DNA of 64,000 nucleotides from Sphingomicrobium marinum. Lineage in GTDB: Bacteria > Pseudomonadota > Alphaproteobacteria > Sphingomonadales > Sphingomonadaceae. This document shows positions 1-64,000 of this stretch, piece by piece (the first letter of the stretch is position 1; every line of letters begins with the position of its first letter). The notes below the pieces were generated by a model. The model worked only from the letters and a program-made list of their open reading frames with translations. It was not told the origin of the DNA and did not search any database. A program made the position numbers and the translations under genes. The stretch spans positions 985,501 through 1,049,500 of the forward strand of contig NZ_JANPVQ010000001.1 in NCBI RefSeq assembly GCF_026157105.1, written 5' to 3'.

Positions 1-3000
1 GTCGATCTTGCCGCCAACCGCTTTGACGATCTGGCAGTAGCCGCCGAACTCAAACGCCCCTCGGCGCTGTTGCCGACGTTGGGCGGACAGCCGGTGCGGC
101 TGGCTGCATCGCTCAATGGGGCGATGGATGGCTTCGCCTACACCTACCGGCTGCGCAGTGCGGCGACCCAGATCGATGCCTATCGTTTGATCGGCTGGCA
201 GGCCGATGGACGTGGCAACTGGGGGCCGCCGCCGCGACGCGTGCCGCTGACGCTGACCGCGCAGGCGATCACGGGCGGTGGTGCATTGGTCGACGACGTG
301 CTGCGTGATGTACGGCTGCAGGCGCTTTTGCTGGTGGCGCACGAGAACATTCGTGCCGATGACGCGCGGCTCACGTCACGCGGTCTCAACGCCCTGATCG
401 ACTTGTCCCTCGATCTACGCACCGGCGATCTTGATGTCGCCGTCGACGGGCAGCTGCGCAATTTCGAACTGGAAGGGCTCGGCCAGTTCGACGTCGATGC
501 CGACCTCAACATCCGGCGCACGGGTGCTGGCACGACGGTTTCGGGGCCGGTCGTAGTGCGCACGAAGCGGCTGGATAATAGCTTCTTTGCGGGGCTGACG
601 GGCGGCTTGCCCGCGATCAGGACCGATCTCGTTTTCGGACCTGACGGAATTGCGCGATTGAACAATCTGCGCGTGACGTCGCCCGATCTGAACCTCGCTG
701 GCAGCGGATATCGGCGCCGTGACGGGACCTTCTACATCGAGGCCAGCGGCGAACAGGCCACTTACGGCCCGGTCGAGGTTACGATCGACGGCGATATCTC
801 ACGTCCCGAGGTCAGCTTGCAGCTGGCCAGTCCGCAGCCCGCGCTCGGCCTCAGCGATGTTTCGGTCACGCTGCTACCGACCGCCGACGGGTTCGATTTC
901 GTCGCTGCTGGCGGATCGCGCTTCGGACCGTTCACGACCAATGGCGAAATTCTTTTACCACCGGGCGGGACCGCGCTCATCGATATCGCCGCGCTCACTG
1001 TCGCCGGATCGACGGGGCAGGGACGTCTGGCCATCGTACCCGGCGGGTTTGACGGGCAGTTACGGCTCGCAGGCGGTGAGATCGGCGGTATCCTGACCTT
1101 CGACGTCGTCAACGAAGACGCGCAGCGTATCGCGATGGACCTGACCCTGGACGGCGCCGACTTCCCGGGGCCGCCTGCGATGCGCTTTGCCAGCGGCGAG
1201 GTCGCTGCGGTGATGATTCTGCGCGAAGGCAGCATCAGCATCCAGGGCGGGTTGGTCGCGCAGCGTGCGACCATCGCAGGGATGGACCTGCGGCGGCTCG
1301 AAGCGAACGGGCGGCTGGTGAATGGGCGCGGCAGCGCGAGCGTCACCATGCGCGGCACGCGCGCTTCGGGATTCAATTTCGCCGGCCAGGCCGACATTGC
1401 GCCCGATCGCATCATATTGAGCGGAGAGGGCGAGCTCGATCGCGAACGGCTCGCGCTCAGCAGGGCTGAATTTTTGCTAATCGATGGCGAATGGCGCCTC
1501 GACGGCGCCAACCTTCGTTACGGTGATGGCGGGGTGCGTTTTTCCGGCGCGCTAGGACCCAATCCCCGCGTCAATGCGACGCTCGACAAGCTGCCGCTCA
1601 AGCTGCTCGATCTTATTAACCCGGATATGGAATTGTCGGGCACGGCTTCAGGCCGGCTCGACCTCGCGCTCGGCAATGCGCGGCGCGGCACGTTCGATCT
1701 TGAAGTGCTGGGGCTGAGCCGGTCCGGGCTGGTGCTGGCATCGCGGCCGATAGATGTGGCGCTCGCCGGGAGGCTCGATCCGCAGGAACTGGGCATCCGC
1801 GCCGTGTTCCGGTCGGACGGAAAGCGGGTCGGGCGCGCGCAGGCGCGTTTCGCTCCGATCGGAGGAGGCGACCTGGTCAATGCGCTTCGCCGCGCGCCCA
1901 TGGTCGCCCAGGTCCGATATGCGGGGCCGAGCGATGCGCTCTGGCGCCTGTCGGGCTTTGAACTGTTCGACCTGTCGGGTCCGATGGAAGCGGCAATCGA
2001 CATGCGTGGTTCATTGAATGCGCCGCGCATCGCCGGAGCGGTGCGGCTCGATGGAGCGCGGCTCGAGAGCCCGGTCACGGGGATGGTGGTCCGCGGCGTC
2101 CAGGCCCAAGGACGTTTCGATGGATCGCGCCTGTCGATCAGCAGCTTTAGCGGATCGACGCGCGACGACGGACGGATATCGGGAAGCGGCGCGATTATCG
2201 TCGGCGGCGATGCTGGTCTTGCCTTCGACATGAATTTCGATACGCAGAACGCCTGGCTGCTGGAACGTGACGACCTTGCCGCGCAGGTGTCGGGGCCGAT
2301 CCGCATCCGTTCGACTGCTGTGGCAGATGGAGGGACGATCAGCGGCAATTTACGTCTTGTTGAGGGCAGCTATACGCTTGGTACCGCCGGCACCGTCGCG
2401 GCGGTACCCAGCATCGACGTGATCGAGCGCAACGGCAGTGAGGAAGAGATCATCACGCGCGCGCAACTGTCGCCGTGGCGTCTCGACATGAGCGTGGCGG
2501 GCGAGCCGCTACTGGTGCGCGGCCTGGGCATCGATTCGCGCTGGCGTACCGATCTGCAGGTCGGCGGAACGGTCCTGTCGCCCGCGGTCCGCGGAACCGC
2601 CAACCTCATCCGCGGCGACTATCGCTTTGCCGGCACGCAGTTCGAACTGACCGAAGGCGTCATTCGCTTCGTCGGCAATTCGCCGCCCAATCCGAGGCTG
2701 AACATCGAGGCGGTGAGTGAAGTGCAGGGCCTGACCGCGACGGTTAGTGTTACGGGTACAGGGCTGGCGCCTCAGATCGCGTTCTCCAGCATACCCGCGC
2801 TTCCGCAGGACGAACTTCTGGCGCGTTTGCTCTTCGGAACGTCGGTCACCAACCTCAGCGCGGCGGAGGTCGTGCAGTTGGGGGCAGCGGTGGCCTCGCT
2901 CCAGGGCGGCGGGGGCGGGTTCAATCCGATCAACTCGGTGCGCGATGCATTGGGGCTGGACCGGCTGCGGATTATGCCCGCCGATGTCGCGACCGGAGCC

Positions 3001-3183
3001 AAGACCTCGGTTGCCGCTGGCAAATATGTGACGAAGAAACTGTTCGTCGAGGTGATTACCGACGGGCAAGGCTATACCGCGACACTCGCGGAATATCAGA
3101 TTTTCGGCTGGCTAAGCTTGTTGGCCACGGTGAGTTCGATCGGGCGCGAAGGCGTCGCTGTCCAGATCAGCCGCGACTACTAG
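1..3183 (+). CDS. tamB: TamB-type translocation and assembly protein, C-terminal part (5' truncated by window edge)
   Basis: The frame is open from base 1, so the gene begins outside the window; 1060 codons are visible. The protein is a long run of short beta-strand repeats rich in G, D, L and R, as in the AsmA/TamB family. It ends with the conserved TamB C-terminal region (formerly DUF490): a stretch with L-P-Q-D-E-L-L-A-R-L-L-F-G near residue 920, and a final aromatic residue as in outer-membrane-directed beta proteins. TamB is an inner-membrane-anchored periplasmic protein that works with the BamA relative TamA in outer-membrane biogenesis and lipid transport. TamA would be expected just upstream, outside this window. 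The stop TAG shares the tetranucleotide CTAG with the convergent PilZ gene. Family assignment is firm; the role in this organism is inferred. Confidence 0.9.
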   Translation, partial: VDLAANRFDDLAVAAELKRPSALLPTLGGQPVRLAASLNGAMDGFAYTYRLRSAATQIDAYRLIGWQADGRGNWGPPPRRVPLTLTAQAITGGGALVDDVLRDVRLQALLLVAHENIRADDARLTSRGLNALIDLSLDLRTGDLDVAVDGQLRNFELEGLGQFDVDADLNIRRTGAGTTVSGPVVVRTKRLDNSFFAGLTGGLPAIRTDLVFGPDGIARLNNLRVTSPDLNLAGSGYRRRDGTFYIEASGEQATYGPVEVTIDGDISRPEVSLQLASPQPALGLSDVSVTLLPTADGFDFVAAGGSRFGPFTTNGEILLPPGGTALIDIAALTVAGSTGQGRLAIVPGGFDGQLRLAGGEIGGILTFDVVNEDAQRIAMDLTLDGADFPGPPAMRFASGEVAAVMILREGSISIQGGLVAQRATIAGMDLRRLEANGRLVNGRGSASVTMRGTRASGFNFAGQADIAPDRIILSGEGELDRERLALSRAEFLLIDGEWRLDGANLRYGDGGVRFSGALGPNPRVNATLDKLPLKLLDLINPDMELSGTASGRLDLALGNARRGTFDLEVLGLSRSGLVLASRPIDVALAGRLDPQELGIRAVFRSDGKRVGRAQARFAPIGGGDLVNALRRAPMVAQVRYAGPSDALWRLSGFELFDLSGPMEAAIDMRGSLNAPRIAGAVRLDGARLESPVTGMVVRGVQAQGRFDGSRLSISSFSGSTRDDGRISGSGAIIVGGDAGLAFDMNFDTQNAWLLERDDLAAQVSGPIRIRSTAVADGGTISGNLRLVEGSYTLGTAGTVAAVPSIDVIERNGSEEEIITRAQLSPWRLDMSVAGEPLLVRGLGIDSRWRTDLQVGGTVLSPAVRGTANLIRGDYRFAGTQFELTEGVIRFVGNSPPNPRLNIEAVSEVQGLTATVSVTGTGLAPQIAFSSIPALPQDELLARLLFGTSVTNLSAAEVVQLGAAVASLQGGGGGFNPINSVRDALGLDRLRIMPADVATGAKTSVAAGKYVTKKLFVEVITDGQGYTATLAEYQIFGWLSLLATVSSIGREGVAVQISRDY

Positions 3184-4112
3184 CGGCCCAAAAAGCCTTC
3201 GAGGTCTTCCCTTAGCTTTTCGAGCGTTGGCGACTCCCAGCGATCCGACCAAGGCGACTTTGGATGCGGCGTCTTGCGCAGGTAATCAGGTGCCACCCAG
3301 CCCGATCCGGGTGCCGCGACTTGCGGCCGTGCCTCGGCGAGGCGGCTCACGTCATAGAGTTCCTCGAAGGCGAGCCCGACATGGCCGCCCCGGCACCAGC
3401 TGACGAAAGAGAAGATCTGTCCGGCTTTGCCCAGGTCGAGCAGGAGACCGGCGTCGACCGGCAACGGCTTGGCACATTCGATCATCGCGCCGCTTTCGGA
3501 AATGTTGCGGATGCGTACTTCGTGCGTGTCATGATGATAGTGGATTTCACCCGACCAGATGAGCGGGTGGCGGCGCGCCACGCGGGTCTCGCTGCTGGCG
3601 CGCTTCTTGTGCGCGCCACCACTGGTCGAATGTCCGATGTCCATGCCGCGCACAGCGTAGCTGGGGAATGACTTGCGGATCGTTTCAAGCAGGATGGTAT
3701 CACGCATCGCCGGATCGCAGCCGAACTGGGTCTCTGAGATATACTCCACGCCGATGCGCTTGTCGCGGATCCAGCGAACCGCGCATTCGAGCACTCCGGC
3801 GTCGCCGAAATCGAGCGCTAGCGGCTGCCAGAGCTCGACCTCGAGATCTGTTTCGATCATCGCGCCGCCCTGGCTGACGTTGATCAATTCGGCGACGCTT
3901 TCGGTGCCATCGTCGGTGTAGACGATCACTTCTTCGCTGGTCAGGCGATGGCGATCGCAAATGCGGGTGGTGGCGCTACGATGTGCATGGCGACGGATCG
4001 ACACGCTGGTCAGGTCATCCTCACGTGTGACGTGCTGCCCCTTGTCGAGTAACAGCGGTTCTGGCTCGCGTTGCGGCCGCGGCTTGCCGATCGAATTCCT
4101 GAAACTGTTCAC
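3180..4112 (-). CDS. Protein with two PilZ domains
   Basis: 310 residues from a GTG at 4112, preceded by AGAAGGG 11 bases upstream. An in-frame start at 4220 exists but would add 36 residues without family character. Two PilZ-like modules are visible. Each has a basic R-R-H stretch followed by an (N)-x-S-x-x-G motif: N-V-S-Q-G-G near residue 78 and N-I-S-E-S-G near residue 203. PilZ domains bind cyclic di-GMP through the RxxxR and (D/N)xSxxG motifs. The first arginine motif is only partly conserved here, so one module may be non-binding. There is no membrane segment or catalytic domain, so it is probably a cytosolic c-di-GMP effector. It lies downstream of glnA on the same strand and converges on tamB with a 4-bp overlap. 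Confidence 0.75.
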   Translation of the reverse strand: MNSFRNSIGKPRPQREPEPLLLDKGQHVTREDDLTSVSIRRHAHRSATTRICDRHRLTSEEVIVYTDDGTESVAELINVSQGGAMIETDLEVELWQPLALDFGDAGVLECAVRWIRDKRIGVEYISETQFGCDPAMRDTILLETIRKSFPSYAVRGMDIGHSTSGGAHKKRASSETRVARRHPLIWSGEIHYHHDTHEVRIRNISESGAMIECAKPLPVDAGLLLDLGKAGQIFSFVSWCRGGHVGLAFEELYDVSRLAEARPQVAAPGSGWVAPDYLRKTPHPKSPWSDRWESPTLEKLREDLEGFLGR

Positions 4113-4228
4113 GGGAATACTAACCCTTCTACGCTCTGGTCGCGCAGACCATAGGCGAAGAAGGGTTAAATTATGATAACTCAGACAGGATGTGGCAGGT
4201 CGTCCCTGGAAGGATGTCAAGCTTCCAT

Positions 4229-5641
4229 CTAGGCGCTATAATACATGTCGAATTCAGCGGCGGTGGGCGTCGTCTCCCAGCGCATCACTTCTTCCCACTT
4301 GAGATCCATATAGGCTTCGATCTGGTCGTCGGTGAAGACATCGCCGCGGGTCAGGAATTCGCGGTCCTTGTCGAGCGCGACGAGCGCTTCGCGCAGGCTG
4401 CCGCACACGGTGGGCACATCGACAAGCTCGGCGGGCGGCAGGTCGTAGAGGTTCTTGTCCATCGCTTCGCCCGGATGGATGCGGTTCTGGATCCCGTCGA
4501 TCCCGGCCATCAGCAGGGCCGCGTACGCAAGATAGGGATTGGCCATCGCATCGGGGAAGCGGAATTCCACGCGCTTGGCTTTTTCGCCCGTGCCGTAGGG
4601 GATGCGGCAGGAGGCCGAGCGGTTGCGGCTGGAGTAGGCCAGCAGCACGGGCGCCTCGAAGCCCGGGACCAGTCGCTTGTAGCTGTTGGTCGTCGGATTG
4701 GTGAACGCGTTGAGCGCGCGCGCATGCTTGACCACACCACCGATGAAATAGAGCGCGGTCTCGCTGAGACCGGCATAGCCGTCGCCGGCGAAAAGCGGCT
4801 TGCCTTCCTTCCAGATCGACATGTGCGTGTGCATGCCCGACCCGTTATCGGCGGCGATCGGCTTGGGCATGAAGGTCGCCGTCTTGCCGTAGGCATGCGC
4901 GACCATGTGGACGACATATTTGTAGACCTGCATGCGATCGGCGGTCTGGACGAGTTCGCCATAGGTCAGCCCGAGTTCGTGCTGCGCGGCGGCAACTTCG
5001 TGGTGATGCTTGTCGCACGGCAGACCCATCTCGAGCATGGTGTCGACCATCTCGTTGCGGATGTCGCTGGCGCTGTCGACCGGCGCGACCGGGAAATAGC
5101 CACCCTTGGCGCGCGGGCGGTGAGCCATGTTGCCCTGCTCATACTGGGTCGCCGTATTGGTCGGCAGTTCGACATCGTCGATCGTGTACCCCGAAGACGA
5201 ATAACCGTCTTCGAAACGGACATCGTCAAACATGAAGAATTCGGCTTCTGGGCCGACATAGATGGTGTCGCCGATTCCGGTGTTCTTGAGATAGGCCTCG
5301 GCGCGCTTTGCGGTCGAGCGCGGGTCGCGGGCATAGTCTTCGCCGGTGGACGGTTCGACGATGTCACAGAAGAGAACCAGCGTCGGGGTCGCCATGAAGG
5401 GATCGACATAGGCGGCGTCGAGATCGGGGCGCAGGATCATGTCGCTTTCGTTGATCGCCTTCCAGCCGGCGATCGAGGAGCCGTCGAACATGAGGCCGTC
5501 TTCGAGCTGATCTTCGTCGAGCGCGGCGGCGACCATGCTGAGGTGCTGCCACTTGCCCTTGGGGTCGGTAAATCGAAGGTCGACCGTGTTGATCTCGTCG
5601 TCCTCGATACGCTTCATGATGTCTGCTGCGGTGGTGGCCAT
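4229..5641 (-). CDS. glnA: Glutamine synthetase type I
   Basis: 470 residues, the normal length for the dodecameric GSI-beta enzyme that makes glutamine from glutamate, ammonia and ATP. The N-terminal beta-grasp region carries [10 protein letters not shown]. The catalytic domain shows the glutamate-rich P-E-A-E-F-F motif, N-G-S-G-M-H-T-H, and the K-P-x-x-x-D-N-G-S-G ATP segment. Tyr399 lies in N-L-Y-D-L-P, the GlnE adenylylation site. The usual alphaproteobacterial partner glnB is not adjacent but sits 1.8 kb upstream on the same strand, with a kinase gene on the other strand between them. A terminator-like hairpin followed by five T lies in the leader (see the regulatory entry). Divergent from the kinase gene. 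Confidence 0.97.
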
Positions 5642-5668
5642 GGCGAAAAATTCCCTGTGCGAATTTAC

Positions 5669-5692
5669 AAAAAGCCGGACGTATGGTCCGGC
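5669..5692 (-). promoter_or_regulatory. Terminator-like hairpin in the glnA leader
   Basis: On the minus strand GCCGGAC, a 5-base loop and GTCCGGC form a perfect 7-bp GC-rich stem (5692-5674), immediately followed by TTTTT (5673-5669). The glnA start codon follows 27 bases later. The only gene just upstream (the kinase) is transcribed divergently, so the hairpin cannot be the terminator of a preceding minus-strand gene within about 1.5 kb. A leader attenuator or an mRNA-stabilising stem are both possible. The structure is seen directly; the function is inferred. Confidence 0.45.
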
Positions 5693-5856
5693 GTCGGCAA
5701 CTAGATTCCAGCGTGGGCGGCGCGCGGCAAGCGCGACTCGACATCGGCGTCAATATTTCACGAGCCCACGCCACTGCTCATCAAGTTGAGCGCTTCGTGG
5801 AGCCATCGGCGGCGATGTGCATTGGTGCATGACGCAAGTTCTAGTGAGGGGTGCAA

Positions 5857-7164
5857 GTGGTAAAACGGTTCCTGGCCCAATCGATGCGGCGGCGTACGGG
5901 CCTCCCGAGCATTTTGATGCTGCTACTGGTCGCGGCAATCATCGCCACCATCGCCTGGTCACTGGTAAAAGGGTTCGAGCGCGAGCGAGCATTGCGCGCG
6001 CAGGTCGAAGCCACGTCGGCGAGCATGTCGGAGTTCGGCAATATGCAGCGCGGGGTCTTCGAAGCGGTCACCGGCGCGCACGGCTATGCGCTGAAGGGCG
6101 ATCCCCGCTACCTCAGGCGATACAATGCGGGGCGCGAAACGACCGAAAACGCTCTGGAGACGATGGCCAATCTCCCCGGACCGGCGGAGGCGGGCGATCG
6201 AGCTGCAAAAATGCGCGAATTGCGCGAGACCATCGACACCCATTTCCGCATGATCGAGATTGCGGTGCAATTGGCGCAGCAGGGTAGCACCGAGGAGGCG
6301 CAGTCCTGGATTGCGGCGACCGACGACTACGACCGGATGACCTCGATTGTTGCGCTCACGCAGGAGCTGGAGGGTGAAGAGGCCGCCTTGCTGGCGCGGG
6401 ACATCACGGCCGTCGAAGCCTCGGCGGCGCGAACCCGGCCGATCCTGCTGGCGCTGCTGGGGTCGCTGTTCCTCTTCTTCCTGATCGGGTCATGGTACGC
6501 TTTGCGCACCTTGCGCGCCGAACGCCGCGCCCAGGCGGCATCGGCCGAACGGGCAGCACGCGAGGCCGCCGACCTACTCGCCAATGAGCTCAACCACCGC
6601 GTGAAAAACATGTTCGCGATTGTCCAGTCGATCGTGGGCAGCACGCTGCGCGCCGAAAGCGATACGGCCATGGCCGCGCAAAAGGTGGGCCAGCGTATCC
6701 AGGCGCTCTCGGTGGCGCACGACGTCAGTCAGGGCGCCTCGACAATGTCGATCAACGCGCTTTCCGAACTCATCGAACGGACACTTGCCCCTTACGAGCA
6801 GGACAATCGCGCGATCCTGATCGATGGCCCGCGGGTCCACCTGCCGCGCAACCTCGTCACGCCGCTCGGCCTGATCATCCATGAACTGGCCACCAACGCC
6901 GTCAAATATGGCGCATGGTCGGTTGAGGAAGGTGGGACCGTGAAGATTTCCTGGTCGCTGAAAGGCAGCCCCGAAATGCTGAAGCTCACGTGGCAGGAAA
7001 GCGGTGGCCCGGCGCCCGAAGAGCCCGACCAGACCGGGTTCGGATCGCGCATGATCTCGACCGCGGCGCGCCAGCTGAAAGCCGAAGTCGATCAGAACTG
7101 GCTCGAGACCGGGCTTGAAGTCGTCATCAGCTTCGAACTGCCCGCCGAAGAGGACGATCAGTAA
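5857..7164 (+). CDS. Membrane sensor histidine kinase, CHASE3 + HWE/HisKA_2 type
   Basis: About 435 residues. The GTG at 5857 is chosen because GAGGGG lies 5 bases upstream; a GTG at 5851 gives two more residues. A membrane segment near residues 19-38 is followed by a roughly 160-residue helical extracytoplasmic region resembling CHASE3 and a second membrane segment near 197-214. The kinase core follows. Its H-box reads E-L-N-H-R-V-K-N-M-F (His247), typical of the HWE/HisKA_2 family, and its N-box reads H-E-L-A-T-N-A-V-K-Y-G. These kinases usually feed single-domain or PhyR-type response regulators in alphaproteobacterial stress signalling. No cognate regulator is adjacent. It is inserted between glnB and glnA on the opposite strand, and its 3' end overlaps the small HTH gene by 7 bp. 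The ligand is unknown. Confidence 0.85.
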   Translation: MVKRFLAQSMRRRTGLPSILMLLLVAAIIATIAWSLVKGFERERALRAQVEATSASMSEFGNMQRGVFEAVTGAHGYALKGDPRYLRRYNAGRETTENALETMANLPGPAEAGDRAAKMRELRETIDTHFRMIEIAVQLAQQGSTEEAQSWIAATDDYDRMTSIVALTQELEGEEAALLARDITAVEASAARTRPILLALLGSLFLFFLIGSWYALRTLRAERRAQAASAERAAREAADLLANELNHRVKNMFAIVQSIVGSTLRAESDTAMAAQKVGQRIQALSVAHDVSQGASTMSINALSELIERTLAPYEQDNRAILIDGPRVHLPRNLVTPLGLIIHELATNAVKYGAWSVEEGGTVKISWSLKGSPEMLKLTWQESGGPAPEEPDQTGFGSRMISTAARQLKAEVDQNWLETGLEVVISFELPAEEDDQ

Positions 7165-7370
7165 CTGCGGCGCTGCGCCGAATGAAGCATGCGCAGCAGC
7201 ATCGCGACCGGGCGGGGAACGCCGACCTTTCCTTCGAGCCACAGGCTGACCGCGCTGCGCGACACGCCGATCGCAGAGGCCAGTTGCGCCTGCGTTCGAA
7301 AGCCCAGCGCGCGCATGATGCGGCGCAATTCTTCGGGGCTCATGGAAGCAAGGCGCGGGTCCTGGTTCAT
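7158..7370 (-). CDS. Small helix-turn-helix protein (XRE-like)
   Basis: 70 residues from ATG 7370. The centre reads F-R-T-Q-A-Q-L-A-S-A-I-G-V-S-R-S-A-V-S-L-W, a standard Cro/XRE-type helix-turn-helix with recognition helix, followed by a short basic tail. No other domain fits in this length, so it is a stand-alone DNA-binding protein. It lies downstream of glnB on the same strand (42-bp gap) and could be co-transcribed with map-glnB. Its 3' end overlaps that of the histidine kinase gene by 7 bp. The target is unknown, and whether it regulates glnB, glnA or the kinase cannot be read from sequence. Confidence 0.6.
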   Translation of the reverse strand: MNQDPRLASMSPEELRRIMRALGFRTQAQLASAIGVSRSAVSLWLEGKVGVPRPVAMLLRMLHSAQRRSY

Positions 7371-7412
7371 TGCGGCGCACCTTAGTCGGGCTGCCGACAA
7401 AAGAGCAACGGC

Positions 7413-8596
<1,184 letters not shown>

Positions 8597-8636
8597 GGGC
8601 GCGATATAGGGGCGCGCGCGCCGAAATGCGAGACGG

Positions 8637-9578
8637 CTATTCGGTCAGGCAATGCCGGTCGCCGCGCCGCGCCACGTTGAAGCCGTCTTTCTTGACCATC
8701 TTCGTTTCCGGCGAGTCCGGAAAGCGGATCGGGTTCGAATGGTTATAGTGGATGAAATGCACCTTGGCGCGCTGCTCGGGCGAGAGATGCCCGAACCGTT
8801 TCATCGTCCCTTTGGTACGCGGATGCGGGATCGCGCTCATGTCGCGGTCGAGTTCATTGTCGTCAAAGAAGGTGCTGTCGATGAACTTGTAGTCGTAAAA
8901 GTCGATCCATTGTTCGACCGGCTTCCCGCCCTTGTCCCATTCATCGAGGCTGTCGACGTCGGGCACGAAAAGGATCGACTTGCCCGCGATGCTGATTGTG
9001 TAGGCGGCGGTCTCGCTAAACTCGTCGCGGTGCGGCACCTGCCACGGGACGACGATCATCGCCTCGTCATACGAATAGGCGTTGATCCCATCATCGCTGC
9101 TCGGCTCGATCGGATGCAGCTCGATATTCCCAAAGGTGACCAGCTGGCTCCACGGACCGTTGCTCGCCAGATAGTCAGCCATGCGGGGCAGCGCGGCGAC
9201 CTTGATGCCGCGCGCATTGGCGCTTTCGAATCCAAAGAACATCAGGCCGGCATAATGGCCGATATGGGCATGGGTCAGAAACACCATATCGAGGCCAAGG
9301 TCTTTGCCTTCGGCGGGCGGCGCGATCTGATCTAGCAAATGCAGTTGCTCGCGAATGTCGGGCGTGGCTTCGAAAAGATAACGCAGGCCGCGCTCGTGAT
9401 CGACGAAGGCGATTGAGGTCGCCAGCAAACGCCTCTCCGGATCGGCCCAGGCGGGATCGTTATTGTTGGCGATCTGCGGGGCGCCTGCGTCCTGCCCCGC
9501 ACCCAAGACTACGAGTTCGATCGCGCAGGGTGTCGGCTGGCTGGCGAAGAGAAGCGCGGCGGCGAGGGGAGCGATCAT
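8637..9578 (-). CDS. Secreted metallo-beta-lactamase-fold hydrolase, PqqB-like
   Basis: 313 residues. A short hydrophobic N-terminus (A-P-L-A-A-A-L-L-F-A) suggests a signal peptide. It is followed by L-V-V-L-G-A-G-Q-D-A-G, matching the start of PqqB-type proteins. The metal motif reads T-H-A-H-I-G-H-Y-A-G, a variant of HxHxDH with Gly in place of Asp, a substitution known in PqqB relatives. Late His residues (N-H-S-N-P) fit the C-terminal half of the fold. No other pqq gene is nearby, so a PQQ role is not supported; a periplasmic hydrolase of unknown substrate is the safer call. It diverges from the CinA-type gene over a 74-bp gap. Confidence 0.7.
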   Translation of the reverse strand: MIAPLAAALLFASQPTPCAIELVVLGAGQDAGAPQIANNNDPAWADPERRLLATSIAFVDHERGLRYLFEATPDIREQLHLLDQIAPPAEGKDLGLDMVFLTHAHIGHYAGLMFFGFESANARGIKVAALPRMADYLASNGPWSQLVTFGNIELHPIEPSSDDGINAYSYDEAMIVVPWQVPHRDEFSETAAYTISIAGKSILFVPDVDSLDEWDKGGKPVEQWIDFYDYKFIDSTFFDDNELDRDMSAIPHPRTKGTMKRFGHLSPEQRAKVHFIHYNHSNPIRFPDSPETKMVKKDGFNVARRGDRHCLTE

Positions 9579-9652
9579 GTCCGAAGGCTAGGCGGCATAT
9601 CGACCATTTGCCAGCCTTTGCGCTGCCAACAGTTTGCGGCATTAGGGGTGCC

Positions 9653-10408
9653 ATGTCGCGAATCTACACCGCAGCGCTTGCCATTATCGGCGACGAGATC
9701 CTGTCGGGCCGGACCCAGGACAAGAATATCGTGCAGATCGCGCAATGGCTAAACGTCCAGGGCATCCGCCTTACCGAGGTGCGCGTCGTCCCCGATTTAG
9801 AGGAGAAGATCGTCAAGGCGGTCAACGAACTGCGCGCCGAAAACGATTACCTGTTCACCACCGGCGGCATCGGGCCGACGCATGACGACATCACCGTCGA
9901 TGCGATCGCCGCGGCGCTTGGCGTGCCTGTCGTCATGCATCCCGAGGCCGTCGCAATGCTCGAGCGCTATTACGAGAAGGTCGGCGTCGAGATTACCGAG
10001 GCGCGCATGAGTATGGCGCGCGTACCCGAAGGTGCCGAGCTCATCCCCAATCCGGTATCGGGCGCGCCCGGGATCCAGATCGAGAATATCTATGTCATGG
10101 CGGGCATTCCGCACATCACCGCCGGGATGCTGGAGGGACTGACCGGCAAGCTGGAAGGCGGCAACCCGCTCGTCAGCGTGACCGTCGGCGCTTATTCACC
10201 AGAAAGCGAAGTCGCCGATTTGCTCAAGGAGGTGATGAAAGCGCATCCCGATACCGCGATCGGCAGCTATCCCTTCTTCAAGGAAGGCAAATACGGCTCC
10301 AACTTCGTCGTGCGCGCCGAAGATGCGGATGTCGCACAGGCGTGCGTCGATGATCTGGGTGAGCGGCTGGAAGCGGCTGGTTTCGAAAAGGTCCCCGGGG
10401 GCATCTGA
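9653..10408 (+). CDS. CinA-type molybdopterin-binding (MoCF) domain protein
   Basis: 251 residues from ATG 9653; the frame is open further upstream but without family similarity. It starts A-L-A-I-I-G-D-E-I-L-S-G-R and contains T-T-G-G-I-G-P-T-H-D-D-I-T, both signatures of the MoCF_biosynth fold in CinA and MoaB/MogA. Its length matches the N-terminal half of CinA; the C-terminal nicotinamide-nucleotide amidohydrolase domain is absent. CinA N-terminal domains act as ADP-ribose pyrophosphatases in some bacteria; whether this short form does is unknown. It faces the next gene tail to tail across 81 bp. Confidence 0.85.
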   Translation: MSRIYTAALAIIGDEILSGRTQDKNIVQIAQWLNVQGIRLTEVRVVPDLEEKIVKAVNELRAENDYLFTTGGIGPTHDDITVDAIAAALGVPVVMHPEAVAMLERYYEKVGVEITEARMSMARVPEGAELIPNPVSGAPGIQIENIYVMAGIPHITAGMLEGLTGKLEGGNPLVSVTVGAYSPESEVADLLKEVMKAHPDTAIGSYPFFKEGKYGSNFVVRAEDADVAQACVDDLGERLEAAGFEKVPGGI

Positions 10409-10489
10409 CCGCTTGGAGCGGGGGCGCGGTCAAGACGCCCGCCGGGGGAGGGGGCTGACGGTCCGACATTGGGCATAAGAACCGTCCGG

Positions 10490-10840
10490 TTAATCTTTCG
10501 GTGCGTCGCCTTGTTCGGTTACATCGTCCGGCAATTTTTCGAACCAATCGGCATAAGGCGTGTTGCGCGCCATCTTGCGGTTATAGTCGGGCGCGCCATC
10601 GTCCCACCACACGGGCCCGCGCTCGCCAAGCGCAATCTTAGCTTTGTTGACCGCGCGCTTGGCAGCCTCGCGCGCTTCGTCGTCGTCGGCACGGATGGCA
10701 TTACGCTTCGCACTGCGCGCCGTCATGAGATCGCGGACGAGCGCGTCGCGGTGCTGAGGGTCGAGCGACGGATCGCTCATCCGCCACAACCGACCGCGCA
10801 CGACGAAATAACGGCCATCGGGAGTGATTGGGTGCTGCAC
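10490..10840 (-). CDS. Conserved hypothetical small protein
   Basis: 116 residues from GTG 10840, chosen because AGGAGGA sits 3-5 bases before it; a GTG five codons upstream overlaps that ribosome site and is unlikely. The protein has an N-terminal beta-rich patch (G-R-Y-F-V-V-R-G-R-L-W-R), a charged helix rich in A, K and R, and a C-terminal W-W-D-D-G-A-P-D-Y motif. There is no signal peptide or membrane segment. I recognise the general pattern as a conserved alphaproteobacterial family without known function and assign none. Divergent from the first TIR gene, 62 bp away. Confidence 0.6.
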   Translation of the reverse strand: MQHPITPDGRYFVVRGRLWRMSDPSLDPQHRDALVRDLMTARSAKRNAIRADDDEAREAAKRAVNKAKIALGERGPVWWDDGAPDYNRKMARNTPYADWFEKLPDDVTEQGDAPKD

Positions 10841-10902
10841 TCTTCCTCCTCGCACAAACTATGTTATGAAGCAGAGATAAGTTCCCGGGGGTACTGTCGA
10901 AT

Positions 10903-12885
10903 TTGGCCGATATTTTTCTCTCCTATGCGCGCGAGGACCAGGCGCTGGCAGAGCGGCTGGCGGGGGCGCTCGAAGCTGCGGGGAAGAGTGTCTGGTGGGA
11001 CCGGCACATCAAGGGCGGCGCGGAATTCTCCAAGGATATCGAAGAGCAGCTCGAAGCCGCCGAATATGTCGTCGTATTGTGGTCGCAACATTCGGTGCAG
11101 TCGCGCTGGGTGCGCGACGAAGCCAGTGAGGCCGCCGACAGCCACCGCCTGATATCGGTCACTGGCGACGGCACGCCGCCGCCGCTCGGTTTTCGCCAGT
11201 TCCACAGCGTCGATCTTACAGATTGGAGCAAAACGGGAGCGGCATTGCCGGCCGCGCTCCTCGCGGCGGTCGGCGCCAGGGCTGGCGATCGCGAGCAGGC
11301 GCCCGCGCCGCTCGACGCACCGCCCAGGAAAAAGTCGCTCCTGCTGGCCGCCATCGGCGCGGCGCTGTTGCTGGTTGGCGTGCTCGCCATATTTCGGCCG
11401 GGACCTGTCGGGGACTGGTTTGCGGCAGGGGACGAGCGCGAACAGGCGACACTGGCGATCCTCCCTTTTTCCGTCAGCGGCGATCCTGAGCTCGACTATC
11501 TTGGCAAGGGCTTGGCCATCACCCTGTCTGACGGGATGAGCCGGTTGCAGGGCCTCACTCTCACATCGACGACGTCGACGCAGGCGGTGGTCGACCAGAA
11601 CCTGCCGCTCAACGAGATTGGCGCGGCGCTGGGGGTGACCCACTTCGTCGAGGGGGACATCCGCGTCACCAGCGACCGCCTGCAAGCGACGCTGCGGCTG
11701 ATCGATGCTTCGAACGAACAGCAGGTGTGGAGCGAACGTTTCGACGGGACGAAAAATGCTTTGTCCGACCTGGAGCGCCGTATCGGAGACCGTCTGGCCG
11801 CAGCGATCAAGGCGCGCCTGGGCTTGTCCGGCGGCGAATTCAAGGGGCGCGCCGACGTCGATCCGCGGGCCTACGATGCCTATCTCAAGGGGATGGAGCA
11901 GCTGTCGGTGCGCTTCGATAATGCAGCGCGCAGCGAAAGCCTTCGCCAGTTCCGGCTAGCGCGGCAGATCGCACCGGACTTCGCCGAAGCCTGGGCGGGC
12001 GAGGCCTATTTGCTGTCATTGAGTTCATCGCGGCACTTCCCGCTGTCGTTCGAGGAGATCGAGAGACAGCAACGGATCGCAAATGATCGCGCGCTCGAAC
12101 TGGCGCCCGACAATGTCATGGCCATCATCGCGCGCGGCAATGCCGTGCACAACTTTCATGGCGACATTGAAGGAAGCTACGAATTTTCGAGGAGAGCGCT
12201 CGAGCTGGATCCAGACAGCGGACCGGCGCATTACTCGCTGGCGTCGACGCACGTCATGGCCGGCAAGCCGCAGGAGGGCTTGGCCCATTACGACCGGGCC
12301 ATTGCCGCCGATCCGTTCAACCGCATATTGAAGATCTACCGCGCGCTGGCGTGGTTCCACATGGGCGATTATCAATCGATAAGACGGGATCTGATGGAAT
12401 GCGAGGCGCCATGCCCTGGCGCCGCATTCCAATTGTTCGACGCGCTCCTGGCATTCGGTGAACCACTCGACTTCGAAAACGATTTTCCCGAGATCCTGTC
12501 GAGGCTGGGTCCGGAAGTTCCTCCTGAGGCCCGCTCCGAATTGCGCGCCGTAGCGCGCCAGTTCATCTTCGGGGAGAGCGCCACCATGGAGCCTCCCGAA
12601 CCGGGAGCATTTGGTTTTGATTTCGCTGTAATCCTGGCCAATGTCGGGCTCGTCGACGAAGCCTTTGCAGTCGCCAATCACAACCTCGATTACCAGCAGG
12701 CCGACGAAATCCTGCAATTCGCCAACGAAACCCGCTTGGTCGTCCCTGACGAAGTGCGCGCCGATCCGCGCTATCATGCCTTGTTTGCCATTCCGCGGTT
12801 CAAGGCGGTGGCGGATTATCGGCGCAAGCGCGGATTGACCGGCGGTCTTCCCGTTTTTCCCGTCAAACCGTACGAACGTAGATAA
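10903..12885 (+). CDS. TIR domain - membrane helix - TolB_N/FlgO-like domain - TPR protein (paralogue 1)
   Basis: 660 residues from a TTG at 10903; no in-frame ATG lies closer and the domain starts at residue 2. Residues 1-110 are a TIR_2-type domain: I-F-L-S-Y-A-R-E-D, V-W-W-D-R, S-R-W-V-R-D-E-A and P-P-L-G-F-R-Q. A single membrane helix follows a K-rich turn (about 145-164). Residues 182-300 match the TolB N-terminal/FlgO-like module (L-A-I-L-P-F then F-V-E-G-D-I-R, V-W-S-E-R-F-D), which in rhizobial adenylate cyclases sits between the cyclase domain and TPRs. The rest is helical with TPR-like repeats. The TIR would face the cytosol. A glutamate beside W-W-D, where NAD-cleaving TIRs have it, is replaced by Arg. 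The gene overlaps paralogue 2 by one base. Function unknown. Confidence 0.85.
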   Translation: MADIFLSYAREDQALAERLAGALEAAGKSVWWDRHIKGGAEFSKDIEEQLEAAEYVVVLWSQHSVQSRWVRDEASEAADSHRLISVTGDGTPPPLGFRQFHSVDLTDWSKTGAALPAALLAAVGARAGDREQAPAPLDAPPRKKSLLLAAIGAALLLVGVLAIFRPGPVGDWFAAGDEREQATLAILPFSVSGDPELDYLGKGLAITLSDGMSRLQGLTLTSTTSTQAVVDQNLPLNEIGAALGVTHFVEGDIRVTSDRLQATLRLIDASNEQQVWSERFDGTKNALSDLERRIGDRLAAAIKARLGLSGGEFKGRADVDPRAYDAYLKGMEQLSVRFDNAARSESLRQFRLARQIAPDFAEAWAGEAYLLSLSSSRHFPLSFEEIERQQRIANDRALELAPDNVMAIIARGNAVHNFHGDIEGSYEFSRRALELDPDSGPAHYSLASTHVMAGKPQEGLAHYDRAIAADPFNRILKIYRALAWFHMGDYQSIRRDLMECEAPCPGAAFQLFDALLAFGEPLDFENDFPEILSRLGPEVPPEARSELRAVARQFIFGESATMEPPEPGAFGFDFAVILANVGLVDEAFAVANHNLDYQQADEILQFANETRLVVPDEVRADPRYHALFAIPRFKAVADYRRKRGLTGGLPVFPVKPYERR

Positions 12886-14864
12886 TGGCTGACGTCTTCA
12901 TCTCCTATTCCAGCGAGGAACGCGCGCAGGCGGAAAAGCTTGCCGCCGCGCTGGAAAAGCGCGGCTATTCGGTGTGGTGGGATCGCAACCTTGAGGGCGG
13001 GGCGGACTTTTCTGACGATATCGAGCGCGAGATGCATGCGGCGGGCGCGATCGTCGTCGCCTGGTCCGAGCGCGCCGCCAAGAGCCACTGGGTGCGCGAT
13101 GAGGCCAGCTATGGACGCGACGCTGGCAAGCTGGTGCCGATCACGCTCGACGGATCGCAGCCGCCGATCGGCTTTCGGCAAGTGCAGACCATCGATTTCA
13201 GCGGCTGGTCCGGCACCGATGACGAGCGCGTGGCGCGGCTCGCCAGCGCGGTCGACCGCTGCTGCGGCAGCGACGCCGTCGCATCAGATACAACCGCGCG
13301 CGCGGGAGCTATGTCGCGCCCGAAGACGGGCTTGATCCTCGCTGCGATCAGCGCGGCCTTCATGCTGCTGGTGGCCGGGTGGTGGCTTACGCGCGATGGT
13401 GGCGAGGCGGCCGTTGCCGAGAGCGGCGTCGAGCAGACCGGCATTGCAGTGCTTCCCTTCCGTTCGCTTTCCGGCGATGAGGACCATCGTTACTTTGCCG
13501 AAGGGATCACCGAAGAAATACGCAACCGGCTGGGCGCGCTCGATGAACTCCGCGTGATCGGCCGCCTGTCGAGCCTCGAGGCTGCCAATCAGGAAGTGGC
13601 GCTGAATGAAATCGCCGAACAGCTTGAAGTCAGCCACATCGTCGAGGGAACGGTGCGTCGTAGCGGCGACCAATGGCGCATCACGGCGCAGCTGGTCGAT
13701 CCCCTTTCCGACACCCAGCTGTGGAGCGGGACCTACGACGCTGCCAACGAGGACGACCTTTTCGCAGTACAGGAAGAGATTGCCGAGCGCATTGCGGAGA
13801 CGCTCGATGTGCTTCTCGATGATGAGAAGATGCGGATGATGGCCAATGCCGGCATCAACAATCCCGAGGCCTTTGCCCTGATGGCACGGGGCGATGAAAT
13901 ATTCATGCGCGCGCATGAAAATGACAATTACCCGATGTTGGAGGACGCCAACCGCTGGTTCGATGCGGCCTTCGAAGCCGAGCCTAAGCTCTGGATTGCA
14001 AAGGTCATGTCAGCGGACCGCTATGCGCATGACCTGTTCGATCATGGCGGCGGCTTTGCCGACCTTGCTCCGGCGCAGCTGGAGGCCACCCAGAAGGCCT
14101 ATGCCGATCGCCTTGCCCGCGCGAGCAAGGCTGCACCGCCCGATCTACGTCCATCGATCCGCCATATGCAGATGCCTTTCACGGACGACTGGAGCGGCGG
14201 CGGTGATTTGACCCGACGAGTCTATTCCGGGACGTCTCCCTGCACCGTTACAGGCTGGACCGAATTCCTTGGGCTGCGGATGGGCCTGTACGATGAAATG
14301 GCAGACTATCTGAGGCGCATGCGCAATTGCGATCCGACAGGGTCGCGCGGCGCACTGGCATGGCTGCTGATCCAGCGCGGCGAGGCGGACGAGGCCATCG
14401 CCATCCTCGATTCAATGATCGAACAGCATGGCTGGGGCCAGCGTGCCGGGTTGCTCAAATTGCTGGCAATGTTGTCCAAAGACGATCTCGATGGCGCAGA
14501 GGCGGTGGCACGGCAAATGGATACGGGCACATTTCATTACGAAATCGGCCAATTGGCCCTGCTTGCGTATCGCGGCGACGAAGCAGCAATCCGCGCGAGA
14601 ATGGAAAATAGCTTGGAAGAAGGATTGATGCCAGGCCTCCATGCCGCTGCGCTGATCGGCGATCGCGAGCTGGCGAACCGATATGCTGCGATGATCGATG
14701 CGCGCGCCGGCGGACCTGCCATGCTCGAATTCGGCAACGGATACTGCATGTGCGGCGACATGTTCGATCTGAGCGCGACACCGCGATTTGCCGAACGATT
14801 GCGTGAGGCGGGCGTATCTGGTTCACTTCCCCGGCCGATAAATTGGCCAATGAAAAGCTGGTAG
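12885..14864 (+). CDS. TIR domain - membrane helix - TolB_N/FlgO-like domain - TPR protein (paralogue 2)
   Basis: 659 residues; its ATG shares the A of the preceding TAA (TAATG), so translation is probably coupled to paralogue 1. The TIR domain is at 1-110 (V-F-I-S-Y-S-S-E-E, W-W-D-R-N-L, S-H-W-V-R-D-E-A, P-P-I-G-F-R-Q). The membrane helix is near 148-168. The TolB_N/FlgO-like domain at about 186-310 reads I-A-V-L-P-F, then H-I-V-E-G-T-V-R-R and D-L-F-A-V-Q-E-E-I-A, close to the consensus of this module. The C-terminal half is helical and less regular than in paralogue 1; a cluster Y-C-M-C-G-D lies near the end. Together with paralogue 1 it may form a heteromeric membrane sensor (inference). 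Confidence 0.85.
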   Translation: MADVFISYSSEERAQAEKLAAALEKRGYSVWWDRNLEGGADFSDDIEREMHAAGAIVVAWSERAAKSHWVRDEASYGRDAGKLVPITLDGSQPPIGFRQVQTIDFSGWSGTDDERVARLASAVDRCCGSDAVASDTTARAGAMSRPKTGLILAAISAAFMLLVAGWWLTRDGGEAAVAESGVEQTGIAVLPFRSLSGDEDHRYFAEGITEEIRNRLGALDELRVIGRLSSLEAANQEVALNEIAEQLEVSHIVEGTVRRSGDQWRITAQLVDPLSDTQLWSGTYDAANEDDLFAVQEEIAERIAETLDVLLDDEKMRMMANAGINNPEAFALMARGDEIFMRAHENDNYPMLEDANRWFDAAFEAEPKLWIAKVMSADRYAHDLFDHGGGFADLAPAQLEATQKAYADRLARASKAAPPDLRPSIRHMQMPFTDDWSGGGDLTRRVYSGTSPCTVTGWTEFLGLRMGLYDEMADYLRRMRNCDPTGSRGALAWLLIQRGEADEAIAILDSMIEQHGWGQRAGLLKLLAMLSKDDLDGAEAVARQMDTGTFHYEIGQLALLAYRGDEAAIRARMENSLEEGLMPGLHAAALIGDRELANRYAAMIDARAGGPAMLEFGNGYCMCGDMFDLSATPRFAERLREAGVSGSLPRPINWPMKSW

Positions 14865-14920
14865 GGAACGCCTTGCGTCCCTTGCCGTTCTGTACCGCAA
14901 GCGTCTAGCGTCGGGGGCCA

Positions 14921-16759
14921 ATGGATCATCATTTCATCGTAGTAGTCGCCCTGGTGGGCCTGGCGGGGATCGGCGCGCAGTGGATCGCGTGGCGGACGGG
15001 GTGGCCTGCGATCGCGCTGATGCTGGTCGCCGGCCTTCTGCTCGGCCCGGTGACCGGGCTGGTCGATCCGCATCATGACTTTGGCGATGTTCTCGAGCCG
15101 ATGATCTCCATCGCGGTGGCGATCATCCTGTTCGAAGGTGGGCTGACCCTCAAATTTTCGGAACTCAAGAAAACCGGCGGTGCTGTGCCGCGATTGGTGC
15201 TCGTCGGCGCACCTGTCGCATGGGTGCTCGGCGCCTTTGCGCTGCATCACGTTGCCGGCCTCGTCTGGCCGGTGGCCATCCTGTTCGCCGGCATCCTGAT
15301 CGTAACGGGGCCGACGGTCATCATGCCGCTCCTCAGGCAGACCAACCTCAAGCAGCGCCCCCGCAACATCCTCAAGTGGGAAGGGATCGTCAACGATCCG
15401 CTGGGCGCGCTATTTGCAGTCGTGACGTACGAATGGCTGGTGCAGGTCGAACGCGGTTCGACCGTGGTCGACAACGTCATCACGCTCATTCTGTCGTCGA
15501 TCGTGGCGGGAGCCATGGGCTACGGCGCGGCGCGCGCTGTGCGCTTCCTGTTCCCGCGCGGGTTGGTACCCGAATTCCTCAAGGCGCCGGTGCTGCTGGT
15601 CTTCGTCATCGGCACCTATGTGCTCTCCAACGTCATCCAGGAAGAAACCGGCCTGCTGGCGGTGACGGTGATGGGTATCGCGCTGGCCAACATGCATATC
15701 GCCAGCCAGCGTACCTACCTGCCTTTCAAGGAAAATATCACGATCCTGCTGGTCTCCGGCGTCTTCGTGATCCTGTCGGCCAGTCTCGATCTTGAAGCCT
15801 TGCGCCAGTTCGAGTTGCGCTGGGCGGCATTCCTGCTGGTGCTCCTGTTCCTCGTGCGTCCGATTTCAATTCTCGTCGCGCTGGCCTTCACCAAGGTCCC
15901 GTGGAAGGAGCGCGTATTCGTCGCCTGGATCGCGCCGCGCGGTATCGTCGCCGTCGCCATCTCGGGCCTGTTTGCCTTGCGGCTCGATGAAATCGGCTAT
16001 GGCGATGGCCAGCTTCTCGTGACGCTGAGTTTTGCCGTCGTGGCGGCTACCATTGTCGCGCATGGCTTCACGATCGGCCCGATGGCGCGCGCACTCAAGC
16101 TCAACGGACCCGAAAGCAACGGCGTCCTGATCGTCGGCGGCCAGAGTTTCTCCCTGTCGCTCGCAAAATCGCTGCAGCTGTTGAAAGTCCCCGTGACGAT
16201 CGCCGACAAGAGCTGGCAGGCGCTGGCCGGCGCGCGAGCTGCCGGCATCCCCACCTTTCACGGCGAAATCCTGTCCGAAGCGACCGAGGAAGAGCTCGAT
16301 TTCGGGCAATTCCAGGTGATGGTCGCGACCACCAACAACGAGGCCTACAACGCGCTCGTCTGCTCTGAATTCGCGCCCGAAATAGGGTCCGACAGCGTCT
16401 ACCAGCTGGGCGATGCGTCGGGCGATGATCCGCACGCGCTCCCCGAAGGACTGCGTGGCCGCGCGCTGTTCGAGGAAGGCCACGGCGTCGAGGATGTCGC
16501 CGATTACGAAGCCAAGGGATGGCAATTGCGCGCGATCGAACTGACGCTCAGCAATACGTTCGATGTGGCGATGGGCAACCTGCCGGAAAGCGCGGACCTA
16601 CTTTACATCTTGCGCGAAAACGGGCGGCTGCGCTTCTTCACCCACGCCTCCGCACCGACCGGCAACCCTGGCGACACGATCGTCGTCTATGTGCCGCCGG
16701 GCACCCCCGAAATCCGCTCCGAAGTCCTGCCTGACGACGTCAAAGAGGAAACATCATGA
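14921..16759 (+). CDS. Cation:proton antiporter (CPA1/NhaP type) with C-terminal RCK domain
   Basis: 612 residues. About twelve hydrophobic helices fill residues 5-390. T-G-P near 129-131 and E-G-I-V-N-D-P near 154-160 correspond to the unwound-helix and ion-binding N-D motifs of CPA1 antiporters. Residues from about 395 form a Rossmann-like RCK_N segment (V-L-I-V-G-G-Q-S-F-S-L) that probably binds a nucleotide, followed by a small TrkA-C-like end. The substrate is Na+ or K+ against H+; the ion cannot be told from sequence. The stop overlaps the start of the OmpA lipoprotein gene (ATGA), so the two are probably co-expressed. It sits 56 bp after TIR paralogue 2 with no convincing terminator between. 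Confidence 0.9.
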   Translation: MDHHFIVVVALVGLAGIGAQWIAWRTGWPAIALMLVAGLLLGPVTGLVDPHHDFGDVLEPMISIAVAIILFEGGLTLKFSELKKTGGAVPRLVLVGAPVAWVLGAFALHHVAGLVWPVAILFAGILIVTGPTVIMPLLRQTNLKQRPRNILKWEGIVNDPLGALFAVVTYEWLVQVERGSTVVDNVITLILSSIVAGAMGYGAARAVRFLFPRGLVPEFLKAPVLLVFVIGTYVLSNVIQEETGLLAVTVMGIALANMHIASQRTYLPFKENITILLVSGVFVILSASLDLEALRQFELRWAAFLLVLLFLVRPISILVALAFTKVPWKERVFVAWIAPRGIVAVAISGLFALRLDEIGYGDGQLLVTLSFAVVAATIVAHGFTIGPMARALKLNGPESNGVLIVGGQSFSLSLAKSLQLLKVPVTIADKSWQALAGARAAGIPTFHGEILSEATEEELDFGQFQVMVATTNNEAYNALVCSEFAPEIGSDSVYQLGDASGDDPHALPEGLRGRALFEEGHGVEDVADYEAKGWQLRAIELTLSNTFDVAMGNLPESADLLYILRENGRLRFFTHASAPTGNPGDTIVVYVPPGTPEIRSEVLPDDVKEETS

Positions 16760-17310
16760 GATTTGTCGCCCTTATCGGTCTGCTCACACTGACGAGCGCC
16801 TGTGCCGATCGGACCCCCGATGACGATGCGCCGGGCAATGACGTCGCCAACCAGGTCGAACCGCCGCGCCAGTCGATCATTCGCGACGAGGTTCTCAACG
16901 AGGTCAGCCCTTCCGAAGAGGAGGTGGAAGCGCCGCTCACCTTGACGGTCGGCTTCCCTGAAGGCGGCGCCGAACTGAGCCCCGAGGCGATGTTGAGCCT
17001 CGAAGAGTTCGTGACCGACGAGCTGGTCGCGGGTGACGAGGTCTTCCATTTGTGGGGCCATAGCGACAGCCGCGGTGGAGAAGCACCCAACCGCCGTGCC
17101 GGGCAGCAGCGCGCCGAGGCCGTGGCTGAATGGCTGGTCGAACGCGGGATCGATGCCGACCGCTTGGTAATCATCTCGCTCGGCGCGGATAATCCTATCG
17201 CCCCCAACGCAAATCTTGACGGCAGCGACAATGAAAAAGGTCAGGCCGCCAATCGCCGGGTCGAAATCCTTGTGGGCGAACTGCCGGAAGAAGACGACAA
17301 AATCGCTTAA
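16756..17310 (+). CDS. OmpA-family lipoprotein
   Basis: 184 residues. An N-terminal hydrophobic stretch ends in the lipobox L-T-S-A-C (Cys16), followed by a D/E-rich flexible linker. Residues 70-175 resemble the OmpA C-terminal peptidoglycan-binding fold: a strand V-G-F-P-E-G-G-A-E-L, then H-S-D-S-R-G, R-A-E-A-V-A-E-W-L and a final N-R-R-V-E-I. The aspartate and arginine that grip diaminopimelate appear present. It is expected in the periplasm, lipid-anchored and bound to the wall. Its start overlaps the antiporter stop by 4 bp, an unusual partnership that suggests coupling of ion transport with envelope tethering (inference). Confidence 0.85.
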   Translation: MRFVALIGLLTLTSACADRTPDDDAPGNDVANQVEPPRQSIIRDEVLNEVSPSEEEVEAPLTLTVGFPEGGAELSPEAMLSLEEFVTDELVAGDEVFHLWGHSDSRGGEAPNRRAGQQRAEAVAEWLVERGIDADRLVIISLGADNPIAPNANLDGSDNEKGQAANRRVEILVGELPEEDDKIA

Positions 17311-17320
17311 GTCGGCGAGG

Positions 17321-17350
17321 CGGATGGAGCGAAGCGACTGGAGCGGGTGA
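17321..17350. repeat. 30-bp direct repeat, copy 1 (carries 12 bp of the tRNA-Gly 3' end)
   Basis: A perfect 30-base match to 17404-17433, 83 bp away. The last 12 bases equal the CCA end, discriminator and acceptor stem of the neighbouring tRNA-Gly; the first 18 lie outside the tRNA. This looks like a duplicated tRNA 3' end, as left by site-specific integration or by a local duplication. No integrase gene is nearby. Confidence 0.85.
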
Positions 17351-17403
17351 GCCGAGCGCAGCGAGACGATCGACGGGAGGGAGATCAACGGCACCGAAAT
17401 CCG

Positions 17404-17433
17404 CGGATGGAGCGAAGCGACTGGAGCGGGTGA
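17404..17433. repeat. 30-bp direct repeat, copy 2 (overlaps the 3' end of tRNA-Gly)
   Basis: Second copy of the 30-base repeat. Its right 12 bases are the 3' terminus of tRNA-Gly(CCC) and its left 18 bases are downstream flank. The flanks of the two copies diverge at once on both sides. Confidence 0.85.
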
Positions 17434-17495
17434 AGGGAATCGAACCCTCGTCTTAAGCTTGGGAAGCTCCTGCTCTACCATTGAGCTACACCCGC
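17422..17495 (-). tRNA. tRNA-Gly (anticodon CCC)
   Basis: The minus strand gives a 74-base cloverleaf with encoded CCA: acceptor GCGGGTG/CACCCGC, D-arm GCTC/GAGC, 7-base anticodon loop TTCCCAA (anticodon CCC), and T-arm with GGTTCGATTCC. The anticodon stem has one apparent G-A mismatch at its base (27-43), which can be tolerated but is worth noting. The 3' end is included in a 30-bp direct repeat. The flanking 263-base stretch 17434-17696 holds the rest of the tRNA, a short inverted repeat and no other gene. Confidence 0.95.
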
Positions 17496-17586
17496 CTGTG
17501 TCCGGAGGGCGCATCTAGGCGCGGCGACGAAATCCGTCAATGAGCATGCACGTCGCGCTGCTCTGTAAACTTGACAGATGTTAGGT

Positions 17587-17611
17587 TTCCCCCTCCACTG
17601 GGAAGGGGGAA
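17587..17611. repeat. Short inverted repeat upstream of TIR paralogue 3
   Basis: TTCCCCCT and AGGGGGAA form a perfect 8-bp stem around a 9-base loop. There is no T-run after it on the plus strand. It lies about 85 bp before the TIR gene and could be an operator, a REP-like element or nothing of note. Confidence 0.35.
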
Positions 17612-17696
17612 TTGCGATGTCGCATATGCCGCACGGGATCGAACAAGGTTTTGCCTTCGGTCCAGCAGGAGCGCTCTGCGCCTTGGTGGACGGCGA

Positions 17697-19916
17697 ATGA
17701 GCAAGCTTTTCGTCTCCTATTCCAGCAAGGATCGCGATCGTATTGCGCAGCTGGTTGCGGCGCTCGAGGCGCGCGGTCATGACGTGTGGTGGGACAGTAA
17801 GATCGGCGGCGCCACGCGCTTTTCAACCGAGATCGAGGCGGCGCTTGACGAAGCCGACGCGACCATCGTCGCATGGTCGCCGGCGGCAGTGACCTCCGAA
17901 TGGGTGCTCGACGAGGCGGCACATGCGCGCGATCACGACAAGCTCGTTCCCATCCGGCTTGACGACGTCTTCCCGCCGCTCGGTTTTCGCCAGCGCCAGG
18001 CGATCGATTTCAGCGCATGGGACGGTACAGCCGACAGCCCGCAGATGGATGAGCTCGAAACGGCGCTCGACCGTGTTGGTTCGGGCAAGATCGGAGACTA
18101 TGCGGCTGAAAGCCGGACCATCGTGCACGAGCATAAGGGCCTGTTGTCGCATCGGCAGCTGATTGCTGCACTGCTGTCGCTGCTGAGCGTGTCGGCGCTG
18201 GTTTTTTATGTATGGCAGGACCACCGGGGCGAGGTCGAAGCGCGCTCGTTGAAAAGCGACCCGTATGAAAATGTCGTAGCCATCCTGCCATTTTCAGGCG
18301 ACCGCGAAGGCGATGACGAGCGGGTCGTGGCGGGCATGTACGAAGGCATTGTCAGCAAATTGTCCAAGGTCGATGGCCTGACCATCCTCTCACCCCTTGC
18401 GCTCACCCGATATGTCGAAGAGGTGCCACCCCTCGATGAAATCGCCGCGGCGACTGGTGCGCGCTACGTGATGCTCGGAAATTTTGAGCGGACAGGGGAG
18501 ACGTTGCGGCTGTCGCTCCAGCTCGCCGACGCGACGTTGGGCACCAATGTCTGGTCGAACGACCAGGTCGCGACCGCGACATTGGAAAGCATGCACGACG
18601 CGCAGTTCGAGATTGCGGAAACGGTCGCGCGCCAGCTCAAGGCGGCGCTCGATGACGATGAACGCTCGCGCGTTCAGCGCGCGCCAACGCTGAACCGCCA
18701 GGCCTACGATGATTATCTGATCGGAATAGGCATGCTTGAAAGCGATCCCGATCCGATGCGCTATCTCAATCGAAGAAGCGAGGCGCTAGAGCGGGCCGTC
18801 GAGGCCGATCCAGATTTCGTCGAAGCGATTGCTGCGCTTGCCATGGTGCGGATGATGAAAAGTCGGACCGGGCCCGCGGCAACCCCCCGCGAGCAGGAAG
18901 CGACGCGGATTGCGATTGAACGTGCGCTACAGCAAGCGCAAATGCTTGATCCCGAGGCAGCTGAAACCCTGATGGCAGAAGGGTATTACCATCTGTGGGT
19001 GACCCGCAATTTCTCCGCCGCCGAAAGCTTGTTGGGCCGTGCGCTCCGACTGGCACCAAGCGTGCAGGTCGCGGCGTTCGGTTACGGTTGGGCGGCGCGT
19101 CGCAACGGACGGTTCGAAGAGTCGATCGCCGCCCTCGAGCGCGCGGCCAAGCTGGATCCCTTCGCCTACCAACCCATGCGCGACCTGAGCTGGAGCCTGG
19201 CCGCCATGGGCAGGAATGAAGAGGCATGGACCTACTTCGAAAAAGCGCGATCGCTGGCGCCTGCACCGAGTTTCCAAGCCACCCATGAAGCGCGGCTTCA
19301 CCTGATGGAAGGCGATTCGTCGGCGGCGCTGGCGAGTTTCGATGGCGTGGATGCGGGACCCGATACGCTTGCACACATCGTTCTGACGGAAATTGCGATA
19401 GACGTCGGCGACCGCGAGGCGATCGACGCCGCATTGGAAAATTGGGCTAGCGCGTTCGATAGTAACGGACCCTTCGGCCTGTTCTTTCAGGTCCGGCGCG
19501 CCGAGAGTGCCGAACGGCTGGGCGACGCCGCCATGTTGGCCGACGCTCGTGCGCGGCTTGCTGCATCGGTGGCTTCACCGGAGCGCGGGCAACCTGCCGT
19601 CTGGGGCATACCGCTTTCGCCGGTCACAATCCCGTCATTTCTGGGGAATGAGGAGGAAGTTGATAGGTTGATCGCGGACTACGAAAAGCGCGACGACATC
19701 GACCAATGGCTTGGCCTGCTCGTCGATCGCCGGCAGATTGCCGAGGCTTTCATGCGTTTGGGAGCGACCGAGCGGGCGCTTGACCAGCTTGAGGAGATTA
19801 CAACGGGGCTTGGTGCCAAGGCATTTCATTCCTTCAGCTACGAGCCACTATTTTTGCCGCTGCGTTCTTCTCCGCGGTGGCGGGCTATGCGGGCTGCTGC
19901 GAATAACGCGGCCTAG
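17697..19916 (+). CDS. TIR domain - membrane helix - TolB_N/FlgO-like domain - TPR protein (paralogue 3)
   Basis: 739 residues from ATG 17697, where the TIR consensus begins; the frame is open upstream but carries no domain. The TIR is at 1-110 (L-F-V-S-Y-S-S-K-D, V-W-W-D-S, S-E-W-V-L-D-E-A, P-P-L-G-F-R-Q). The membrane helix is at about 153-173. The TolB_N/FlgO-like part at 193-320 reads V-V-A-I-L-P-F and is more diverged than in the other copies. At least four TPR-like repeats follow, including a clear pair near 480-560. It is the longest of the four paralogues. It stands alone after tRNA-Gly rather than in the tandem, and its stop shares CTAG with the convergent acetyltransferase gene. Confidence 0.85.
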   Translation: MSKLFVSYSSKDRDRIAQLVAALEARGHDVWWDSKIGGATRFSTEIEAALDEADATIVAWSPAAVTSEWVLDEAAHARDHDKLVPIRLDDVFPPLGFRQRQAIDFSAWDGTADSPQMDELETALDRVGSGKIGDYAAESRTIVHEHKGLLSHRQLIAALLSLLSVSALVFYVWQDHRGEVEARSLKSDPYENVVAILPFSGDREGDDERVVAGMYEGIVSKLSKVDGLTILSPLALTRYVEEVPPLDEIAAATGARYVMLGNFERTGETLRLSLQLADATLGTNVWSNDQVATATLESMHDAQFEIAETVARQLKAALDDDERSRVQRAPTLNRQAYDDYLIGIGMLESDPDPMRYLNRRSEALERAVEADPDFVEAIAALAMVRMMKSRTGPAATPREQEATRIAIERALQQAQMLDPEAAETLMAEGYYHLWVTRNFSAAESLLGRALRLAPSVQVAAFGYGWAARRNGRFEESIAALERAAKLDPFAYQPMRDLSWSLAAMGRNEEAWTYFEKARSLAPAPSFQATHEARLHLMEGDSSAALASFDGVDAGPDTLAHIVLTEIAIDVGDREAIDAALENWASAFDSNGPFGLFFQVRRAESAERLGDAAMLADARARLAASVASPERGQPAVWGIPLSPVTIPSFLGNEEEVDRLIADYEKRDDIDQWLGLLVDRRQIAEAFMRLGATERALDQLEEITTGLGAKAFHSFSYEPLFLPLRSSPRWRAMRAAANNAA

Positions 19917-20197
19917 CTGCGCACCACATCGCCCCAGTCGTGCCGTTCGGCCTGCGCCTTGAAGAAGGGGCATACGGGGATGATCTTCCAGCCATTGGCG
20001 CGCGCATCTTCGACGGCGCGTTTGGATAGCGCTTCGCCCAGGCCCTGGCCGCGTGCGGGGGGCGGGACATAGGTATGGTCGATCATGATCAACTGATCGT
20101 TGGTGCGGCTAAAGGACATTTCGGCGAGCTCATCGCCGCTATCGGGCATGGTCGTCCATTTGCCGCGGCCATGTTCTTCGGTGAAGTCGATATCCAT
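19913..20197 (-). CDS. Small GNAT-fold N-acetyltransferase (YjdJ/Acetyltransf_CG type)
   Basis: 94 residues from ATG 20197. The core reads M-I-D-H-T-Y-V-P-P, then A-R-G-Q-G-L-G (acetyl-CoA pyrophosphate loop), A-V-E-D-A-R and I-I-P-V-C-P-F. This is the compact single-domain GNAT family related to yeast/E. coli YjdJ. The frame stays open for another 700 bases upstream, but that part overlaps the transporter gene in another frame and is not coding. The substrate is unknown. It follows the transporter by 56 bp on the same strand and converges on TIR paralogue 3. Confidence 0.8.
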   Translation of the reverse strand: MDIDFTEEHGRGKWTTMPDSGDELAEMSFSRTNDQLIMIDHTYVPPPARGQGLGEALSKRAVEDARANGWKIIPVCPFFKAQAERHDWGDVVRS

Positions 20198-20253
20198 ATC
20201 AGCCCAATGCGTATCGCCGCTTTCGGTTGCACGAAAACGGCTGGCAGCCCGGT

Positions 20254-20925
20254 CTATAACGTCGCGGGCGCAGGTTCCGGCGTTGTGCCATCGAGCCGAT
20301 GCGCGAGCGCAACCATGAGGTAGATAAGCGGCGGGAAGGCAAGTGCCGACAGCACGACCTTGGCGAGCATCTGCCCGAGCATCAGATCGAGGATCGGGAA
20401 GACACCGTAAAAGGCGATCGAGATGAAGATCAGCGTGTCGAGCGCCTGGCTGATCACGCCGGCCGCCGCCGAGCGGAACCAGAGAAGACCGCTTCCGCCC
20501 GGACCCTTGAGCCGGTCGAAAATCCAGACGTTGAGCAAGGTCGAGATGCCGTAGGCCGCGATACCGGCCAGCCAGATGCGGGGCGTGGAGCCTAGCATCA
20601 GGTTGAAGGCGCTGAGGCGCTCCGCGTCCATTTCCTCCGCCGCCGGAAGATTGAGGATCATCAGCGTCAGCAGCGAGGAGATGATCAGCGGCACGAAGCC
20701 GAACAGCACCAAGCGCTGGCCCGCTTTCTTGCCGTAAATCTCGGTAATGGCGCTCGACGTCACCACCAGCAGCAGGAAGGCGAAGATGCCGGCTTCGACC
20801 GCAAGCGGGCCAAGCGCAACCTGCTTGTTGGCGAAAACCCCTGCAATGCAGACCATCCCGCCGTAGAAAACGGCGAAGGCCATCAGGGAGAGCGGGACGG
20901 TGCGGGTCGTGGGCGTTTCGTTCAT
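20254..20925 (-). CDS. Queuosine precursor transporter (VUT/YhhQ family)
   Basis: 223 residues from ATG 20925. Six hydrophobic segments are visible. The family signature region S-A-I-T-E-I-Y-G-K-K-A-G follows the second helix, and I-S-Q-A-L-D-T-L-I-F-I matches the later conserved helix. Members such as E. coli YhhQ import preQ0/preQ1 for tRNA queuosine. No que genes lie in the window, so the substrate is inferred from the family alone. A longer in-frame start at 21033 would add a basic non-hydrophobic leader and overlap the opposite promoter. Confidence 0.85.
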   Translation of the reverse strand: MNETPTTRTVPLSLMAFAVFYGGMVCIAGVFANKQVALGPLAVEAGIFAFLLLVVTSSAITEIYGKKAGQRLVLFGFVPLIISSLLTLMILNLPAAEEMDAERLSAFNLMLGSTPRIWLAGIAAYGISTLLNVWIFDRLKGPGGSGLLWFRSAAAGVISQALDTLIFISIAFYGVFPILDLMLGQMLAKVVLSALAFPPLIYLMVALAHRLDGTTPEPAPATL

Positions 20926-21041
20926 GCGGCAAAGGGGTAGCGGCTTTTGCCGGAAAGCCAAGGCTAATGATTGACGGCGCGGGAGGGCGCGGCTAGCGAC
21001 GCCGCAGTTTTTACGCTTTCTTTCCAGCAGCATCGGGGCCG

Positions 21042-22028
21042 ATGAGCGACACCAGGTTCGATATTTTGGCGATGGGCGACGCGATGGTCGACGTCATCGC
21101 CCCGGCCAGCGAGGAGTTTCTTGCCGAGCACAAGCTGCCGCGCGGCTCGATGCAGCTCTTGTCGCCCGAGGCCGCGGACAAGCTTTACGATGCGATGGGT
21201 GTCGCCGAAGAGCATTCGGGCGGCTCGGCAGCCAACACGATGGCGGGCGTTGCTGCGATGGGCGGCAAGGTCGCTTTCATCGGGCAGGTTGCCGATGATC
21301 AGTTCGGCCGCATCTTCCGCCACGACCTGCACGCGCTGGGCGTGCATTTTGATACGCCGCCCATCCCCGGACCACCGCCGACCGGCCGATGCCTGATTCT
21401 GGTGACGCCCGATGGACAGCGCACGATGAACACCGCGCCGGGCGCCAGCCACGAACTGGTCGCCTCGCAGCTTGATCCCCAACTGATCCGCGACAGCGCG
21501 GTGCTCTACCTCGAAGGGTATCTGTTCGGCCCGGAAAAGCCGCGCGCCGCAATGATGGAAGCGATCGATATCGCGCACGGGGCAAATCGCAAGGTCGCCT
21601 TCACGCTGTCGGAAAGCGTGTGCATCGCCGAGCGACGCGATCCGTTTATCGACATGATCCAGGGCGGGGGCGTCGACCTCCTGTTCTGCAACGGGGAAGA
21701 GGCGCGCGTGCTGACCGGGGCGCCAAGCGCCGAAGCGGCCATGGCGCAGCTGGGTGACCATGTCCCGCTGATGGTCGTCACCGATGGCCCGAACGGGGCG
21801 ATGGCAGCGACCAGCGGTGAAACGGTGCGCATCGATGCAGCGCCGGTCGACAAGGTCGTCGATACCACCGGGGCAGGGGACCTGTTCGCGGCCGGATTCC
21901 TGTTCGCGCATTGCCGCGGCGCGGGGCTCGAAAAGTCGCTGCAAACCGGCGCGATCGCGGCGGCCGAGGTCATTTCGCATTATGGCGCGCGGCCCGAAGC
22001 CGACCTGAAGGAATTGATCAGCGTATGA
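21042..22028 (+). CDS. PfkB-family sugar/nucleoside kinase, probable adenosine kinase
   Basis: 328 residues. It has the PfkB N-terminal G-D-A-M-V-D, the di-glycine substrate region S-G-G-S-A-A-N-T, and the C-terminal D-T-T-G-A-G-D box with catalytic Asp280. Overall similarity and the context (LOG, NupC, later AMP nucleosidase) favour adenosine kinase, making AMP from adenosine. A ribokinase-like sugar specificity cannot be excluded. The stop overlaps the LOG start by ATGA, so it is the first gene of a nucleoside operon. Confidence 0.85.
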   Translation: MSDTRFDILAMGDAMVDVIAPASEEFLAEHKLPRGSMQLLSPEAADKLYDAMGVAEEHSGGSAANTMAGVAAMGGKVAFIGQVADDQFGRIFRHDLHALGVHFDTPPIPGPPPTGRCLILVTPDGQRTMNTAPGASHELVASQLDPQLIRDSAVLYLEGYLFGPEKPRAAMMEAIDIAHGANRKVAFTLSESVCIAERRDPFIDMIQGGGVDLLFCNGEEARVLTGAPSAEAAMAQLGDHVPLMVVTDGPNGAMAATSGETVRIDAAPVDKVVDTTGAGDLFAAGFLFAHCRGAGLEKSLQTGAIAAAEVISHYGARPEADLKELISV

Positions 22029-22594
22029 AGCGACTAGCAGTCTATTGCGGCCACCAGGCTGGCGGAAACAGCGCCTATACCGATGCCGCGCGCGAACTCG
22101 CCCGCGAAATGACCGAGCGCGGCATCGATCTGGTCTATGGCGGCGGCAAGCTGGGACTGATGGGCATCATGGCCGATGAAGTGCTAGCTGGCGGCGGCAA
22201 GGTCTTTGGCGTAATCCCGCAGTCGCTGGTCGATGTCGAAGTCGCGCACACCGGTTGCACCGAGCTTTACCCTGTTCCCGGCATGCACGAGCGCAAGGCC
22301 AAGATGACCGAACTGACCGACGCCTTCGTCTGCCTGCCCGGCGGGATCGGCACGCTCGACGAGTTGATGGAAGCCTGGACGTGGAATGCGCTGGGCTACC
22401 ATTCGAAGCCCTTTTGCCTGCTCAACATCGATGGCTTCTGGGAAGGCTTTGCAAGCTTCTGCGATACGGTCACGAAGCAAGGCTTCATGAGCGAGGATCG
22501 CCGCAACCAGCTTCTCATGGCGGATACGCCGGGCGAGGCCATCGACAAGCTGGACGCGGCGGCAAAAGCCGCGCAAGACGGTTTCGTCTGGTAA
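22025..22594 (+). CDS. LOG-family nucleotide 5'-monophosphate phosphoribohydrolase (TIGR00730)
   Basis: 189 residues from ATG 22025, overlapping the kinase stop. The catalytic motif P-G-G-I-G-T-L-D-E-L-M-E follows Y-G-G-G-K-L-G-L-M-G, both diagnostic of LOG proteins (often misnamed lysine decarboxylase). LOG enzymes split the N-glycosidic bond of AMP or cytokinin ribotides to free base and ribose-5-phosphate. Placed between adenosine kinase and NupC, a purine salvage role on AMP is plausible; cytokinin production is a less supported option. Confidence 0.9.
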   Translation: MKRLAVYCGHQAGGNSAYTDAARELAREMTERGIDLVYGGGKLGLMGIMADEVLAGGGKVFGVIPQSLVDVEVAHTGCTELYPVPGMHERKAKMTELTDAFVCLPGGIGTLDELMEAWTWNALGYHSKPFCLLNIDGFWEGFASFCDTVTKQGFMSEDRRNQLLMADTPGEAIDKLDAAAKAAQDGFVW

Positions 22595-22622
22595 TCAATT
22601 TTCGAGTTCCGGGGGGTTCTCC

Positions 22623-23915
22623 ATGCAAATCCTGATGAGCCTGGCGGGTATCGCCGTAATCCTGTTGCTGGCATTCCTGCTGAGCACCGATCGCAAGTCC
22701 ATTCGCTTGCGCGTGGTCGGCGCGGCCTTCGGCTTGCAGGCGGGGATCGCCGCCTTGGTGCTGGGCACCGATTTCGGCGCGCAAGGGCTCGCCTTCCTCG
22801 CCAACGGCGTAAGCGCGCTGCTTAGCTATTCGGCAGCGGGGACGCAATTCCTGTTCGGCCCTAACGAGAGCAATCCGCTGGCGAATACCTTCGTGATCGC
22901 CGCGCTGCCGGTGATCGTCTTCTTCGCGGCGCTCATCAGCATCCTCTATTACCTCGGCATCATGCAGCTGATTATCAAATGGGTCGGCGGCGCGCTGCAA
23001 TGGGTGACGGGCATCACCAAGGTCGAAAGCCTCGCCAGCGCCGCGAACATCTTCGTCGGCCAGTCGGAAAGCCCGCTGGTGGTGAAGCCCTATCTTGCCA
23101 AGCTGCCTCCCTCGCAACTGTTCACGATCATGAGCGTGGGCATGGCTGGTGTCGCAGGCACGATCCTCGCGGCCTATGCAGCGATGGGTATCGACATCGA
23201 ATATCTCCTTGCCGCTGCCTTCATGAGCGCGCCGGGCGGCATCCTGATGGCCAAGATGATCATGCCCGATCCCAAGCTTGTCGCCGCCGAGGGCGATGCC
23301 GAGCTTGCCGAACAAGGCCGCAGTCCCAAGGGCGCGGCCGCAGCAGCGCTCGATGATCATATCGATGATATTGACCCGCACGGCGATGAGGAAAAGCCCG
23401 CCAACATCATCATGGCCGCGGCGATGGGCGCGCAGACGGGCGTCAAACTGGCCGTGGCGGTCGCTGCCATGGTGCTGGCTTTCGTCGCGCTGGTGGCGCT
23501 GGCGAACGGTATCCTGGGCGGCATCGGCGGCCTGTTTGGCTATCCCGACCTGACCTTCCAGCAGATCGTCGGCTACATCTTCCAGCCCATCATGTACCTG
23601 ATCGGGGTGCCGTGGGAGGAAGCCAACATCGCCGGCGGGCTGTTCGGCACCAAGGTGGTGCTCAACGAATTCGTCGCGTTCATCGATCTCGGCGGCATGA
23701 GCGAACTGTCGGCGCGCACCACCGCGATCGTGACCTTCGCGCTGTGCGGTTTTGCCAACTTCAGCTCGATCGCGATCCAAATGGCGGTCACCGGCGGGCT
23801 TGCGCCCAACCAGCGCCCGACGATCGCGCGGCTTGGCCTGCGCGCGCTGGCGGCCGGCAGCCTCGCCAACCTGATGAGCGCGGCGCTGGCGGGATTGCTG
23901 CTCTCGATTGCATGA
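22623..23915 (+). CDS. nupC: Concentrative nucleoside transporter (NupC/CNT family)
   Basis: 430 residues, the normal CNT length. The C-terminal half contains G-Q-S-E-S-P-L-V-V-K-P-Y-L and G-L-F-G-T-K-V-V-L-N-E-F, the nucleoside-binding hairpin regions of the family. About ten hydrophobic segments are visible, with a charged loop near residues 215-260. It imports nucleosides with Na+ or H+ across the inner membrane. It lies 28 bp after the LOG gene, with GGGGGG just before the start, completing an uptake plus kinase plus phosphoribohydrolase set. Confidence 0.93.
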   Translation: MQILMSLAGIAVILLLAFLLSTDRKSIRLRVVGAAFGLQAGIAALVLGTDFGAQGLAFLANGVSALLSYSAAGTQFLFGPNESNPLANTFVIAALPVIVFFAALISILYYLGIMQLIIKWVGGALQWVTGITKVESLASAANIFVGQSESPLVVKPYLAKLPPSQLFTIMSVGMAGVAGTILAAYAAMGIDIEYLLAAAFMSAPGGILMAKMIMPDPKLVAAEGDAELAEQGRSPKGAAAAALDDHIDDIDPHGDEEKPANIIMAAAMGAQTGVKLAVAVAAMVLAFVALVALANGILGGIGGLFGYPDLTFQQIVGYIFQPIMYLIGVPWEEANIAGGLFGTKVVLNEFVAFIDLGGMSELSARTTAIVTFALCGFANFSSIAIQMAVTGGLAPNQRPTIARLGLRALAAGSLANLMSAALAGLLLSIA

Positions 23916-23943
23916 CCTCGCGGGTAAGCGTAGAGGGACGCGC

Positions 23944-24885
23944 ATGACCACGATTACTTCCGATACCGTTGCCAGCGTCAGCCTGGCCGATGCCGACAAG
24001 CCCGGTTTCCACAAGGAACTGGGCGACAGTTTCGTCGACTATGGTTTTGCGATTATTCGCGACCATGGCATCCCGCAGGACCTGATCGACCGGGCCGAAG
24101 CCAAGTCGAAAGAGTATTTCGCGCTGCCCCAGGAGGTGAAGCGCAAATATGTCGTCGAGGGCAGTGGCGGCGCGCGCGGCATGACCTTGTTCGGCATCGA
24201 AACGGCCAAGGGCGCGAAGGCGCACGATCTGAAGGAATTCTACCATGTCGGGCGCGAGCTGCCTGCAGGTCATCCGTTCAGCGACGTGATGCCGCCCAAC
24301 GTGTGGCCCGAGGAAGTCGAGGGGTTCAAGGAGACCTTCCTCGAACTTTACGATGCCTTCGACGCGGCTGGTGCCAAGGTACTCACCGCGATCGCCAAGT
24401 ATCTCGATATCGATGTCGACTGGTTTCTCGACAGCGTGCGCGACGGCAACTCGGTCATGCGTCTCCTGCATTACCCGCCGCAGCCCGAACCGACCGGCGA
24501 GCATATCCGCGCCGGCGCGCATGAGGACATCAACACGATCACGCTGTTGCTCGGCGCTGAAGAAGCGGGCCTCCAACTGCAGACCAAGAAAGGCGAGTGG
24601 CTCGATGTCAGCCCCAAGCCAGGCGAACTGGTGATCAACATCGGCGACATGTTGCAGCGGCTGACCAACGGCAAGCTGCGCTCGACCTCGCACCGCGTCA
24701 TCAATCCCGCACCCGATCGTGCCTCCAAGGCGCGTTACTCGATGCCCTTCTTCCTCCACTTCCGCCCCGATTTCGACATCGTGGCGCTGGAGAATTGCGT
24801 GCCCGAAGGCGAAGAGCCCAAATGGCCGCCGATCAGCAGCCATGAATATCTGCTCGAGCGACTGAAAGAGATTAAGCTGGCTTAG
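23944..24885 (+). CDS. 2-oxoglutarate/Fe(II) oxygenase, isopenicillin-N-synthase-like
   Basis: 313 residues from ATG 23944. The N-terminal DIOX_N region shows Y-G-F-A-I-I-R-D-H-G-I-P. The jelly-roll core has the iron triad H-E-D (A-H-E-D-I-N-T) and a distal His in S-T-S-H-R-V, plus R-Y-S-M-P-F-F for 2-oxoglutarate. It is close to plant ethylene/flavonoid-type dioxygenases and their bacterial homologues, whose substrates are mostly unknown. It overlaps the thioesterase start by one base (TAGTG), suggesting joint expression; no antibiotic cluster is present. Confidence 0.9.
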   Translation: MTTITSDTVASVSLADADKPGFHKELGDSFVDYGFAIIRDHGIPQDLIDRAEAKSKEYFALPQEVKRKYVVEGSGGARGMTLFGIETAKGAKAHDLKEFYHVGRELPAGHPFSDVMPPNVWPEEVEGFKETFLELYDAFDAAGAKVLTAIAKYLDIDVDWFLDSVRDGNSVMRLLHYPPQPEPTGEHIRAGAHEDINTITLLLGAEEAGLQLQTKKGEWLDVSPKPGELVINIGDMLQRLTNGKLRSTSHRVINPAPDRASKARYSMPFFLHFRPDFDIVALENCVPEGEEPKWPPISSHEYLLERLKEIKLA

Positions 24886-25670
24886 TGAGCCTTGCGAATG
24901 CCCTGTTGGCGCTGACCCCGGAAGAAGACGCCTTCGTCATCGACGCGCCTGCGGAGTGGGCGCAGGGGCGGACGCTTTATGGGGGGATGTCGGCGGCGCT
25001 GGCGCATGAAACGGCAATCCGTTCATTCGACAATCTTCCGCCTCTCAGAAGTGCTCAACTGCTGTTTGTGGGGCCTGCGGAAGGGCGTCTGACCTTTGCA
25101 GCGACGTTGTTGCGGCAGGGGCGATCGGCAACATTGGTGGCGGTCGATGCGCATGGCGAAAAAGGGCAGGTGCTGCGTGCTTCGCTGGTGTTTGGCGGCG
25201 CGCGGGATAGCGTGGTCACCTTCGCCGACCTGCCGATGCCCGAAGTGCCTTCGGCCGACGAATGTGAAGGACTGTTTGGCGATGCATCGGTGCGCACGCC
25301 GGGCTTTACCGGCAATTTCATCATGCTCAATGCAGGCGGCGGTCGTCCCTTTTCGGGCGATGAAGGTGCGCTGCAGCTGTGGACGAAATTTCGCGATGCG
25401 CCGGGCGGCAACGTAACGAGCGCGCTGCTCGCGATGGCCGACGTACCGCCCCCCGCGGCGATGACGCGCTTTCCCCAGTTCGCGCCGATCAGCAGCATGA
25501 GCTGGCAGATCGACATCGTCCATCAGCCCGGCAGCATGGACGGCTGGCACCTCATGCGATCATGCGCCGAAGGGGCGGGCGAGGGGTATAGCCCGCAGGA
25601 AATGCAGCTGTGGGACGAAGAAGGCCGCTGCCTCGCCGCAGGGCGGCAAAGCATTGCCATTTTCATCTAG
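24885..25670 (+). CDS. Acyl-CoA thioesterase-like hotdog protein
   Basis: 261 residues from GTG 24885. Two hotdog halves are visible: the first around G-R-T-L-Y-G-G-M-S-A-A-L-A, typical of TesB-like 4HBT_3 proteins, the second near the C-terminus with W-Q-I-D-I-V-H-Q. It probably hydrolyses acyl-CoA thioesters in the cytosol. The start overlaps the oxygenase stop by one base, and the stop shares CTAG with the convergent cytidine deaminase gene. Chain-length preference cannot be read. Confidence 0.8.
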   Translation: MSLANALLALTPEEDAFVIDAPAEWAQGRTLYGGMSAALAHETAIRSFDNLPPLRSAQLLFVGPAEGRLTFAATLLRQGRSATLVAVDAHGEKGQVLRASLVFGGARDSVVTFADLPMPEVPSADECEGLFGDASVRTPGFTGNFIMLNAGGGRPFSGDEGALQLWTKFRDAPGGNVTSALLAMADVPPPAAMTRFPQFAPISSMSWQIDIVHQPGSMDGWHLMRSCAEGAGEGYSPQEMQLWDEEGRCLAAGRQSIAIFI

Positions 25671-26107
25671 CCGTCGGCGTCTTTCAGGTTCGCCGGGCCG
25701 AACCCGTGCGGGATGAGGTTGTGAATATGGAGGCGCTCGACCTTGCTGCCGTCGCCATTGGCCGCAAGTATCTCGATATCGCTGTCTGAAAGGTGCGCGG
25801 CCTCGAGGATCGCCTGGCGACAGCCGCCGCACGGCGTGCAGACCATGTCTCCGGCGAGCGCGTTGCCCGACCCGTCGCCCCCCGCGACCGCAATCCGCAC
25901 GACATTTTCGAGCCCGAATTCATGCTGTGCGATCGTGAGCGCCGATTGTTCAGCGCACAGGCCGAGCCGGTAGCAGGCGTTTTCCATGTTGGCGCCAGTA
26001 ACGATGCGCCCGTCGCTGCTTTCGATGGCGCAGCCGACCGAAAAGCCCGAATAGGGCGCGTAGGCTTTCAAAGCGGCCTCGCGAGCCTTGGCGATGAGCG
26101 GATCCAT
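25667..26107 (-). CDS. cdd: Cytidine deaminase
   Basis: 146 residues from ATG 26107, the size of the tetrameric (T-CDA) class. The zinc site reads C-A-E-Q-S-A (Cys ligand and catalytic Glu) and P-C-G-G-C-R-Q (two Cys ligands). A-Y-A-P-Y-S-G-F-S-V-G near the N-terminus is the conserved substrate loop. It converts cytidine and deoxycytidine to uridine forms, fitting the nearby NupC and adenosine kinase genes. Diverges from the small secreted protein gene over 77 bp. Confidence 0.95.
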   Translation of the reverse strand: MDPLIAKAREAALKAYAPYSGFSVGCAIESSDGRIVTGANMENACYRLGLCAEQSALTIAQHEFGLENVVRIAVAGGDGSGNALAGDMVCTPCGGCRQAILEAAHLSDSDIEILAANGDGSKVERLHIHNLIPHGFGPANLKDADG

Positions 26108-26184
26108 GCGGCGACTGTAGCGAAGCTGGGCGTGGGCGCAATCGCGCTTGACCACCGTCGTGTCACGCTTATTGGCTAAAGCGC

Positions 26185-26643
26185 ATGATCACCGCACTTG
26201 CCCTGGCGCTGTTGATGGCGCCGATTGAAAATGACCGCGCTGCCATGGCGCGCGACATGGATCTGCCCACCGACGTTGCCGACCAGTTGTTCGCGCGAAA
26301 GGTACTGGCGGAAAAGGCGAAGGATTATGTCGCGGCGGCAGCGCCCGATCCCTTTATCGGGGCCGTGGAGATGACGGTGCGCTCGGCGCGCCGGCTCGAT
26401 GATCGCATCTACCTCAACAGCGAGCGCGACTATCGCGACGGGCTCAACGTCTCGGTCGTTATCGACAAGGGCGCGATGCGCAAGCTCGACAAGCGGCTCG
26501 GTGGCCCCGCCGAGATCGTCCTGCTCGACCAGCGGATCGTTGTCGCGGGCATGGTCGCCTTCGTGCGTGCCGGGCGCGAGGGGCAATATACCCGCACCCA
26601 GATGAGCGTTGTCTCGCCCTACCAGATCGAGATGGCCGAGTAG
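26185..26643 (+). CDS. Hypothetical secreted protein
   Basis: 152 residues. A short hydrophobic N-terminus (I-T-A-L-A-L-A-L-L-M-A) suggests export. The remainder is charged and has no motif I recognise; a central basic patch R-S-A-R-R-L-D-D-R and several beta-like stretches are visible. No lipobox. The stop lies 3 bp from the end of the convergent AMP nucleosidase gene. No function can be assigned. Confidence 0.6.
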   Translation: MITALALALLMAPIENDRAAMARDMDLPTDVADQLFARKVLAEKAKDYVAAAAPDPFIGAVEMTVRSARRLDDRIYLNSERDYRDGLNVSVVIDKGAMRKLDKRLGGPAEIVLLDQRIVVAGMVAFVRAGREGQYTRTQMSVVSPYQIEMAE

Positions 26644-26646
26644 GCC

Positions 26647-28098
26647 TTACCGCAGCGGCGGCTCGTCGAAGCTGCGCAGCTTGCGGCTGTGCAGGCCGTC
26701 ACCTTCATGGCGCAACTGCTCAAGCGTTTGAATGCCGATGCGCAGATGCTGGCTGATGGCGGTCTCGTAAAAGCTATTGGCCTGGCCGGGCAGCTTGAGT
26801 TCGCCGTGAAGCGGCTTGTCGGATACGCACAGCAAGGTGCCGTAGGGAACCCGGAAGCGATAGCCTTGCGCCGCGATGGTCGCGCTTTCCATGTCGATGC
26901 CGACGGCGCGGCTCTGGTTGAAGCGCAGCGCGCTGAGCGAATAGCGCAGCTCCCAGTTGCGATCGTCCGTGGTAACGACGGTGCCGGTGCGCAGGCGTTT
27001 TTTCAGCTCCTCTTCGCTTTCGCCGGTCACTTCGAGCGCCGAGCGGAACATCGCGGTCTGCACCTCGGCAATTGCCGGGATCGGAATTTCCTTGGGCAGC
27101 ACGTCGTCGAGGACATGATCGTCGCGCAAATAAGCGTGCGCGAGCACATAGTCGCCGATCGTCTGGCTGGGACGAAGACCGCCGCAATGGCCGATCATCA
27201 GCCAGGCTTCGGGGCGCAACACCGCGATATGGTCGCAGATCGTTTTCGCGTTGGAGGGGCCGACCCCAATATTGACCAGCGTGATGCCTTCATGATCGGC
27301 AGCGGTCAGGTGATAGGCGGGCATTTGGTGGCGGCGCCACGTGCCGGCGGCAATCTGCGCTTCGGCATCTTCCAGCTGGCTGCGGTCATAATATCCGCCG
27401 GGGACCGAAAAGCCGGTGAAGCGGCTGTCCGGCTTGCGCAGTTCGTCGATCGCCAGGCGGACGAACTCGTCGACATAGCGGACATAATTTGTGAACAGGA
27501 CGAAGCGCTGGAAATGATCCGCCGAGGTGCCCGAATAATGCTTGAGGCGCGCGAGGCTGAAATCGGTGCGCGCCGCATCGAACAATGCCAACGGGCGATC
27601 GGGGTTGAGCGCCAGGTCCCAAACTCCGTCGGCGACTTCATCGCCGATATGGACGAGCTCGGTCGACGGGAACCAGCGCGACAGTTCGGCGGTGGACAGT
27701 CCCTCGAGGTCAAGCTCGCCGCCATCGATCACGTAAGGATAGGGGATCTCGCTGTTCGAAGGGCCAACCTCGATGGTGATGTCATAGTCGGTGACGAGCG
27801 GGGTGAGCTGGTCCTTGAAATAACCGCGGAAAAGCTTGGGACGCGACACGCTGGTGGCGTAGGTGCCGGGCGAATTGAGGCGGGCGAAGGCGCGCGCTGG
27901 CGTCAGCGCGGGCGTTTCCGGATTGTAGTGGATGCGCAGCTCGGGATAGGCGAACGCACCCCCGCGCTTGGCTCTGGGCGCGGGGCGGGTGCCGTCCTTG
28001 GCGAAGGCCGCAAGGGCGGTACGAAGATTTTCTACGGATTTTTCGTAGAGAGCCTCGAGTTCATCAAGGAGGCCATCAATATCATTTGCATTTGTCAT
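26647..28098 (-). CDS. amn: AMP nucleosidase
   Basis: 483 residues from ATG 28098, matching E. coli Amn length. The N-terminal AMP nucleosidase domain is followed by a PNP/UDP-family catalytic domain with V-N-I-G-V-G-P-S-N-A, M-I-G-H-C-G-G-L and V-G-I-D-M-E-S-A-T. The last holds the substrate-binding Glu typical of nucleoside phosphorylase folds. It hydrolyses AMP to adenine and ribose-5-phosphate. With adenosine kinase, LOG and NupC nearby, AMP breakdown appears represented twice. A conserved linker L-S-R-W-F-P-S lies near residue 160. Confidence 0.95.
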   Translation of the reverse strand: MTNANDIDGLLDELEALYEKSVENLRTALAAFAKDGTRPAPRAKRGGAFAYPELRIHYNPETPALTPARAFARLNSPGTYATSVSRPKLFRGYFKDQLTPLVTDYDITIEVGPSNSEIPYPYVIDGGELDLEGLSTAELSRWFPSTELVHIGDEVADGVWDLALNPDRPLALFDAARTDFSLARLKHYSGTSADHFQRFVLFTNYVRYVDEFVRLAIDELRKPDSRFTGFSVPGGYYDRSQLEDAEAQIAAGTWRRHQMPAYHLTAADHEGITLVNIGVGPSNAKTICDHIAVLRPEAWLMIGHCGGLRPSQTIGDYVLAHAYLRDDHVLDDVLPKEIPIPAIAEVQTAMFRSALEVTGESEEELKKRLRTGTVVTTDDRNWELRYSLSALRFNQSRAVGIDMESATIAAQGYRFRVPYGTLLCVSDKPLHGELKLPGQANSFYETAISQHLRIGIQTLEQLRHEGDGLHSRKLRSFDEPPLR

Positions 28099-28160
28099 GC
28101 CGGCGCGCTGTGGCGGGTAATTGCGGCATTTGCAAGACTCGCGGGCCTGCAATGGACACA

Positions 28161-28190
28161 AAAAAGGGCGGCCCCGAGGGACCGCCCTGA
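28161..28190 (-). terminator. Rho-independent terminator after rpsI (possibly bidirectional)
   Basis: On the minus strand AGGGCGG pairs with CCGCCCT (7 bp, extendable by further G-C pairs) around a short loop, followed by a run of six T. It lies 25 bp beyond the rpsI stop. The plus strand reads ATTTT after the stem, weaker but possible. Confidence 0.8.
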
Positions 28191-28214
28191 TTTTGTTCGG
28201 CGTCGCTCTGAAGC

Positions 28215-28823
28215 TTAGCGCTTCGAGAACTGGAAGCTACGACGTGCCTTCGCCTTACCGTATTTCTTACGCTCGACCACGCGGCTGTCGCGGGTGAGGA
28301 AGCCGGCACGCTTGACCGTCGTGCGCAGCGCCGGCTCGTAGCGGGTCAGCGCCTGGGCGATGCCGTGTAGCACCGCGCCGGCCTGGCCCGACAAGCCGCC
28401 GCCCTTGACGGTGGCGATCACGTCATACTGGCCAACGCGATCGGTGATCGTGAAAGGCTGGTTGATGACGAGACGCTGCGTCGGACGCGCAAAATACTTG
28501 GTCTGGTCGCGGCCGTTGACCACGATCTTGCCCTTGCCCGGCTTGAGCCAGACGCGCGCAACGGCGTCCTTGCGACGACCGGTCGCATAAGCGCGGCCAT
28601 GCTCGTCGAGCTCCTGCTCGCGCAGCGGAGCTTCTTCGACGACAACCGTGTCGGCGGTCTCGGCAGCGGCTTCGGCGGCAGGTGCTTCTTCGGTCTTCGT
28701 TTCCGCCTTGTCCTCGGTCTTGGCTTCCGTCGTCGCGGCAGCCTTCTTTTCCTCGGTCTTGGCTTCTTCGTTCTGCTTGGTCAGATCGCCAAGATCGGCG
28801 AGACCCTTCTTTTCGTCGGCCAT
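28215..28823 (-). CDS. rpsI: 30S ribosomal protein S9 with long N-terminal extension
   Basis: 202 residues, against about 130 for a standard S9. Residues 75-202 are a normal S9: [13 protein letters not shown] near the start and the C-terminal tail [16 protein letters not shown] that reaches the P-site. Residues 1-70 are a low-complexity acidic region rich in A, E, K and T. Its ATG lies one base after the rplM stop, and an alternative start within the extension is not obvious. Similar extensions occur in some alphaproteobacteria. Followed by a good terminator. Confidence 0.97.
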
Positions 28824-28824
28824 G

Positions 28825-29304
28825 TTATGCGCCCACCTTGTTCTTGCGGTTCATCGAGGCAACGTCGAGCACTTCCGGGTTCTGGCCGGCGTGCGGGTGA
28901 TCAGTGCCATTGTAGAGGTGCAGGTTCTTCATCACTGCGCGGCCGAGCGGGCCCCGCGGAACCATGTTCTTCACGGCCTTTTCAAGCACGCGGTGCGGGT
29001 GCGCGCCTTCAAGGATACGCTCGGGCGTGGTTTCCTTGATGCCGCCCGGGTGACCGGTGTGCTTGTAATAGATCTTCTTCTGCGCCTTGTTCGACGTGAA
29101 GCGGACCTTGTCGGCGTTGATGACCACCACGTGGTCGCCATTGTCGACGTGCGGCGTGAAGCTGGCTTTGTGCTTGCCGCGAATAAGGTTGGCGATGATC
29201 ACCGCAACGCGGCCCACCACCAGGTTTTCGGCATCGATAAGATGCCATTTCTTTTCGACCTCGTGCGGCTTGGCCGGCTTGGTCTGTTTCATCAGCGCCT
29301 TCAT
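28825..29304 (-). CDS. rplM: 50S ribosomal protein L13
   Basis: 159 residues from ATG 29304, with CAGGAGAT as ribosome site. The motif [18 protein letters not shown] and the segment [12 protein letters not shown] identify L13. [12 protein letters not shown] follows in the C-terminal half. First gene of the standard rplM-rpsI operon, with a promoter candidate 65-95 bp upstream. Confidence 0.98.
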
Positions 29305-29368
29305 GGCCTGATCTCCTGCGTTCTCAAAAATGAATGGAGCGCCGCCCAAAGGCCGCGCCGTCGGCGGG

Positions 29369-29398
29369 CCTAATGACGGGGAGGCGGCGATGAGTCAA
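29369..29398 (-). promoter_or_regulatory. Candidate sigma70 promoter for rplM-rpsI
   Basis: On the minus strand TTGACT (29398-29393) and ATTAGG (29374-29369) are separated by 18 bases. The -35 box is near perfect; the -10 box is weak, as is common in GC-rich alphaproteobacteria. Confidence 0.45.
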
Positions 29399-29465
29399 GC
29401 AAATCTGCGGGGTTGCTGACGGGTATCATTTTACCGGGCGATGTCCGACGAAGCGAATTACGCGG

Positions 29466-29786
29466 CTATTTCCGACCGGTTTCCGCCTCTATCCAATCGC
29501 CATAGGCGGCGGGAAGTCGTTCGATCGGCCAAAGCGTAATGGCGGGGTTGTCGTAGCTGTGAAGTTCGGTGACGTGCATGATCAGTGCATCGGCCTTGGC
29601 CTGCGTAGTCTTCGCGAGCATCGGCACTTCGCTTCCGCTCTCGATCTTGCCCTCCCAGCGATAGATACTTTGGCAGGGGGCCAGGATATTGACGCACGCG
29701 GCAAGGCGCTCCTCGACCAAGGCTGCCGCGATGCTCTCGGCTTCGGACTGGCTGCCGCAGACGATATAGGCGGTGAGCGCGGTCAT
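29466..29786 (-). CDS. cutA: Divalent cation tolerance protein CutA
   Basis: 106 residues from ATG 29786. The trimeric PII-like fold is recognisable from L-V-E-E-R-L-A-A-C-V-N-I, S-I-Y-R-W-E-G-K-I and H-S-Y-D-N-P-A-I. CutA1 proteins are cytosolic trimers linked to copper and divalent cation tolerance, though their biochemical role is still unclear. The start overlaps the ctaA stop by ATGA, suggesting coupled translation; a link to copper supply for cytochrome oxidase is an attractive but unproven reading. Confidence 0.93.
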   Translation of the reverse strand: MTALTAYIVCGSQSEAESIAAALVEERLAACVNILAPCQSIYRWEGKIESGSEVPMLAKTTQAKADALIMHVTELHSYDNPAITLWPIERLPAAYGDWIEAETGRK

Positions 29787-30844
29787 GCGCGGCTTCCCAG
29801 AACGTGTGCACCCCAGGCAAGGCTGGCCACAAGTAGCGCGCCGACCGCTTGGTGGCTGGCGGCGAGCACGATGTTCATGCCGCTCCATACGGTGCCGATG
29901 CCGAGCAGGACCTGCAGGCCAAGTGTCGCGTGCAACGCCATCGAGGCGCGGCGATCGAGCGGTTTCACCCTGATCGCCATGACGACCAGCGCCGCCGCGG
30001 CGACCCACGCCCACCAGCGGTGGAGGAAGTGAATCAGGAAGGGGTCATGGGTCAGCGTGTAGAGCCAGTCGCCCGTGCTACCTACCGCGTTGGCAGGGTA
30101 AAACTGACCCAGTATCAGCGGCCATTCGCGCGTCACATAGCCTGCATCGAGCCCTGCCACCCATGCACCGAGCAGGAGCTGCACGAACAGGACAAGACTG
30201 ACGCCGACCGCGAGCGGCGTCAGCCGCGCCGCGACATTCTGACCCGTCCTCGCAAGCCGCTTGAGATCGAGTGCGGTCCAGACAAGCCCGGCGAGAATAA
30301 AGAGCGCGGTGAGCAAATGCGCCGACAGTCGGAAGTGCGATACGTCGGTGCGATCGACCAACCCCGACTGCACCATGTACCAGCCCAGCGCGCCCTGACT
30401 GCCGCCGAGCAGGAACAGCGCCCACAAGCGCCAGCCATAGCCCCTCGGGATGGCGCGGCGCAGCGCGAACCACGCGAAGGGCAGGGCAAAGGCAACGCCG
30501 ACCATGCGGCCAAGGAAGCGGTGGAACCACTCCCAGAAATAGATGAACTTGAATTGGGCGAGGTCCATGCCCGCAGGGCCGTTGATCTCTATATATTCGG
30601 GTGTCTGTCGGTATAGCGCGAATTCGCTCTCCCACTTGGCATCGGTCAGCGGGGGCAGCGTGCCGGTGATGAGATCCCAGCGGGTGATCGACAGCCCGCT
30701 TTCGGTGAGGCGGGTAATGCCGCCCACCACGACCATGACGAACACGAGCCCCGCTACAATAAGCAGCCAGAGGGCGATCGCGTTGGGTCGGGATTTGTCG
30801 GTAAGGGCACCCTCCGGCGCCGCCTGCATCGTCATCTCGGTCAT
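29783..30844 (-). CDS. ctaA: Heme A synthase (COX15/CtaA, alphaproteobacterial type)
   Basis: 353 residues from ATG 30844, with eight hydrophobic helices. The heme-ligand histidines lie in W-E-W-F-H-R-F-L-G-R, R-L-S-A-H-L-L, F-L-H-R-W-W-A-W and A-S-H-Q-A-V-G. V-G-G-I-T-R-L-T-E-S-G-L-S and the longer periplasmic loop mark the COX15-like class. It oxidises the methyl of heme O to heme A for cytochrome aa3 oxidase in the inner membrane. Coupled by ATGA to cutA; no other cta genes are in the window. Confidence 0.95.
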   Translation of the reverse strand: MTEMTMQAAPEGALTDKSRPNAIALWLLIVAGLVFVMVVVGGITRLTESGLSITRWDLITGTLPPLTDAKWESEFALYRQTPEYIEINGPAGMDLAQFKFIYFWEWFHRFLGRMVGVAFALPFAWFALRRAIPRGYGWRLWALFLLGGSQGALGWYMVQSGLVDRTDVSHFRLSAHLLTALFILAGLVWTALDLKRLARTGQNVAARLTPLAVGVSLVLFVQLLLGAWVAGLDAGYVTREWPLILGQFYPANAVGSTGDWLYTLTHDPFLIHFLHRWWAWVAAAALVVMAIRVKPLDRRASMALHATLGLQVLLGIGTVWSGMNIVLAASHQAVGALLVASLAWGAHVLGSRA

Positions 30845-30918
30845 GGTGGGCGCGATATGGCGCTTTTCGGACGCGGAATAAAGGGGACGAAAGGGCAGGA
30901 TTTTTCGCCGATGTGATG

Positions 30919-30948
30919 TTGTCACAGCGCGTATGTTATATTATATCG
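30919..30948 (+). promoter_or_regulatory. Promoter of merC-zur with overlapping Zur-box-like operator
   Basis: TTGTCA at 30919-30924 and TATATC at 30942-30947 are 17 bases apart. The -10 region overlaps TGTTATA-T-TATATCG at 30934-30948. Its left arm is identical to the E. coli Zur box half-site TGTTATA, and the right arm matches 5 of 7 bases of its complement. The predicted transcript start would lie almost on the merC ATG at 30957. The downstream genes include a Zur-like regulator, so autoregulation by zinc is likely. Confidence 0.55.
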
Positions 30949-30956
30949 CACCCCAG

Positions 30957-31328
30957 ATGACGAATTTCAGCATCTCGACTCGGCAATTCGACCGTTTCGG
31001 CATGGGCCTCTCGGGCCTGTGCCTGGTGCATTGTGTCGCCACCACGGTGCTGTTTGCGACGCTGGCGAGCGCGGGCGGCTTGCTCGGATCGCCCCTCATC
31101 CATGAAGTTGGCCTGTTCATCGCGATGGTCATCGGCGCCTATGCGCTGGTCGATGGTATCTTCGAACACGGCTACATGATGCCGTCGGGCGTAGGCGGGT
31201 TCGGGCTCGGCATGATGGCCGGCGCGACCGAACTTGGTCACAATGGCGGAAGCGCGATCGTCGCGACGATGGTAGGCGTGGGCCTGCTGGCGCTGGGGCA
31301 TCGCCTGAACGAACTGGCCCGCGATTAG
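30957..31328 (+). CDS. MerC-domain membrane protein
   Basis: 123 residues from ATG 30957. An ATG at 30933 would lie inside the promoter -10/operator and is rejected. The first helix carries L-C-L-V-H-C, the Cys/His metal-handling motif of MerC-type proteins; four hydrophobic helices are visible. MerC was described as a mercuric ion transporter, but chromosomal homologues beside Fur/Zur regulators more probably handle zinc (inference from context). It lies 39 bp before zur under a Zur-box-like site. Confidence 0.8.
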   Translation: MTNFSISTRQFDRFGMGLSGLCLVHCVATTVLFATLASAGGLLGSPLIHEVGLFIAMVIGAYALVDGIFEHGYMMPSGVGGFGLGMMAGATELGHNGGSAIVATMVGVGLLALGHRLNELARD

Positions 31329-31367
31329 CTTGCCCCGCGCCGACCGCTCGCTTATTTAGGGCACACC

Positions 31368-31829
31368 ATGGCACAGCATCATCACCATCACGCCAAAGGC
31401 CCCGACCTGAAGGACGCCGCGCGCGTCCAGATGATCGATGACGGCCACCAATGGACCGAAATGCGTGAAAGCGTATTCGATGCACTGGCGACGTTCGACC
31501 AACCGGCATCGGCCTATGACATCGCCGAGAAAGTCAGCCAGGCGCGCGGCAAGCGCGTTGCCGCCAACAGCGTCTATCGGATTCTCGACCTGTTCGTAGG
31601 GTCGAACGTGGCGCGGCGTGTGGAAAGCGCAAATGCCTATGTCGCCAATGAACATCCCGGCTGCCTGCACGACTGCATTTTCCTGATCTGCGACGATTGC
31701 GGGAAAGCGACCCATATCGACAATGACAAGATCGCTGGCGGCGTTCGCCATGCTGCCGAAGGCGCGGGCTTCAAGCCCCAGCGCCCTGTCATTGAAGTCC
31801 GCGGCCAGTGCGGCGACTGCGCGGAGTAG
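31368..31829 (+). CDS. zur: Zinc uptake regulator Zur (Fur family) with His-rich N-terminus
   Basis: 153 residues. A winged-helix part (A-Y-D-I-A-E-K-V, N-S-V-Y-R-I-L-D) is followed by V-E-S-A-N-A-Y-V and two Cys pairs, C-D-D-C and C-G-D-C, forming the structural zinc site of Zur/Fur. V-I-E-V-R-G-Q-C matches E. coli Zur better than Fur. The protein begins M-A-Q followed by five His, an unusual natural His tract that might bind zinc. It represses zinc uptake genes when zinc-loaded. The candidate Zur box upstream of merC suggests that it controls its own operon. Confidence 0.88.
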   Translation: MAQHHHHHAKGPDLKDAARVQMIDDGHQWTEMRESVFDALATFDQPASAYDIAEKVSQARGKRVAANSVYRILDLFVGSNVARRVESANAYVANEHPGCLHDCIFLICDDCGKATHIDNDKIAGGVRHAAEGAGFKPQRPVIEVRGQCGDCAE

Positions 31830-31856
31830 ACAGGCACTCTTCCTAGACAGAAAAAT

Positions 31857-31889
31857 GGCGGCCCGTCCTCTTGTAGGGGACGGACCGCC
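31857..31889. terminator. Long hairpin after zur, candidate terminator
   Basis: GGCGGCCCGTCC pairs with GGACGGACCGCC (11 of 12 pairs) around a 9-base loop, starting 27 bp after the zur stop. It is preceded by AAAAAT and followed by AAAT, so the T-run exists only on the minus strand. It probably ends merC-zur transcription or blocks readthrough from the right. The rest of 31890-32063 shows nothing else. Confidence 0.5.
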
Positions 31890-32063
31890 AAATGTGGCCG
31901 GACGCGGAGAGAGTGGGAAGCGCCCGGCCGGGGGGATCATTTTGCGCGTCGTGCCGCCGGCAACACCTTCGCCATCCTCGGCAAGGGCAAGATGGTCACG
32001 CCTACCTTTTGTTCAAGAGTTCCGAACAAGAAAATTTTTGAAAAGTGCGTCGATCGCTCTTAA

Positions 32064-32402
32064 ATGGCTCGAATGACGCATTTTGCGCACCCAAACCTGG
32101 ATGACGTTCCGCTGGCAGCTGTCTTGCATGCCTTGGCCGAACCGGCACGGCTGAAGATGATCGAGCGGCTCGACGCGGATCACAAGGCGGGCGGCGACGG
32201 GCTGTCGTGCGGCGCGGGCGCGTGCGAGGGCATGCCGCGCGCCACGATCTCCAACCATTTCTCGGTGCTGCGCGCCGCCGGGCTGGTCGAAGGCCGAAAG
32301 CAAGGCGTCGCGGTCATCCATCGCCTGCGCCGAGACGAGGTGGACAAGCGCTTTCCCGGGCTGCTCGATGCGGTACTATCGGCCGACGAGGTAGCCGCCT
32401 AG
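32064..32402 (+). CDS. ArsR-family winged-helix regulator
   Basis: 112 residues. The helix-turn-helix reads M-P-R-A-T-I-S-N-H-F-S-V-L-R-A-A-G-L-V-E, preceded by A-L-A-E-P-A-R-L-K-M-I. The loop before the recognition helix holds L-S-C-G-A-G-A-C, two Cys that could bind a metal or sense redox, but not the classic E-L-C-V-C-D-L of ArsR. The target is unknown. Its stop shares CTAG with the convergent oxidoreductase gene. Confidence 0.85.
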   Translation: MARMTHFAHPNLDDVPLAAVLHALAEPARLKMIERLDADHKAGGDGLSCGAGACEGMPRATISNHFSVLRAAGLVEGRKQGVAVIHRLRRDEVDKRFPGLLDAVLSADEVAA

Positions 32403-33520
32403 GCGGCGCGCGCGAACGCGGGCCGGTCTTTGCGTCCGCTCATGCTGTGACGCAGGCCAAGACGCGCAAAATCCCATTCGAAATTTTCGAGGCTGAGGAG
32501 GCCGCTGCACGGCAACGCGCCGGGCGGTGGTCGCTTGGCGTCGCGCCAGCGTCGGACCAGCAGCAGGGCGGCGATGATCGGGACGTTGGGACCTTGATTT
32601 GCATCGGCGTGCAGCATCCATTCGCGTGACACGGGATCGCCGTCACGGTCGATGCCGGATGCACGGACGACCATCGCGCCCTTGTCCGAACCGAAGGCAC
32701 GGAAGCGCTCGGCGATGGCGAGCATCGGGCCCGCTAGCGGGCGTAGTGATTTTATCCAGCCCCACCACACCGGCAGGCTCATCAGCCACAGGCCGACGTG
32801 AAGCAGCGGCAATTCCAGCCCCGCGAAAAACTGCGCAGATCGGCGGGGGCGATAGCGCCGCACCAGCAAATCCTGCTCGGGAGTATCACAAATGCTTGCC
32901 CAGCGTTTTCCCGCCGGGCCGCAATCGACGCGATGCAGGTCGCCCCATCCGGGGAGCGATTGCCACTTGGAGTCTTTGAGGACGCGCACGGGCTGGCCGA
33001 CATATGACAGGATCGCATCAACGACCGAGCGGCCGCGCGGTGCGCGATTGCCCGGAAAAATGCCGATCCATAGGTCGTCGATGGCGTGCCAGCCGCGCAC
33101 CATTTCGTCGACCGCCGCATGGCTGAGTGCGGGAATGCTACTGGCGCCCGCGATGGCGCGCACACCCTTTCGCTTGGCGATTTCGTCCCAGCGCTGTTCG
33201 AAGCCGACGACCCAGTCGCGGCCGTCAGCAAGGTCGATATAATCGACGCCCACAGCAATGGCGGCCTCCAGAAGTGCGCTGTCGCTGCCCTGGAAAGGGC
33301 CGGCGCAGTCGATCAAAAGATCAATGCCCGCAAGATCGTCGGGCTTGGGCTCTTTGCGATCGAGCAGGCTGACGTCGCCGCCAATTTCCTTCGCCAGTCT
33401 TTCCAATGGCGCGGAAAGGCGCCCGCCAAGGTGCAACCGTACATCGCGCTCTTGCGCGGCAAGGCGCGCTAGGCGGGAGCCGAAAACGCCGCTGGCGCCG
33501 ACAATCAGGACATCAAGCAT
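32399..33520 (-). CDS. Saccharopine dehydrogenase-like oxidoreductase
   Basis: 373 residues from ATG 33520. The N-terminal Rossmann motif reads V-L-I-V-G-A-S-G-V-F-G-S-R-L-A. It continues with D-C-A-G-P-F and Y-I-D-L-A-D-G, as in the saccharopine dehydrogenase/trans-acting enoyl reductase group. Hydrophobic helices near residues 235-265 suggest membrane association. Its start overlaps the end of the DUF4166 gene by 8 bp; the two families are often neighbours. Lysine metabolism is not supported by context, and the substrate is unknown. Confidence 0.8.
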   Translation of the reverse strand: MLDVLIVGASGVFGSRLARLAAQERDVRLHLGGRLSAPLERLAKEIGGDVSLLDRKEPKPDDLAGIDLLIDCAGPFQGSDSALLEAAIAVGVDYIDLADGRDWVVGFEQRWDEIAKRKGVRAIAGASSIPALSHAAVDEMVRGWHAIDDLWIGIFPGNRAPRGRSVVDAILSYVGQPVRVLKDSKWQSLPGWGDLHRVDCGPAGKRWASICDTPEQDLLVRRYRPRRSAQFFAGLELPLLHVGLWLMSLPVWWGWIKSLRPLAGPMLAIAERFRAFGSDKGAMVVRASGIDRDGDPVSREWMLHADANQGPNVPIIAALLLVRRWRDAKRPPPGALPCSGLLSLENFEWDFARLGLRHSMSGRKDRPAFARAA

Positions 33521-34172
33521 CGCAAAACTCCGCCCGTTGGTAGACCAGTTCGCCAAACAATCTGTGGCGCACGGCGAGGACGAACTCGAACCGCCCGCCG
33601 CCAAGATCGCGATGCACGACCACGCACATGCCGGGCACCATCCAGCGCGGGAGCGGGCAGCGCTTGCCAAACAGCGAAATAAAATAGTCCTGCGCCACGA
33701 AGCGCAGCCCGTCGGGCATGACCTCGATGTCCAGTGCCATCGCGATCCCGCCGCCAATATATTCCTCAAGCCCGCTTTTGCCGGCGAAGCGCTTGGCGGA
33801 CTGGATCAGCTGAGGCTTGGCCCGGCGACGGCCATAAAGGCGGTTCCAATATTGGCCCTTGCCTTGCCGGTCCTCGCTAACGGCGACGAGCGCCTCGATG
33901 TCCTCTTCTGCGGATAGAGGTAGGGGTGCGCCCACGGGACGGAGCAGTTGGGCAAGCAGCCAGCCAAGGCGCGACAGTCGGCATTCCACCACCTTGCCCC
34001 GGTAAAGAGCGACCGCGCCGCCTGCGAGCCGCTTGCCAAACCGGGCGCGCACGGCAGCAGGAAGACGAGCCCATTTGTCGTTGCCGATCAGGCGACGGAA
34101 GCGGGGATCCAGCAGCGGCGCGGGTTCCCGCCTGTGTTCCTGAAGCTCCAGTTTTTCTGCCGCATATGCCAT
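33513..34172 (-). CDS. DUF4166 domain protein
   Basis: 219 residues. It opens with a short charged leader, then L-L-D-P-R-F-R-R-L-I-G and W-A-R-L-P-A-A-V-R-A-R-F. The core has G-Q-Y-W-N-R-L-Y and the C-terminal beta-rich segment with M-V-P-G-M-C-V-V-V-H-R-D, as in DUF4166 proteins. There is no known activity. It is coupled to the dehydrogenase-like gene (8-bp overlap) and follows the GbsR-type regulator by 23 bp, so the three form one operon. Confidence 0.75.
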   Translation of the reverse strand: MAYAAEKLELQEHRREPAPLLDPRFRRLIGNDKWARLPAAVRARFGKRLAGGAVALYRGKVVECRLSRLGWLLAQLLRPVGAPLPLSAEEDIEALVAVSEDRQGKGQYWNRLYGRRRAKPQLIQSAKRFAGKSGLEEYIGGGIAMALDIEVMPDGLRFVAQDYFISLFGKRCPLPRWMVPGMCVVVHRDLGGGRFEFVLAVRHRLFGELVYQRAEFCDA

Positions 34173-34195
34173 TTTGTTTCCCCTTTAAATGGCGG

Positions 34196-34735
34196 CTATT
34201 CCTTCTTGCCCGGCAGGAAGCGCGTGACCTTCCCGCCCATCTTGATGAACGCCATGAGAGTCGATTTGGGCAGGCGCATCATTTCGTCATGCCAGCGGCT
34301 CATTGTGGTTACGAAGTCGAGCATCGCAACGAGGCGTTGCCGGGCGACCGGGCTGACTAACGGGTCGTCGGCGGCTTCCGACGAACAAGCGCGCAACGCT
34401 GCCTCGGCCGGATCAATCTCCCGCTGCTTGCGCCCCTTGGCGATGCGGGTGACCATCTCCCAGATGTCGGTCTCGGCAACGAAATGATCGCGCCGGTCGC
34501 CCGCGATGGGGACGCGGCTGATCAGCTGCCAATTTAGCAGTTCCTTGATTGAGTTGGAAACGTTGGAACGGGCAAGCCCAAGCAGGTCGGCAATCTCGTC
34601 CGCGGGCAACGGCTTTTCGCTCAGGTAGAGTAGCGCCTGGATCTGTGCGACCGACCGGTTGACGCCCCACTGGCCACCAAGATCACCCCAATGAAGAATG
34701 AAGCGCATAACTGAAGGAGGAAGGGGCTTATTCAT
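34196..34735 (-). CDS. GbsR/MarR-type transcriptional regulator
   Basis: 179 residues. The winged helix reads L-P-A-D-E-I-A-D-L-L-G-L-A-R-S-N-V-S-N-S-I-K, preceded by W-G-V-N-R-S-V-A-Q-I-Q-A-L-L-Y-L-S, matching the GbsR branch of MarR regulators. The C-terminal helix region differs from choline-sensing GbsR, so the ligand is open. First gene of the operon; two overlapping palindromes lie 20-40 bp upstream of its start and are probable binding sites for the protein itself. Confidence 0.85.
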   Translation of the reverse strand: MNKPLPPSVMRFILHWGDLGGQWGVNRSVAQIQALLYLSEKPLPADEIADLLGLARSNVSNSIKELLNWQLISRVPIAGDRRDHFVAETDIWEMVTRIAKGRKQREIDPAEAALRACSSEAADDPLVSPVARQRLVAMLDFVTTMSRWHDEMMRLPKSTLMAFIKMGGKVTRFLPGKKE

Positions 34736-34752
34736 ATTCGAGACTTACGTTT

Positions 34753-34776
34753 CAGAAATTTCTGTCGTAACAGAAA
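34753..34776. promoter_or_regulatory. Nested palindromes upstream of the GbsR-type gene, candidate operator
   Basis: CAGAAATTTCTG (34753-34764) is a perfect 12-bp palindrome. It overlaps TTTCTGT-CGTA-ACAGAAA (34759-34776), a perfect 7-bp inverted repeat with 4-base spacer. The site lies 18-41 bp before the regulator start and 150 bp before dxs. Position and symmetry suit a MarR-type dimer; binding is inferred. Confidence 0.5.
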
Positions 34777-34929
34777 TAAACGATGCCTTACCCTCGATGT
34801 CAAGCTTTAAGCGCGTCGTAGGTCGCGCCTTCGCATTCGCACTATGCAACCGTCTGGACATTCAGGATTTTTTCGGCTGACACCAAGGAAGGTATTCACG
34901 TTCGCTTTAGGTAGCGTTAGGGAGGCGCA

Positions 34930-36852
34930 ATGAATCAGCGACCCGAAACGCCTTTGCTCGACACTGTCGAGTACCCGTCCGACCTTCGCAAACTGGACAA
35001 GAGCCAGCTTAAGCAGTTCTGCGACGAATTACGCGCGGAGATGATTTCCGCCGTTTCGGTGACAGGCGGTCATCTTGGCGCAGGGCTGGGGGTCGTCGAA
35101 CTCACGGTCGCGATCCACTACGTCTTCAACACCCCCGAAGACCGGCTGATCTGGGACGTCGGCCACCAATGCTATCCGCACAAGATCATCACCGGACGGC
35201 GCGACCGCATTCGTACGATACGGCAGGGCGGCGGCCTCAGCGGCTTCACCAAGCGCGCCGAGAGCGAATATGATCCGTTCGGCGCAGCGCATAGTTCGAC
35301 GTCGATCAGCGCCGGTGTCGGGTTTGCCGTTTCCAACAAGCTGGCAGGCGCCGAAGGGCGCGTGATTTCGGTCATCGGCGACGGCTCGATGAGCGCGGGT
35401 CTCGCCTATGAAGCGATGAACAATGCCGAACAGGCGGGCAATCGCCTGGTCGTGATCCTCAACGATAACGACATGTCGATCGCGCCGCCGGTGGGCGGGT
35501 TGAGCCATTACCTGGCGCGGCTGGTGTCGAGCGAAACCTATCTCAAGACTCGCGATTTCGCTTCCCGACTGTTCAAACGCATCGGCAAGCGCGCGCACAA
35601 GGCGGCCGAGAAGGCCGAGGAATATGCGCGCGGTATGGCGACCGGCGGCACGCTCTTCGAAGAGCTTGGTTTCTATTATGTCGGCCCGGTCGACGGCCAC
35701 GACATCGAGACGCTGGTCGACATCCTCGAAAATGTCCGCGACGCGAAGGAAGGGCCGATCTTGGTCCACGCCCGCACCGTCAAGGGCAAGGGCTATGCGC
35801 CCGCGGAAAACAGCGCCGATAAATATCATGGCGTCGCGAAGTTCGACGTCGTGTCGGGCGAACAGAAGAAGAGCGCGGGCGGACCACCGAGCTATACGAA
35901 AGTCTTTGCCAACGCGCTGATTGCCGAGGCCGAAAAGGACGACAAGATCGTCGGCATCACGGCAGCGATGCCCGGCGGCACCGGGATCGACGCGTTCAGT
36001 GAGGCATTCCCCGACCGCGCTTTCGACGTCGGCATTGCCGAACAGCATGGTGTCTGCTTCGCCGCCGGCCTTGCGGCGCAGGGGCACAAGCCGTTCGTCG
36101 CGATTTATTCGACCTTCCTGCAGCGCGCTTACGATCAGGTCGTGCACGACGTGGCGATCCAGAACCTGCCCGTGCGCTTCGCGATGGACCGCGCCGGGCT
36201 GGTGGGCGCCGACGGTTGCACTCATGCCGGTTCGTTCGACCTCGCCTATCTTTGCACGCTCCCCAATTTTGTGGTGATGGCGGCAGCCGACGAAGCGGAG
36301 CTCACCCACATGGTGCACACCATGGCACAGTATAACGATGGTCCCATTGCGGTGCGTTATCCGCGCGGCGCGGGCACGGGTGTCGACATACCCGCGCAGC
36401 CCGAACTGCTCGAGATCGGCAAGGGACGCATCATCAAGGAAGGCAAGACGGTCGCGATCATGAATTTGGGCGCACGCCTTGAGGAGTGCCGGAAGGCCGC
36501 CGAAAAGCTGGAAGCCAAGGGGCTCAGCGTCACCATCGCCGACATGCGTTTTGCCAAGCCGCTCGATGAACATCTGATCCGCAAACTCCTCTCGACCCAC
36601 GAGGTCGCGGTGACGATCGAGGAAGCCGCGGTTGGCGGGTTCGGCGCGCATGTGCTGACCATGGCGTCCGACAAGGGGCTGACCGATAGCGGTGCCAAGG
36701 TGCGCACCATGCGCTTGCCCGATGTATTCCAGGACCAGGACACGCCCGACAAGCAATATGAGGAAGCAGGCCTTACCGCCGACGACATTGTCGAAACCGT
36801 GCTTGGCGCGATGCGCCACAACGACCTTGGCGTGGAAGGCGCGCGGGCCTGA
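34930..36852 (+). CDS. dxs: 1-deoxy-D-xylulose-5-phosphate synthase
   Basis: 640 residues, the family length. The N-terminal thiamine-diphosphate part shows [13 protein letters not shown] and [10 protein letters not shown]. The cofactor-binding motif is G-D-G-S-M-S-A-G. The pyrimidine domain carries the catalytic Glu in V-G-I-A-E-Q-H-G-V. It condenses pyruvate and glyceraldehyde-3-phosphate, the first step of the MEP isoprenoid (and thiamine/pyridoxal) pathways. GGGAGG lies before the ATG. The stop TGA overlaps the CTG start proposed for the lipid kinase gene. Confidence 0.98.
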
Positions 36853-37229
36853 GCGAACGCTTCACCATCGCTGGACGCCTCAAGGCCTTTGGCTTCGCGC
36901 TGAAAGGGCTCGCCGCGCTCTGGCAGGGTGAACCGACGACGCGTTTTCATGCCGTCGGGAGCATCGCGGCGATCGCTGCCGGTTGGTGGCTCGGGCTCGA
37001 ACGCTGGGAATGGGCCTTCGTCGTCACGATGATCGGGCTCGTCTGGTTCGCCGAAGCCGTCAACACGTCGCTCGAGCGGCTCGCCGATGCGGTCACGCTG
37101 GAACATCATCCGCTCATCGGTCTATCGAAGGATGTCGCCTCCGCTGCGGTGCTGATCATCAGCATCACGGCACTATTGACGGGGCTGATCGTTTTCGGAC
37201 CGTATCTTTGGACAATTTCCGGAAACTGA
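36849..37229 (+). CDS. Diacylglycerol/undecaprenol kinase family membrane protein with non-canonical CTG start
   Basis: 126 residues if read from CTG 36849, which overlaps the dxs stop as CTGA. No ATG, GTG or TTG lies in this frame before 37029, and a start there would remove the first two helices. The reading [12 protein letters not shown], then [14 protein letters not shown] and [16 protein letters not shown] matches the DgkA family. This includes its Glu-Asn-Glu catalytic set and three membrane helices. It phosphorylates diacylglycerol or undecaprenol. It sits 4 bp before the next gene. The family call is sound; the start codon is inferred. Confidence 0.75.
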
Positions 37230-37233
37230 GCAT

Positions 37234-38349
37234 TTGGACAGCGAAAGCCCGCAACTGACAGGATGGCGCCGCTGGCTGCAGCGGGTCATTGCGGTGCTCG
37301 CGATCGTCCTGGCCATCGCCGCCGTGCTGCCCTTCTGGCAGGTCGATCATTGGTGGGTGCGCGTCCTCGATTTCCCTCGGCTACAGCTCGGGCTTGCCGG
37401 TCTGGTGCTGCTCTTGCTGCTGGCGCTGCTTGCGGCCCGCTATCGGGGGCGGCGGTTCCTGCTAATTGGTAGCACGCTGGCGGCTGCCAGCCTGTTCCAG
37501 CTCAGCCATGTCCTGCCCTACTTCGCCCCCATGCCCAAAAGCGTGCGGGACATGGGCGCGCGCTGCGACGGCCAGACGGTGACCCTTCTCGGCCTCAACG
37601 TGCTGATGGACAATCGCGATTATGCGCGATCGCTGGCGCTAATCGAAGCCGTGGACGCCGATATCGTGCTGCTGACCGAGATGGATGCCGCATGGGAAGG
37701 AGCAATGGCACCGCTAGACGGCCGCTATCCGCACCGTCTGGGCCGCGCGCTCCCCAACAGATATGGAATGCATCTCTATTCCAAGCTGCCGTTCGAGGGG
37801 CAATTGCTGGCACGGCTCCAGCCCAATATCCCCTCGATCCGGGCGCAAATGCGACTGGCGAACGGCGAGACGTTTGCATTGCACGGGGTGCATCCCGAGC
37901 CACCGCACCCGGGCGAAGATAGCGGCGAGCGGGATGCCGAGCTGGTGCTGGTCGGGCGCGAGGTGCGCGAAGATGGCGGCGCAGCAATCGTATTCGGCGA
38001 CCTCAACGATGTCGCCTGGTCGGAAACCAGCCAATTGTTCCTCGAGGTCAGCGGCATGAGCGATCCACGCGAAGGTCGGCGGCTGATGCCGACCTTTCAT
38101 GCCGATTACCCCTTCATGCGCTGGCCGCTCGATCACCTGTTCGCGAGCGAGCATTGGGCGCTCGCCAGCATGGAGCGGCTCGACGACGTCGGGTCGGACC
38201 ATTTCCCGGTCCATTTCACCCTTTGCCTCCGGCACGATCCCGAGCGCCGGCTGGTAACGCCGCAAGCCGACGCGGATACCGAAGCCAAGGCGAATGAACA
38301 GCTTGGCGAAGGACTCGAAGAAGCGCGCTCGGGCGATGGCGAAAACTAG
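37234..38349 (+). CDS. Membrane-anchored endonuclease/exonuclease/phosphatase-family protein
   Basis: 371 residues from TTG 37234. Three hydrophobic helices occupy residues 14-95. The EEP catalytic domain then shows L-L-G-L-N-V-L, metal-binding Glu in L-L-T-E-M-D, H-G-V-H-P, V-F-G-D-L-N-D, L-D-H-L-F and G-S-D-H-F-P-V. The architecture matches secreted or periplasm-facing EEP proteins whose substrates may be phospholipid head groups or nucleic acid. The acidic C-terminal tail is low complexity. Its stop lies inside the tlyA reading frame (14-bp overlap). Confidence 0.85.
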   Translation: MDSESPQLTGWRRWLQRVIAVLAIVLAIAAVLPFWQVDHWWVRVLDFPRLQLGLAGLVLLLLLALLAARYRGRRFLLIGSTLAAASLFQLSHVLPYFAPMPKSVRDMGARCDGQTVTLLGLNVLMDNRDYARSLALIEAVDADIVLLTEMDAAWEGAMAPLDGRYPHRLGRALPNRYGMHLYSKLPFEGQLLARLQPNIPSIRAQMRLANGETFALHGVHPEPPHPGEDSGERDAELVLVGREVREDGGAAIVFGDLNDVAWSETSQLFLEVSGMSDPREGRRLMPTFHADYPFMRWPLDHLFASEHWALASMERLDDVGSDHFPVHFTLCLRHDPERRLVTPQADADTEAKANEQLGEGLEEARSGDGEN

Positions 38350-39070
38350 GGCTGACCAACTTCTCGTCGACCGCGGGCTGGTGGAGAGCCGGTCCAAGGG
38401 GCAAGCGCTGATCCTTGCCGGCAAGGTTTTCTCGGGCGAGCGGAAGGTCCTCAAGGCCGGTGAGCAGCTTGCCGCGGATGCGCCGCTCGAAGTACGCGGG
38501 CCCGATCATCCCTGGGTCAGCAGGGGCGGGATCAAGCTCGATCACGGACTAACGGAATTCGGTTTCGACGTCGCGGGCAAGGTGGGGCTCGATGTCGGAT
38601 CGTCTACCGGCGGATTTACCGACGTGCTGCTCACGCGCGGTGCACGCATGGTCTTCGCTATCGATGTCGGAACCAATCAGCTGGCCTGGAAACTGCGCGA
38701 TGACGATCGCGTGATCGTCCACGAAAAGACCAATGCGCGGACTCTCACCACCAAGACCGTTACCGAGGCGCCGCAGATCGTCGTGTGCGACGCGAGCTTC
38801 ATTGCTTTGCACAAAGTGCTCGACGCGGCGCTCGATCTGGCAGCGCCCGGTGCCGAGCTGGTCGCGCTGGTCAAACCGCAATTCGAGGCAGGGCGCGAAG
38901 AAGTCGGCAAAGGGGGCGTGGTGCGCGACCCTGCGGTGCACGAACGTGTTTGCCGCGAAGCAACCGACTGGGTCACGTCCAAAGGCTGGACAGTGCTTGG
39001 CGTGGAACGAAGCCCAATCACTGGGCCTGAAGGCAACGTGGAATTCTTGCTTGGAGCACGAAAGGAATAG
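38336..39070 (+). CDS. tlyA: TlyA-family rRNA 2'-O-methyltransferase
   Basis: 244 residues from ATG 38336. An S4 RNA-binding domain (A-D-Q-L-L-V-D-R-G-L-V-E-S-R-S-K-G-Q-A) is joined to an FtsJ-like SAM domain (L-D-V-G-S-S-T-G-G-F-T-D and L-V-K-P-Q-F-E). TlyA methylates 16S C1409 and 23S C1920 in mycobacteria, and the gene is often mislabelled hemolysin. Overlaps the upstream EEP gene by 14 bp and precedes tspO by 2 bp, so it lies within one long transcription unit starting at dxs. Confidence 0.93.
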   Translation: MAKTRADQLLVDRGLVESRSKGQALILAGKVFSGERKVLKAGEQLAADAPLEVRGPDHPWVSRGGIKLDHGLTEFGFDVAGKVGLDVGSSTGGFTDVLLTRGARMVFAIDVGTNQLAWKLRDDDRVIVHEKTNARTLTTKTVTEAPQIVVCDASFIALHKVLDAALDLAAPGAELVALVKPQFEAGREEVGKGGVVRDPAVHERVCREATDWVTSKGWTVLGVERSPITGPEGNVEFLLGARKE

Positions 39071-39072
39071 GC

Positions 39073-39582
39073 ATGACAGTCACACGCGATGATCGCGGCA
39101 TCTGGAAGAAGGCGCTCTGGCTGGTGCCGTTGATCGTGATTGGCGGGAGCCTTTCGGGCATCGGCTTCGGACCGGACGAGTGGTATCAGCAGCTTCAGAA
39201 GCCTTCCTTCCAACCGCCTTCCTACCTGTTCGGCATCGTCTGGCCCGCGCTCTACACGATGATGGCATTGGCGCTGGCAACGGTGCTCAACGAGCCAGAA
39301 ACTCCGGAACGGCGAACCGCGATCATCCTGTTTATTGTGCAACTGATGCTGAATTTCGCGTGGTCGTACGTCTTTTTCGGCGCCCGCGCGATCGAGTTTG
39401 CGAGCTGGCATCTGGCGGCGATCCTGCTGGTGGCAGCGCTGACGGCGGGCAAATTCTATCGCATCCGCCCCCTAGCGGGCTGGCTGATGGTACCTTATCT
39501 TGCATGGCTGACATTTGCGTTCGTCCTCAATCGGACGATCGTCGCATTGAACCCGGGGGCGGGTGCACCGCTCTTCGGCTAG
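39073..39582 (+). CDS. tspO: TspO/MBR family tryptophan-rich sensory protein
   Basis: 169 residues with five hydrophobic helices. The porphyrin-binding loop W-Y-Q-Q-L-Q-K-P-S-F-Q-P-P and the P-A-L-Y-T-M-M-A helix are typical; later L-N-F-A-W-S-Y-V-F-F-G carries conserved tryptophan and phenylalanine. TspO binds porphyrins and tetrapyrroles and, in Rhodobacter, modulates photosynthesis genes. It lies 2 bp after tlyA and 13 bp before the next gene. The native ligand here is unknown. Confidence 0.93.
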   Translation: MTVTRDDRGIWKKALWLVPLIVIGGSLSGIGFGPDEWYQQLQKPSFQPPSYLFGIVWPALYTMMALALATVLNEPETPERRTAIILFIVQLMLNFAWSYVFFGARAIEFASWHLAAILLVAALTAGKFYRIRPLAGWLMVPYLAWLTFAFVLNRTIVALNPGAGAPLFG

Positions 39583-39595
39583 GAGGAAAACAGTT

Positions 39596-39874
39596 ATGCA
39601 GAGCCAGAACCGCGTGCTCGACGATATCGTCAAGATGGTCAACGGCGCCGCCGGCACCTTTGCGGGCATGGGCCGTGAGGCCGAAGCGAACATGCGCGAA
39701 AAAGTGCGTGAATGGGTCGGCGGCATGGACTTCGTAAGCCGCGAGGAATTCGAGGCGGTCAAGGAAATGGCGATCAAGGCGCGCGAGGAGAATGAAGAGC
39801 TCAAGGCGCGTCTCGAAGCGATGGCGGCAACCAGAAAACCAGCCGCGAAGAAAGGCACAGCCAGGAAGTCGTGA
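39596..39874 (+). CDS. BMFP/UbiK-type accessory factor
   Basis: 92 residues from ATG 39596 with AGGAGG upstream. It is almost wholly helical: R-V-L-D-D-I-V-K-M-V-N-G-A-A-G, then an extended coiled coil with R-E-E-F-E-A-V-K-E-M-A and a lysine-rich tail. This matches BMFP proteins (Pfam DUF526, including UbiK, which helps the ubiquinone biosynthesis complex bind lipids). UbiK function in this organism is inferred from the family. GTGA overlap with the ybjN-like gene. Confidence 0.8.
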   Translation: MQSQNRVLDDIVKMVNGAAGTFAGMGREAEANMREKVREWVGGMDFVSREEFEAVKEMAIKAREENEELKARLEAMAATRKPAAKKGTARKS

Positions 39875-40374
39875 CCGAGGAATTCGACGCGGCGGGAAGC
39901 GAAGAGGGTCCTGCCGTTGACATGTACGAAGCCTATTTCGAAGCGCGCGGCTGGGCCTTCGAACGCCTCAACGACGGCGAAGTCGTCGGCTCGGCGCAAG
40001 GAAGCTGGGCGCAATATGAAATGCGCGCCGTCTATCGTCCCGAAGATGGCGTCATCCAGTTCCTCGCCTTCCCCGATATCAAAGTGACCGAAGAAAAGCG
40101 AAGCGCGGTGCATGAAGCGCTCGGGCTGATCAACGAGCAGCTCTGGCTTGGTCATTTCGAATTCTGGAGCCAGGCGGGGATTATCGTCTTCCGGCAGGCA
40201 AGCCTGGTCGACCAGAGCGGAACCATTACGCTGGCCGAAGCCGAGACCACCAGCGAAGCGGCGCTCGAAGAATGCGAGCGTTTTTACCCGGTCTTCCAGT
40301 TCGTGCTGTGGGGCGGGAAGAGCCCCAGCGAAGCCATCGCCGCAGCGCTGATCGACACGCAGGGCGAGGCCTGA
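39871..40374 (+). CDS. YbjN-domain protein
   Basis: 167 residues from GTG 39871. The fold resembles type III secretion chaperone-like YbjN proteins: an acidic leader, then M-Y-E-A-Y-F-E-A-R-G-W and a central L-I-N-E-Q-L-W-L-G-H-F-E-F-W. YbjN is implicated in motility and stress responses in E. coli; no biochemical role is known. It overlaps the preceding gene by GTGA and proC by one base (TGATG), placing it firmly in the operon. Confidence 0.8.
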   Translation: MTEEFDAAGSEEGPAVDMYEAYFEARGWAFERLNDGEVVGSAQGSWAQYEMRAVYRPEDGVIQFLAFPDIKVTEEKRSAVHEALGLINEQLWLGHFEFWSQAGIIVFRQASLVDQSGTITLAEAETTSEAALEECERFYPVFQFVLWGGKSPSEAIAAALIDTQGEA

Positions 40375-41171
40375 TGCTGCCAGAGACAAGTTGGTTCGTG
40401 GGCTGCGGCAACATGGGCGGCGCAATGGTCGAAGGCTGGCGCAAGGCCGGCGTCGACCTGTCCGGCATGACTGCGGTTAGCCCCTCCGGGCGCGATATCC
40501 CGGGGCTCAGGGTGGTGACCTCCATTCCGGACGGTGAACCCAAGTGGTGCTTCCTCGGCTTCAAGCCGCAGATGATCGACGCGGTCGTGCCCGATCTCGA
40601 GCCGCATGTCGGCAGCGATACCGTGCTGTTGTCCATTCTTGCAGGCGTGGAACTGGACAGCCTGCGCGCGAAGTTTCCGCGCACCAAGGCAGTGGTGCGA
40701 TTGATGCCCAACCTGCCGGTCAGCGAGGGCGAAGGGGTGACGGCGTTGCTTAGCGATGACGCCGATGCCGCGACGCGCGGCGCGATCCAGGCACTGCACG
40801 AAAAGCTTGGGTTCGCGCCATGGTGCAAGAGCGATGACGAATTGGTGCTGATGAGCGCGATCGCGGGATCCGGTCCGGCTTATGTGGCGCGTTTTGTCGA
40901 TGCATTCGCGGTGGTCGGCCGCGAATTGGGTCTCGATAAAGACGTGGCGGACAAGCTGGCCTTGGAAACGGTCGCGGGCACCGGCCTCATGGCGCGAAAG
41001 TCGGGGGGGGGCATGCGCGATCTTGCGAAGCGTGTCGCCAGTCCCGGGGGCACAACGGAGGCCGGCCTTAAGGTGCTCGATGCTGATGACGGGATCGTCG
41101 CGATGGTGCGCGAGGTCGTGGCGGCCGCGCGGCGGCGCTCCGATGAAATGGCGGCCGCCGCGCGCGATTGA
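40374..41171 (+). CDS. proC: Pyrroline-5-carboxylate reductase
   Basis: 265 residues from ATG 40374. The NAD(P) motif is G-C-G-N-M-G-G-A-M, then L-M-P-N-L-P and A-I-A-G-S-G-P-A-Y. The C-terminal dimer signature R-V-A-S-P-G-G-T-T-E-A-G is intact. It reduces pyrroline-5-carboxylate to proline. A run of eight G near 41007-41014 lies within the gene and might be prone to slippage. Last gene of the dxs-to-proC run; 69 bp follow before ilvE. Confidence 0.96.
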   Translation: MLPETSWFVGCGNMGGAMVEGWRKAGVDLSGMTAVSPSGRDIPGLRVVTSIPDGEPKWCFLGFKPQMIDAVVPDLEPHVGSDTVLLSILAGVELDSLRAKFPRTKAVVRLMPNLPVSEGEGVTALLSDDADAATRGAIQALHEKLGFAPWCKSDDELVLMSAIAGSGPAYVARFVDAFAVVGRELGLDKDVADKLALETVAGTGLMARKSGGGMRDLAKRVASPGGTTEAGLKVLDADDGIVAMVREVVAAARRRSDEMAAAARD

Positions 41172-41240
41172 CCGCGCCCGCGCGCTGGCCTAGGCCACGC
41201 CCAAATCAAAAATGAAGAAAAACGCTTTGGAGAGTGTGTC

Positions 41241-42122
41241 TTGCAGCCTTTCGATGATCGCGATGGTCTTATCTGGTTTGACGGGGAGTTGATCCCGTGG
41301 CGCGATGCCAATGTCCACATGCTCACCCATGCAATGCATTACGCGTCGAGCGTATTCGAAGGGCAGCGTGCCTATAACGGCGAAATCTTCCGGCTGACCG
41401 ATCATTCGAAGCGGCTCAAAAGGTCAGCGGAAATCCTCGACATGGAAATCCCTTATACGGTCGAGGAGATCGACCAGGCCTGCCGCGATGTCCTCAAAGC
41501 CAACGACTTGACCGATGCCTACATGCGTCCGCTGGCATGGCGTGGTTCGGAGCAGATGGGCGTTTCGGCCCAGAACGCCAAGATTCACCTCGCTATCGCG
41601 GCGTGGGAATGGGGCAAGTATTTCGACGAGGAAAAGGCCGAAAAAGGGATTCGCCTCGACATCGCGCCCTATCGTCGTCCCGCGCCGCATACAGCGCCGG
41701 TGCACTCGAAAGCCGCAGGGCTGTACATGATCTGCACCATCTCGCGGCACCAGGCGCAGGCCAAGGGCTATGACGATGCGTTGATGTTCGATTGGGAAGG
41801 GCGCGTCGCCGAAGCGACCGGTGCCAACGCCTTTTTCGTCAGGGACGGAAAGCTCTACACGCCCATCGCGGACGTCTTCCTCAACGGCATTACGCGCCAG
41901 ACGGTGATCGAATTGGCCAAGAAGCGCGGCATCGAAGTGATCGAGAAGCGTATCTGGCCAGAAGAATTGGATGATTTCGAGGAGTTCTTCCTCACCGGCA
42001 GCGCCGCCGAGGTGACGTTCGTAGCCGAGGCGGGTCCATGGCGTTTCACTCCGGGCGATATCTCGCGCCGGATGCGCCAGGATTATGACGATCTCGTCAA
42101 CCAACGTACGGTAAACTGTTGA
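41241..42122 (+). CDS. ilvE: Branched-chain amino acid aminotransferase
   Basis: 293 residues from TTG 41241. The class IV PLP fold shows H-Y-A-S-S-V-F-E-G-Q-R-A near residue 35, the catalytic Lys in V-H-S-K-A-A-G-L-Y, and E-A-T-G-A-N-A-F-F-V. It transfers the amino group to keto acids of Leu, Ile and Val. A 9-bp inverted repeat spans its stop codon. No other ilv gene is nearby. Confidence 0.95.
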   Translation: MQPFDDRDGLIWFDGELIPWRDANVHMLTHAMHYASSVFEGQRAYNGEIFRLTDHSKRLKRSAEILDMEIPYTVEEIDQACRDVLKANDLTDAYMRPLAWRGSEQMGVSAQNAKIHLAIAAWEWGKYFDEEKAEKGIRLDIAPYRRPAPHTAPVHSKAAGLYMICTISRHQAQAKGYDDALMFDWEGRVAEATGANAFFVRDGKLYTPIADVFLNGITRQTVIELAKKRGIEVIEKRIWPEELDDFEEFFLTGSAAEVTFVAEAGPWRFTPGDISRRMRQDYDDLVNQRTVNC

Positions 42123-42131
42123 TTTACCGTA
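42107..42131. repeat. Inverted repeat spanning the ilvE stop codon
   Basis: TACGGTAAA (42107-42115) and TTTACCGTA (42123-42131) form a perfect 9-bp stem with a 7-base loop containing the stop. No T-run follows, so it is a weak terminator. An operator for the GGDEF-EAL gene 76 bp downstream, or a stabilising 3' hairpin, are alternatives. Confidence 0.45.
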
Positions 42132-42207
42132 ACGGTTTGGTCTTTGCGATGAATCTGGTGTAAGCGCTTCGCGTGGACCGTCGGAACCGATCCGGCGGAA
42201 GAGGCGA

Positions 42208-44592
42208 GTGTGGATATTGTCGCAGCAGAACGACGCCCTTGGCGTAACGCACGGTGATGGACCCAGGCCGAGAAAGGCCGAGCGACAGATCAGCCTGAAT
42301 GACATATTCAGTCTGAGGCGGCCGCGGGATTTGATGATGCAGGCCGTGCGCGCGCAGCAGATCGATACGATCCTGCGCCTCGCACCGGTGACCATCGCAA
42401 TCCAGCTATTGTGCGGCGCAGTCCTGCTCGCGGCCTTGTCCTCCAGTGTCGATAGCCGCGAACTGCTGGCCTGGTTCGTCGTAGCCGGCGCCATCTGTGC
42501 GGTGCGTGTCGGACGCGCCTGGAGGCTTCGAAGCGATGCCGAATATGAAAGCCGTGCTCCTGCCACCTTCTTGTCGGCGACCCTGACGGTCGGTTTGCTT
42601 TCGGTTTTCTGGCTGGTCCCGCCGATCCTGTGGTTCGATGATGCCACTTCATCTTCGCAGCTGCTGATGGCCGTGGTCAGCGCGGTGCTGGTAAGCGCGG
42701 GATCGTTGACCTTTATCAGCGTGCCGCCCGCAGCGTTGGCCTACGTCACGGTGACGCTCGCCAGCACGCTCATCATCGCTTTGAAGCTTGAAAACATGCC
42801 GATGGCGGCGCTGACTATTGTCTACGGCCTTGCCGTCATCATTGCGATCATCGCTTCGGCGCGACAGTTTATCGCCAAGACGCGCGCCTCCATCGCGCTC
42901 GAAGAGCAAAGCGAAATCATCACGATATTGCGCGAGTTCGAAGCGTCCGGCTCGGGCGGGCTCTGGGAGCTCGACCATCAGATGCGCCTCGTCAAGTTGA
43001 GCGAGGATCTGGCCAGCCAGATCGGTGCGAGCGCATCGAGCCTGATCGGCATACAGGTGCGCAGCCTGCTCGACCCGCTTAACCGTGTCACCGATCTTTC
43101 GAGCGGGATGCAGGACCTGTTCCGGCACCTGCACGAAGGTACGCCGTTTCGAGACATTGCGATCCCGGGTGTCCGCACCGACCGCTGGTGGGCGGTCAGC
43201 GGGCGCCCAACCCGTGATAGTGGTGGCCGTGTTATCGGCTGGCGCGGGGTCGCATCGGACATCACCGATGTCCGCCTCACCGGTATCGATAGCGTCCGCG
43301 AGGCGCGGCGCGACCCGCTGACCGGCATCGCTAACCGGCTATTGCTGCGCGAACTGCTTGAGGAAATGATCCTCGAAAACCTCGATGACGCCGATCGCGG
43401 GGCGCTGCTGATGGTCGACCTGGATCGATTCAAACTGGTCAATGACACGATGGGGCACGCCATTGGAGATCGCTTGTTGTGCGAAGTGGCCAGGCGTTTC
43501 GAAGACGTAGTAGGCGATGAAGGGCATGTCGGCCGCTTGGGCGGCGACGAATTCGCCGTGGTCTGGCACGGCTCCAATGACGAGGAGACGTTGCGCGGTC
43601 TCGCTGGGCGTCTGATCGAGGAAGTCTCACGCAGCTTCAAGGTCGGCGGGGCAACGCTCAATATCGGCGCGACCGTCGGCATCGCGGCAGGCGGGCGTGA
43701 TGGCAAGCGCGAAAGCAATCTGATGCGTGCAGCCGATCTTGCGCTCTACCAGGCCAAGCGCAGCGGTCGCGGCAAATATGCCTTCTTTACCCAGAAGATG
43801 CTGACGGCCGCGGAAGATTCGCGCCTTCTTGAAAACGACGTGCGCGATGCGCTGACCAAGCGCACCATGCACATCGCCTATCAGCGGATAGTCGATAGCA
43901 AGACGCACGAGACGGTTTGCCGTGAAAGCTTGCTGCGATGGGACCATCCCACGCGCGGCTCGATTTCGCCGCAGAAATTCATTCCGATCATCGAGGATGT
44001 CGGCCTGATCCATCAGATTGGTGCGTGGGTATTGCAGCGCGCCTGCAAGGAAGCGATGAGCTGGCCGGACAAGGCCCGGGTGGCTGTGAACGTGTCGGCA
44101 GCCCAATTGGAAGGCGAAGGCCTTGAAGAGGTTGTGCGCGAGGCGCTCGAAAGCAGTGGGCTCGATCCCGACCGGCTCGAACTTGAAGTGACGGAATCGA
44201 TATTCATCGGTGAAGACGCCGACATGCTGGATTCGCTCGAACGGCTGCGCAAGCTGGGCGTTCGCCTGGTGCTCGACGATTTCGGCAAGGGTTATAGTTC
44301 GCTTGGCTATCTGAGCCGCGCGCATTTTTCCAAGATCAAAATCGACAAGGATTTCGTCCACGGCGCGGCGCGCGGCGAGCGGGATCGGCTGGCGATCGTG
44401 CAGGCCATCCTGGCGCTTTCCGAAGGACTTGGCATCGAAACGACCGCAGAAGGTGTCGAGACCGAACAGGAGATCGACATGCTGACGGCGATGGGCGTGA
44501 CCCAGCTACAGGGATACTATTTCGGGCGACCCGAAAGCATCGAGCCGGACAGCGTGCCCGAGCGGCGATTGGTCCGCCAAAAGGCGAGCTGA
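42208..44592 (+). CDS. Membrane GGDEF-EAL protein (c-di-GMP turnover) with PAS-like segment
   Basis: 794 residues from GTG 42208, with GGAAGAGG three bases upstream. Residues 50-225 contain about six membrane helices. A PAS-like segment follows (F-E-A-S-G-S-G-G-L-W-E-L-D). The GGDEF domain has an intact G-G-D-E-F, but the inhibitory RxxD site expected five residues earlier is replaced by G-D-E-G. The EAL domain retains E-V-T-E, D-D-F-G-K-G and K-I-D-K-D, with E-S-L-L-R-W in place of E-A-L-L-R-W. It can in principle both make and break c-di-GMP; the net direction cannot be told. Confidence 0.92.
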   Translation: MWILSQQNDALGVTHGDGPRPRKAERQISLNDIFSLRRPRDLMMQAVRAQQIDTILRLAPVTIAIQLLCGAVLLAALSSSVDSRELLAWFVVAGAICAVRVGRAWRLRSDAEYESRAPATFLSATLTVGLLSVFWLVPPILWFDDATSSSQLLMAVVSAVLVSAGSLTFISVPPAALAYVTVTLASTLIIALKLENMPMAALTIVYGLAVIIAIIASARQFIAKTRASIALEEQSEIITILREFEASGSGGLWELDHQMRLVKLSEDLASQIGASASSLIGIQVRSLLDPLNRVTDLSSGMQDLFRHLHEGTPFRDIAIPGVRTDRWWAVSGRPTRDSGGRVIGWRGVASDITDVRLTGIDSVREARRDPLTGIANRLLLRELLEEMILENLDDADRGALLMVDLDRFKLVNDTMGHAIGDRLLCEVARRFEDVVGDEGHVGRLGGDEFAVVWHGSNDEETLRGLAGRLIEEVSRSFKVGGATLNIGATVGIAAGGRDGKRESNLMRAADLALYQAKRSGRGKYAFFTQKMLTAAEDSRLLENDVRDALTKRTMHIAYQRIVDSKTHETVCRESLLRWDHPTRGSISPQKFIPIIEDVGLIHQIGAWVLQRACKEAMSWPDKARVAVNVSAAQLEGEGLEEVVREALESSGLDPDRLELEVTESIFIGEDADMLDSLERLRKLGVRLVLDDFGKGYSSLGYLSRAHFSKIKIDKDFVHGAARGERDRLAIVQAILALSEGLGIETTAEGVETEQEIDMLTAMGVTQLQGYYFGRPESIEPDSVPERRLVRQKAS

Positions 44593-44646
44593 CGACCCTC
44601 TTTTCATCGCGGCGAAGTTGGCTATAAGCGCGGCTCGATCACCTGC

Positions 44647-44721
44647 TGGGGTGTAGCCAAGTGGTAAGGCACCGGTTTTTGGTACCGGCATGCGCAGGTT
44701 CGAATCCTGCCACCCCAGCCA
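44647..44721 (+). tRNA. tRNA-Gln (anticodon TTG)
   Basis: 75 bases with encoded CCA: acceptor TGGGGTG/CACCCCA, D-arm, anticodon stem CCGGT/ACCGG with loop TTTTGGT (anticodon TTG), and T-arm GGTTCGAATCC. The 185 bases to the next gene (44722-44906) hold nothing I can support. Confidence 0.97.
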
Positions 44722-44906
44722 CTTCCCGCGACAAGGCGAAGGCAGCGATCGCTCTACCGGACATATTCGCAAAGTGGGGATGTTGGGCGCCGCGTGTCGG
44801 GAACGGCAAAGGCCAAGAGGGAAGCATATTCGCCGGCCGAAGGTGGCAGCATCGCAGCGCCCGCAATCCGACATGCACTTGTCGGCCAATCGCCGTAAGC
44901 TAGACC

Positions 44907-46655
44907 TTATGTCGTAGCGGTCATGCCAAGGCGGTCGCGCGCTTTTTCAATCATCTCCCGGTAGCGCGAATCTTCGCGCAGCGGATCCATGTCGGGATCG
45001 GCATCGCAATGCGTCACCATCGAAGGTGCGCAATTCGCGAAAACGTGGTCGAGAATATTGAGCGCGGCATCCTTGTCCTGCAGGTACATCACCTCCGCAC
45101 AAGCGAGATTATACTGCATAGTCATGTTGTCGGGATCGAGCATATGCGCGCGCTGGATCCATTCTTTGGCACGCTCGCGCTCTCCCAACACGGCCAAAGC
45201 GCACGCGCCATAGCCCAGCGCCGCGCTGTTGGAGGGGTCTTCCTTGAAAGCCTTTTCGGCGCGCTCCTGCACCATTCCTGCGGCACGTTTGAGCCCTTCA
45301 TCGTCCCCGATCGCCTGGTAACACGTCGTCAACATGCCAGCGTCGCGATAGTCGGTATCGTTCATCGACGCGGCCTTGTCGAAGAAGGGGATGGCTTCTT
45401 TCAACTGCTTGTTCCGGAAGAGCAGGAACGCTTTTACCTGGTTGGCTTCAAAATTTTCGGGGTCGCTCTCCAGCGCCTTGTCCACCTCACTCAGGGCCTC
45501 ATCGAAGTTACCGTCAGCGTTGTGGAGAATGGCCTTCACGACATGCGCTTCGGCGAGCCCCGGCTGGAGTTGCAATGCCTTTTCCGTGGCGGGCAAGGGA
45601 TCGACTTCGACGTCGAAATTTTCGCGCAGCTCGGCCTGGGCGTGCGCCATTAGCGCCCATGCTTTTGCATATTCGGGGTCGATGGTGACCGCTTGCTGGC
45701 AGATGCGCACGATCACTTCTTCACGCCGCTTGTCGCCATCATTGCCGCTGATGCGCTGCTGGCGGGCCATGAGATACAGGTTGTAGGCTTCCGAGCTCGA
45801 CGTGCCGCGGGTCTCGATCGCCTTCTTTTCCTGCGGTAGGAGCTGAACCCGCAGCGCATTGACGATGGCTTTCGAGATTTCGTCCTGGATGGCAAAAATG
45901 TCGTCGAGCTCTCGGTCGTAGCGATCCGCCCAGACATGGTCGCCATATTTGCCGTCGATCAGCTGCGCATTGATGCGCACGCGCCCGCCGGCCTTGCGCA
46001 CGCTTCCTTCAAGGACATGACTGACGCCCAGTTGCTGGGCGATCTGTTTGACGTCGATGCCTTTGCCCTTGAACGAAAAGGCCGTGTTGCGCGCGATGAC
46101 CGACAAGGCGGAGACCTTGCTAAGATCGGTGATGATATCTTCGCTGATACCATCGGAGAAATATTCCTGTTCGGCATCGCCGGACATGTTGGTGAAAGGC
46201 AGGACACATACTGCGAGACGGTCGGCACGGGCGCCGGCCGTGGTATCGCGAGCGTCGTCGCCGGCGCGGCCCGCCAGAACCGCCACGCTGCTTTCCACCT
46301 TGATCCATCCGGCAGCCGAGCGATCGCCCATCCAGCCTTTCAGGTCGGCACATTGAATCTGGTTGAAGGGCAAGGGAGGAGTGGATCCGTCTACCGACAA
46401 TTGCACCAATGTTCCGGCCTCGCGGGCGGCATCGGCTTCGGCACGAACCCACTGCGACCGCGCGGCATCGTCCGACCAGATGACGACGACGGCCTTGGCC
46501 GCACGAAGGCGCTCTTCGATGACCTCGCTATAGGAACGGTGCGCAGGTAGTTCGTCGTCGCGCCAGACCGTGTATCCGGCCTCACGCATGGCGTCGGCGA
46601 GCATTTTCGCAATTGGCTCGTTTGGACGAGCGTAGCTGATGAAAATGTCCGACAT
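44907..46655 (-). CDS. TIR domain - TolB_N/FlgO-like domain - TPR protein without membrane helix (paralogue 4)
   Basis: 582 residues from ATG 46655 with AAGGGG upstream. The TIR is at 1-110 (I-F-I-S-Y-A-R-P-N, V-W-R-D-D-E-L, S-Q-W-V-R-A-E-A). Unlike the other three it has Glu35 two residues after Asp33, near where NAD-cleaving TIRs keep their catalytic Glu. There is no hydrophobic helix in the linker 110-145, so the protein is probably soluble. Residues 147-270 fit the TolB_N/FlgO-like consensus best of the four (V-L-P-F-T-N-M-S-G-D, L-E-G-S-V-R-K-A-G, D-I-F-A-I-Q-D-E-I). At least five TPR-like repeats follow. It lies 84 bp downstream of the LOV regulator on the same strand. Confidence 0.87.
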   Translation of the reverse strand: MSDIFISYARPNEPIAKMLADAMREAGYTVWRDDELPAHRSYSEVIEERLRAAKAVVVIWSDDAARSQWVRAEADAAREAGTLVQLSVDGSTPPLPFNQIQCADLKGWMGDRSAAGWIKVESSVAVLAGRAGDDARDTTAGARADRLAVCVLPFTNMSGDAEQEYFSDGISEDIITDLSKVSALSVIARNTAFSFKGKGIDVKQIAQQLGVSHVLEGSVRKAGGRVRINAQLIDGKYGDHVWADRYDRELDDIFAIQDEISKAIVNALRVQLLPQEKKAIETRGTSSSEAYNLYLMARQQRISGNDGDKRREEVIVRICQQAVTIDPEYAKAWALMAHAQAELRENFDVEVDPLPATEKALQLQPGLAEAHVVKAILHNADGNFDEALSEVDKALESDPENFEANQVKAFLLFRNKQLKEAIPFFDKAASMNDTDYRDAGMLTTCYQAIGDDEGLKRAAGMVQERAEKAFKEDPSNSAALGYGACALAVLGERERAKEWIQRAHMLDPDNMTMQYNLACAEVMYLQDKDAALNILDHVFANCAPSMVTHCDADPDMDPLREDSRYREMIEKARDRLGMTATT

Positions 46656-46739
46656 TTGGCCCCTTGCCGTAAGATACGGAGAGCTTTTACCTTGTGTCGG
46701 ACAGTCGACGCAAGGCAGAGAAATAACGCGGGTTAAATT

Positions 46740-47423
46740 TCAGATGCCCGCTTCGACTGCGATGCGCACGAGTTCCGCGCTCGAGCCGAGGCCGAGTTTC
46801 TCCATCGCCAGGCCGCGATGCATCTTCACGGTCTTTTCCGACAGGCCGAGTTCGTAGGCGATCTGTTTGTTCCTCAGGCCATCGGCGACCATTTTCATGA
46901 CTTCGTACTGGCGCGGGCTGAGCGTCTTGACCATCTCGGCCGCTTCGATCCGTCGTTTCATCGTCGGACCGGAAATCTCTTCCTCAAGTTCGACCTGGCT
47001 GCCGACGAAGTAGAGCAACTCGTCTTCCTCGTCATAAATGGGCGCGACGAGCACCGCATTACGAAACGGCGTGCCGTCCTTCTTGTAGTTGAGGATCTCC
47101 ACCAGCACGGGCTTATGATCGCGTACGCCTTCACGGATGCGTTCGGTCAACCATGGCTCGGTTTCGGGGCCAGCGAGGAACCGGCAGTTGCGCCCGAGAA
47201 TCTCGTCTTCGCTATAGCCGGTGAGCTCGATGAAGGGCTTGTTGACCGAAACGATCGGATTGTCGGGCAGCCGCGGGTTGGAAATTACCGAAGCGATCGG
47301 GCTGTGGCGGATGAGCGCGTCGACCCAGTCGGGCGCGCTCACCTCTGACGGCGGCACGCTCGGTGCAGGCGCCTCTTGGGCGCCGATCGGCTCGAAGTCG
47401 CTTCCCATAACGGCAATATTCAT
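46740..47423 (-). CDS. LOV-HTH blue-light transcription factor, EL222-like
   Basis: 227 residues from ATG 47423. The LOV core reads G-R-N-C-R-F-L-A-G, with the Cys that forms the flavin adduct, then [13 protein letters not shown] and a G-S-Q-V-E strand. A LuxR-type HTH follows: L-S-P-R-Q-Y-E-V-M, then [12 protein letters not shown]. The order and wording closely match EL222 of Erythrobacter litoralis, which dimerises and binds DNA after blue light. FMN is the expected cofactor. The best neighbouring target candidate is the TIR gene directly downstream (inference). Confidence 0.93.
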
Positions 47424-47493
47424 ATCGCCATTACGCTCGAAGAACGCAAATGTTTCCGTTGCGGAACAGGACGGAGGGCCCCATTCTGCCCTC

Positions 47494-48609
47494 ATGACAG
47501 GTCCGCTATCCGGCGTGAGAATCATCGAATTGGCAGGCATCGGCCCCGGGCCGTTCGCTGCCATGATGCTGGCCGATCACGGCGCCGAGGTCATTCGCAT
47601 TGAGAAGGACGGCCTGCTGCATTTGCCGGGAGATCCGCAATATCGCGGCCGCCGCGGGATCAAGCTGGACCTGAAGCGCGAGGTGGCGCGCGCGGCATTT
47701 CTCAAGCTGGTCGCGACCGCCGATGCATTGATCGATCCCTACCGCCCCGGAAAGCTCGAGGCGCTGGGACTGGGGCCCGGGGCGCTACATGCGGTCAATC
47801 CCGCGCTCGTCATCGGGCGCGTTACCGGTTGGGGGCAGCATGGTCCGATGGCCCAGCGCGCCGGTCATGATATCAATTATCTGGCCATTTCCGGGCTGTT
47901 GCATGGCATGGGGGAGGCTGGCGGACGCCCGCTGCCGCCGTCCAATCTCGTTGCAGACTACGGCGCCGGCGCGATGATGCTGGCGTTCGCGATGGCCGCG
48001 TCGCTGCGCGAGGTCGCAGCAGGCACGGAGAAGGGGCGGGTCATCGACTGCGCGATGAGCGAAGAATCGGCCTTGCTCGGCACCTTTCTGTATTCGCTGC
48101 ACAATGCAGGCCTGCTGCACGACCAGCGAGAGGCCGGGCTGCTCGACGGCGGGTCAGGCCTGTATGGGACCTACGAGACCGCCGATGGCAAATGGCTGGC
48201 GGTCGGCGCGATGGAACCACAATTTCGTGCGCGGCTGCTCGACGGGCTGGGGCTGGCGGGGGACGAGCGGTTCGAAGACACGCTCGACGATGCCCACTGG
48301 CCCGCGCAAAAACATGTCATCGCCGAAACGATCGCGTCGCGCCCGCTGCAGCATTGGCTCGACTTGTTCGAGGATGTCGATGCCTGCGTGACGCCTGTCC
48401 TGACAAAGGGAGAGGCGCCGTCGCATCCGCATAATGTCGCGCGGTGGACGTTCTACGAACATGAAATGGGGCCGATGCCCGCGCCGGCACCGCGCTATGG
48501 CAAGGCGCCATTACGGCCCGCGCAAGACGGCGAGGGCGGCGCAGCGCTTCTGCGCGAGCTTGGGTATGATGGGGCGGCGATTGCCGACATCTTGGGAGAG
48601 GCCGAATGA
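47494..48609 (+). CDS. Family III CoA-transferase / alpha-methylacyl-CoA racemase-like (CaiB)
   Basis: 371 residues from ATG 47494. [17 protein letters not shown] and [11 protein letters not shown] are the family hallmarks. Asp in V-A-D-Y-G-A-G corresponds to the catalytic aspartate. [10 protein letters not shown] follows the usual racemase pattern, so AMACR activity on branched acyl-CoA is the first guess; a CoA-transferase remains possible. It overlaps the aminotransferase start by ATGA and is divergent from the LOV gene. Confidence 0.88.
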
Positions 48610-49754
48610 ACCCGCTCTACGAGGCGATGTCGGTCAGCGTGTTCGAACGCATGAGCCGCGCCGCTGCCCAACATGACGCCGTGAACCTGGGCCAGGGCTT
48701 TCCCGACTTCGGATGGCCCGAGCCGGTGCTCGAAAAAGCTGCCGCGGCGCTGCAGGGTTACAACCAGTACGCACCGTCGCGCGGCTTGCCCGTCCTGCGG
48801 CAGGCGATTGCCGATCATTACCGGCGCCATTTCGGGCAGGAACTGAGTCCGGACCATATCACGGTCACGAGCGGTGCGACCGAAGCGCTGGGCGCTGCCA
48901 TTCTTGCCGCAGGGTCGCCCGGCGACGAGGTCATCCTCTTCGCGCCGGCTTATGATTGCTATGCGCCGATGGTGCGCAGGGCCGGCGGCACGCCCGTCGA
49001 GGTAAAGCTGGCAGCGCCTGAATTTGTGCTCGACACCGATGCCATCGCGCACGCCGTGAGCGACAAGACGCGCGCGATCATCCTCACCAATCCGCACAAT
49101 CCGACCGGGCGGCTCTATCGCACCTCCGAACTACAGGTGATTGCGGATATCGCGGTCGCGCATGATTTGATCGTGATATCCGACGAAGTGTGGGAACATC
49201 TGTTGCTCGACGGGCAGCAATTCGTTCCGCTGGCCACGCTTCCCGGCATGGCGGAGCGCACGATCAAGACGGGTTCGGCCGGCAAGATTTTCTCGCTCAC
49301 CGGCTGGAAGATCGGGTGGATCGTCGCCGATCCCGCGCTGGGCGAGGTCGTGGCGCGGGCGCACCAGTTCCTTACCTTCTCCAGCGCGCCCAATCTTCAG
49401 GAGGCGGTCGCCTTCGGGCTCGGACAAGACCAGTGGATTGCACCGATGCAGCAGCGCTTTGCGCGGGCGCGAGACCGGCTGACCAACGGGCTCGAATATG
49501 CCGGCTATAGTGTGATCCGTCCTGAAGCGACCTATTTCCTGGCTGTCGATCTGGCTGCCTCGGGGATTGATGCCGACGATGAAGCCTTCGCCATGCGAGC
49601 CGTCAAAGAAGCGGGCGTCGCCGTCGTGCCGATGTCGGCCTTTACCGAAGTCGGACCGGAGACGCATCTGGTACGCCTTTGCTTCGCCAAACAGGATGCG
49701 ACCATCGATGCCGGTATCGAAGCCATGGGCCGAGCCCGCAATCTATTGGCGTAA
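48606..49754 (+). CDS. Class I pyridoxal-phosphate aminotransferase (methionine/kynurenine type)
   Basis: 382 residues. N-L-G-Q-G-F-P-D-F, Y-N-Q-Y-A-P-S-R-G, N-P-H-N-P-T-G and the PLP lysine in S-A-G-K-I-F-S-L-T-G-W-K identify the YbdL/kynurenine aminotransferase subgroup. The conserved Arg of the C-terminus that binds the carboxylate is present in L-V-R-L-C-F. It probably acts on methionine, glutamine or aromatic amino acids. Coupled to the CoA-transferase-like gene by ATGA. Confidence 0.9.
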   Translation: MNPLYEAMSVSVFERMSRAAAQHDAVNLGQGFPDFGWPEPVLEKAAAALQGYNQYAPSRGLPVLRQAIADHYRRHFGQELSPDHITVTSGATEALGAAILAAGSPGDEVILFAPAYDCYAPMVRRAGGTPVEVKLAAPEFVLDTDAIAHAVSDKTRAIILTNPHNPTGRLYRTSELQVIADIAVAHDLIVISDEVWEHLLLDGQQFVPLATLPGMAERTIKTGSAGKIFSLTGWKIGWIVADPALGEVVARAHQFLTFSSAPNLQEAVAFGLGQDQWIAPMQQRFARARDRLTNGLEYAGYSVIRPEATYFLAVDLAASGIDADDEAFAMRAVKEAGVAVVPMSAFTEVGPETHLVRLCFAKQDATIDAGIEAMGRARNLLA

Positions 49755-49810
49755 GCCGCAAAGATGTCCGATAAGGGCAGACAATGACCCAAGCGCCGCG
49801 GCGAAGCCAA

Positions 49811-50602
49811 CTAGAGGCGAAGTGTTTCCCATTCCTGCATCCAGTCGCGCTGCCAGTCCGGTAGCGCGGCGGCGTCCAATGGTCTGCCGATGCGGTAGCC
49901 CTGCGCCAGGTCGCACCCCAAAGCCTTCATGAGCGAGAGCTGGGCGTCATTCTCGATGCCCTCGGCAGTGGCGGACAAGCCGAGCCCGTGCGCCAGACCG
50001 ATCATCGCTTCGACAATGACGCGGCTGTCCATCGAGCGCTCCGCATCGCGCACGAAGAAACGGTCGATCTTGAGCTCGGTAAAGGGCAGCATCCGCAGCA
50101 ATTTGAGCGTCGAGTAGCCGGTGCCGAAATCGTCGATGGCGAGCCCGATCCCCTTGATGCGAAACCGGGTCAGCGTATCCATCAGGTTGATCAGCGTCTG
50201 CGTCGAGCCTTCGGTAAGCTCGAGCACGAGACAGGAGGCTGGCACGCCATATTCTGCGGTCTTGGCTTCGACGAGATCGGGGAAGTCGAGCGCCTCAAGA
50301 CTGCGCGCCGAGATATTGAAGGCAAGTTCGCATTCGATGCCCTGGTCGGTCCACTCGCGCCATTGGCGGAAAGCCGTGTCGAGACCCCAGCGGGTGAGGC
50401 TGTCGATCAGCCCGTTTTCTTCGGCCAGCGGGATAAAACGATCGGGGCCGATTGTGCCATGAACCTCATCGTCCCAGCGGATCAGCGCTTCCACCCGGCG
50501 TAATTTGCCGTCCGACAGGCTGACTTTGGGTTGGTAGCAATAGCGCAGCGCATCGGTGCCGATGGCCGCTTCGAGGCGGTCGAGCAGCGCGTCGTCGTTC
50601 AA
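49811..50602 (-). CDS. EAL-domain c-di-GMP phosphodiesterase
   Basis: 263 residues, a single EAL domain. All catalytic positions look intact: E-A-L-I-R-W (Glu38), N-I-S-A, E-L-T-E, I-D-D-F-G-T-G-Y-S, K-I-D-R-F and A-E-G-I-E. It should cleave c-di-GMP to pGpG. The start overlaps the end of the receiver gene by ATGA, so the receiver protein probably controls it in trans. Resembles response-regulator-associated EAL proteins of the RocR/VieA type split into two chains. Confidence 0.92.
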   Translation of the reverse strand: MNDDALLDRLEAAIGTDALRYCYQPKVSLSDGKLRRVEALIRWDDEVHGTIGPDRFIPLAEENGLIDSLTRWGLDTAFRQWREWTDQGIECELAFNISARSLEALDFPDLVEAKTAEYGVPASCLVLELTEGSTQTLINLMDTLTRFRIKGIGLAIDDFGTGYSTLKLLRMLPFTELKIDRFFVRDAERSMDSRVIVEAMIGLAHGLGLSATAEGIENDAQLSLMKALGCDLAQGYRIGRPLDAAALPDWQRDWMQEWETLRL

Positions 50603-50997
50603 AGTCTCTCGCGTACCTGGGCGAGCAGCAATTCAACGTCTTCGAGCCTGGTTGGCTTGCCCAGTGGGCCGATCATGTCGAGGCCCAGCTCTTCGCCGAG
50701 GCGAAAGGCGCTGTCGAGCACCCGGCGATCGAAACCAGAAATGATCAGGATGGGCTGGGAAGCGTTTTCATCCGCAAGAAAACGCAGCAGTTCGACACCG
50801 TCCATGCCGGGCATGCCTAGGTCGATCGCCACCATTTGGGGCGGTTCGGCACGAAAACGAGCGCGGAAATCTTCATGATCCTTGGCGATGACGGGTTCGA
50901 ATTCGCTGATCCGCGCGGCGTCGGCAATAAAGGCGGCCAGCGCCGGCTCGTCATCGATCAACAAGATGTGGGGCTTCTTGCCCGTGTCGCTTCCCAT
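50599..50997 (-). CDS. Single-domain response regulator (receiver)
   Basis: 132 residues from ATG 50997. The receiver fold is complete: acidic pair L-I-D-D-E, phospho-acceptor Asp59 in V-A-I-D-L-G-M-P-G-M-D-G, Ser in I-I-S-G, and Lys in L-G-K-P. No output domain is present. Its stop overlaps the EAL gene start (ATGA), so the two chains are probably made together and may interact. No cognate kinase adjoins; the HWE-type kinase at 5.9 kb is one candidate (speculative). Confidence 0.9.
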   Translation of the reverse strand: MGSDTGKKPHILLIDDEPALAAFIADAARISEFEPVIAKDHEDFRARFRAEPPQMVAIDLGMPGMDGVELLRFLADENASQPILIISGFDRRVLDSAFRLGEELGLDMIGPLGKPTRLEDVELLLAQVRERL

Positions 50998-51118
50998 ATA
51001 GCCGCGGACAATAATCGTCCCTTCCGCAATGGCCAGCAAAAAAGGTCAATGGAAACGGGATTTTAACCCCTGGAGCCCTATGGCTGGCAGTCTGTAGGTC
51101 TTTCGTGGGGAGAACGCC

Positions 51119-51838
51119 ATGTTGCGCTCGTTCATTGGTCGCAAGAAAGCCCGCCCTTTCGGGCAGGATAATATCGCCTTTGAATCGACGCTGTTCACGC
51201 TGTCGACGGACGTGCCGCGCCCGATGGAGCGCCGCGTCGACGAACGCGTCATGCCGATGCTGCGCGTCGCCAAGGTGACCCCAAAGGACGGCGGGGAAGT
51301 GCTGGTACGGGTGCGCAACCTGTCGGCCGGCGGCCTTATGGCCGAACTCTCCCAGAACCTCGAAGTCGGCACTGAAGTCAGTGTCGAGATCAACAGCCAG
51401 AACATCCCGTCGACCGTCGTGTGGACGCGCGATGGGTGCGCCGGGTTCAAGTTCGAGCAGAATATCGACCTTGGCGAGATGCTTGCGGGGCGCAAGCCGC
51501 GCCATGGTCATCGCCCGCGGCCGCCGCGCCTCAGGGTCGATTGCAAGGCCAACCTCAAGGTGGGCAGCACCTATTATAGCGTCGGGGTGAAGGACATCTC
51601 GCTGGGCGGCATCAAGGTCGAGCCGGTGGACGACTATTGCCTCGGCGAGAAAGTCGTCATCGTCGTCGAGAGCCTCAAGCCGATCAAGGGCGAGGTTCGC
51701 TGGTACAGCGATCGCAAGGCCGGAATCGTGTTCGATAAGCCGCTCGAATTTGGCGAACTCGCCGAATGGATCGGCAAGCGTCTCGAAATGGCCAGCCTCA
51801 AGGCCAGCGTAAAACGCCCGACACCGCCCAAGGGCTAG
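51119..51838 (+). CDS. Protein with two PilZ domains
   Basis: 239 residues. First PilZ: E-R-R-V-D-E-R-V and R-N-L-S-A-G-G-L. Second PilZ: R-P-P-R-L-R-V and K-D-I-S-L-G-G-I. Both have the basic motif and the xSxxG motif for c-di-GMP binding. The first is arranged as in flagellar or cellulose-linked PilZ proteins, but no target domain is present. It is divergent from the receiver-EAL pair and so probably reads the c-di-GMP level that pair sets (inference). The leader has GTGGGGAGAACGCC before the ATG. Confidence 0.85.
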   Translation: MLRSFIGRKKARPFGQDNIAFESTLFTLSTDVPRPMERRVDERVMPMLRVAKVTPKDGGEVLVRVRNLSAGGLMAELSQNLEVGTEVSVEINSQNIPSTVVWTRDGCAGFKFEQNIDLGEMLAGRKPRHGHRPRPPRLRVDCKANLKVGSTYYSVGVKDISLGGIKVEPVDDYCLGEKVVIVVESLKPIKGEVRWYSDRKAGIVFDKPLEFGELAEWIGKRLEMASLKASVKRPTPPKG

Positions 51839-51898
51839 GGCTTTAAGCCAGCGCAATTCATCCTATCTCGAGCCCATAGGTTTCGAGAAGGAAAAGTC

Positions 51899-52444
51899 AT
51901 GGCCAAGCAGGTGGCGGTCCTCGCCAACGGATGTTTCTGGTGCACCGAGGCGGTGTTCCTCGATGTCGTCGGCGTCGAGAAGGTCGAAAGCGGCTACACG
52001 GGCGGCGACGTCATCAATCCCAGCTATCGGCAGGTGTGCGGCGGCGATACCGGGCATGCCGAAGCGGTCCGCATCGAATTCGATGACAGCGCCATCAGCT
52101 ATGACGATTTGCTCGACATCTTCTTTGCGACGCACGATCCGACCCAGCTCAACCGGCAGGGCAACGACATCGGTACCCAGTATCGCAGCGCGATCTTCCC
52201 GCAGGACGTTGGCCAGCGCGACGCGGCGCTCGGTGCGATCGAGCGCGCCAATGCCGAGCATGGCGGCCGCGTGGTGACGACCATCGAAGAAAAGGCCGAA
52301 TGGTATCCGGCCGAGCGGGAACATCACGACTATTATGCGCGCAATGGCAGCAGCAATCCCTACTGCATGGCGATCATTTCGCCCAAGCTTCGCAAGTTCC
52401 GCAAGAGTTTCCAGGACAAGCTGAAAAACGGCGTCGAGGCCTAG
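51899..52444 (+). CDS. msrA: Peptide methionine sulfoxide reductase A
   Basis: 181 residues. The catalytic motif G-C-F-W-C (Cys12) is followed by G-Y-T-G-G, then G-H-A-E-A-V and D-P-T-Q-L-N-R-Q-G-N-D-I-G-T-Q-Y. It reduces the S-epimer of methionine sulfoxide in proteins, using thioredoxin. No msrB is adjacent. Its stop shares CTAG with the convergent Sua5-type gene. Confidence 0.96.
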   Translation: MAKQVAVLANGCFWCTEAVFLDVVGVEKVESGYTGGDVINPSYRQVCGGDTGHAEAVRIEFDDSAISYDDLLDIFFATHDPTQLNRQGNDIGTQYRSAIFPQDVGQRDAALGAIERANAEHGGRVVTTIEEKAEWYPAEREHHDYYARNGSSNPYCMAIISPKLRKFRKSFQDKLKNGVEA

Positions 52445-53361
52445 TCGCGCGGTGCCGCCGCCCGGTGAAGGCGATCGCGGATGGCGGCGGCGAGGCCATC
52501 GCCCGGGATCGGTGCGACCGCAATACGCGGCTCGGGCGCTGCGTCGGCTTCGTGAAGCGCGGCAAACAGCCGCGCCGCGGCCGTCACCGGATCCTTGCCT
52601 AGCGTAATCTGCCCTTCAACATCGCCATAACCGATCAGCAATTCGCCATCCTGCGCCGAGGTTGCATCAAGCCGTAGCGGCTTGGATGGCGCATAATGGC
52701 TCGAAAGTTGGCCTGGTGCTTCGATCCTGCTGCCATCGGCTTCGACAGCTCCGTCGATCTCTACAGGTCCGCGCCGAAGTAGCCGAAGTTCGTCGCCGGT
52801 GGCAGCCACAATTGTCGATTCGATGCCGCGCTTGGCAGGGCCGCCGTCGAGCACCAGCGGTATTCGGCCATCGAGGCTTTTGGCGACATGGGCGGCCAGC
52901 GTCGGACTTATCTGTCCCGAGGCGTTGGCGGACGGCGCCGCAAGCGGGCCGACCGCTTCGACCAGCGCACGCATCACCGGATGAGCGGGGCAACGGATCG
53001 CAATACTATCGAGCCCCGCAGTAACGATGTCGGCAATGCCATTGTCGGCGCGCGCCGGCACCACCAGCGTCAGCGGGCCGGGCCAGTGGGCCTCGGCAAG
53101 TGCTATGGCGTCGAGCGAGAAATGACCCAGCGTCTGCGCCATCTCCAGGTCGGTGACATGCACGATCAGCGGATTGAAGCTGGGGCGGCCCTTGGCGGCG
53201 TAGATCCGTGCCACCGCTTCCGCGTTCCGTGCATCGGCGGCAAGACCGTAGACCGTCTCGGTCGGCACGGCGACGGGCATACCGTCCGCCAGCAGCAAGG
53301 CGGCGGCCGAAATGGCATCTGCGGTGGCAGGCCGGACTTCGGTACTGGTTGTCGCGCTCAT
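52441..53361 (-). CDS. tsaC: L-threonylcarbamoyladenylate synthase, Sua5 type
   Basis: 306 residues. The N-terminal YrdC domain shows V-P-T-E-T-V-Y-G-L-A, K-G-R-P-x-x-N-P-L and P-S-A-N-A-S-G. A C-terminal Sua5 domain follows the linker S-S-H-Y-A-P-S-K-P-L, so this is the two-domain Sua5 form rather than short TsaC. It forms threonylcarbamoyl-AMP for the t6A37 modification of ANN-decoding tRNAs. It diverges from the acyl-CoA dehydrogenase gene over 47 bp and converges on msrA with CTAG. Confidence 0.93.
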   Translation of the reverse strand: MSATTSTEVRPATADAISAAALLLADGMPVAVPTETVYGLAADARNAEAVARIYAAKGRPSFNPLIVHVTDLEMAQTLGHFSLDAIALAEAHWPGPLTLVVPARADNGIADIVTAGLDSIAIRCPAHPVMRALVEAVGPLAAPSANASGQISPTLAAHVAKSLDGRIPLVLDGGPAKRGIESTIVAATGDELRLLRRGPVEIDGAVEADGSRIEAPGQLSSHYAPSKPLRLDATSAQDGELLIGYGDVEGQITLGKDPVTAAARLFAALHEADAAPEPRIAVAPIPGDGLAAAIRDRLHRAAAPRD

Positions 53362-53408
53362 CGCGGCTGGGCTATGGCCCTCACAAAGCCTGCTTACAAG
53401 GGATTCTC

Positions 53409-55082
53409 ATGAGCTATTCCACACCTGTCGCCGACCAGAAAGCGGTCCTCACCCACATTGTCGGCATGGCCGAACTTGCCAAGCACGACCGTTTCGCAAG
53501 CGCGGACGAGGACACGGTCGACGCGGTGCTCGAAGGCGCGGCGCAGTTTTCGGAAGGCGAATTCCTGCCGCTCAACCGCAGCGGTGACGAGCAGGGCGCG
53601 AAGCTGAAGGACGGCGTTGTCACCACGCCCGATGGTTTCAAGGAAGCGTATCGCGAATTCATCGAAGGCGGCTGGATGACCCTGTCGGCGCCTGAAAAGT
53701 GGGGCGGGCAAGCCTTGCCGCTAAGCCTGTCGGCGGCGCTGATGGAAGACCTGAACGCGACAAACCTCGCCTTCGCCTTATGTCCCATGCTCAGCTTCGG
53801 CGCGATCGAAAGCCTGCTGGTGCATGGCGACGATGAATTGCGCGAGCGCTATCTCGAGAAGATCGTGTCGGGCGAGTGGCCCGCGACGATGAACCTGACC
53901 GAGCCGCAAGCGGGCAGCGATGTCGGCGCGCTCACCACCAAGGCCGAACCCAACGAAGACGGCACCTGGCGGATCAGCGGTCAGAAAATCTACATCACCT
54001 ATGGCGAGCATGATCTTGCCGAAAACATCATCCACCTCGTGCTGGCGCGCACGCCCAGTGCACCGGAGGGCACTCGCGGCATTTCGCTGTTTCTCGTGCC
54101 CAAGATCCTTCCCGATGGCAGCCGCAACGACCTCGTTTGCGCGGGGCTGGAAGAAAAGCTGGGCATCCACGCGTCGCCCACCTGCGTCATGCGCTTTGGC
54201 GAAAAAGATGGCGCGATCGGCTGGATGATCGGCCCCGAAAATAGCGGCATGCGCGCGATGTTCACGATGATGAACAATGCCCGGCTCAACGTGGCGCTGC
54301 AGGGCGTGGGCATCGCCGAACGCGCCACCCAGCGCGCGGTGCACTACGCGCTCGAGCGAAAGCAGGGCTTTCGTGAGGGCCAGAGCGTCACGATCAGCGA
54401 GCATGCCGACGTGCGGCGCATGTTGATGCGCATGCGCGCATTGACGATGGGTGCGCGGGCGCTGACCTATTACGCCTTCGGCTGCCTTGACCGCGCCGAG
54501 ATCGGCGAAGAAGCCATGGGTCTCCGCGCCGAGGTCCTGACCCCGATGGCCAAAGCCTGGGGCACCGATGTCGGCTGCGAGGTCGCGTCGCTCGGCGTCC
54601 AGGTGCATGGCGGCATGGGCTATGTCGAGGAAACGGGCGCGGCGCAGCATTTGCGCGACGCCCGAATCGCGCCGATCTACGAAGGCACCAACGGCATCCA
54701 GGCCGCCGATCTGGTCGGGCGCAAGCTGGGGCTCGACGGCGGGCTCGCTTTTGACGGGCTGGTCGCGGATATCCGGGCCGACGTGCGCGACGAGCGGCTG
54801 ATTGCGCTGACCGACCTGGTCGAGGAAACCGCCTCGATGCTGCGCGAGGCCGGCGGCGATCACAAAGCTGCAGGTGCCTATCCGTTCCTCACCATGTGCT
54901 CGGTCCTGGTGGCTGGCTGGCTGCTCGAAAAGCTGGCGCTGGCGATGGATGCCCCCGCGCGGACCAAGGCGGCCAGCGAGTTTTTCAACAGCGTGAACGT
55001 GCCCGAAGCCTTCGCGCAGGGCGCGGCTGCCGGGATGGGCGCGGACATTCTCTATGCGGTGGAGGCCGAAGCGCTCGCTTAG
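53409..55082 (+). CDS. Acyl-CoA dehydrogenase
   Basis: 557 residues from ATG 53409. The core has M-N-L-T-E-P-Q-A-G-S-D-V-G-A (FAD/substrate loop), then Q-V-H-G-G-M-G-Y and the catalytic Glu in P-I-Y-E-G-T-N-G-I. The length and the C-terminal extra helical part (residues 430-557) match the long-chain DUF1974-free FadE-like subgroup with acyl-CoA dehydrogenase C-terminal domain. It oxidises fatty acyl-CoA in beta-oxidation, passing electrons to ETF. Its end overlaps the GntR gene by TTAG. Confidence 0.93.
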   Translation: MSYSTPVADQKAVLTHIVGMAELAKHDRFASADEDTVDAVLEGAAQFSEGEFLPLNRSGDEQGAKLKDGVVTTPDGFKEAYREFIEGGWMTLSAPEKWGGQALPLSLSAALMEDLNATNLAFALCPMLSFGAIESLLVHGDDELRERYLEKIVSGEWPATMNLTEPQAGSDVGALTTKAEPNEDGTWRISGQKIYITYGEHDLAENIIHLVLARTPSAPEGTRGISLFLVPKILPDGSRNDLVCAGLEEKLGIHASPTCVMRFGEKDGAIGWMIGPENSGMRAMFTMMNNARLNVALQGVGIAERATQRAVHYALERKQGFREGQSVTISEHADVRRMLMRMRALTMGARALTYYAFGCLDRAEIGEEAMGLRAEVLTPMAKAWGTDVGCEVASLGVQVHGGMGYVEETGAAQHLRDARIAPIYEGTNGIQAADLVGRKLGLDGGLAFDGLVADIRADVRDERLIALTDLVEETASMLREAGGDHKAAGAYPFLTMCSVLVAGWLLEKLALAMDAPARTKAASEFFNSVNVPEAFAQGAAAGMGADILYAVEAEALA

Positions 55083-55435
55083 GCTTTGACTTTATCCAGC
55101 AAGTCAGTCGGCTGTATGCCGAGCCTATGCATGCGCGCTTCGATGGCGGGCCATTCCTCGGCGAGAAAGTGATCGCGCTCGCTGGCCTTCAGTTTGGCGC
55201 GCGCGCCCGCGGCCACGAACATGCCGACGCCGCGTTTCACCGTAACTAGGCCGTCATCCTGGAAGCCCTGGTATGCCTTGGCCACCGTCAGAGGGTTGGC
55301 GCCCTGTTCAGCGGCAAGCGCGCGGACCGAGGGCAGGGGATCGCCGTCGCCATAGCGGCCGGCGAGAATCGCATCGGCAATGACTTCGCGGATGCGAACG
55401 TAAACAGGTTTGTCGGGAGCGTTTCTTAGCGTCAT
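55079..55435 (-). CDS. GntR-family regulator, YtrA-like
   Basis: 118 residues. The winged helix includes P-L-P-S-V-R-A-L-A-A-E-Q-G-A-N-P-L-T-V and A-Y-Q-G-F-Q-D-D-G-L, with G-V-G-M-F-V at the wing. Only a short C-terminal helix follows, so there is no large effector domain, as in YtrA-type GntR proteins that usually regulate ABC transporters. No transporter of that class adjoins. Tail overlap with the acyl-CoA dehydrogenase gene; target unknown. Confidence 0.88.
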   Translation of the reverse strand: MTLRNAPDKPVYVRIREVIADAILAGRYGDGDPLPSVRALAAEQGANPLTVAKAYQGFQDDGLVTVKRGVGMFVAAGARAKLKASERDHFLAEEWPAIEARMHRLGIQPTDLLDKVKA

Positions 55436-55471
55436 ACCGCCTTAATACAGCACAGCGCAGCGCGATGCAAC

Positions 55472-56059
55472 CTAGACGGCGGGCGGGCACCAGCGCGTGA
55501 CGATCTCGTCCATGTCCGGGCGCTCGCGTTCTTCGAGCATGGTTCCCGGGCTGCCGAGGAAGAAGTAGCCGGCTATGCGCTCCCCGTCCTTGCAGAAGGC
55601 GCTGATTACCGCAGGTGCGTATGCCTGATCACCCGTGATCCATGCGCCGACATAGCCGTGGGCGTGGGTGGCATGCAGCAGGTTCATGCCCACGGCGCCG
55701 GCCGTCAGTTCCTGTTCCCAGACGGGTATCTTGTGATCGCGCGCGGGACTGGAAATCAGGATGACGAGGCCGGGAGCATAATGCGCCTTCGCGCAGACTT
55801 TCTCGAGTTTCGTAGCGCGCACTTCGGGATCGATTTCGCGCACCGCAGCGGCAAACAGTTCAGCGAGGCTGTCGCGTTGATCATCATCAACGATTACAAA
55901 GCGGTAGGGAACGATCTTTCCATGATCTGGCGTACGCGCGGCCAGCGTGAGGATGGCGTTGAGCTCATCCCTGCTCGGGCCCGGCGCAACCATATCGCGC
56001 GGGCGGCCCGAGCGACGGGTTCCCAGATAGGTAAGCAGACTGATGGTATCGTTTAGCAT
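55472..56059 (-). CDS. Nitroreductase-family flavoprotein (YdjA-like)
   Basis: 195 residues from ATG 56059. R-R-S-G-R-P-R near the N-terminus and A-A-R-T-P-D-H-G-K are FMN-binding motifs, followed by G-A-V-G-M-N-L-L-H-A. The short length and the D-H-G-K signature point to the YdjA/minimal nitroreductase branch. It uses NAD(P)H and FMN; the physiological substrate is unknown. Upstream there are 139 bp to the divergent peptide transporter gene, holding no strong motif. Confidence 0.88.
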   Translation of the reverse strand: MLNDTISLLTYLGTRRSGRPRDMVAPGPSRDELNAILTLAARTPDHGKIVPYRFVIVDDDQRDSLAELFAAAVREIDPEVRATKLEKVCAKAHYAPGLVILISSPARDHKIPVWEQELTAGAVGMNLLHATHAHGYVGAWITGDQAYAPAVISAFCKDGERIAGYFFLGSPGTMLEERERPDMDEIVTRWCPPAV

Positions 56060-56198
56060 CCTGCCGAGCGTGTCTGACAAGCCACAGAAAAATGCAACAT
56101 GGCACTTCACACCGGTTCACGAAGCGTTACGGTGCGCGCGTCTTTACAGATATGTGACCGCCGCGAAGGGGATGCGGCGAATTCGGGAGAAGTAATTT

Positions 56199-57965
56199 AT
56201 GGCCAATACGGACGCAGTAGCCCCCGCGGGGCTGCCCGATGGCGACAGCGCGGGGACCATTCTCGGTCATCCCAAAGGGCTGTTCGTCCTGTTTTTCGCA
56301 GAAATGTGGGAGCGTTTTTCCTACTACGGGATGCGCGCGCTGCTCATTTTCTACCTGACCAAGCACTGGCTGTTCTCGGACGGCGATTCCGGTCTCATCT
56401 ACGGTGCCTATACCGCGCTCGTGTACATCACGCCGGTGGTGGGCGGCTATCTTGCCGATAAATATATCGGGCAGCGGAAAGCGGTCTTGTTTGGGGCGGT
56501 CCTGTTGACGTTGGGCCACTTCTTCATGGCCTTCGAAGGCGAACCGGGGGCCGGCAATGCCGACAATCCGATCATCTACGTTTTCTGGCTCGCGCTGGCG
56601 CTGATCATCGTGGGATCGGGCTTCCTCAAAGCCAATATCTCGGTGATGGTGGGACAGCTATATCCGCGCACCGACGTTCGCCGCGATGGTGCCTACACGA
56701 TCTTCTACATGGGCATTAACCTTGGTGCTGCCATCGGTTCGCTGCTGTGCGGCTATATCGGCGAAACCTATGGCTGGGCGTATGGCTTCGGCCTTGCCGG
56801 GATCGGCATGCTGGCCGGCCTGATCGTGTTCATCTGGGGCAAGCCGCTCCTGCTCGGCCGCGGAGAACCGCCCAAGGCGCTCGCCAAGGGACGTGAAATC
56901 AGCGTCTACCTGATGGGCCTTCTGCTGGTCGCGATTTGCTGGATCGCTGTACAGAACCAAGACGAAGTCGGTGTCTTCCTGGGGACCTTCGGAGCCGCGC
57001 TGGTCAGCTATGTGCTGTCGATCGCCATTTTCCAGATCCCCTACAAGGGATATGCCAATGCGCCCGCGGCAGCCAAATACGCTTTTGCAGCGCTGGCGGC
57101 CTTGCTGACCATTTCGATGTTCTTCGTATCGCAAGGCAACGAAAGCTGGCAGTTGCCCGCGCTCATGGGTGCCGGCGGCGTGCTCACCGTGATGGTGCTG
57201 CAGATGGTTTCGAAGACCGATCATGATCGCGACCGCATCGTCGCGGCGATGTTCCTGATCACCGTGTCGATCATCTTCTGGGCGCTGTTCGAACAGGCGG
57301 GCTCTTCGCTCAACCTGTTCACCGATCGCCACGTCGATCGTGGCGGCGTGCCGGCATCGACCTTCCAGTCGATCAATGCCATTTACATCATCCTGCTGGC
57401 GCCGGTCTTTGCGACGCTGTGGACCGTCATGGGTCGCAAGGGCATCGAACCTTCGACCCCCATGAAGTTCGGTCTTGGTGTGGTGCAGGTCGGCCTTGGC
57501 TTCCTCGTCCTTGTCTGGGGCGCGGAATCGGTTGGTATTGACGTGCCGACGCCGGTGATCTTCATCTTCCTGATCTACCTTTTGCACACCACCGGTGAGC
57601 TTTGCCTCTCGCCAGTGGGCCTTTCGGCGATGAACCGGCTGGCTCCGGCGCAGATCGCATCGCTTATCATGGGCGTGTGGTTCTTTGCCTCGGCCACCGG
57701 CAACTTCGCCGCGGGCAAGATCGCACAGGCAACCGGCGCCGAAGGCGTTGGCGAGGAGGCCGGCAAGGCCGTCGTTCTCGACGTTTACGAAACGGTCGGT
57801 CTCGTGGCGATGGGTGTCGGCGTAGCAGTGATGGTCGTCAGCCCGCTGCTCAAGAAGCTGATGCACCTCGACACGCTTACCGATGACGGACATCTCGAAG
57901 GCGAAGCTGAAGTGCCGGCTGAACCTTCGGCTGCTGGCGTGCATCCGACCAACAAGCCGGCCTGA
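56199..57965 (+). CDS. Proton-dependent oligopeptide transporter (POT/PTR2 family)
   Basis: 588 residues. Helix 1 has the E-M-W-E-R-F-S-Y-Y motif (ExxER proton-coupling residues). Helix 2 onward G-G-Y-L-A-D-K-Y-I-G and F-Y-M-G-I-N-L-G-A-A are PTR2 signatures; about fourteen hydrophobic segments are visible. It imports di- and tripeptides with protons across the inner membrane. The C-terminal tail after residue 560 is charged and flexible. A strong terminator with TTCG loop follows 20 bp after the stop. Confidence 0.95.
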   Translation: MANTDAVAPAGLPDGDSAGTILGHPKGLFVLFFAEMWERFSYYGMRALLIFYLTKHWLFSDGDSGLIYGAYTALVYITPVVGGYLADKYIGQRKAVLFGAVLLTLGHFFMAFEGEPGAGNADNPIIYVFWLALALIIVGSGFLKANISVMVGQLYPRTDVRRDGAYTIFYMGINLGAAIGSLLCGYIGETYGWAYGFGLAGIGMLAGLIVFIWGKPLLLGRGEPPKALAKGREISVYLMGLLLVAICWIAVQNQDEVGVFLGTFGAALVSYVLSIAIFQIPYKGYANAPAAAKYAFAALAALLTISMFFVSQGNESWQLPALMGAGGVLTVMVLQMVSKTDHDRDRIVAAMFLITVSIIFWALFEQAGSSLNLFTDRHVDRGGVPASTFQSINAIYIILLAPVFATLWTVMGRKGIEPSTPMKFGLGVVQVGLGFLVLVWGAESVGIDVPTPVIFIFLIYLLHTTGELCLSPVGLSAMNRLAPAQIASLIMGVWFFASATGNFAAGKIAQATGAEGVGEEAGKAVVLDVYETVGLVAMGVGVAVMVVSPLLKKLMHLDTLTDDGHLEGEAEVPAEPSAAGVHPTNKPA

Positions 57966-57983
57966 TCCGCCAGCTTGGATGAC

Positions 57984-58020
57984 AAAAGAGGGGCGGCCTT
58001 CGGGTCGCCCCTTTTCTTTT
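57984..58020 (+). terminator. Rho-independent terminator after the POT transporter gene
   Basis: A 12-13-bp GC-rich stem closed by a TTCG tetraloop (loop at 57999-58002, one G-T pair) is followed by CTTTTCTTTT. It is the clearest terminator in the window and separates the transporter from the amidohydrolase operon. Confidence 0.9.
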
Positions 58021-58072
58021 GCGTGAAGCGCGGCCATCGTTGCGCCCGACAGACGAACAGGGAGAATCTTCG

Positions 58073-59461
58073 ATGCGGGCTTTGTTGGCGGGTTGCGCGG
58101 CGATGGCGTTGAGCGCTTGCGCTTCGATGGGTGATGACGAACCGAAGTCGGCGCCCAAACTGTTCGATCGCAACCCGTACGCGTCGACGTATCAAGCCTA
58201 TCCCGGCGCACCGACGCTGATCATGAATGCCACCGTCTATGACGGGCTCGGCGGTCGGATCGAGAATGGCGCGGTCTATATCGCCGACGGCAAGATCCAG
58301 ATGGTCGGCAACGCCGCGTCGATGACCATGCCCGAAGGCGTGCAGACGATCGACGGCAGCGGCATGTGGGTGACGCCCGGCATCATCGATGTGCACTCGC
58401 ACCTCGGCAATTATCCCAGCCCCGGCGTCCCCGCGCACAGCGACGGCAACGAGGTTACCGGGCCGCAGACCGCCAATGTCTGGACCGAACATTCGATCTG
58501 GCCGCAGGATCCCGGCTTCACCCGCGCGCTGGCCAATGGCGGTGTGACCAGCCTGCAGGTGCTCCCGGGAAGCGCCAACCTGTTCGGCGGTCGCTCGGTG
58601 ACCTTGAAGAACGTGCCCGGCCGCAATGTCATGGAGATGAAGTTTCCGGGCGCGCCGTACGGTCTCAAGATGGCGTGCGGCGAAAACCCCAAGCGCGTTT
58701 ATGGCAGCCGCGGCGGCCCCGGCTCGCGCATGGCCAATATCGCGATGACCCGCGAGGAATGGATCAAGGCAAAGGCCTATGACCGCGAGTGGGACAAGTA
58801 CGAAAAGGAAGGTGGCAAGGCACCCAAGCGCGATCTCACCATGGATACGCTGCGCGGCGTGCTCGATGGCGAAATCATCATCCACAACCACTGCTACCGC
58901 GCCGATGAGATGAGCATCATGCTTACCATGGCCGAAGAGTTCGGCTACAAGGTGGGCAGCTTCCAGCACGCGGTCGAAGCCTACAAGATCGCCGACCTGC
59001 TGGCGAAACACGGCACCTGCGCGGCGATGTGGGCCGATTGGTGGGGCTTCAAGATGGAAAGCTATGACGGCATCCTCGAGAATATCCCTTACGTCCACAC
59101 CGCGGGCGGGTGCGCGATTACGCATTCGGACGATGCCGACGGCATCCAGCGATTGAACCAGGAGACCGCCAAGGCGCTGGCTGCGGGGCGCCGTCAGGGG
59201 CTTGAAATCAGCGATGCCGAAGCGTGGCAATGGCTCAGCGCCAATCCTGCAAAATCGCTCGGCATCTTCGACCAGGTCGGCAGTCTCGAACCCGGCAAGA
59301 TGGCCGATGTCGTGCTGTGGAACGGTGATCCGCTGAGCATCTACACGCGGCCTTCGAAGGTCTGGATCGACGGCGCGCTGATGTTCGATGCGGCCAACCC
59401 GCGATTGCGCCCGGTGACCGATTTCGAGCTCGGGCAACCCGGTGAAGGAGACGTGAAATGA
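58073..59461 (+). CDS. Lipoprotein amidohydrolase
   Basis: 462 residues from ATG 58073, with AGGGAGA upstream. A signal peptide ends in the lipobox A-L-S-A-C, so it is a periplasm-facing lipoprotein. The imidazolonepropionase-like amidohydrolase fold shows D-V-H-S-H-L-G (first metal pair), later G-S-F-Q-H-A-V and T-H-S-D-D-A-D with the metal-binding Asp. It ends with the beta-sandwich return V-G-S-L-E-P-G-K-M-A-D. The substrate is unknown; peptides or cyclic amides are typical for this group. It overlaps the next gene by ATGA. Confidence 0.9.
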   Translation: MRALLAGCAAMALSACASMGDDEPKSAPKLFDRNPYASTYQAYPGAPTLIMNATVYDGLGGRIENGAVYIADGKIQMVGNAASMTMPEGVQTIDGSGMWVTPGIIDVHSHLGNYPSPGVPAHSDGNEVTGPQTANVWTEHSIWPQDPGFTRALANGGVTSLQVLPGSANLFGGRSVTLKNVPGRNVMEMKFPGAPYGLKMACGENPKRVYGSRGGPGSRMANIAMTREEWIKAKAYDREWDKYEKEGGKAPKRDLTMDTLRGVLDGEIIIHNHCYRADEMSIMLTMAEEFGYKVGSFQHAVEAYKIADLLAKHGTCAAMWADWWGFKMESYDGILENIPYVHTAGGCAITHSDDADGIQRLNQETAKALAAGRRQGLEISDAEAWQWLSANPAKSLGIFDQVGSLEPGKMADVVLWNGDPLSIYTRPSKVWIDGALMFDAANPRLRPVTDFELGQPGEGDVK

Positions 59462-60747
59462 AGAAGCTCCTGCTCGCCGCTGCAGCGCTGATCGCTCCGC
59501 CGGCTGCCGCCGAACCCGTTGCAATCACGGGCGGCAAGCTCGTGATCGGTGATGGTTCGGCGCCGATCGACAATGGCGTCGTCGTGATCGACGATGGCCG
59601 CGTCATCGCCGTCGGCGGTCCGGATACCGCCATCCCCGCAGGTGCCACAATCGTCGCCGCGCGCGGCAAATGGGTGACGCCCGGCATCGTCGCCAGTTTC
59701 TCGCGCATCGGCCTTGCCGAGGTCGACGGCAACGTGGATGCCGCCAACGATACCGACGCCGACGACAGTCCCTATTCGGCCGCGCTCGATATCAGCTGGT
59801 CGATCAACCCGGCGGCCGATCCGATCAACGTCAGCCGCGCCGATGGTGTGACGCGCGCGATCATCGCGCCCAACGCCGGCGAGCACATCTTCGCGGGTCG
59901 CGGGGCGGTGATCGATACGGGCAACGACTATGATCCGATCACCAGGAAAAACGCGTTCCAGCTGGTCGAGCTTGGCGAACGCGGGACAGGGCTGGCGGGC
60001 GGATCGCGCTCGGCGGCGTATTTGACCTTCATCGAGGCGCTCGAAGCGGCGCGGACCGGCGACTTGGCGGCTGGCCCCGATGACAGCCAGTGGACCGAAG
60101 CCGACATTCGCGCGCTCGGTCCGGTGGTGCGCGGCGAGGAGAAATTGCTCGTCCACGTCAACCGCTCAATCGACATCATGAATGCGCTCAAGCTGCGCGA
60201 GATGTTCCCGCGGCTCGACATGGTGTTGGTCGGCGTCGCCGAAGGCTGGCGCGTGGCACCGGCGATCGCGGCGGCTGGCGTGCCGGTGATTGCCGAACCG
60301 CTGCTCAACCGCCCGGGAAGCTTCGAACAGCTTGCCTCGACCCAGTCCAATATCGGGCGGATGCGCGCGGCGGGCATCGAAGTGTCGGCGGCGGTGCTGA
60401 GCGACTTTCTCAACCGCAGCGCGCGCAATCAGCGCCAGTTCGCGGGCAACCTCGTCGCCTTGCAGAAAGTACCGGGACACACCGGCGTCAGCTGGGACGA
60501 GGCGTTCGCGATGATCAGCTCGAAGCCCGCGCAGATGATCGGACTTGGCGGCGAAATTGGCTCGCTTCAGGCGGGCCGCCGCGCCGACGTGGTGGTGTGG
60601 GACGGCGATCCGCTCGAACTGACCAGCGCAGCCGAACAGGTTTGGATCGACGGGGTCGAACAGAGCCTGGTGACGCGCCAGAGCCGCCTTGCGGAGCGCT
60701 ATCGCAGCCTCGCGCCGTCGAGCCTGCCCAAGGCCTACACCAAGTAG
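59458..60747 (+). CDS. Amidohydrolase-fold secreted protein lacking the metal motif
   Basis: 429 residues with a clear signal peptide (K-K-L-L-L-A-A-A-A-L-I-A, cleavage after A-A-A). The composite beta-sandwich is intact at both ends (G-G-K-L-V-I-G-D-G and L-Q-A-G-R-R-A-D-V-V-V-W-D-G-D-P). At the place of the first metal pair it reads G-I-V-A-S-F-S-R-I-G instead of G-x-x-D-x-H-x-H, and the later His/Asp ligands are not evident. It is probably a non-catalytic partner of the upstream lipoprotein, with which it overlaps by ATGA (inference). Confidence 0.85.
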   Translation: MKKLLLAAAALIAPPAAAEPVAITGGKLVIGDGSAPIDNGVVVIDDGRVIAVGGPDTAIPAGATIVAARGKWVTPGIVASFSRIGLAEVDGNVDAANDTDADDSPYSAALDISWSINPAADPINVSRADGVTRAIIAPNAGEHIFAGRGAVIDTGNDYDPITRKNAFQLVELGERGTGLAGGSRSAAYLTFIEALEAARTGDLAAGPDDSQWTEADIRALGPVVRGEEKLLVHVNRSIDIMNALKLREMFPRLDMVLVGVAEGWRVAPAIAAAGVPVIAEPLLNRPGSFEQLASTQSNIGRMRAAGIEVSAAVLSDFLNRSARNQRQFAGNLVALQKVPGHTGVSWDEAFAMISSKPAQMIGLGGEIGSLQAGRRADVVVWDGDPLELTSAAEQVWIDGVEQSLVTRQSRLAERYRSLAPSSLPKAYTK

Positions 60748-60775
60748 GCGAGGCGGTCGTCGTTATTCTTGACGA

Positions 60776-62161
60776 TCAGTCTTTGGCCATCCTGCGTGCC
60801 TGGTAATCCTTGAGCATGGCTTTGAGCTCGGGCGCGAAGATGTAGAGCGCGATCACGTTGGGGATCGCCATCAGGAAGAACGCGCTGTCGACGAAGCTGA
60901 TGACCGTGCCCAGATCGAGCACCGCGCCGGCAGGGAGCAGGGCAACGAACACGATCTTGTAGATGCTGGTCGAGCCTTTGCTGCTGCCGAACAGATAGCC
61001 CCATGCCTGGCTGCCGTAGAACCCCCACGCGCAGATTGTCGAATAGGCAAACAGGATGACCGCTGCTGCGAGGACATAGGGCATCCAGGGCGCAACATTG
61101 GCGAAGGCTTGGCTGGTAATGGCGATATCCTCGAGATTGGGATCGAGCCAGGTGCCGGCGACGACCAGCGCAATGCCGCCCAGCGTGCAGATCACGACCG
61201 TATCGATGAAGGGTTCGAGCAGCGCGACCATGCCTTCGGAAACCGGCTCCTTCGTTCGCGCATGGACGTGCGCCATGACGGAGGAGCCCGTGCCGGCTTC
61301 GGTGGAAAAGACCGCGCGGCGCATGCCGACGACGAAAGCGCCGACCGCGCCGCCGCCCGCCGCTTGGCCGGTGAAGGCATCGGCGATGATGACCATGATA
61401 GCTGCCGGAATATCGGCAAAACCGACTGCCAGGATGATGAAGATACCGCCAAGATAGACGAACCCCATCGTCGGCACGATCGCGGCAGTAACGCGGCCGA
61501 GCCACCTGGCACTGCCGAAGATGACAATGGCGGCGGCGATAGCGAGAATGATGCCGTAGGCGAGGGCGCTGTCCTGACTGAGATTGAAGGCCGTACTGGC
61601 CTGGCTAAAGCTCTGGTTGACCTGGAACATCGGCAGCGCGGCGAACATCGCGAAAAAGGCGTAGAGCCCGCCCATCCATTTTCCGAGCAATGGCTTGCCG
61701 CGGGCAGCAAGTCCGTTGCGAAGCGTATACATCGGACCGCCGAGGATGGTGCCGTCAGGCAATTCCTCGCGATACTTCATGCCGAGCGTCACTTCGGAAA
61801 ATTTGAGCGTCATCGCGAACCAGCCGATGATGAACATCCAGAAGATCGCGCCCGGACCGCCGAGCGCCAAGGCCACCGCGACGCCCGCGATATTGCCCAG
61901 GCCCACGGTGCCCGACAGAGCAGTCGACAGCGCCTGGAACTGCGTCATCTCGCCTTCGCCGCCTTCGCGGGCGAACTTGCCGCGGATGGCCCTAATACCC
62001 TGGCCCATGCCGCGCAGGTTGATGAAGCCGAGATAGAAGGTGAAAAAAACCATCGGGATGGCCAGCCACACGACGATCAGTCCGATGGACGAGCCGAACA
62101 TGTCGACTTCGTAAAAGACAGCTTCGCCTAGCCGGTCGATCAGCGACCCGATGAATTCCAT
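60776..62161 (-). CDS. Alanine or glycine:cation symporter (AGCS family)
   Basis: 461 residues from ATG 62161. T-A-L-S-G-T-V-G-L-G-N-I-A-G-V-A near the N-terminus, G-G-P-M-Y-T-L-R-N-G-L and F-S-T-E-A-G-T-G-S are the family signatures; about eleven helices are visible. Imports alanine or glycine with Na+ at the inner membrane. Its end faces the secreted amidohydrolase-fold gene across 28 bp. If that pair releases amino acids, an import link is possible but not shown. Confidence 0.93.
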   Translation of the reverse strand: MEFIGSLIDRLGEAVFYEVDMFGSSIGLIVVWLAIPMVFFTFYLGFINLRGMGQGIRAIRGKFAREGGEGEMTQFQALSTALSGTVGLGNIAGVAVALALGGPGAIFWMFIIGWFAMTLKFSEVTLGMKYREELPDGTILGGPMYTLRNGLAARGKPLLGKWMGGLYAFFAMFAALPMFQVNQSFSQASTAFNLSQDSALAYGIILAIAAAIVIFGSARWLGRVTAAIVPTMGFVYLGGIFIILAVGFADIPAAIMVIIADAFTGQAAGGGAVGAFVVGMRRAVFSTEAGTGSSVMAHVHARTKEPVSEGMVALLEPFIDTVVICTLGGIALVVAGTWLDPNLEDIAITSQAFANVAPWMPYVLAAAVILFAYSTICAWGFYGSQAWGYLFGSSKGSTSIYKIVFVALLPAGAVLDLGTVISFVDSAFFLMAIPNVIALYIFAPELKAMLKDYQARRMAKD

Positions 62162-62317
62162 ATTCCGCTCCCTCCGGATCGCCACAAGTGGGCGAAGCGT
62201 AACCGATTACAGCCTCACCGCAAGCATAGCCTCGCAAACGGGGTGTTAAGGGCTTGTCTTTAGGAGGCTAATCGGCTTTCGAGTGGGGGCTCGGACAGCG
62301 GGAGAGAATTTGCAGTC

Positions 62318-63652
62318 ATGGCGCGTACCTATTTCGGCACTGATGGCATTCGCGGCCGGGTGAACCAGTCCAAGATGACGGCGGCGACGGCGCTGCGCGT
62401 CGGGCAGGCCGCGGGGCGGCATTTCATGCGCGGCGACCATCGTCACAAAGTGCTGATCGGCAAGGACACGCGCCTGTCGTCCTACATGATCGAAAACGCG
62501 CTGTCCGCCGGCTTTGCCAGCGTTGGCGTCGATGTACAGTGGGTCGGGCCGATGCCCACGCCGGCCGTCGCGATGCTGACACGCTCGATGCGCGCCGACA
62601 TGGGGGTGATGATCTCGGCGAGCCACAATCCTTATGTCGATAACGGCATCAAATTGTTTGGGCCAGACGGGTACAAGCTGTCAGATGCCGACGAGATGGA
62701 GATCGAGCGGCGCATGGGCGAGGAGCCCGAGCTCGCCGCACCCGAAGATGTCGGGCGGATCAAGCGGATCGACGATGCGCGCGGCCGTTATGTCCATTTT
62801 GCCAAGTCGACATTCCCCGACGACCTGCGCCTCGACAATCTGAAGATCGTCGTCGATTGCGCGCATGGCGCCGCCTACCACGTTGCGCCCGATGCGTTGT
62901 GGGAATTGGGCGCCGAAGTGGTGGAGATCGGCACGTCGCCCAATGGCACCAACATCAATGATGGTGTCGGTTCGACTGCCCCTGACCTGTTGTGCAGCAA
63001 AGTCGTCGAGGAAGGCGCGGCGATCGGCCTGGCGCTCGATGGCGATGCCGACCGTCTGATCGTGGTCGACGAAAAAGGCGCGATCGTCGATGGCGACCAG
63101 ATGATGGCGTTGATCGCGCGTAGCTGGCACCGCGATGGCAAGCTGGCAGGCGGCGCATTGGTGACGACGGTGATGAGCAATCTTGGCCTCGAGCGCTGCC
63201 TGGCCGATGACGGGATCGGCATGACGCGAACCAAGGTCGGCGACCGCTATGTGCTCGAAGAAATGAAGGCGTCGGGCTGCAATGTCGGCGGCGAGCAATC
63301 GGGGCATATCATCTTGTCCGACCACGCCACGACGGGCGACGGGCTGGTGGCCGGCCTGCAAATTCTTGCCGCGCTGGTGCGCAGCGACAAGCCGGCGAGC
63401 GAACTGCTGAACCAGTTTACGCCCGTGCCGCAGCTCCTGAAAAACGTGCGCTTTAATGGCGGCGCGCCGCTTGAAGCCGATAGCGTCAAGTCCGCGATTG
63501 CGGCGGCAGAGCAAGAGATTGACGGCAAGGGCCGCCTGGTCATTCGCAAGTCAGGCACCGAGCCGCTCATCCGCGTGATGGCAGAGGGCGATGATCCGCA
63601 GCAGGTGGAGCGGCTGGTCGACAGCATCTGCGAGGCGGTGGCAGCAGCGTGA
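62318..63652 (+). CDS. glmM: Phosphoglucosamine mutase
   Basis: 444 residues. It begins Y-F-G-T-D-G-I-R-G. The catalytic phosphoserine is Ser102 in I-S-A-S-H-N-P, the same position as in E. coli GlmM. The metal loop L-D-G-D-A-D-R, the sugar loop G-E-Q-S-G-H and the phosphate loop R-K-S-G-T-E-P are all present. It converts glucosamine-6-phosphate to glucosamine-1-phosphate for peptidoglycan and lipopolysaccharide. A 156-bp leader separates it from the divergent symporter. GTGA overlap with thiD. Confidence 0.98.
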
Positions 63653-64000
63653 AGACGCCGCGCATTCTCATCATCGCCGGGTCGGACTCTGGCGGAGGCG
63701 CCGGTATCCAGGCGGACATCAAGACCGTCACGATGCTGGGAGGCCATGCGATGACTGCCGTGACGGCAGTAACCGCGCAGAACAGCCGCGGCGTCGATGC
63801 GATCCATCCCATTCCGGCCGAAATCGTGCTTGGACAGGTCGAAGCCTGCCTCAAGGATTTCGGGGTCGATGCGATCAAGATCGGCATGATCGGCAGCGCC
63901 TTTACCGCGCGCACTATCGCCGAGCGCCTCAAGCGCCTGCACGTGCCGATTGTCGTCGATCCGGTGATGGTCGCGACCTCGGGTTCGACGCTGGCCGATG
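63649..64000 (+). CDS. thiD: Hydroxymethylpyrimidine/phosphomethylpyrimidine kinase, N-terminal part (cut by window end)
   Basis: The frame is open from GTG 63649 to the window end (117 codons visible). It reads [20 protein letters not shown] near the start, the diagnostic ThiD opening. It continues with [11 protein letters not shown] and K-I-G-M-I-G-S, then [11 protein letters not shown]. It phosphorylates HMP and HMP-P for thiamine synthesis. Its start overlaps the glmM stop (GTGA). The remaining C-terminal half lies outside the window. Confidence 0.95.

Follow-up and report, generated by a model that had tools for sequence, protein, structure and literature searches.

Bacterial TIR proteins have mostly been studied for their enzymatic part in phage defence, and in many cases, Thoeris among them, the way in which infection is detected is not understood. 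The window analysed here, a stretch of 64,000 nucleotides from Sphingomicrobium marinum, encodes four proteins (P1–P4) in which a TIR domain precedes a putative sensor, and it raises the question of what such proteins perceive, what their TIR domains do and how four of them came to lie near one another. All four TIR-sensor genes named by a first-pass annotation are present, that of P4 on the minus strand (Table 1).

Table 1. Features of the four genes and their surroundings (window coordinates).
Feature	Position	Strand	Basis or remark
P1: TIR, TM, CadC-like sensor	10903..12885	+	660 aa, TTG start
P1 TIR domain, residues 4-114	10912..11244	+	TIR_2 1.9e-24
P1 WxxxE motif, W69-E73, putative catalytic Glu	11107..11121	+	Glu conservation in genus alignment
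P1 predicted transmembrane helix, residues 146-164	11338..11394	+	mean Kyte-Doolittle 2.89 over 19 residues; helix 145-163 in model
P1 TolB_N/FlgO-like module and helical repeats	11443..12828	+	P1 model match to CadC periplasmic domain 3ly8
P2: TIR, TM, sensor	12885..14864	+	659 aa
P2 predicted transmembrane helix, residues 150-168	13332..13388	+	hydropathy
P3: TIR, TM, sensor	17697..19916	+	739 aa
P3 predicted transmembrane helix, residues 155-173	18159..18215	+	hydropathy
P4: TIR, sensor without TM	44907..46655	-	582 aa; rear half related to that of class III cyclases
Left flank, P1/P2 site	9413..10408	+	matched in G018, G019, G010
Right flank, P1/P2 site: cation antiporter-like by its sequence	14921..16759	+	matched in G018, G019
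OmpA-domain gene, left flank of P3 site	16756..17310	+	matched in G018, G019
GNAT-type acetyltransferase right of P3	19913..20257	-	counterpart in G018 (64%), none found in the G019 stretch
Next gene right of P3 site	20254..21033	-	matched in G018, G019

Domain architecture of the four proteins

An N-terminal TIR_2 domain (Pfam) was found in the four proteins with E values of 8e-22 to 5e-25 and 78–89 bits against a curated cut-off of 28. It is followed by a TolB_N/FlgO-like module which is alignable across P1–P4 and is real, though under the Pfam cut-offs (at E<0.1 FlgO matched 11 of 17 sequences and TolB_N 3 of 17, best 2e-4). When the module sequence was compared with solved structures, the best E was only 0.12, and the P2 TIR alone gave no match at E 0.001. 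The TPR-like region expected behind the module exceeds the cut-off of TPR models in P1, P3 and P4, whereas its match in P2 stays below cut-off. Profile matches and module alignment bear out the design of TIR, TolB_N/FlgO-like module and helical repeats in all four proteins. The two blocks singled out by the first-pass annotation also occur as described, S-x-W-V-x-x-E-A in all four and P-P-x-G-F-R-Q in three (P4 has PPLPFNQ). Since the former contains the general WxxxE motif of bacterial TIRs, it is no family marker by itself.

Predicted membrane topology and likeness to CadC

Hydropathy predicts one transmembrane (TM) helix between TIR and module in P1, P2 and P3 and none in P4. Such a helix is predicted in 9 of the 12 TIR-module proteins of the genome and in 50 of 77 aligned genus proteins, a set made up of 13 from this genome and 64 of the 73 TIR ORFs in 60 fetched stretches (part of the matches listed), the other nine being set aside as short or cut. 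Lysine plus arginine are more numerous before the helix in 48 of these 50 TM proteins and fewer in none. Rear cysteines are even in number in 88 of 115 TM proteins vs 17 of 43 others, the latter including borderline TM scores (1.2–1.5), a contrast expected if the rears of TM proteins sit in the oxidising periplasm. P1–P3 thus look like membrane-spanning receptors, their sensors being placed in the periplasm by hydropathy, charge and cysteine parity, uncorrected for kinship. A cysteine pair is kept in 10 of 11 proteins of the wider clade of P1.

A structural model of P1 (pLDDT 86) matched the periplasmic domain of CadC (3ly8) with a TM-score (TMt) of 0.63 over 315 columns, and CadC periplasmic domains (3ly7/3ly8) occupied Foldseek ranks 3–6 (best E 4e-7); the P4 model matched CadC weakly (TMt 0.42). 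Membrane one-component regulators of the CadC/ToxR type combine a cytosolic output, a single TM helix and a C-terminal periplasmic sensor with an alpha/beta and a helical part. P1–P3 share the predicted helix, which is absent from P4; where those regulators carry an N-terminal winged helix, all four proteins carry a TIR, so that no direct DNA binding is expected. Judging by the P1 model, P1–P3 look like CadC-type receptors in which a TIR replaces the DNA-binding domain.

Origin of the rear halves and exchange of output domains

The rear half had been likened to that of rhizobial adenylate cyclases and winged-helix regulators, and both matches were recovered. The P4 rear is 44% identical to a cyclase-TPR protein of Sinorhizobium meliloti over 487 aa, and that of P1 is 30% identical to a winged-helix-TPR protein of Azospirillum over 318 aa and nests among winged-helix proteins in the rear-half tree. 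The TIR fronts of P1–P4 share 33–51% identity, and the P4 rear is closer to cyclase rears (43–47%) than to those of P1–P3 (26–30%). Class III cyclase-TolB_N-TPR proteins, both rhizobial and from the genus itself, have a rear half related to that of P4 but a cyclase at the front, and three genus cyclases lack a TM helix before the module, as P4 does. The TIR takes the output position held elsewhere by cyclase or winged helix, as the first-pass annotation had it.

All trees were quick searches without bootstrap, with long branches for P3, L237, L238 and several other sequences. A single TIR clade is rejected in the rear-half tree (p 1e-8; 113 rows, 4 of 117 having been dropped because the module was not found in them), and seven or more changes of label are required; a check tree of 47 rows was a hand-picked subset of the 113, the 66 left out including P3. 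A 147-row tree requires a minimum of 14 changes with six rows that belong or possibly belong to the genus set aside. Output domains have been exchanged on related sensors. Three of 20 stretches taken as rear-half-only turned out to carry a TIR, which makes a model's start point an unsafe sign of architecture.

The closeness of the four genes had been read as active local expansion, by which P1–P4 would descend from a single ancestral gene through one recent series of tandem duplications. They do lie within 36 kb, the ATG of P2 overlaps the stop codon of P1 by one base (TAATG), and 4 of the 10 TIR sites of the genome fall inside 81 kb, a mild clustering (p 0.03, simulation). However, the trees reject a single clade of the four (AU p 2e-57) and of P1 with P2 (p 5e-6), P1, P2 and P4 have their closest kin in other genomes, and different sensor families supplied the rear halves, which leaves such an origin highly improbable. 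No close relative of P3 was found in the genus set of TIR proteins. The four belong to separate old clades and are old, differently assembled versions of the design.

Copy number, genomic context and selection

This small genome encodes 12 TIR proteins with a TolB_N/FlgO module, out of 14 TIR_2 genes; eight of the genes lie outside the window, among them three in tandem some 40 kb upstream. Across 36 genomes of the genus, of varied completeness, TIR_2 genes number 0 to 18, other TIR architectures included. The proposal of a lineage-expanded family holds as regards this high and uneven copy number, but the design also occurs outside Sphingomonadales, in records titled Parvularcula, Caulobacter, Pseudoxanthomonas, Lysobacterales and others.

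These numbers suit a set of receptors directed against phages or competitors, in which periplasmic sensors would detect envelope attack and the TIRs would kill or stall the cell through loss of NAD+. The TIR output itself, the tandem arrays and the TIR copies at three sites in three genomes (2/1/0, 1/0/0 and 3/4/1) point the same way, as do partial hits to models of ThsB and further defence TIRs and the comparison of P2 with its G018 counterpart, where the TIR is kept (86% identity) and the TPR part has diverged (39%). The dN/dS of that TPR part is 0.53 vs 0.23 in the neighbouring antiporter-like gene, with dS near saturation. Against a defence repertoire, the neighbours named by Pfam are of housekeeping type, and the co-occurrence with defence islands suggested as a check was not seen, no known defence gene appearing among 18 genes, two of them without match. 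NCBIfam defence models stay far under their cut-offs, and plasmid matches covering 80% were absent for P1 (0 of 95 records) and P4 (0 of 489). In six near orthologue pairs (P4 and five other genes) between this genome, G000, and its near relative G001, dN/dS is 0.00–0.13 in the TIR, module and TPR parts with no sign of positive selection; these pairs exclude P1–P3, for which no near orthologue was available, and selection is seen on P1 and P2 over long distances only and on P3 not at all. Defence is accordingly a serious but rather unlikely explanation.

The same 18 genes include no ThsA-type effector, and no dedicated downstream partner was seen among the neighbours examined; a STALD (ThsA-type) search of the genome gave no match, but its control was also silent. 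Two further candidates were rejected. A nadA gene beside a TIR pair (C1:1.818 Mb) was considered as a functional clue; it is kept in G001, but a search at E 1e-20 of 11 regions retrieved around related genes did not recover it from the other 10. Loss of P1–P3 in the near relative G001 was discarded because the conserved flanking genes, one of which resembles methionine aminopeptidase, are missing too: window positions 8000–22500 match G001 only through a tRNA, paralogues and a single short segment, and the same holds for the trio region, so the G001 assembly probably lacks that stretch.

Putative catalysis and proposed mechanism

The WxxxE motif, described as common in bacterial TIRs (PMC11374754), occurs in P1–P4. 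Its Glu, a mark of TIR NADases located in alpha-C, is kept in 77 of 77 aligned genus proteins, in the 9 ORFs excluded as shorter and in 81 of 81 TIRs from other records, which were chosen partly by a Glu-containing pattern. A non-enzymatic TIR that acts in assembly or docking and brings a partner to the sensor would be in keeping with the scaffold role described for TIRs in many systems (PMC7075850, PMC8494770) and with the loss of the Trp from 13 of the 77 genus proteins (Phe in 6, Glu in 7), to which 2 of the 9 set-aside ORFs (Asn) may be added. Some genus TIRs may be inactive for this reason. Over all aligned TIRs, however, Trp is found in 145 of 158 and Glu in 158 of 158, those without Trp included, and a docking role appears improbable. 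The conserved Glu would fit an NAD-cleaving output.

The best explanation, to which we give a probability of roughly 0.55, is that envelope (P1–P3) or cytosolic (P4) sensors switch on an NAD-cleaving TIR output. It builds on computed features, namely the domain order, the predicted TM helices and their orientation, the P1–CadC fold match, the conserved Glu, the exchange of outputs and the differing copy numbers at sites; from these we infer an active TIR enzyme that is switched on by assembly, as well as the nature of the trigger and the effect of the signal. In P1–P3 and six more proteins of the genome the TIR would be cytosolic, one helix would cross the inner membrane and the CadC-like sensor would be periplasmic. 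Activation of CadC is described as requiring dimerisation via the periplasmic domain, for which a foreign dimerising input can substitute (PMC5936718). By analogy, a change in the periplasm, be it of ligand, pH, envelope state or partner protein, may alter sensor dimerisation, which would bring the TIR domains together and lead to NAD+ cleavage or an ADP-ribose signal. In P4 and its two relatives a cyclase-type cytosolic sensor would drive the same TIR output.

Relation to known systems and significance

P1–P4 share with ThsB of Thoeris, and with other defence TIRs of bacteria, a TIR that has the conserved WxxxE Glu, and the Pfam ThsB_TIR cut-off is exceeded by P1 and P4 but not by P2 and P3. 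P1–P4 differ from ThsB in carrying their own sensor; no ThsA-like gene was seen among the neighbours examined, and the matches to defence models of NCBIfam and PADLOC are confined to the TIR and, weakly, the TPRs. Animal Toll-like receptors are likewise single-span receptors with a cytosolic TIR, a likeness to P1–P3 at the level of the plan only: in P1–P3 the order is reversed, the TIR being N-terminal, and a CadC-like sensor stands in place of LRRs, no LRR family being among the Pfam matches listed for P1–P4. N-terminal TIR and C-terminal TPRs also occur together in TIR-TPR group 6, outlined as mainly actinobacterial and over 700 aa, in an account that, as far as it goes, names no TM, TolB_N or CadC-like part (PMC7075850). 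In the portions of the literature covered by our search, no description of a CadC-like or TolB_N sensor bearing a TIR was recognised.

We tentatively suggest, at somewhat less than even odds, that transmembrane TIR receptors form a widespread class in proteobacteria, and that one and the same set of periplasmic and cytosolic sensor families has repeatedly exchanged its fronts among three outputs: winged helix (transcription), class III cyclase (cyclic nucleotides) and TIR (NAD-derived signals). Here the TIR is fused to a sensor of the CadC family, for which a structure has been solved and the mode of activation studied. Related sensors bear winged helices, cyclases or further fronts, so that swapping sensors could reveal the trigger by way of a simple read-out. 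If this suggestion is true, some species would possess a dozen TIR receptors and NAD cleavage would be an ordinary output of envelope signalling, not just a death switch; should the TIRs prove active, it would become possible to test directly for a non-lethal NAD signal coupled to the envelope in bacteria.

Domain Architecture and Putative Active Site

The four genes assigned to one TIR family by the first-pass annotation (P1–P4, see table) all match TIR_2 above the Pfam cut-off, and the common rear half claimed for them stands as an alpha/beta module followed by TPR-like helices in every protein, its TolB_N and FlgO matches remaining below the cut-off. The genome (G000, 2.24 Mb) encodes 14 TIR_2 genes, 12 of them with the module; of these 12, nine have a predicted transmembrane helix (TM) between TIR and module and three have none. 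Of the two genes devoid of the module, one encodes a TIR-FHA protein and the other a divergent TIR protein that has TPR matches. Each of the 12 strong module matches in G000 is a TIR protein, and a thirteenth, weak match (E 2.5e-4) lies outside them. The TIR-FHA gene adjoins a gene for a Ser/Thr protein kinase, located on the opposite strand, and TIR proteins of similar size and start occur in the near relative G001 (L059) and in G018 of the same genus (L055). Stand-alone TIR frames in G001 and in G010 (same genus), the latter immediately past the left flank of the P1/P2 site, are perhaps remnants of longer genes.

Location of genes and frames (window coordinates unless a contig, C, or a fetched stretch, L, is named; the window is G000:C1:985501-1049500)
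Feature	Location	Strand	Description
P1	10903-12885	+	TIR - TM - module - TPR-like helices
P2	12885-14864	+	TIR - TM - module - TPR-like helices
P3	17697-19916	+	TIR - TM - module - TPR-like helices
P4	44907-46655	-	TIR - module - TPR-like helices, without TM
Small ORF	10490-10855	-	121 aa, between left flank and P1
tRNA-Gly	17422-17495	-	at most 210 bases from P3
tRNA-Gln	44647-44721	+	at most 210 bases from P4
GGDEF-EAL gene	42208-44592		flanks a TIR site
GGDEF-EAL gene	L015:5686-7416		flanks the trio site
Last trio gene	L015:7898-9397 (G000:C1:951897-953396)		499 aa
TIR-FHA gene	L017:9605-10453		282 aa
Ser/Thr kinase gene	L017:10464-12905		strand opposite to TIR-FHA gene
nadA (quinolinate synthase) with two TIR genes	L020:7882-12468		nadA directly upstream of the TIR genes, same strand
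TIR frame, G001	L063:259-576		106 aa
TIR frame, G010	G010:C1:2293598-2293867		114 aa

The putative catalytic Glu of the WxxxE motif is present in 158/158 aligned TIRs, namely 77 genus sequences retrieved with a profile plus 81 taken from other records, for which the search pattern already contained this residue; it also occurs in 9/9 genus ORFs excluded for being short or cut. The Trp is retained in 64/77 genus sequences and in 7/9 of the excluded ORFs. The Trp-less, Glu-keeping proteins correspond to two genus clades, with Phe in six and Glu in seven; members of the first (L083, L089, L097) lie in tandem, with at most three genes per array, and the second comprises L067, L073, L078, L082, L090, L094, and L107.

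Membrane Topology and Sensor Type

P1, P2, and P3 each contain a single strongly hydrophobic stretch in the interval between TIR and module, starting at residue 146-155 (mean hydropathy 2.3-2.9 over 19 residues), and P4, with a maximum of 1.02, has no TM predicted at the threshold of 1.5. This threshold is exceeded by 50 of the 77 genus proteins (13 own and 64 from relatives); when Lys plus Arg are counted over 15 residues on either side of the helix in these 50, the total is larger on the preceding side in 48 cases, tied in two and reversed in none. Among proteins from other records 65/81 exceed it, the count being higher before the helix in 56, reversed in 2 and tied in 7. This bias agrees with a predicted topology having the TIR inside and the sensor outside. 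Rear cysteines are even in number in 88/115 TM proteins vs. 17/43 others (Fisher p 2e-5, a statistic that ignores relatedness), an excess expected of disulphide-bonded periplasmic parts, and a C-x(2-3)-C pair is kept in 10/11 proteins of the wider clade of P1, the exception being the shortened trio gene.

The AlphaFold2 model of P1 (mean pLDDT 86, 49 sequences) has low-confidence regions flanking the TM on either side. Crystal structures of the periplasmic domain of CadC, a membrane one-component regulator described as requiring dimerisation via this domain for activation (PMC5936718), occupy ranks 3-6 among solved structures (TM-score 0.59-0.63 by target length, 315-322 columns), and the remaining top matches are TPR proteins. 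The P4 model (pLDDT 90) matches TPR proteins, and CadC weakly (0.42 at best). The sensor looks CadC-like in P1–P3 (modelled for P1) and of cyclase type in P4.

Ancestry, Copy Number, and Selection

An active local expansion had been proposed for the four genes, a view contradicted by the 77-row tree: forcing P1–P4 into one clade costs 958 log units (AU p 2e-57) and forcing P1 and P2 together costs 362 (p 5e-6). The nearest partners of P1, P2, and P4 lie in other genomes (61% identity in G019, 54% in G018 and 98% in G001, respectively), and P3 is a lone long branch. After 72 other-record proteins were added, genus and other rows were well intermixed, with at least 18 label changes as first labelled and at least 14 with six possibly-genus rows set aside. 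The titles of 80 records include Parvularculaceae, Caulobacterales, Lysobacterales, and Alteromonadaceae plus many Sphingomonadales. In an even sample of the order, 131/296 genomes have a full-model match at E 1e-40; among the matches listed, those starting at the TIR all belong to the window's own family and those of other families start past the TIR position.

Matching flank genes in G000, G018, and G019 (same genus) define three sites, at which the TIR copies number 2/1/0 (P1/P2 site), 1/0/0 (P3 site) and 3/4/1 (site of the trio, a tandem set of the same design about 40 kb upstream, C1:952-957 kb), respectively. At the P3 site the adjoining acetyltransferase was matched in G018 and not found in G019. 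Since the nearest relative of P1 is at the trio-site counterpart of G019, about 35 kb away from that genome's P1/P2 site, which is empty, TIR genes have probably been moved or copied between sites. Across the genus, TIR_2 matches per genome range from 0 (6/36 genomes, some incomplete) to 18. The last trio gene is shorter than its relatives (about 655 aa) and differs from them at its C-terminal end; it is probably broken or an assembly error. The tRNA genes near P3 and P4 are possible insertion points.

Six genes, P4 and five from outside the window, were compared between G000 and G001; their dN/dS is 0.00-0.13 in the TIR, module, and TPR parts, and the linker is faster (0.07-0.44); P1–P3 have no comparable near pair. 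Long-distance values outside linkers, with dS near saturation, are 0.10-0.53, the highest being that of the P2 TPR part against G018 (0.53; neighbouring antiporter-like gene, 0.23).

Genomic Neighbourhood

A check for co-occurrence with defence islands revealed none among 18 neighbour genes by Pfam: 16 have a match, all ordinary (including OmpA, GNAT, GGDEF-EAL, polyA polymerase, glutamate synthase, quinolinate synthase, and the kinase next to the TIR-FHA gene). The nadA-TIR arrangement recurs in G001 and was not found in 10 other regions examined. The GGDEF-EAL gene at the trio site is conserved in G018 and G019; the small ORF beside P1 is 73 and 69% alike in these genomes and has no Pfam match. 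Among plasmid records, none spans 80% of either P1 or P4. The best 10 of 95 (P1) and 15 of 489 (P4) plasmid matches are to the rear half, where annotated in cyclase, winged-helix or TPR proteins, save one Novosphingobium place matching P1 residues 4-294.

Probable Exchange of Outputs on Related Sensors

Identity among P1–P4 is 33-51% for the TIRs and 26-30% for the rears. The rear of P4 shares 47 and 43% identity with the rears of two class III cyclases, and that of P1 shares 39% with the rear of a winged-helix protein. Twenty stretches supposed to hold the rear half only, chosen by hand from the matches listed, have TIR (3), cyclase (4), winged-helix (6) or other (7) fronts, 8/20 assigned by Pfam and the others judged from sequence. 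In L230, L232, L233, L239, L243, and L244 the same sensor module lies behind a front with hydrophobic stretches that opens with an ELKRRNVxRV-like motif, a further putative output or anchor.

In rear-half trees cyclases form the sister group of the P4 clade (100 and 99, starred) and P1 nests with the winged-helix protein L238 (99 and 96, starred), L237 and L238 being long branches. The TIR label requires at least seven changes on starred branches, both in the 113-row tree and in a 47-row check under a mixture model, and TIR as a single clade is rejected in the latter (p 1e-8). If these trees hold, the TIR would therefore have been swapped with other outputs more than once, in either direction.

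In the literature searched, with most subscription journals outside reach, no description of a TIR on CadC-like or cyclase-type sensors was recognised. The parts are already known; what seems new is how they are joined, how many such proteins there are, and the probable swapping of outputs. P1–P4 form a genuine set of putative TIR receptors, old in origin and assembled repeatedly.
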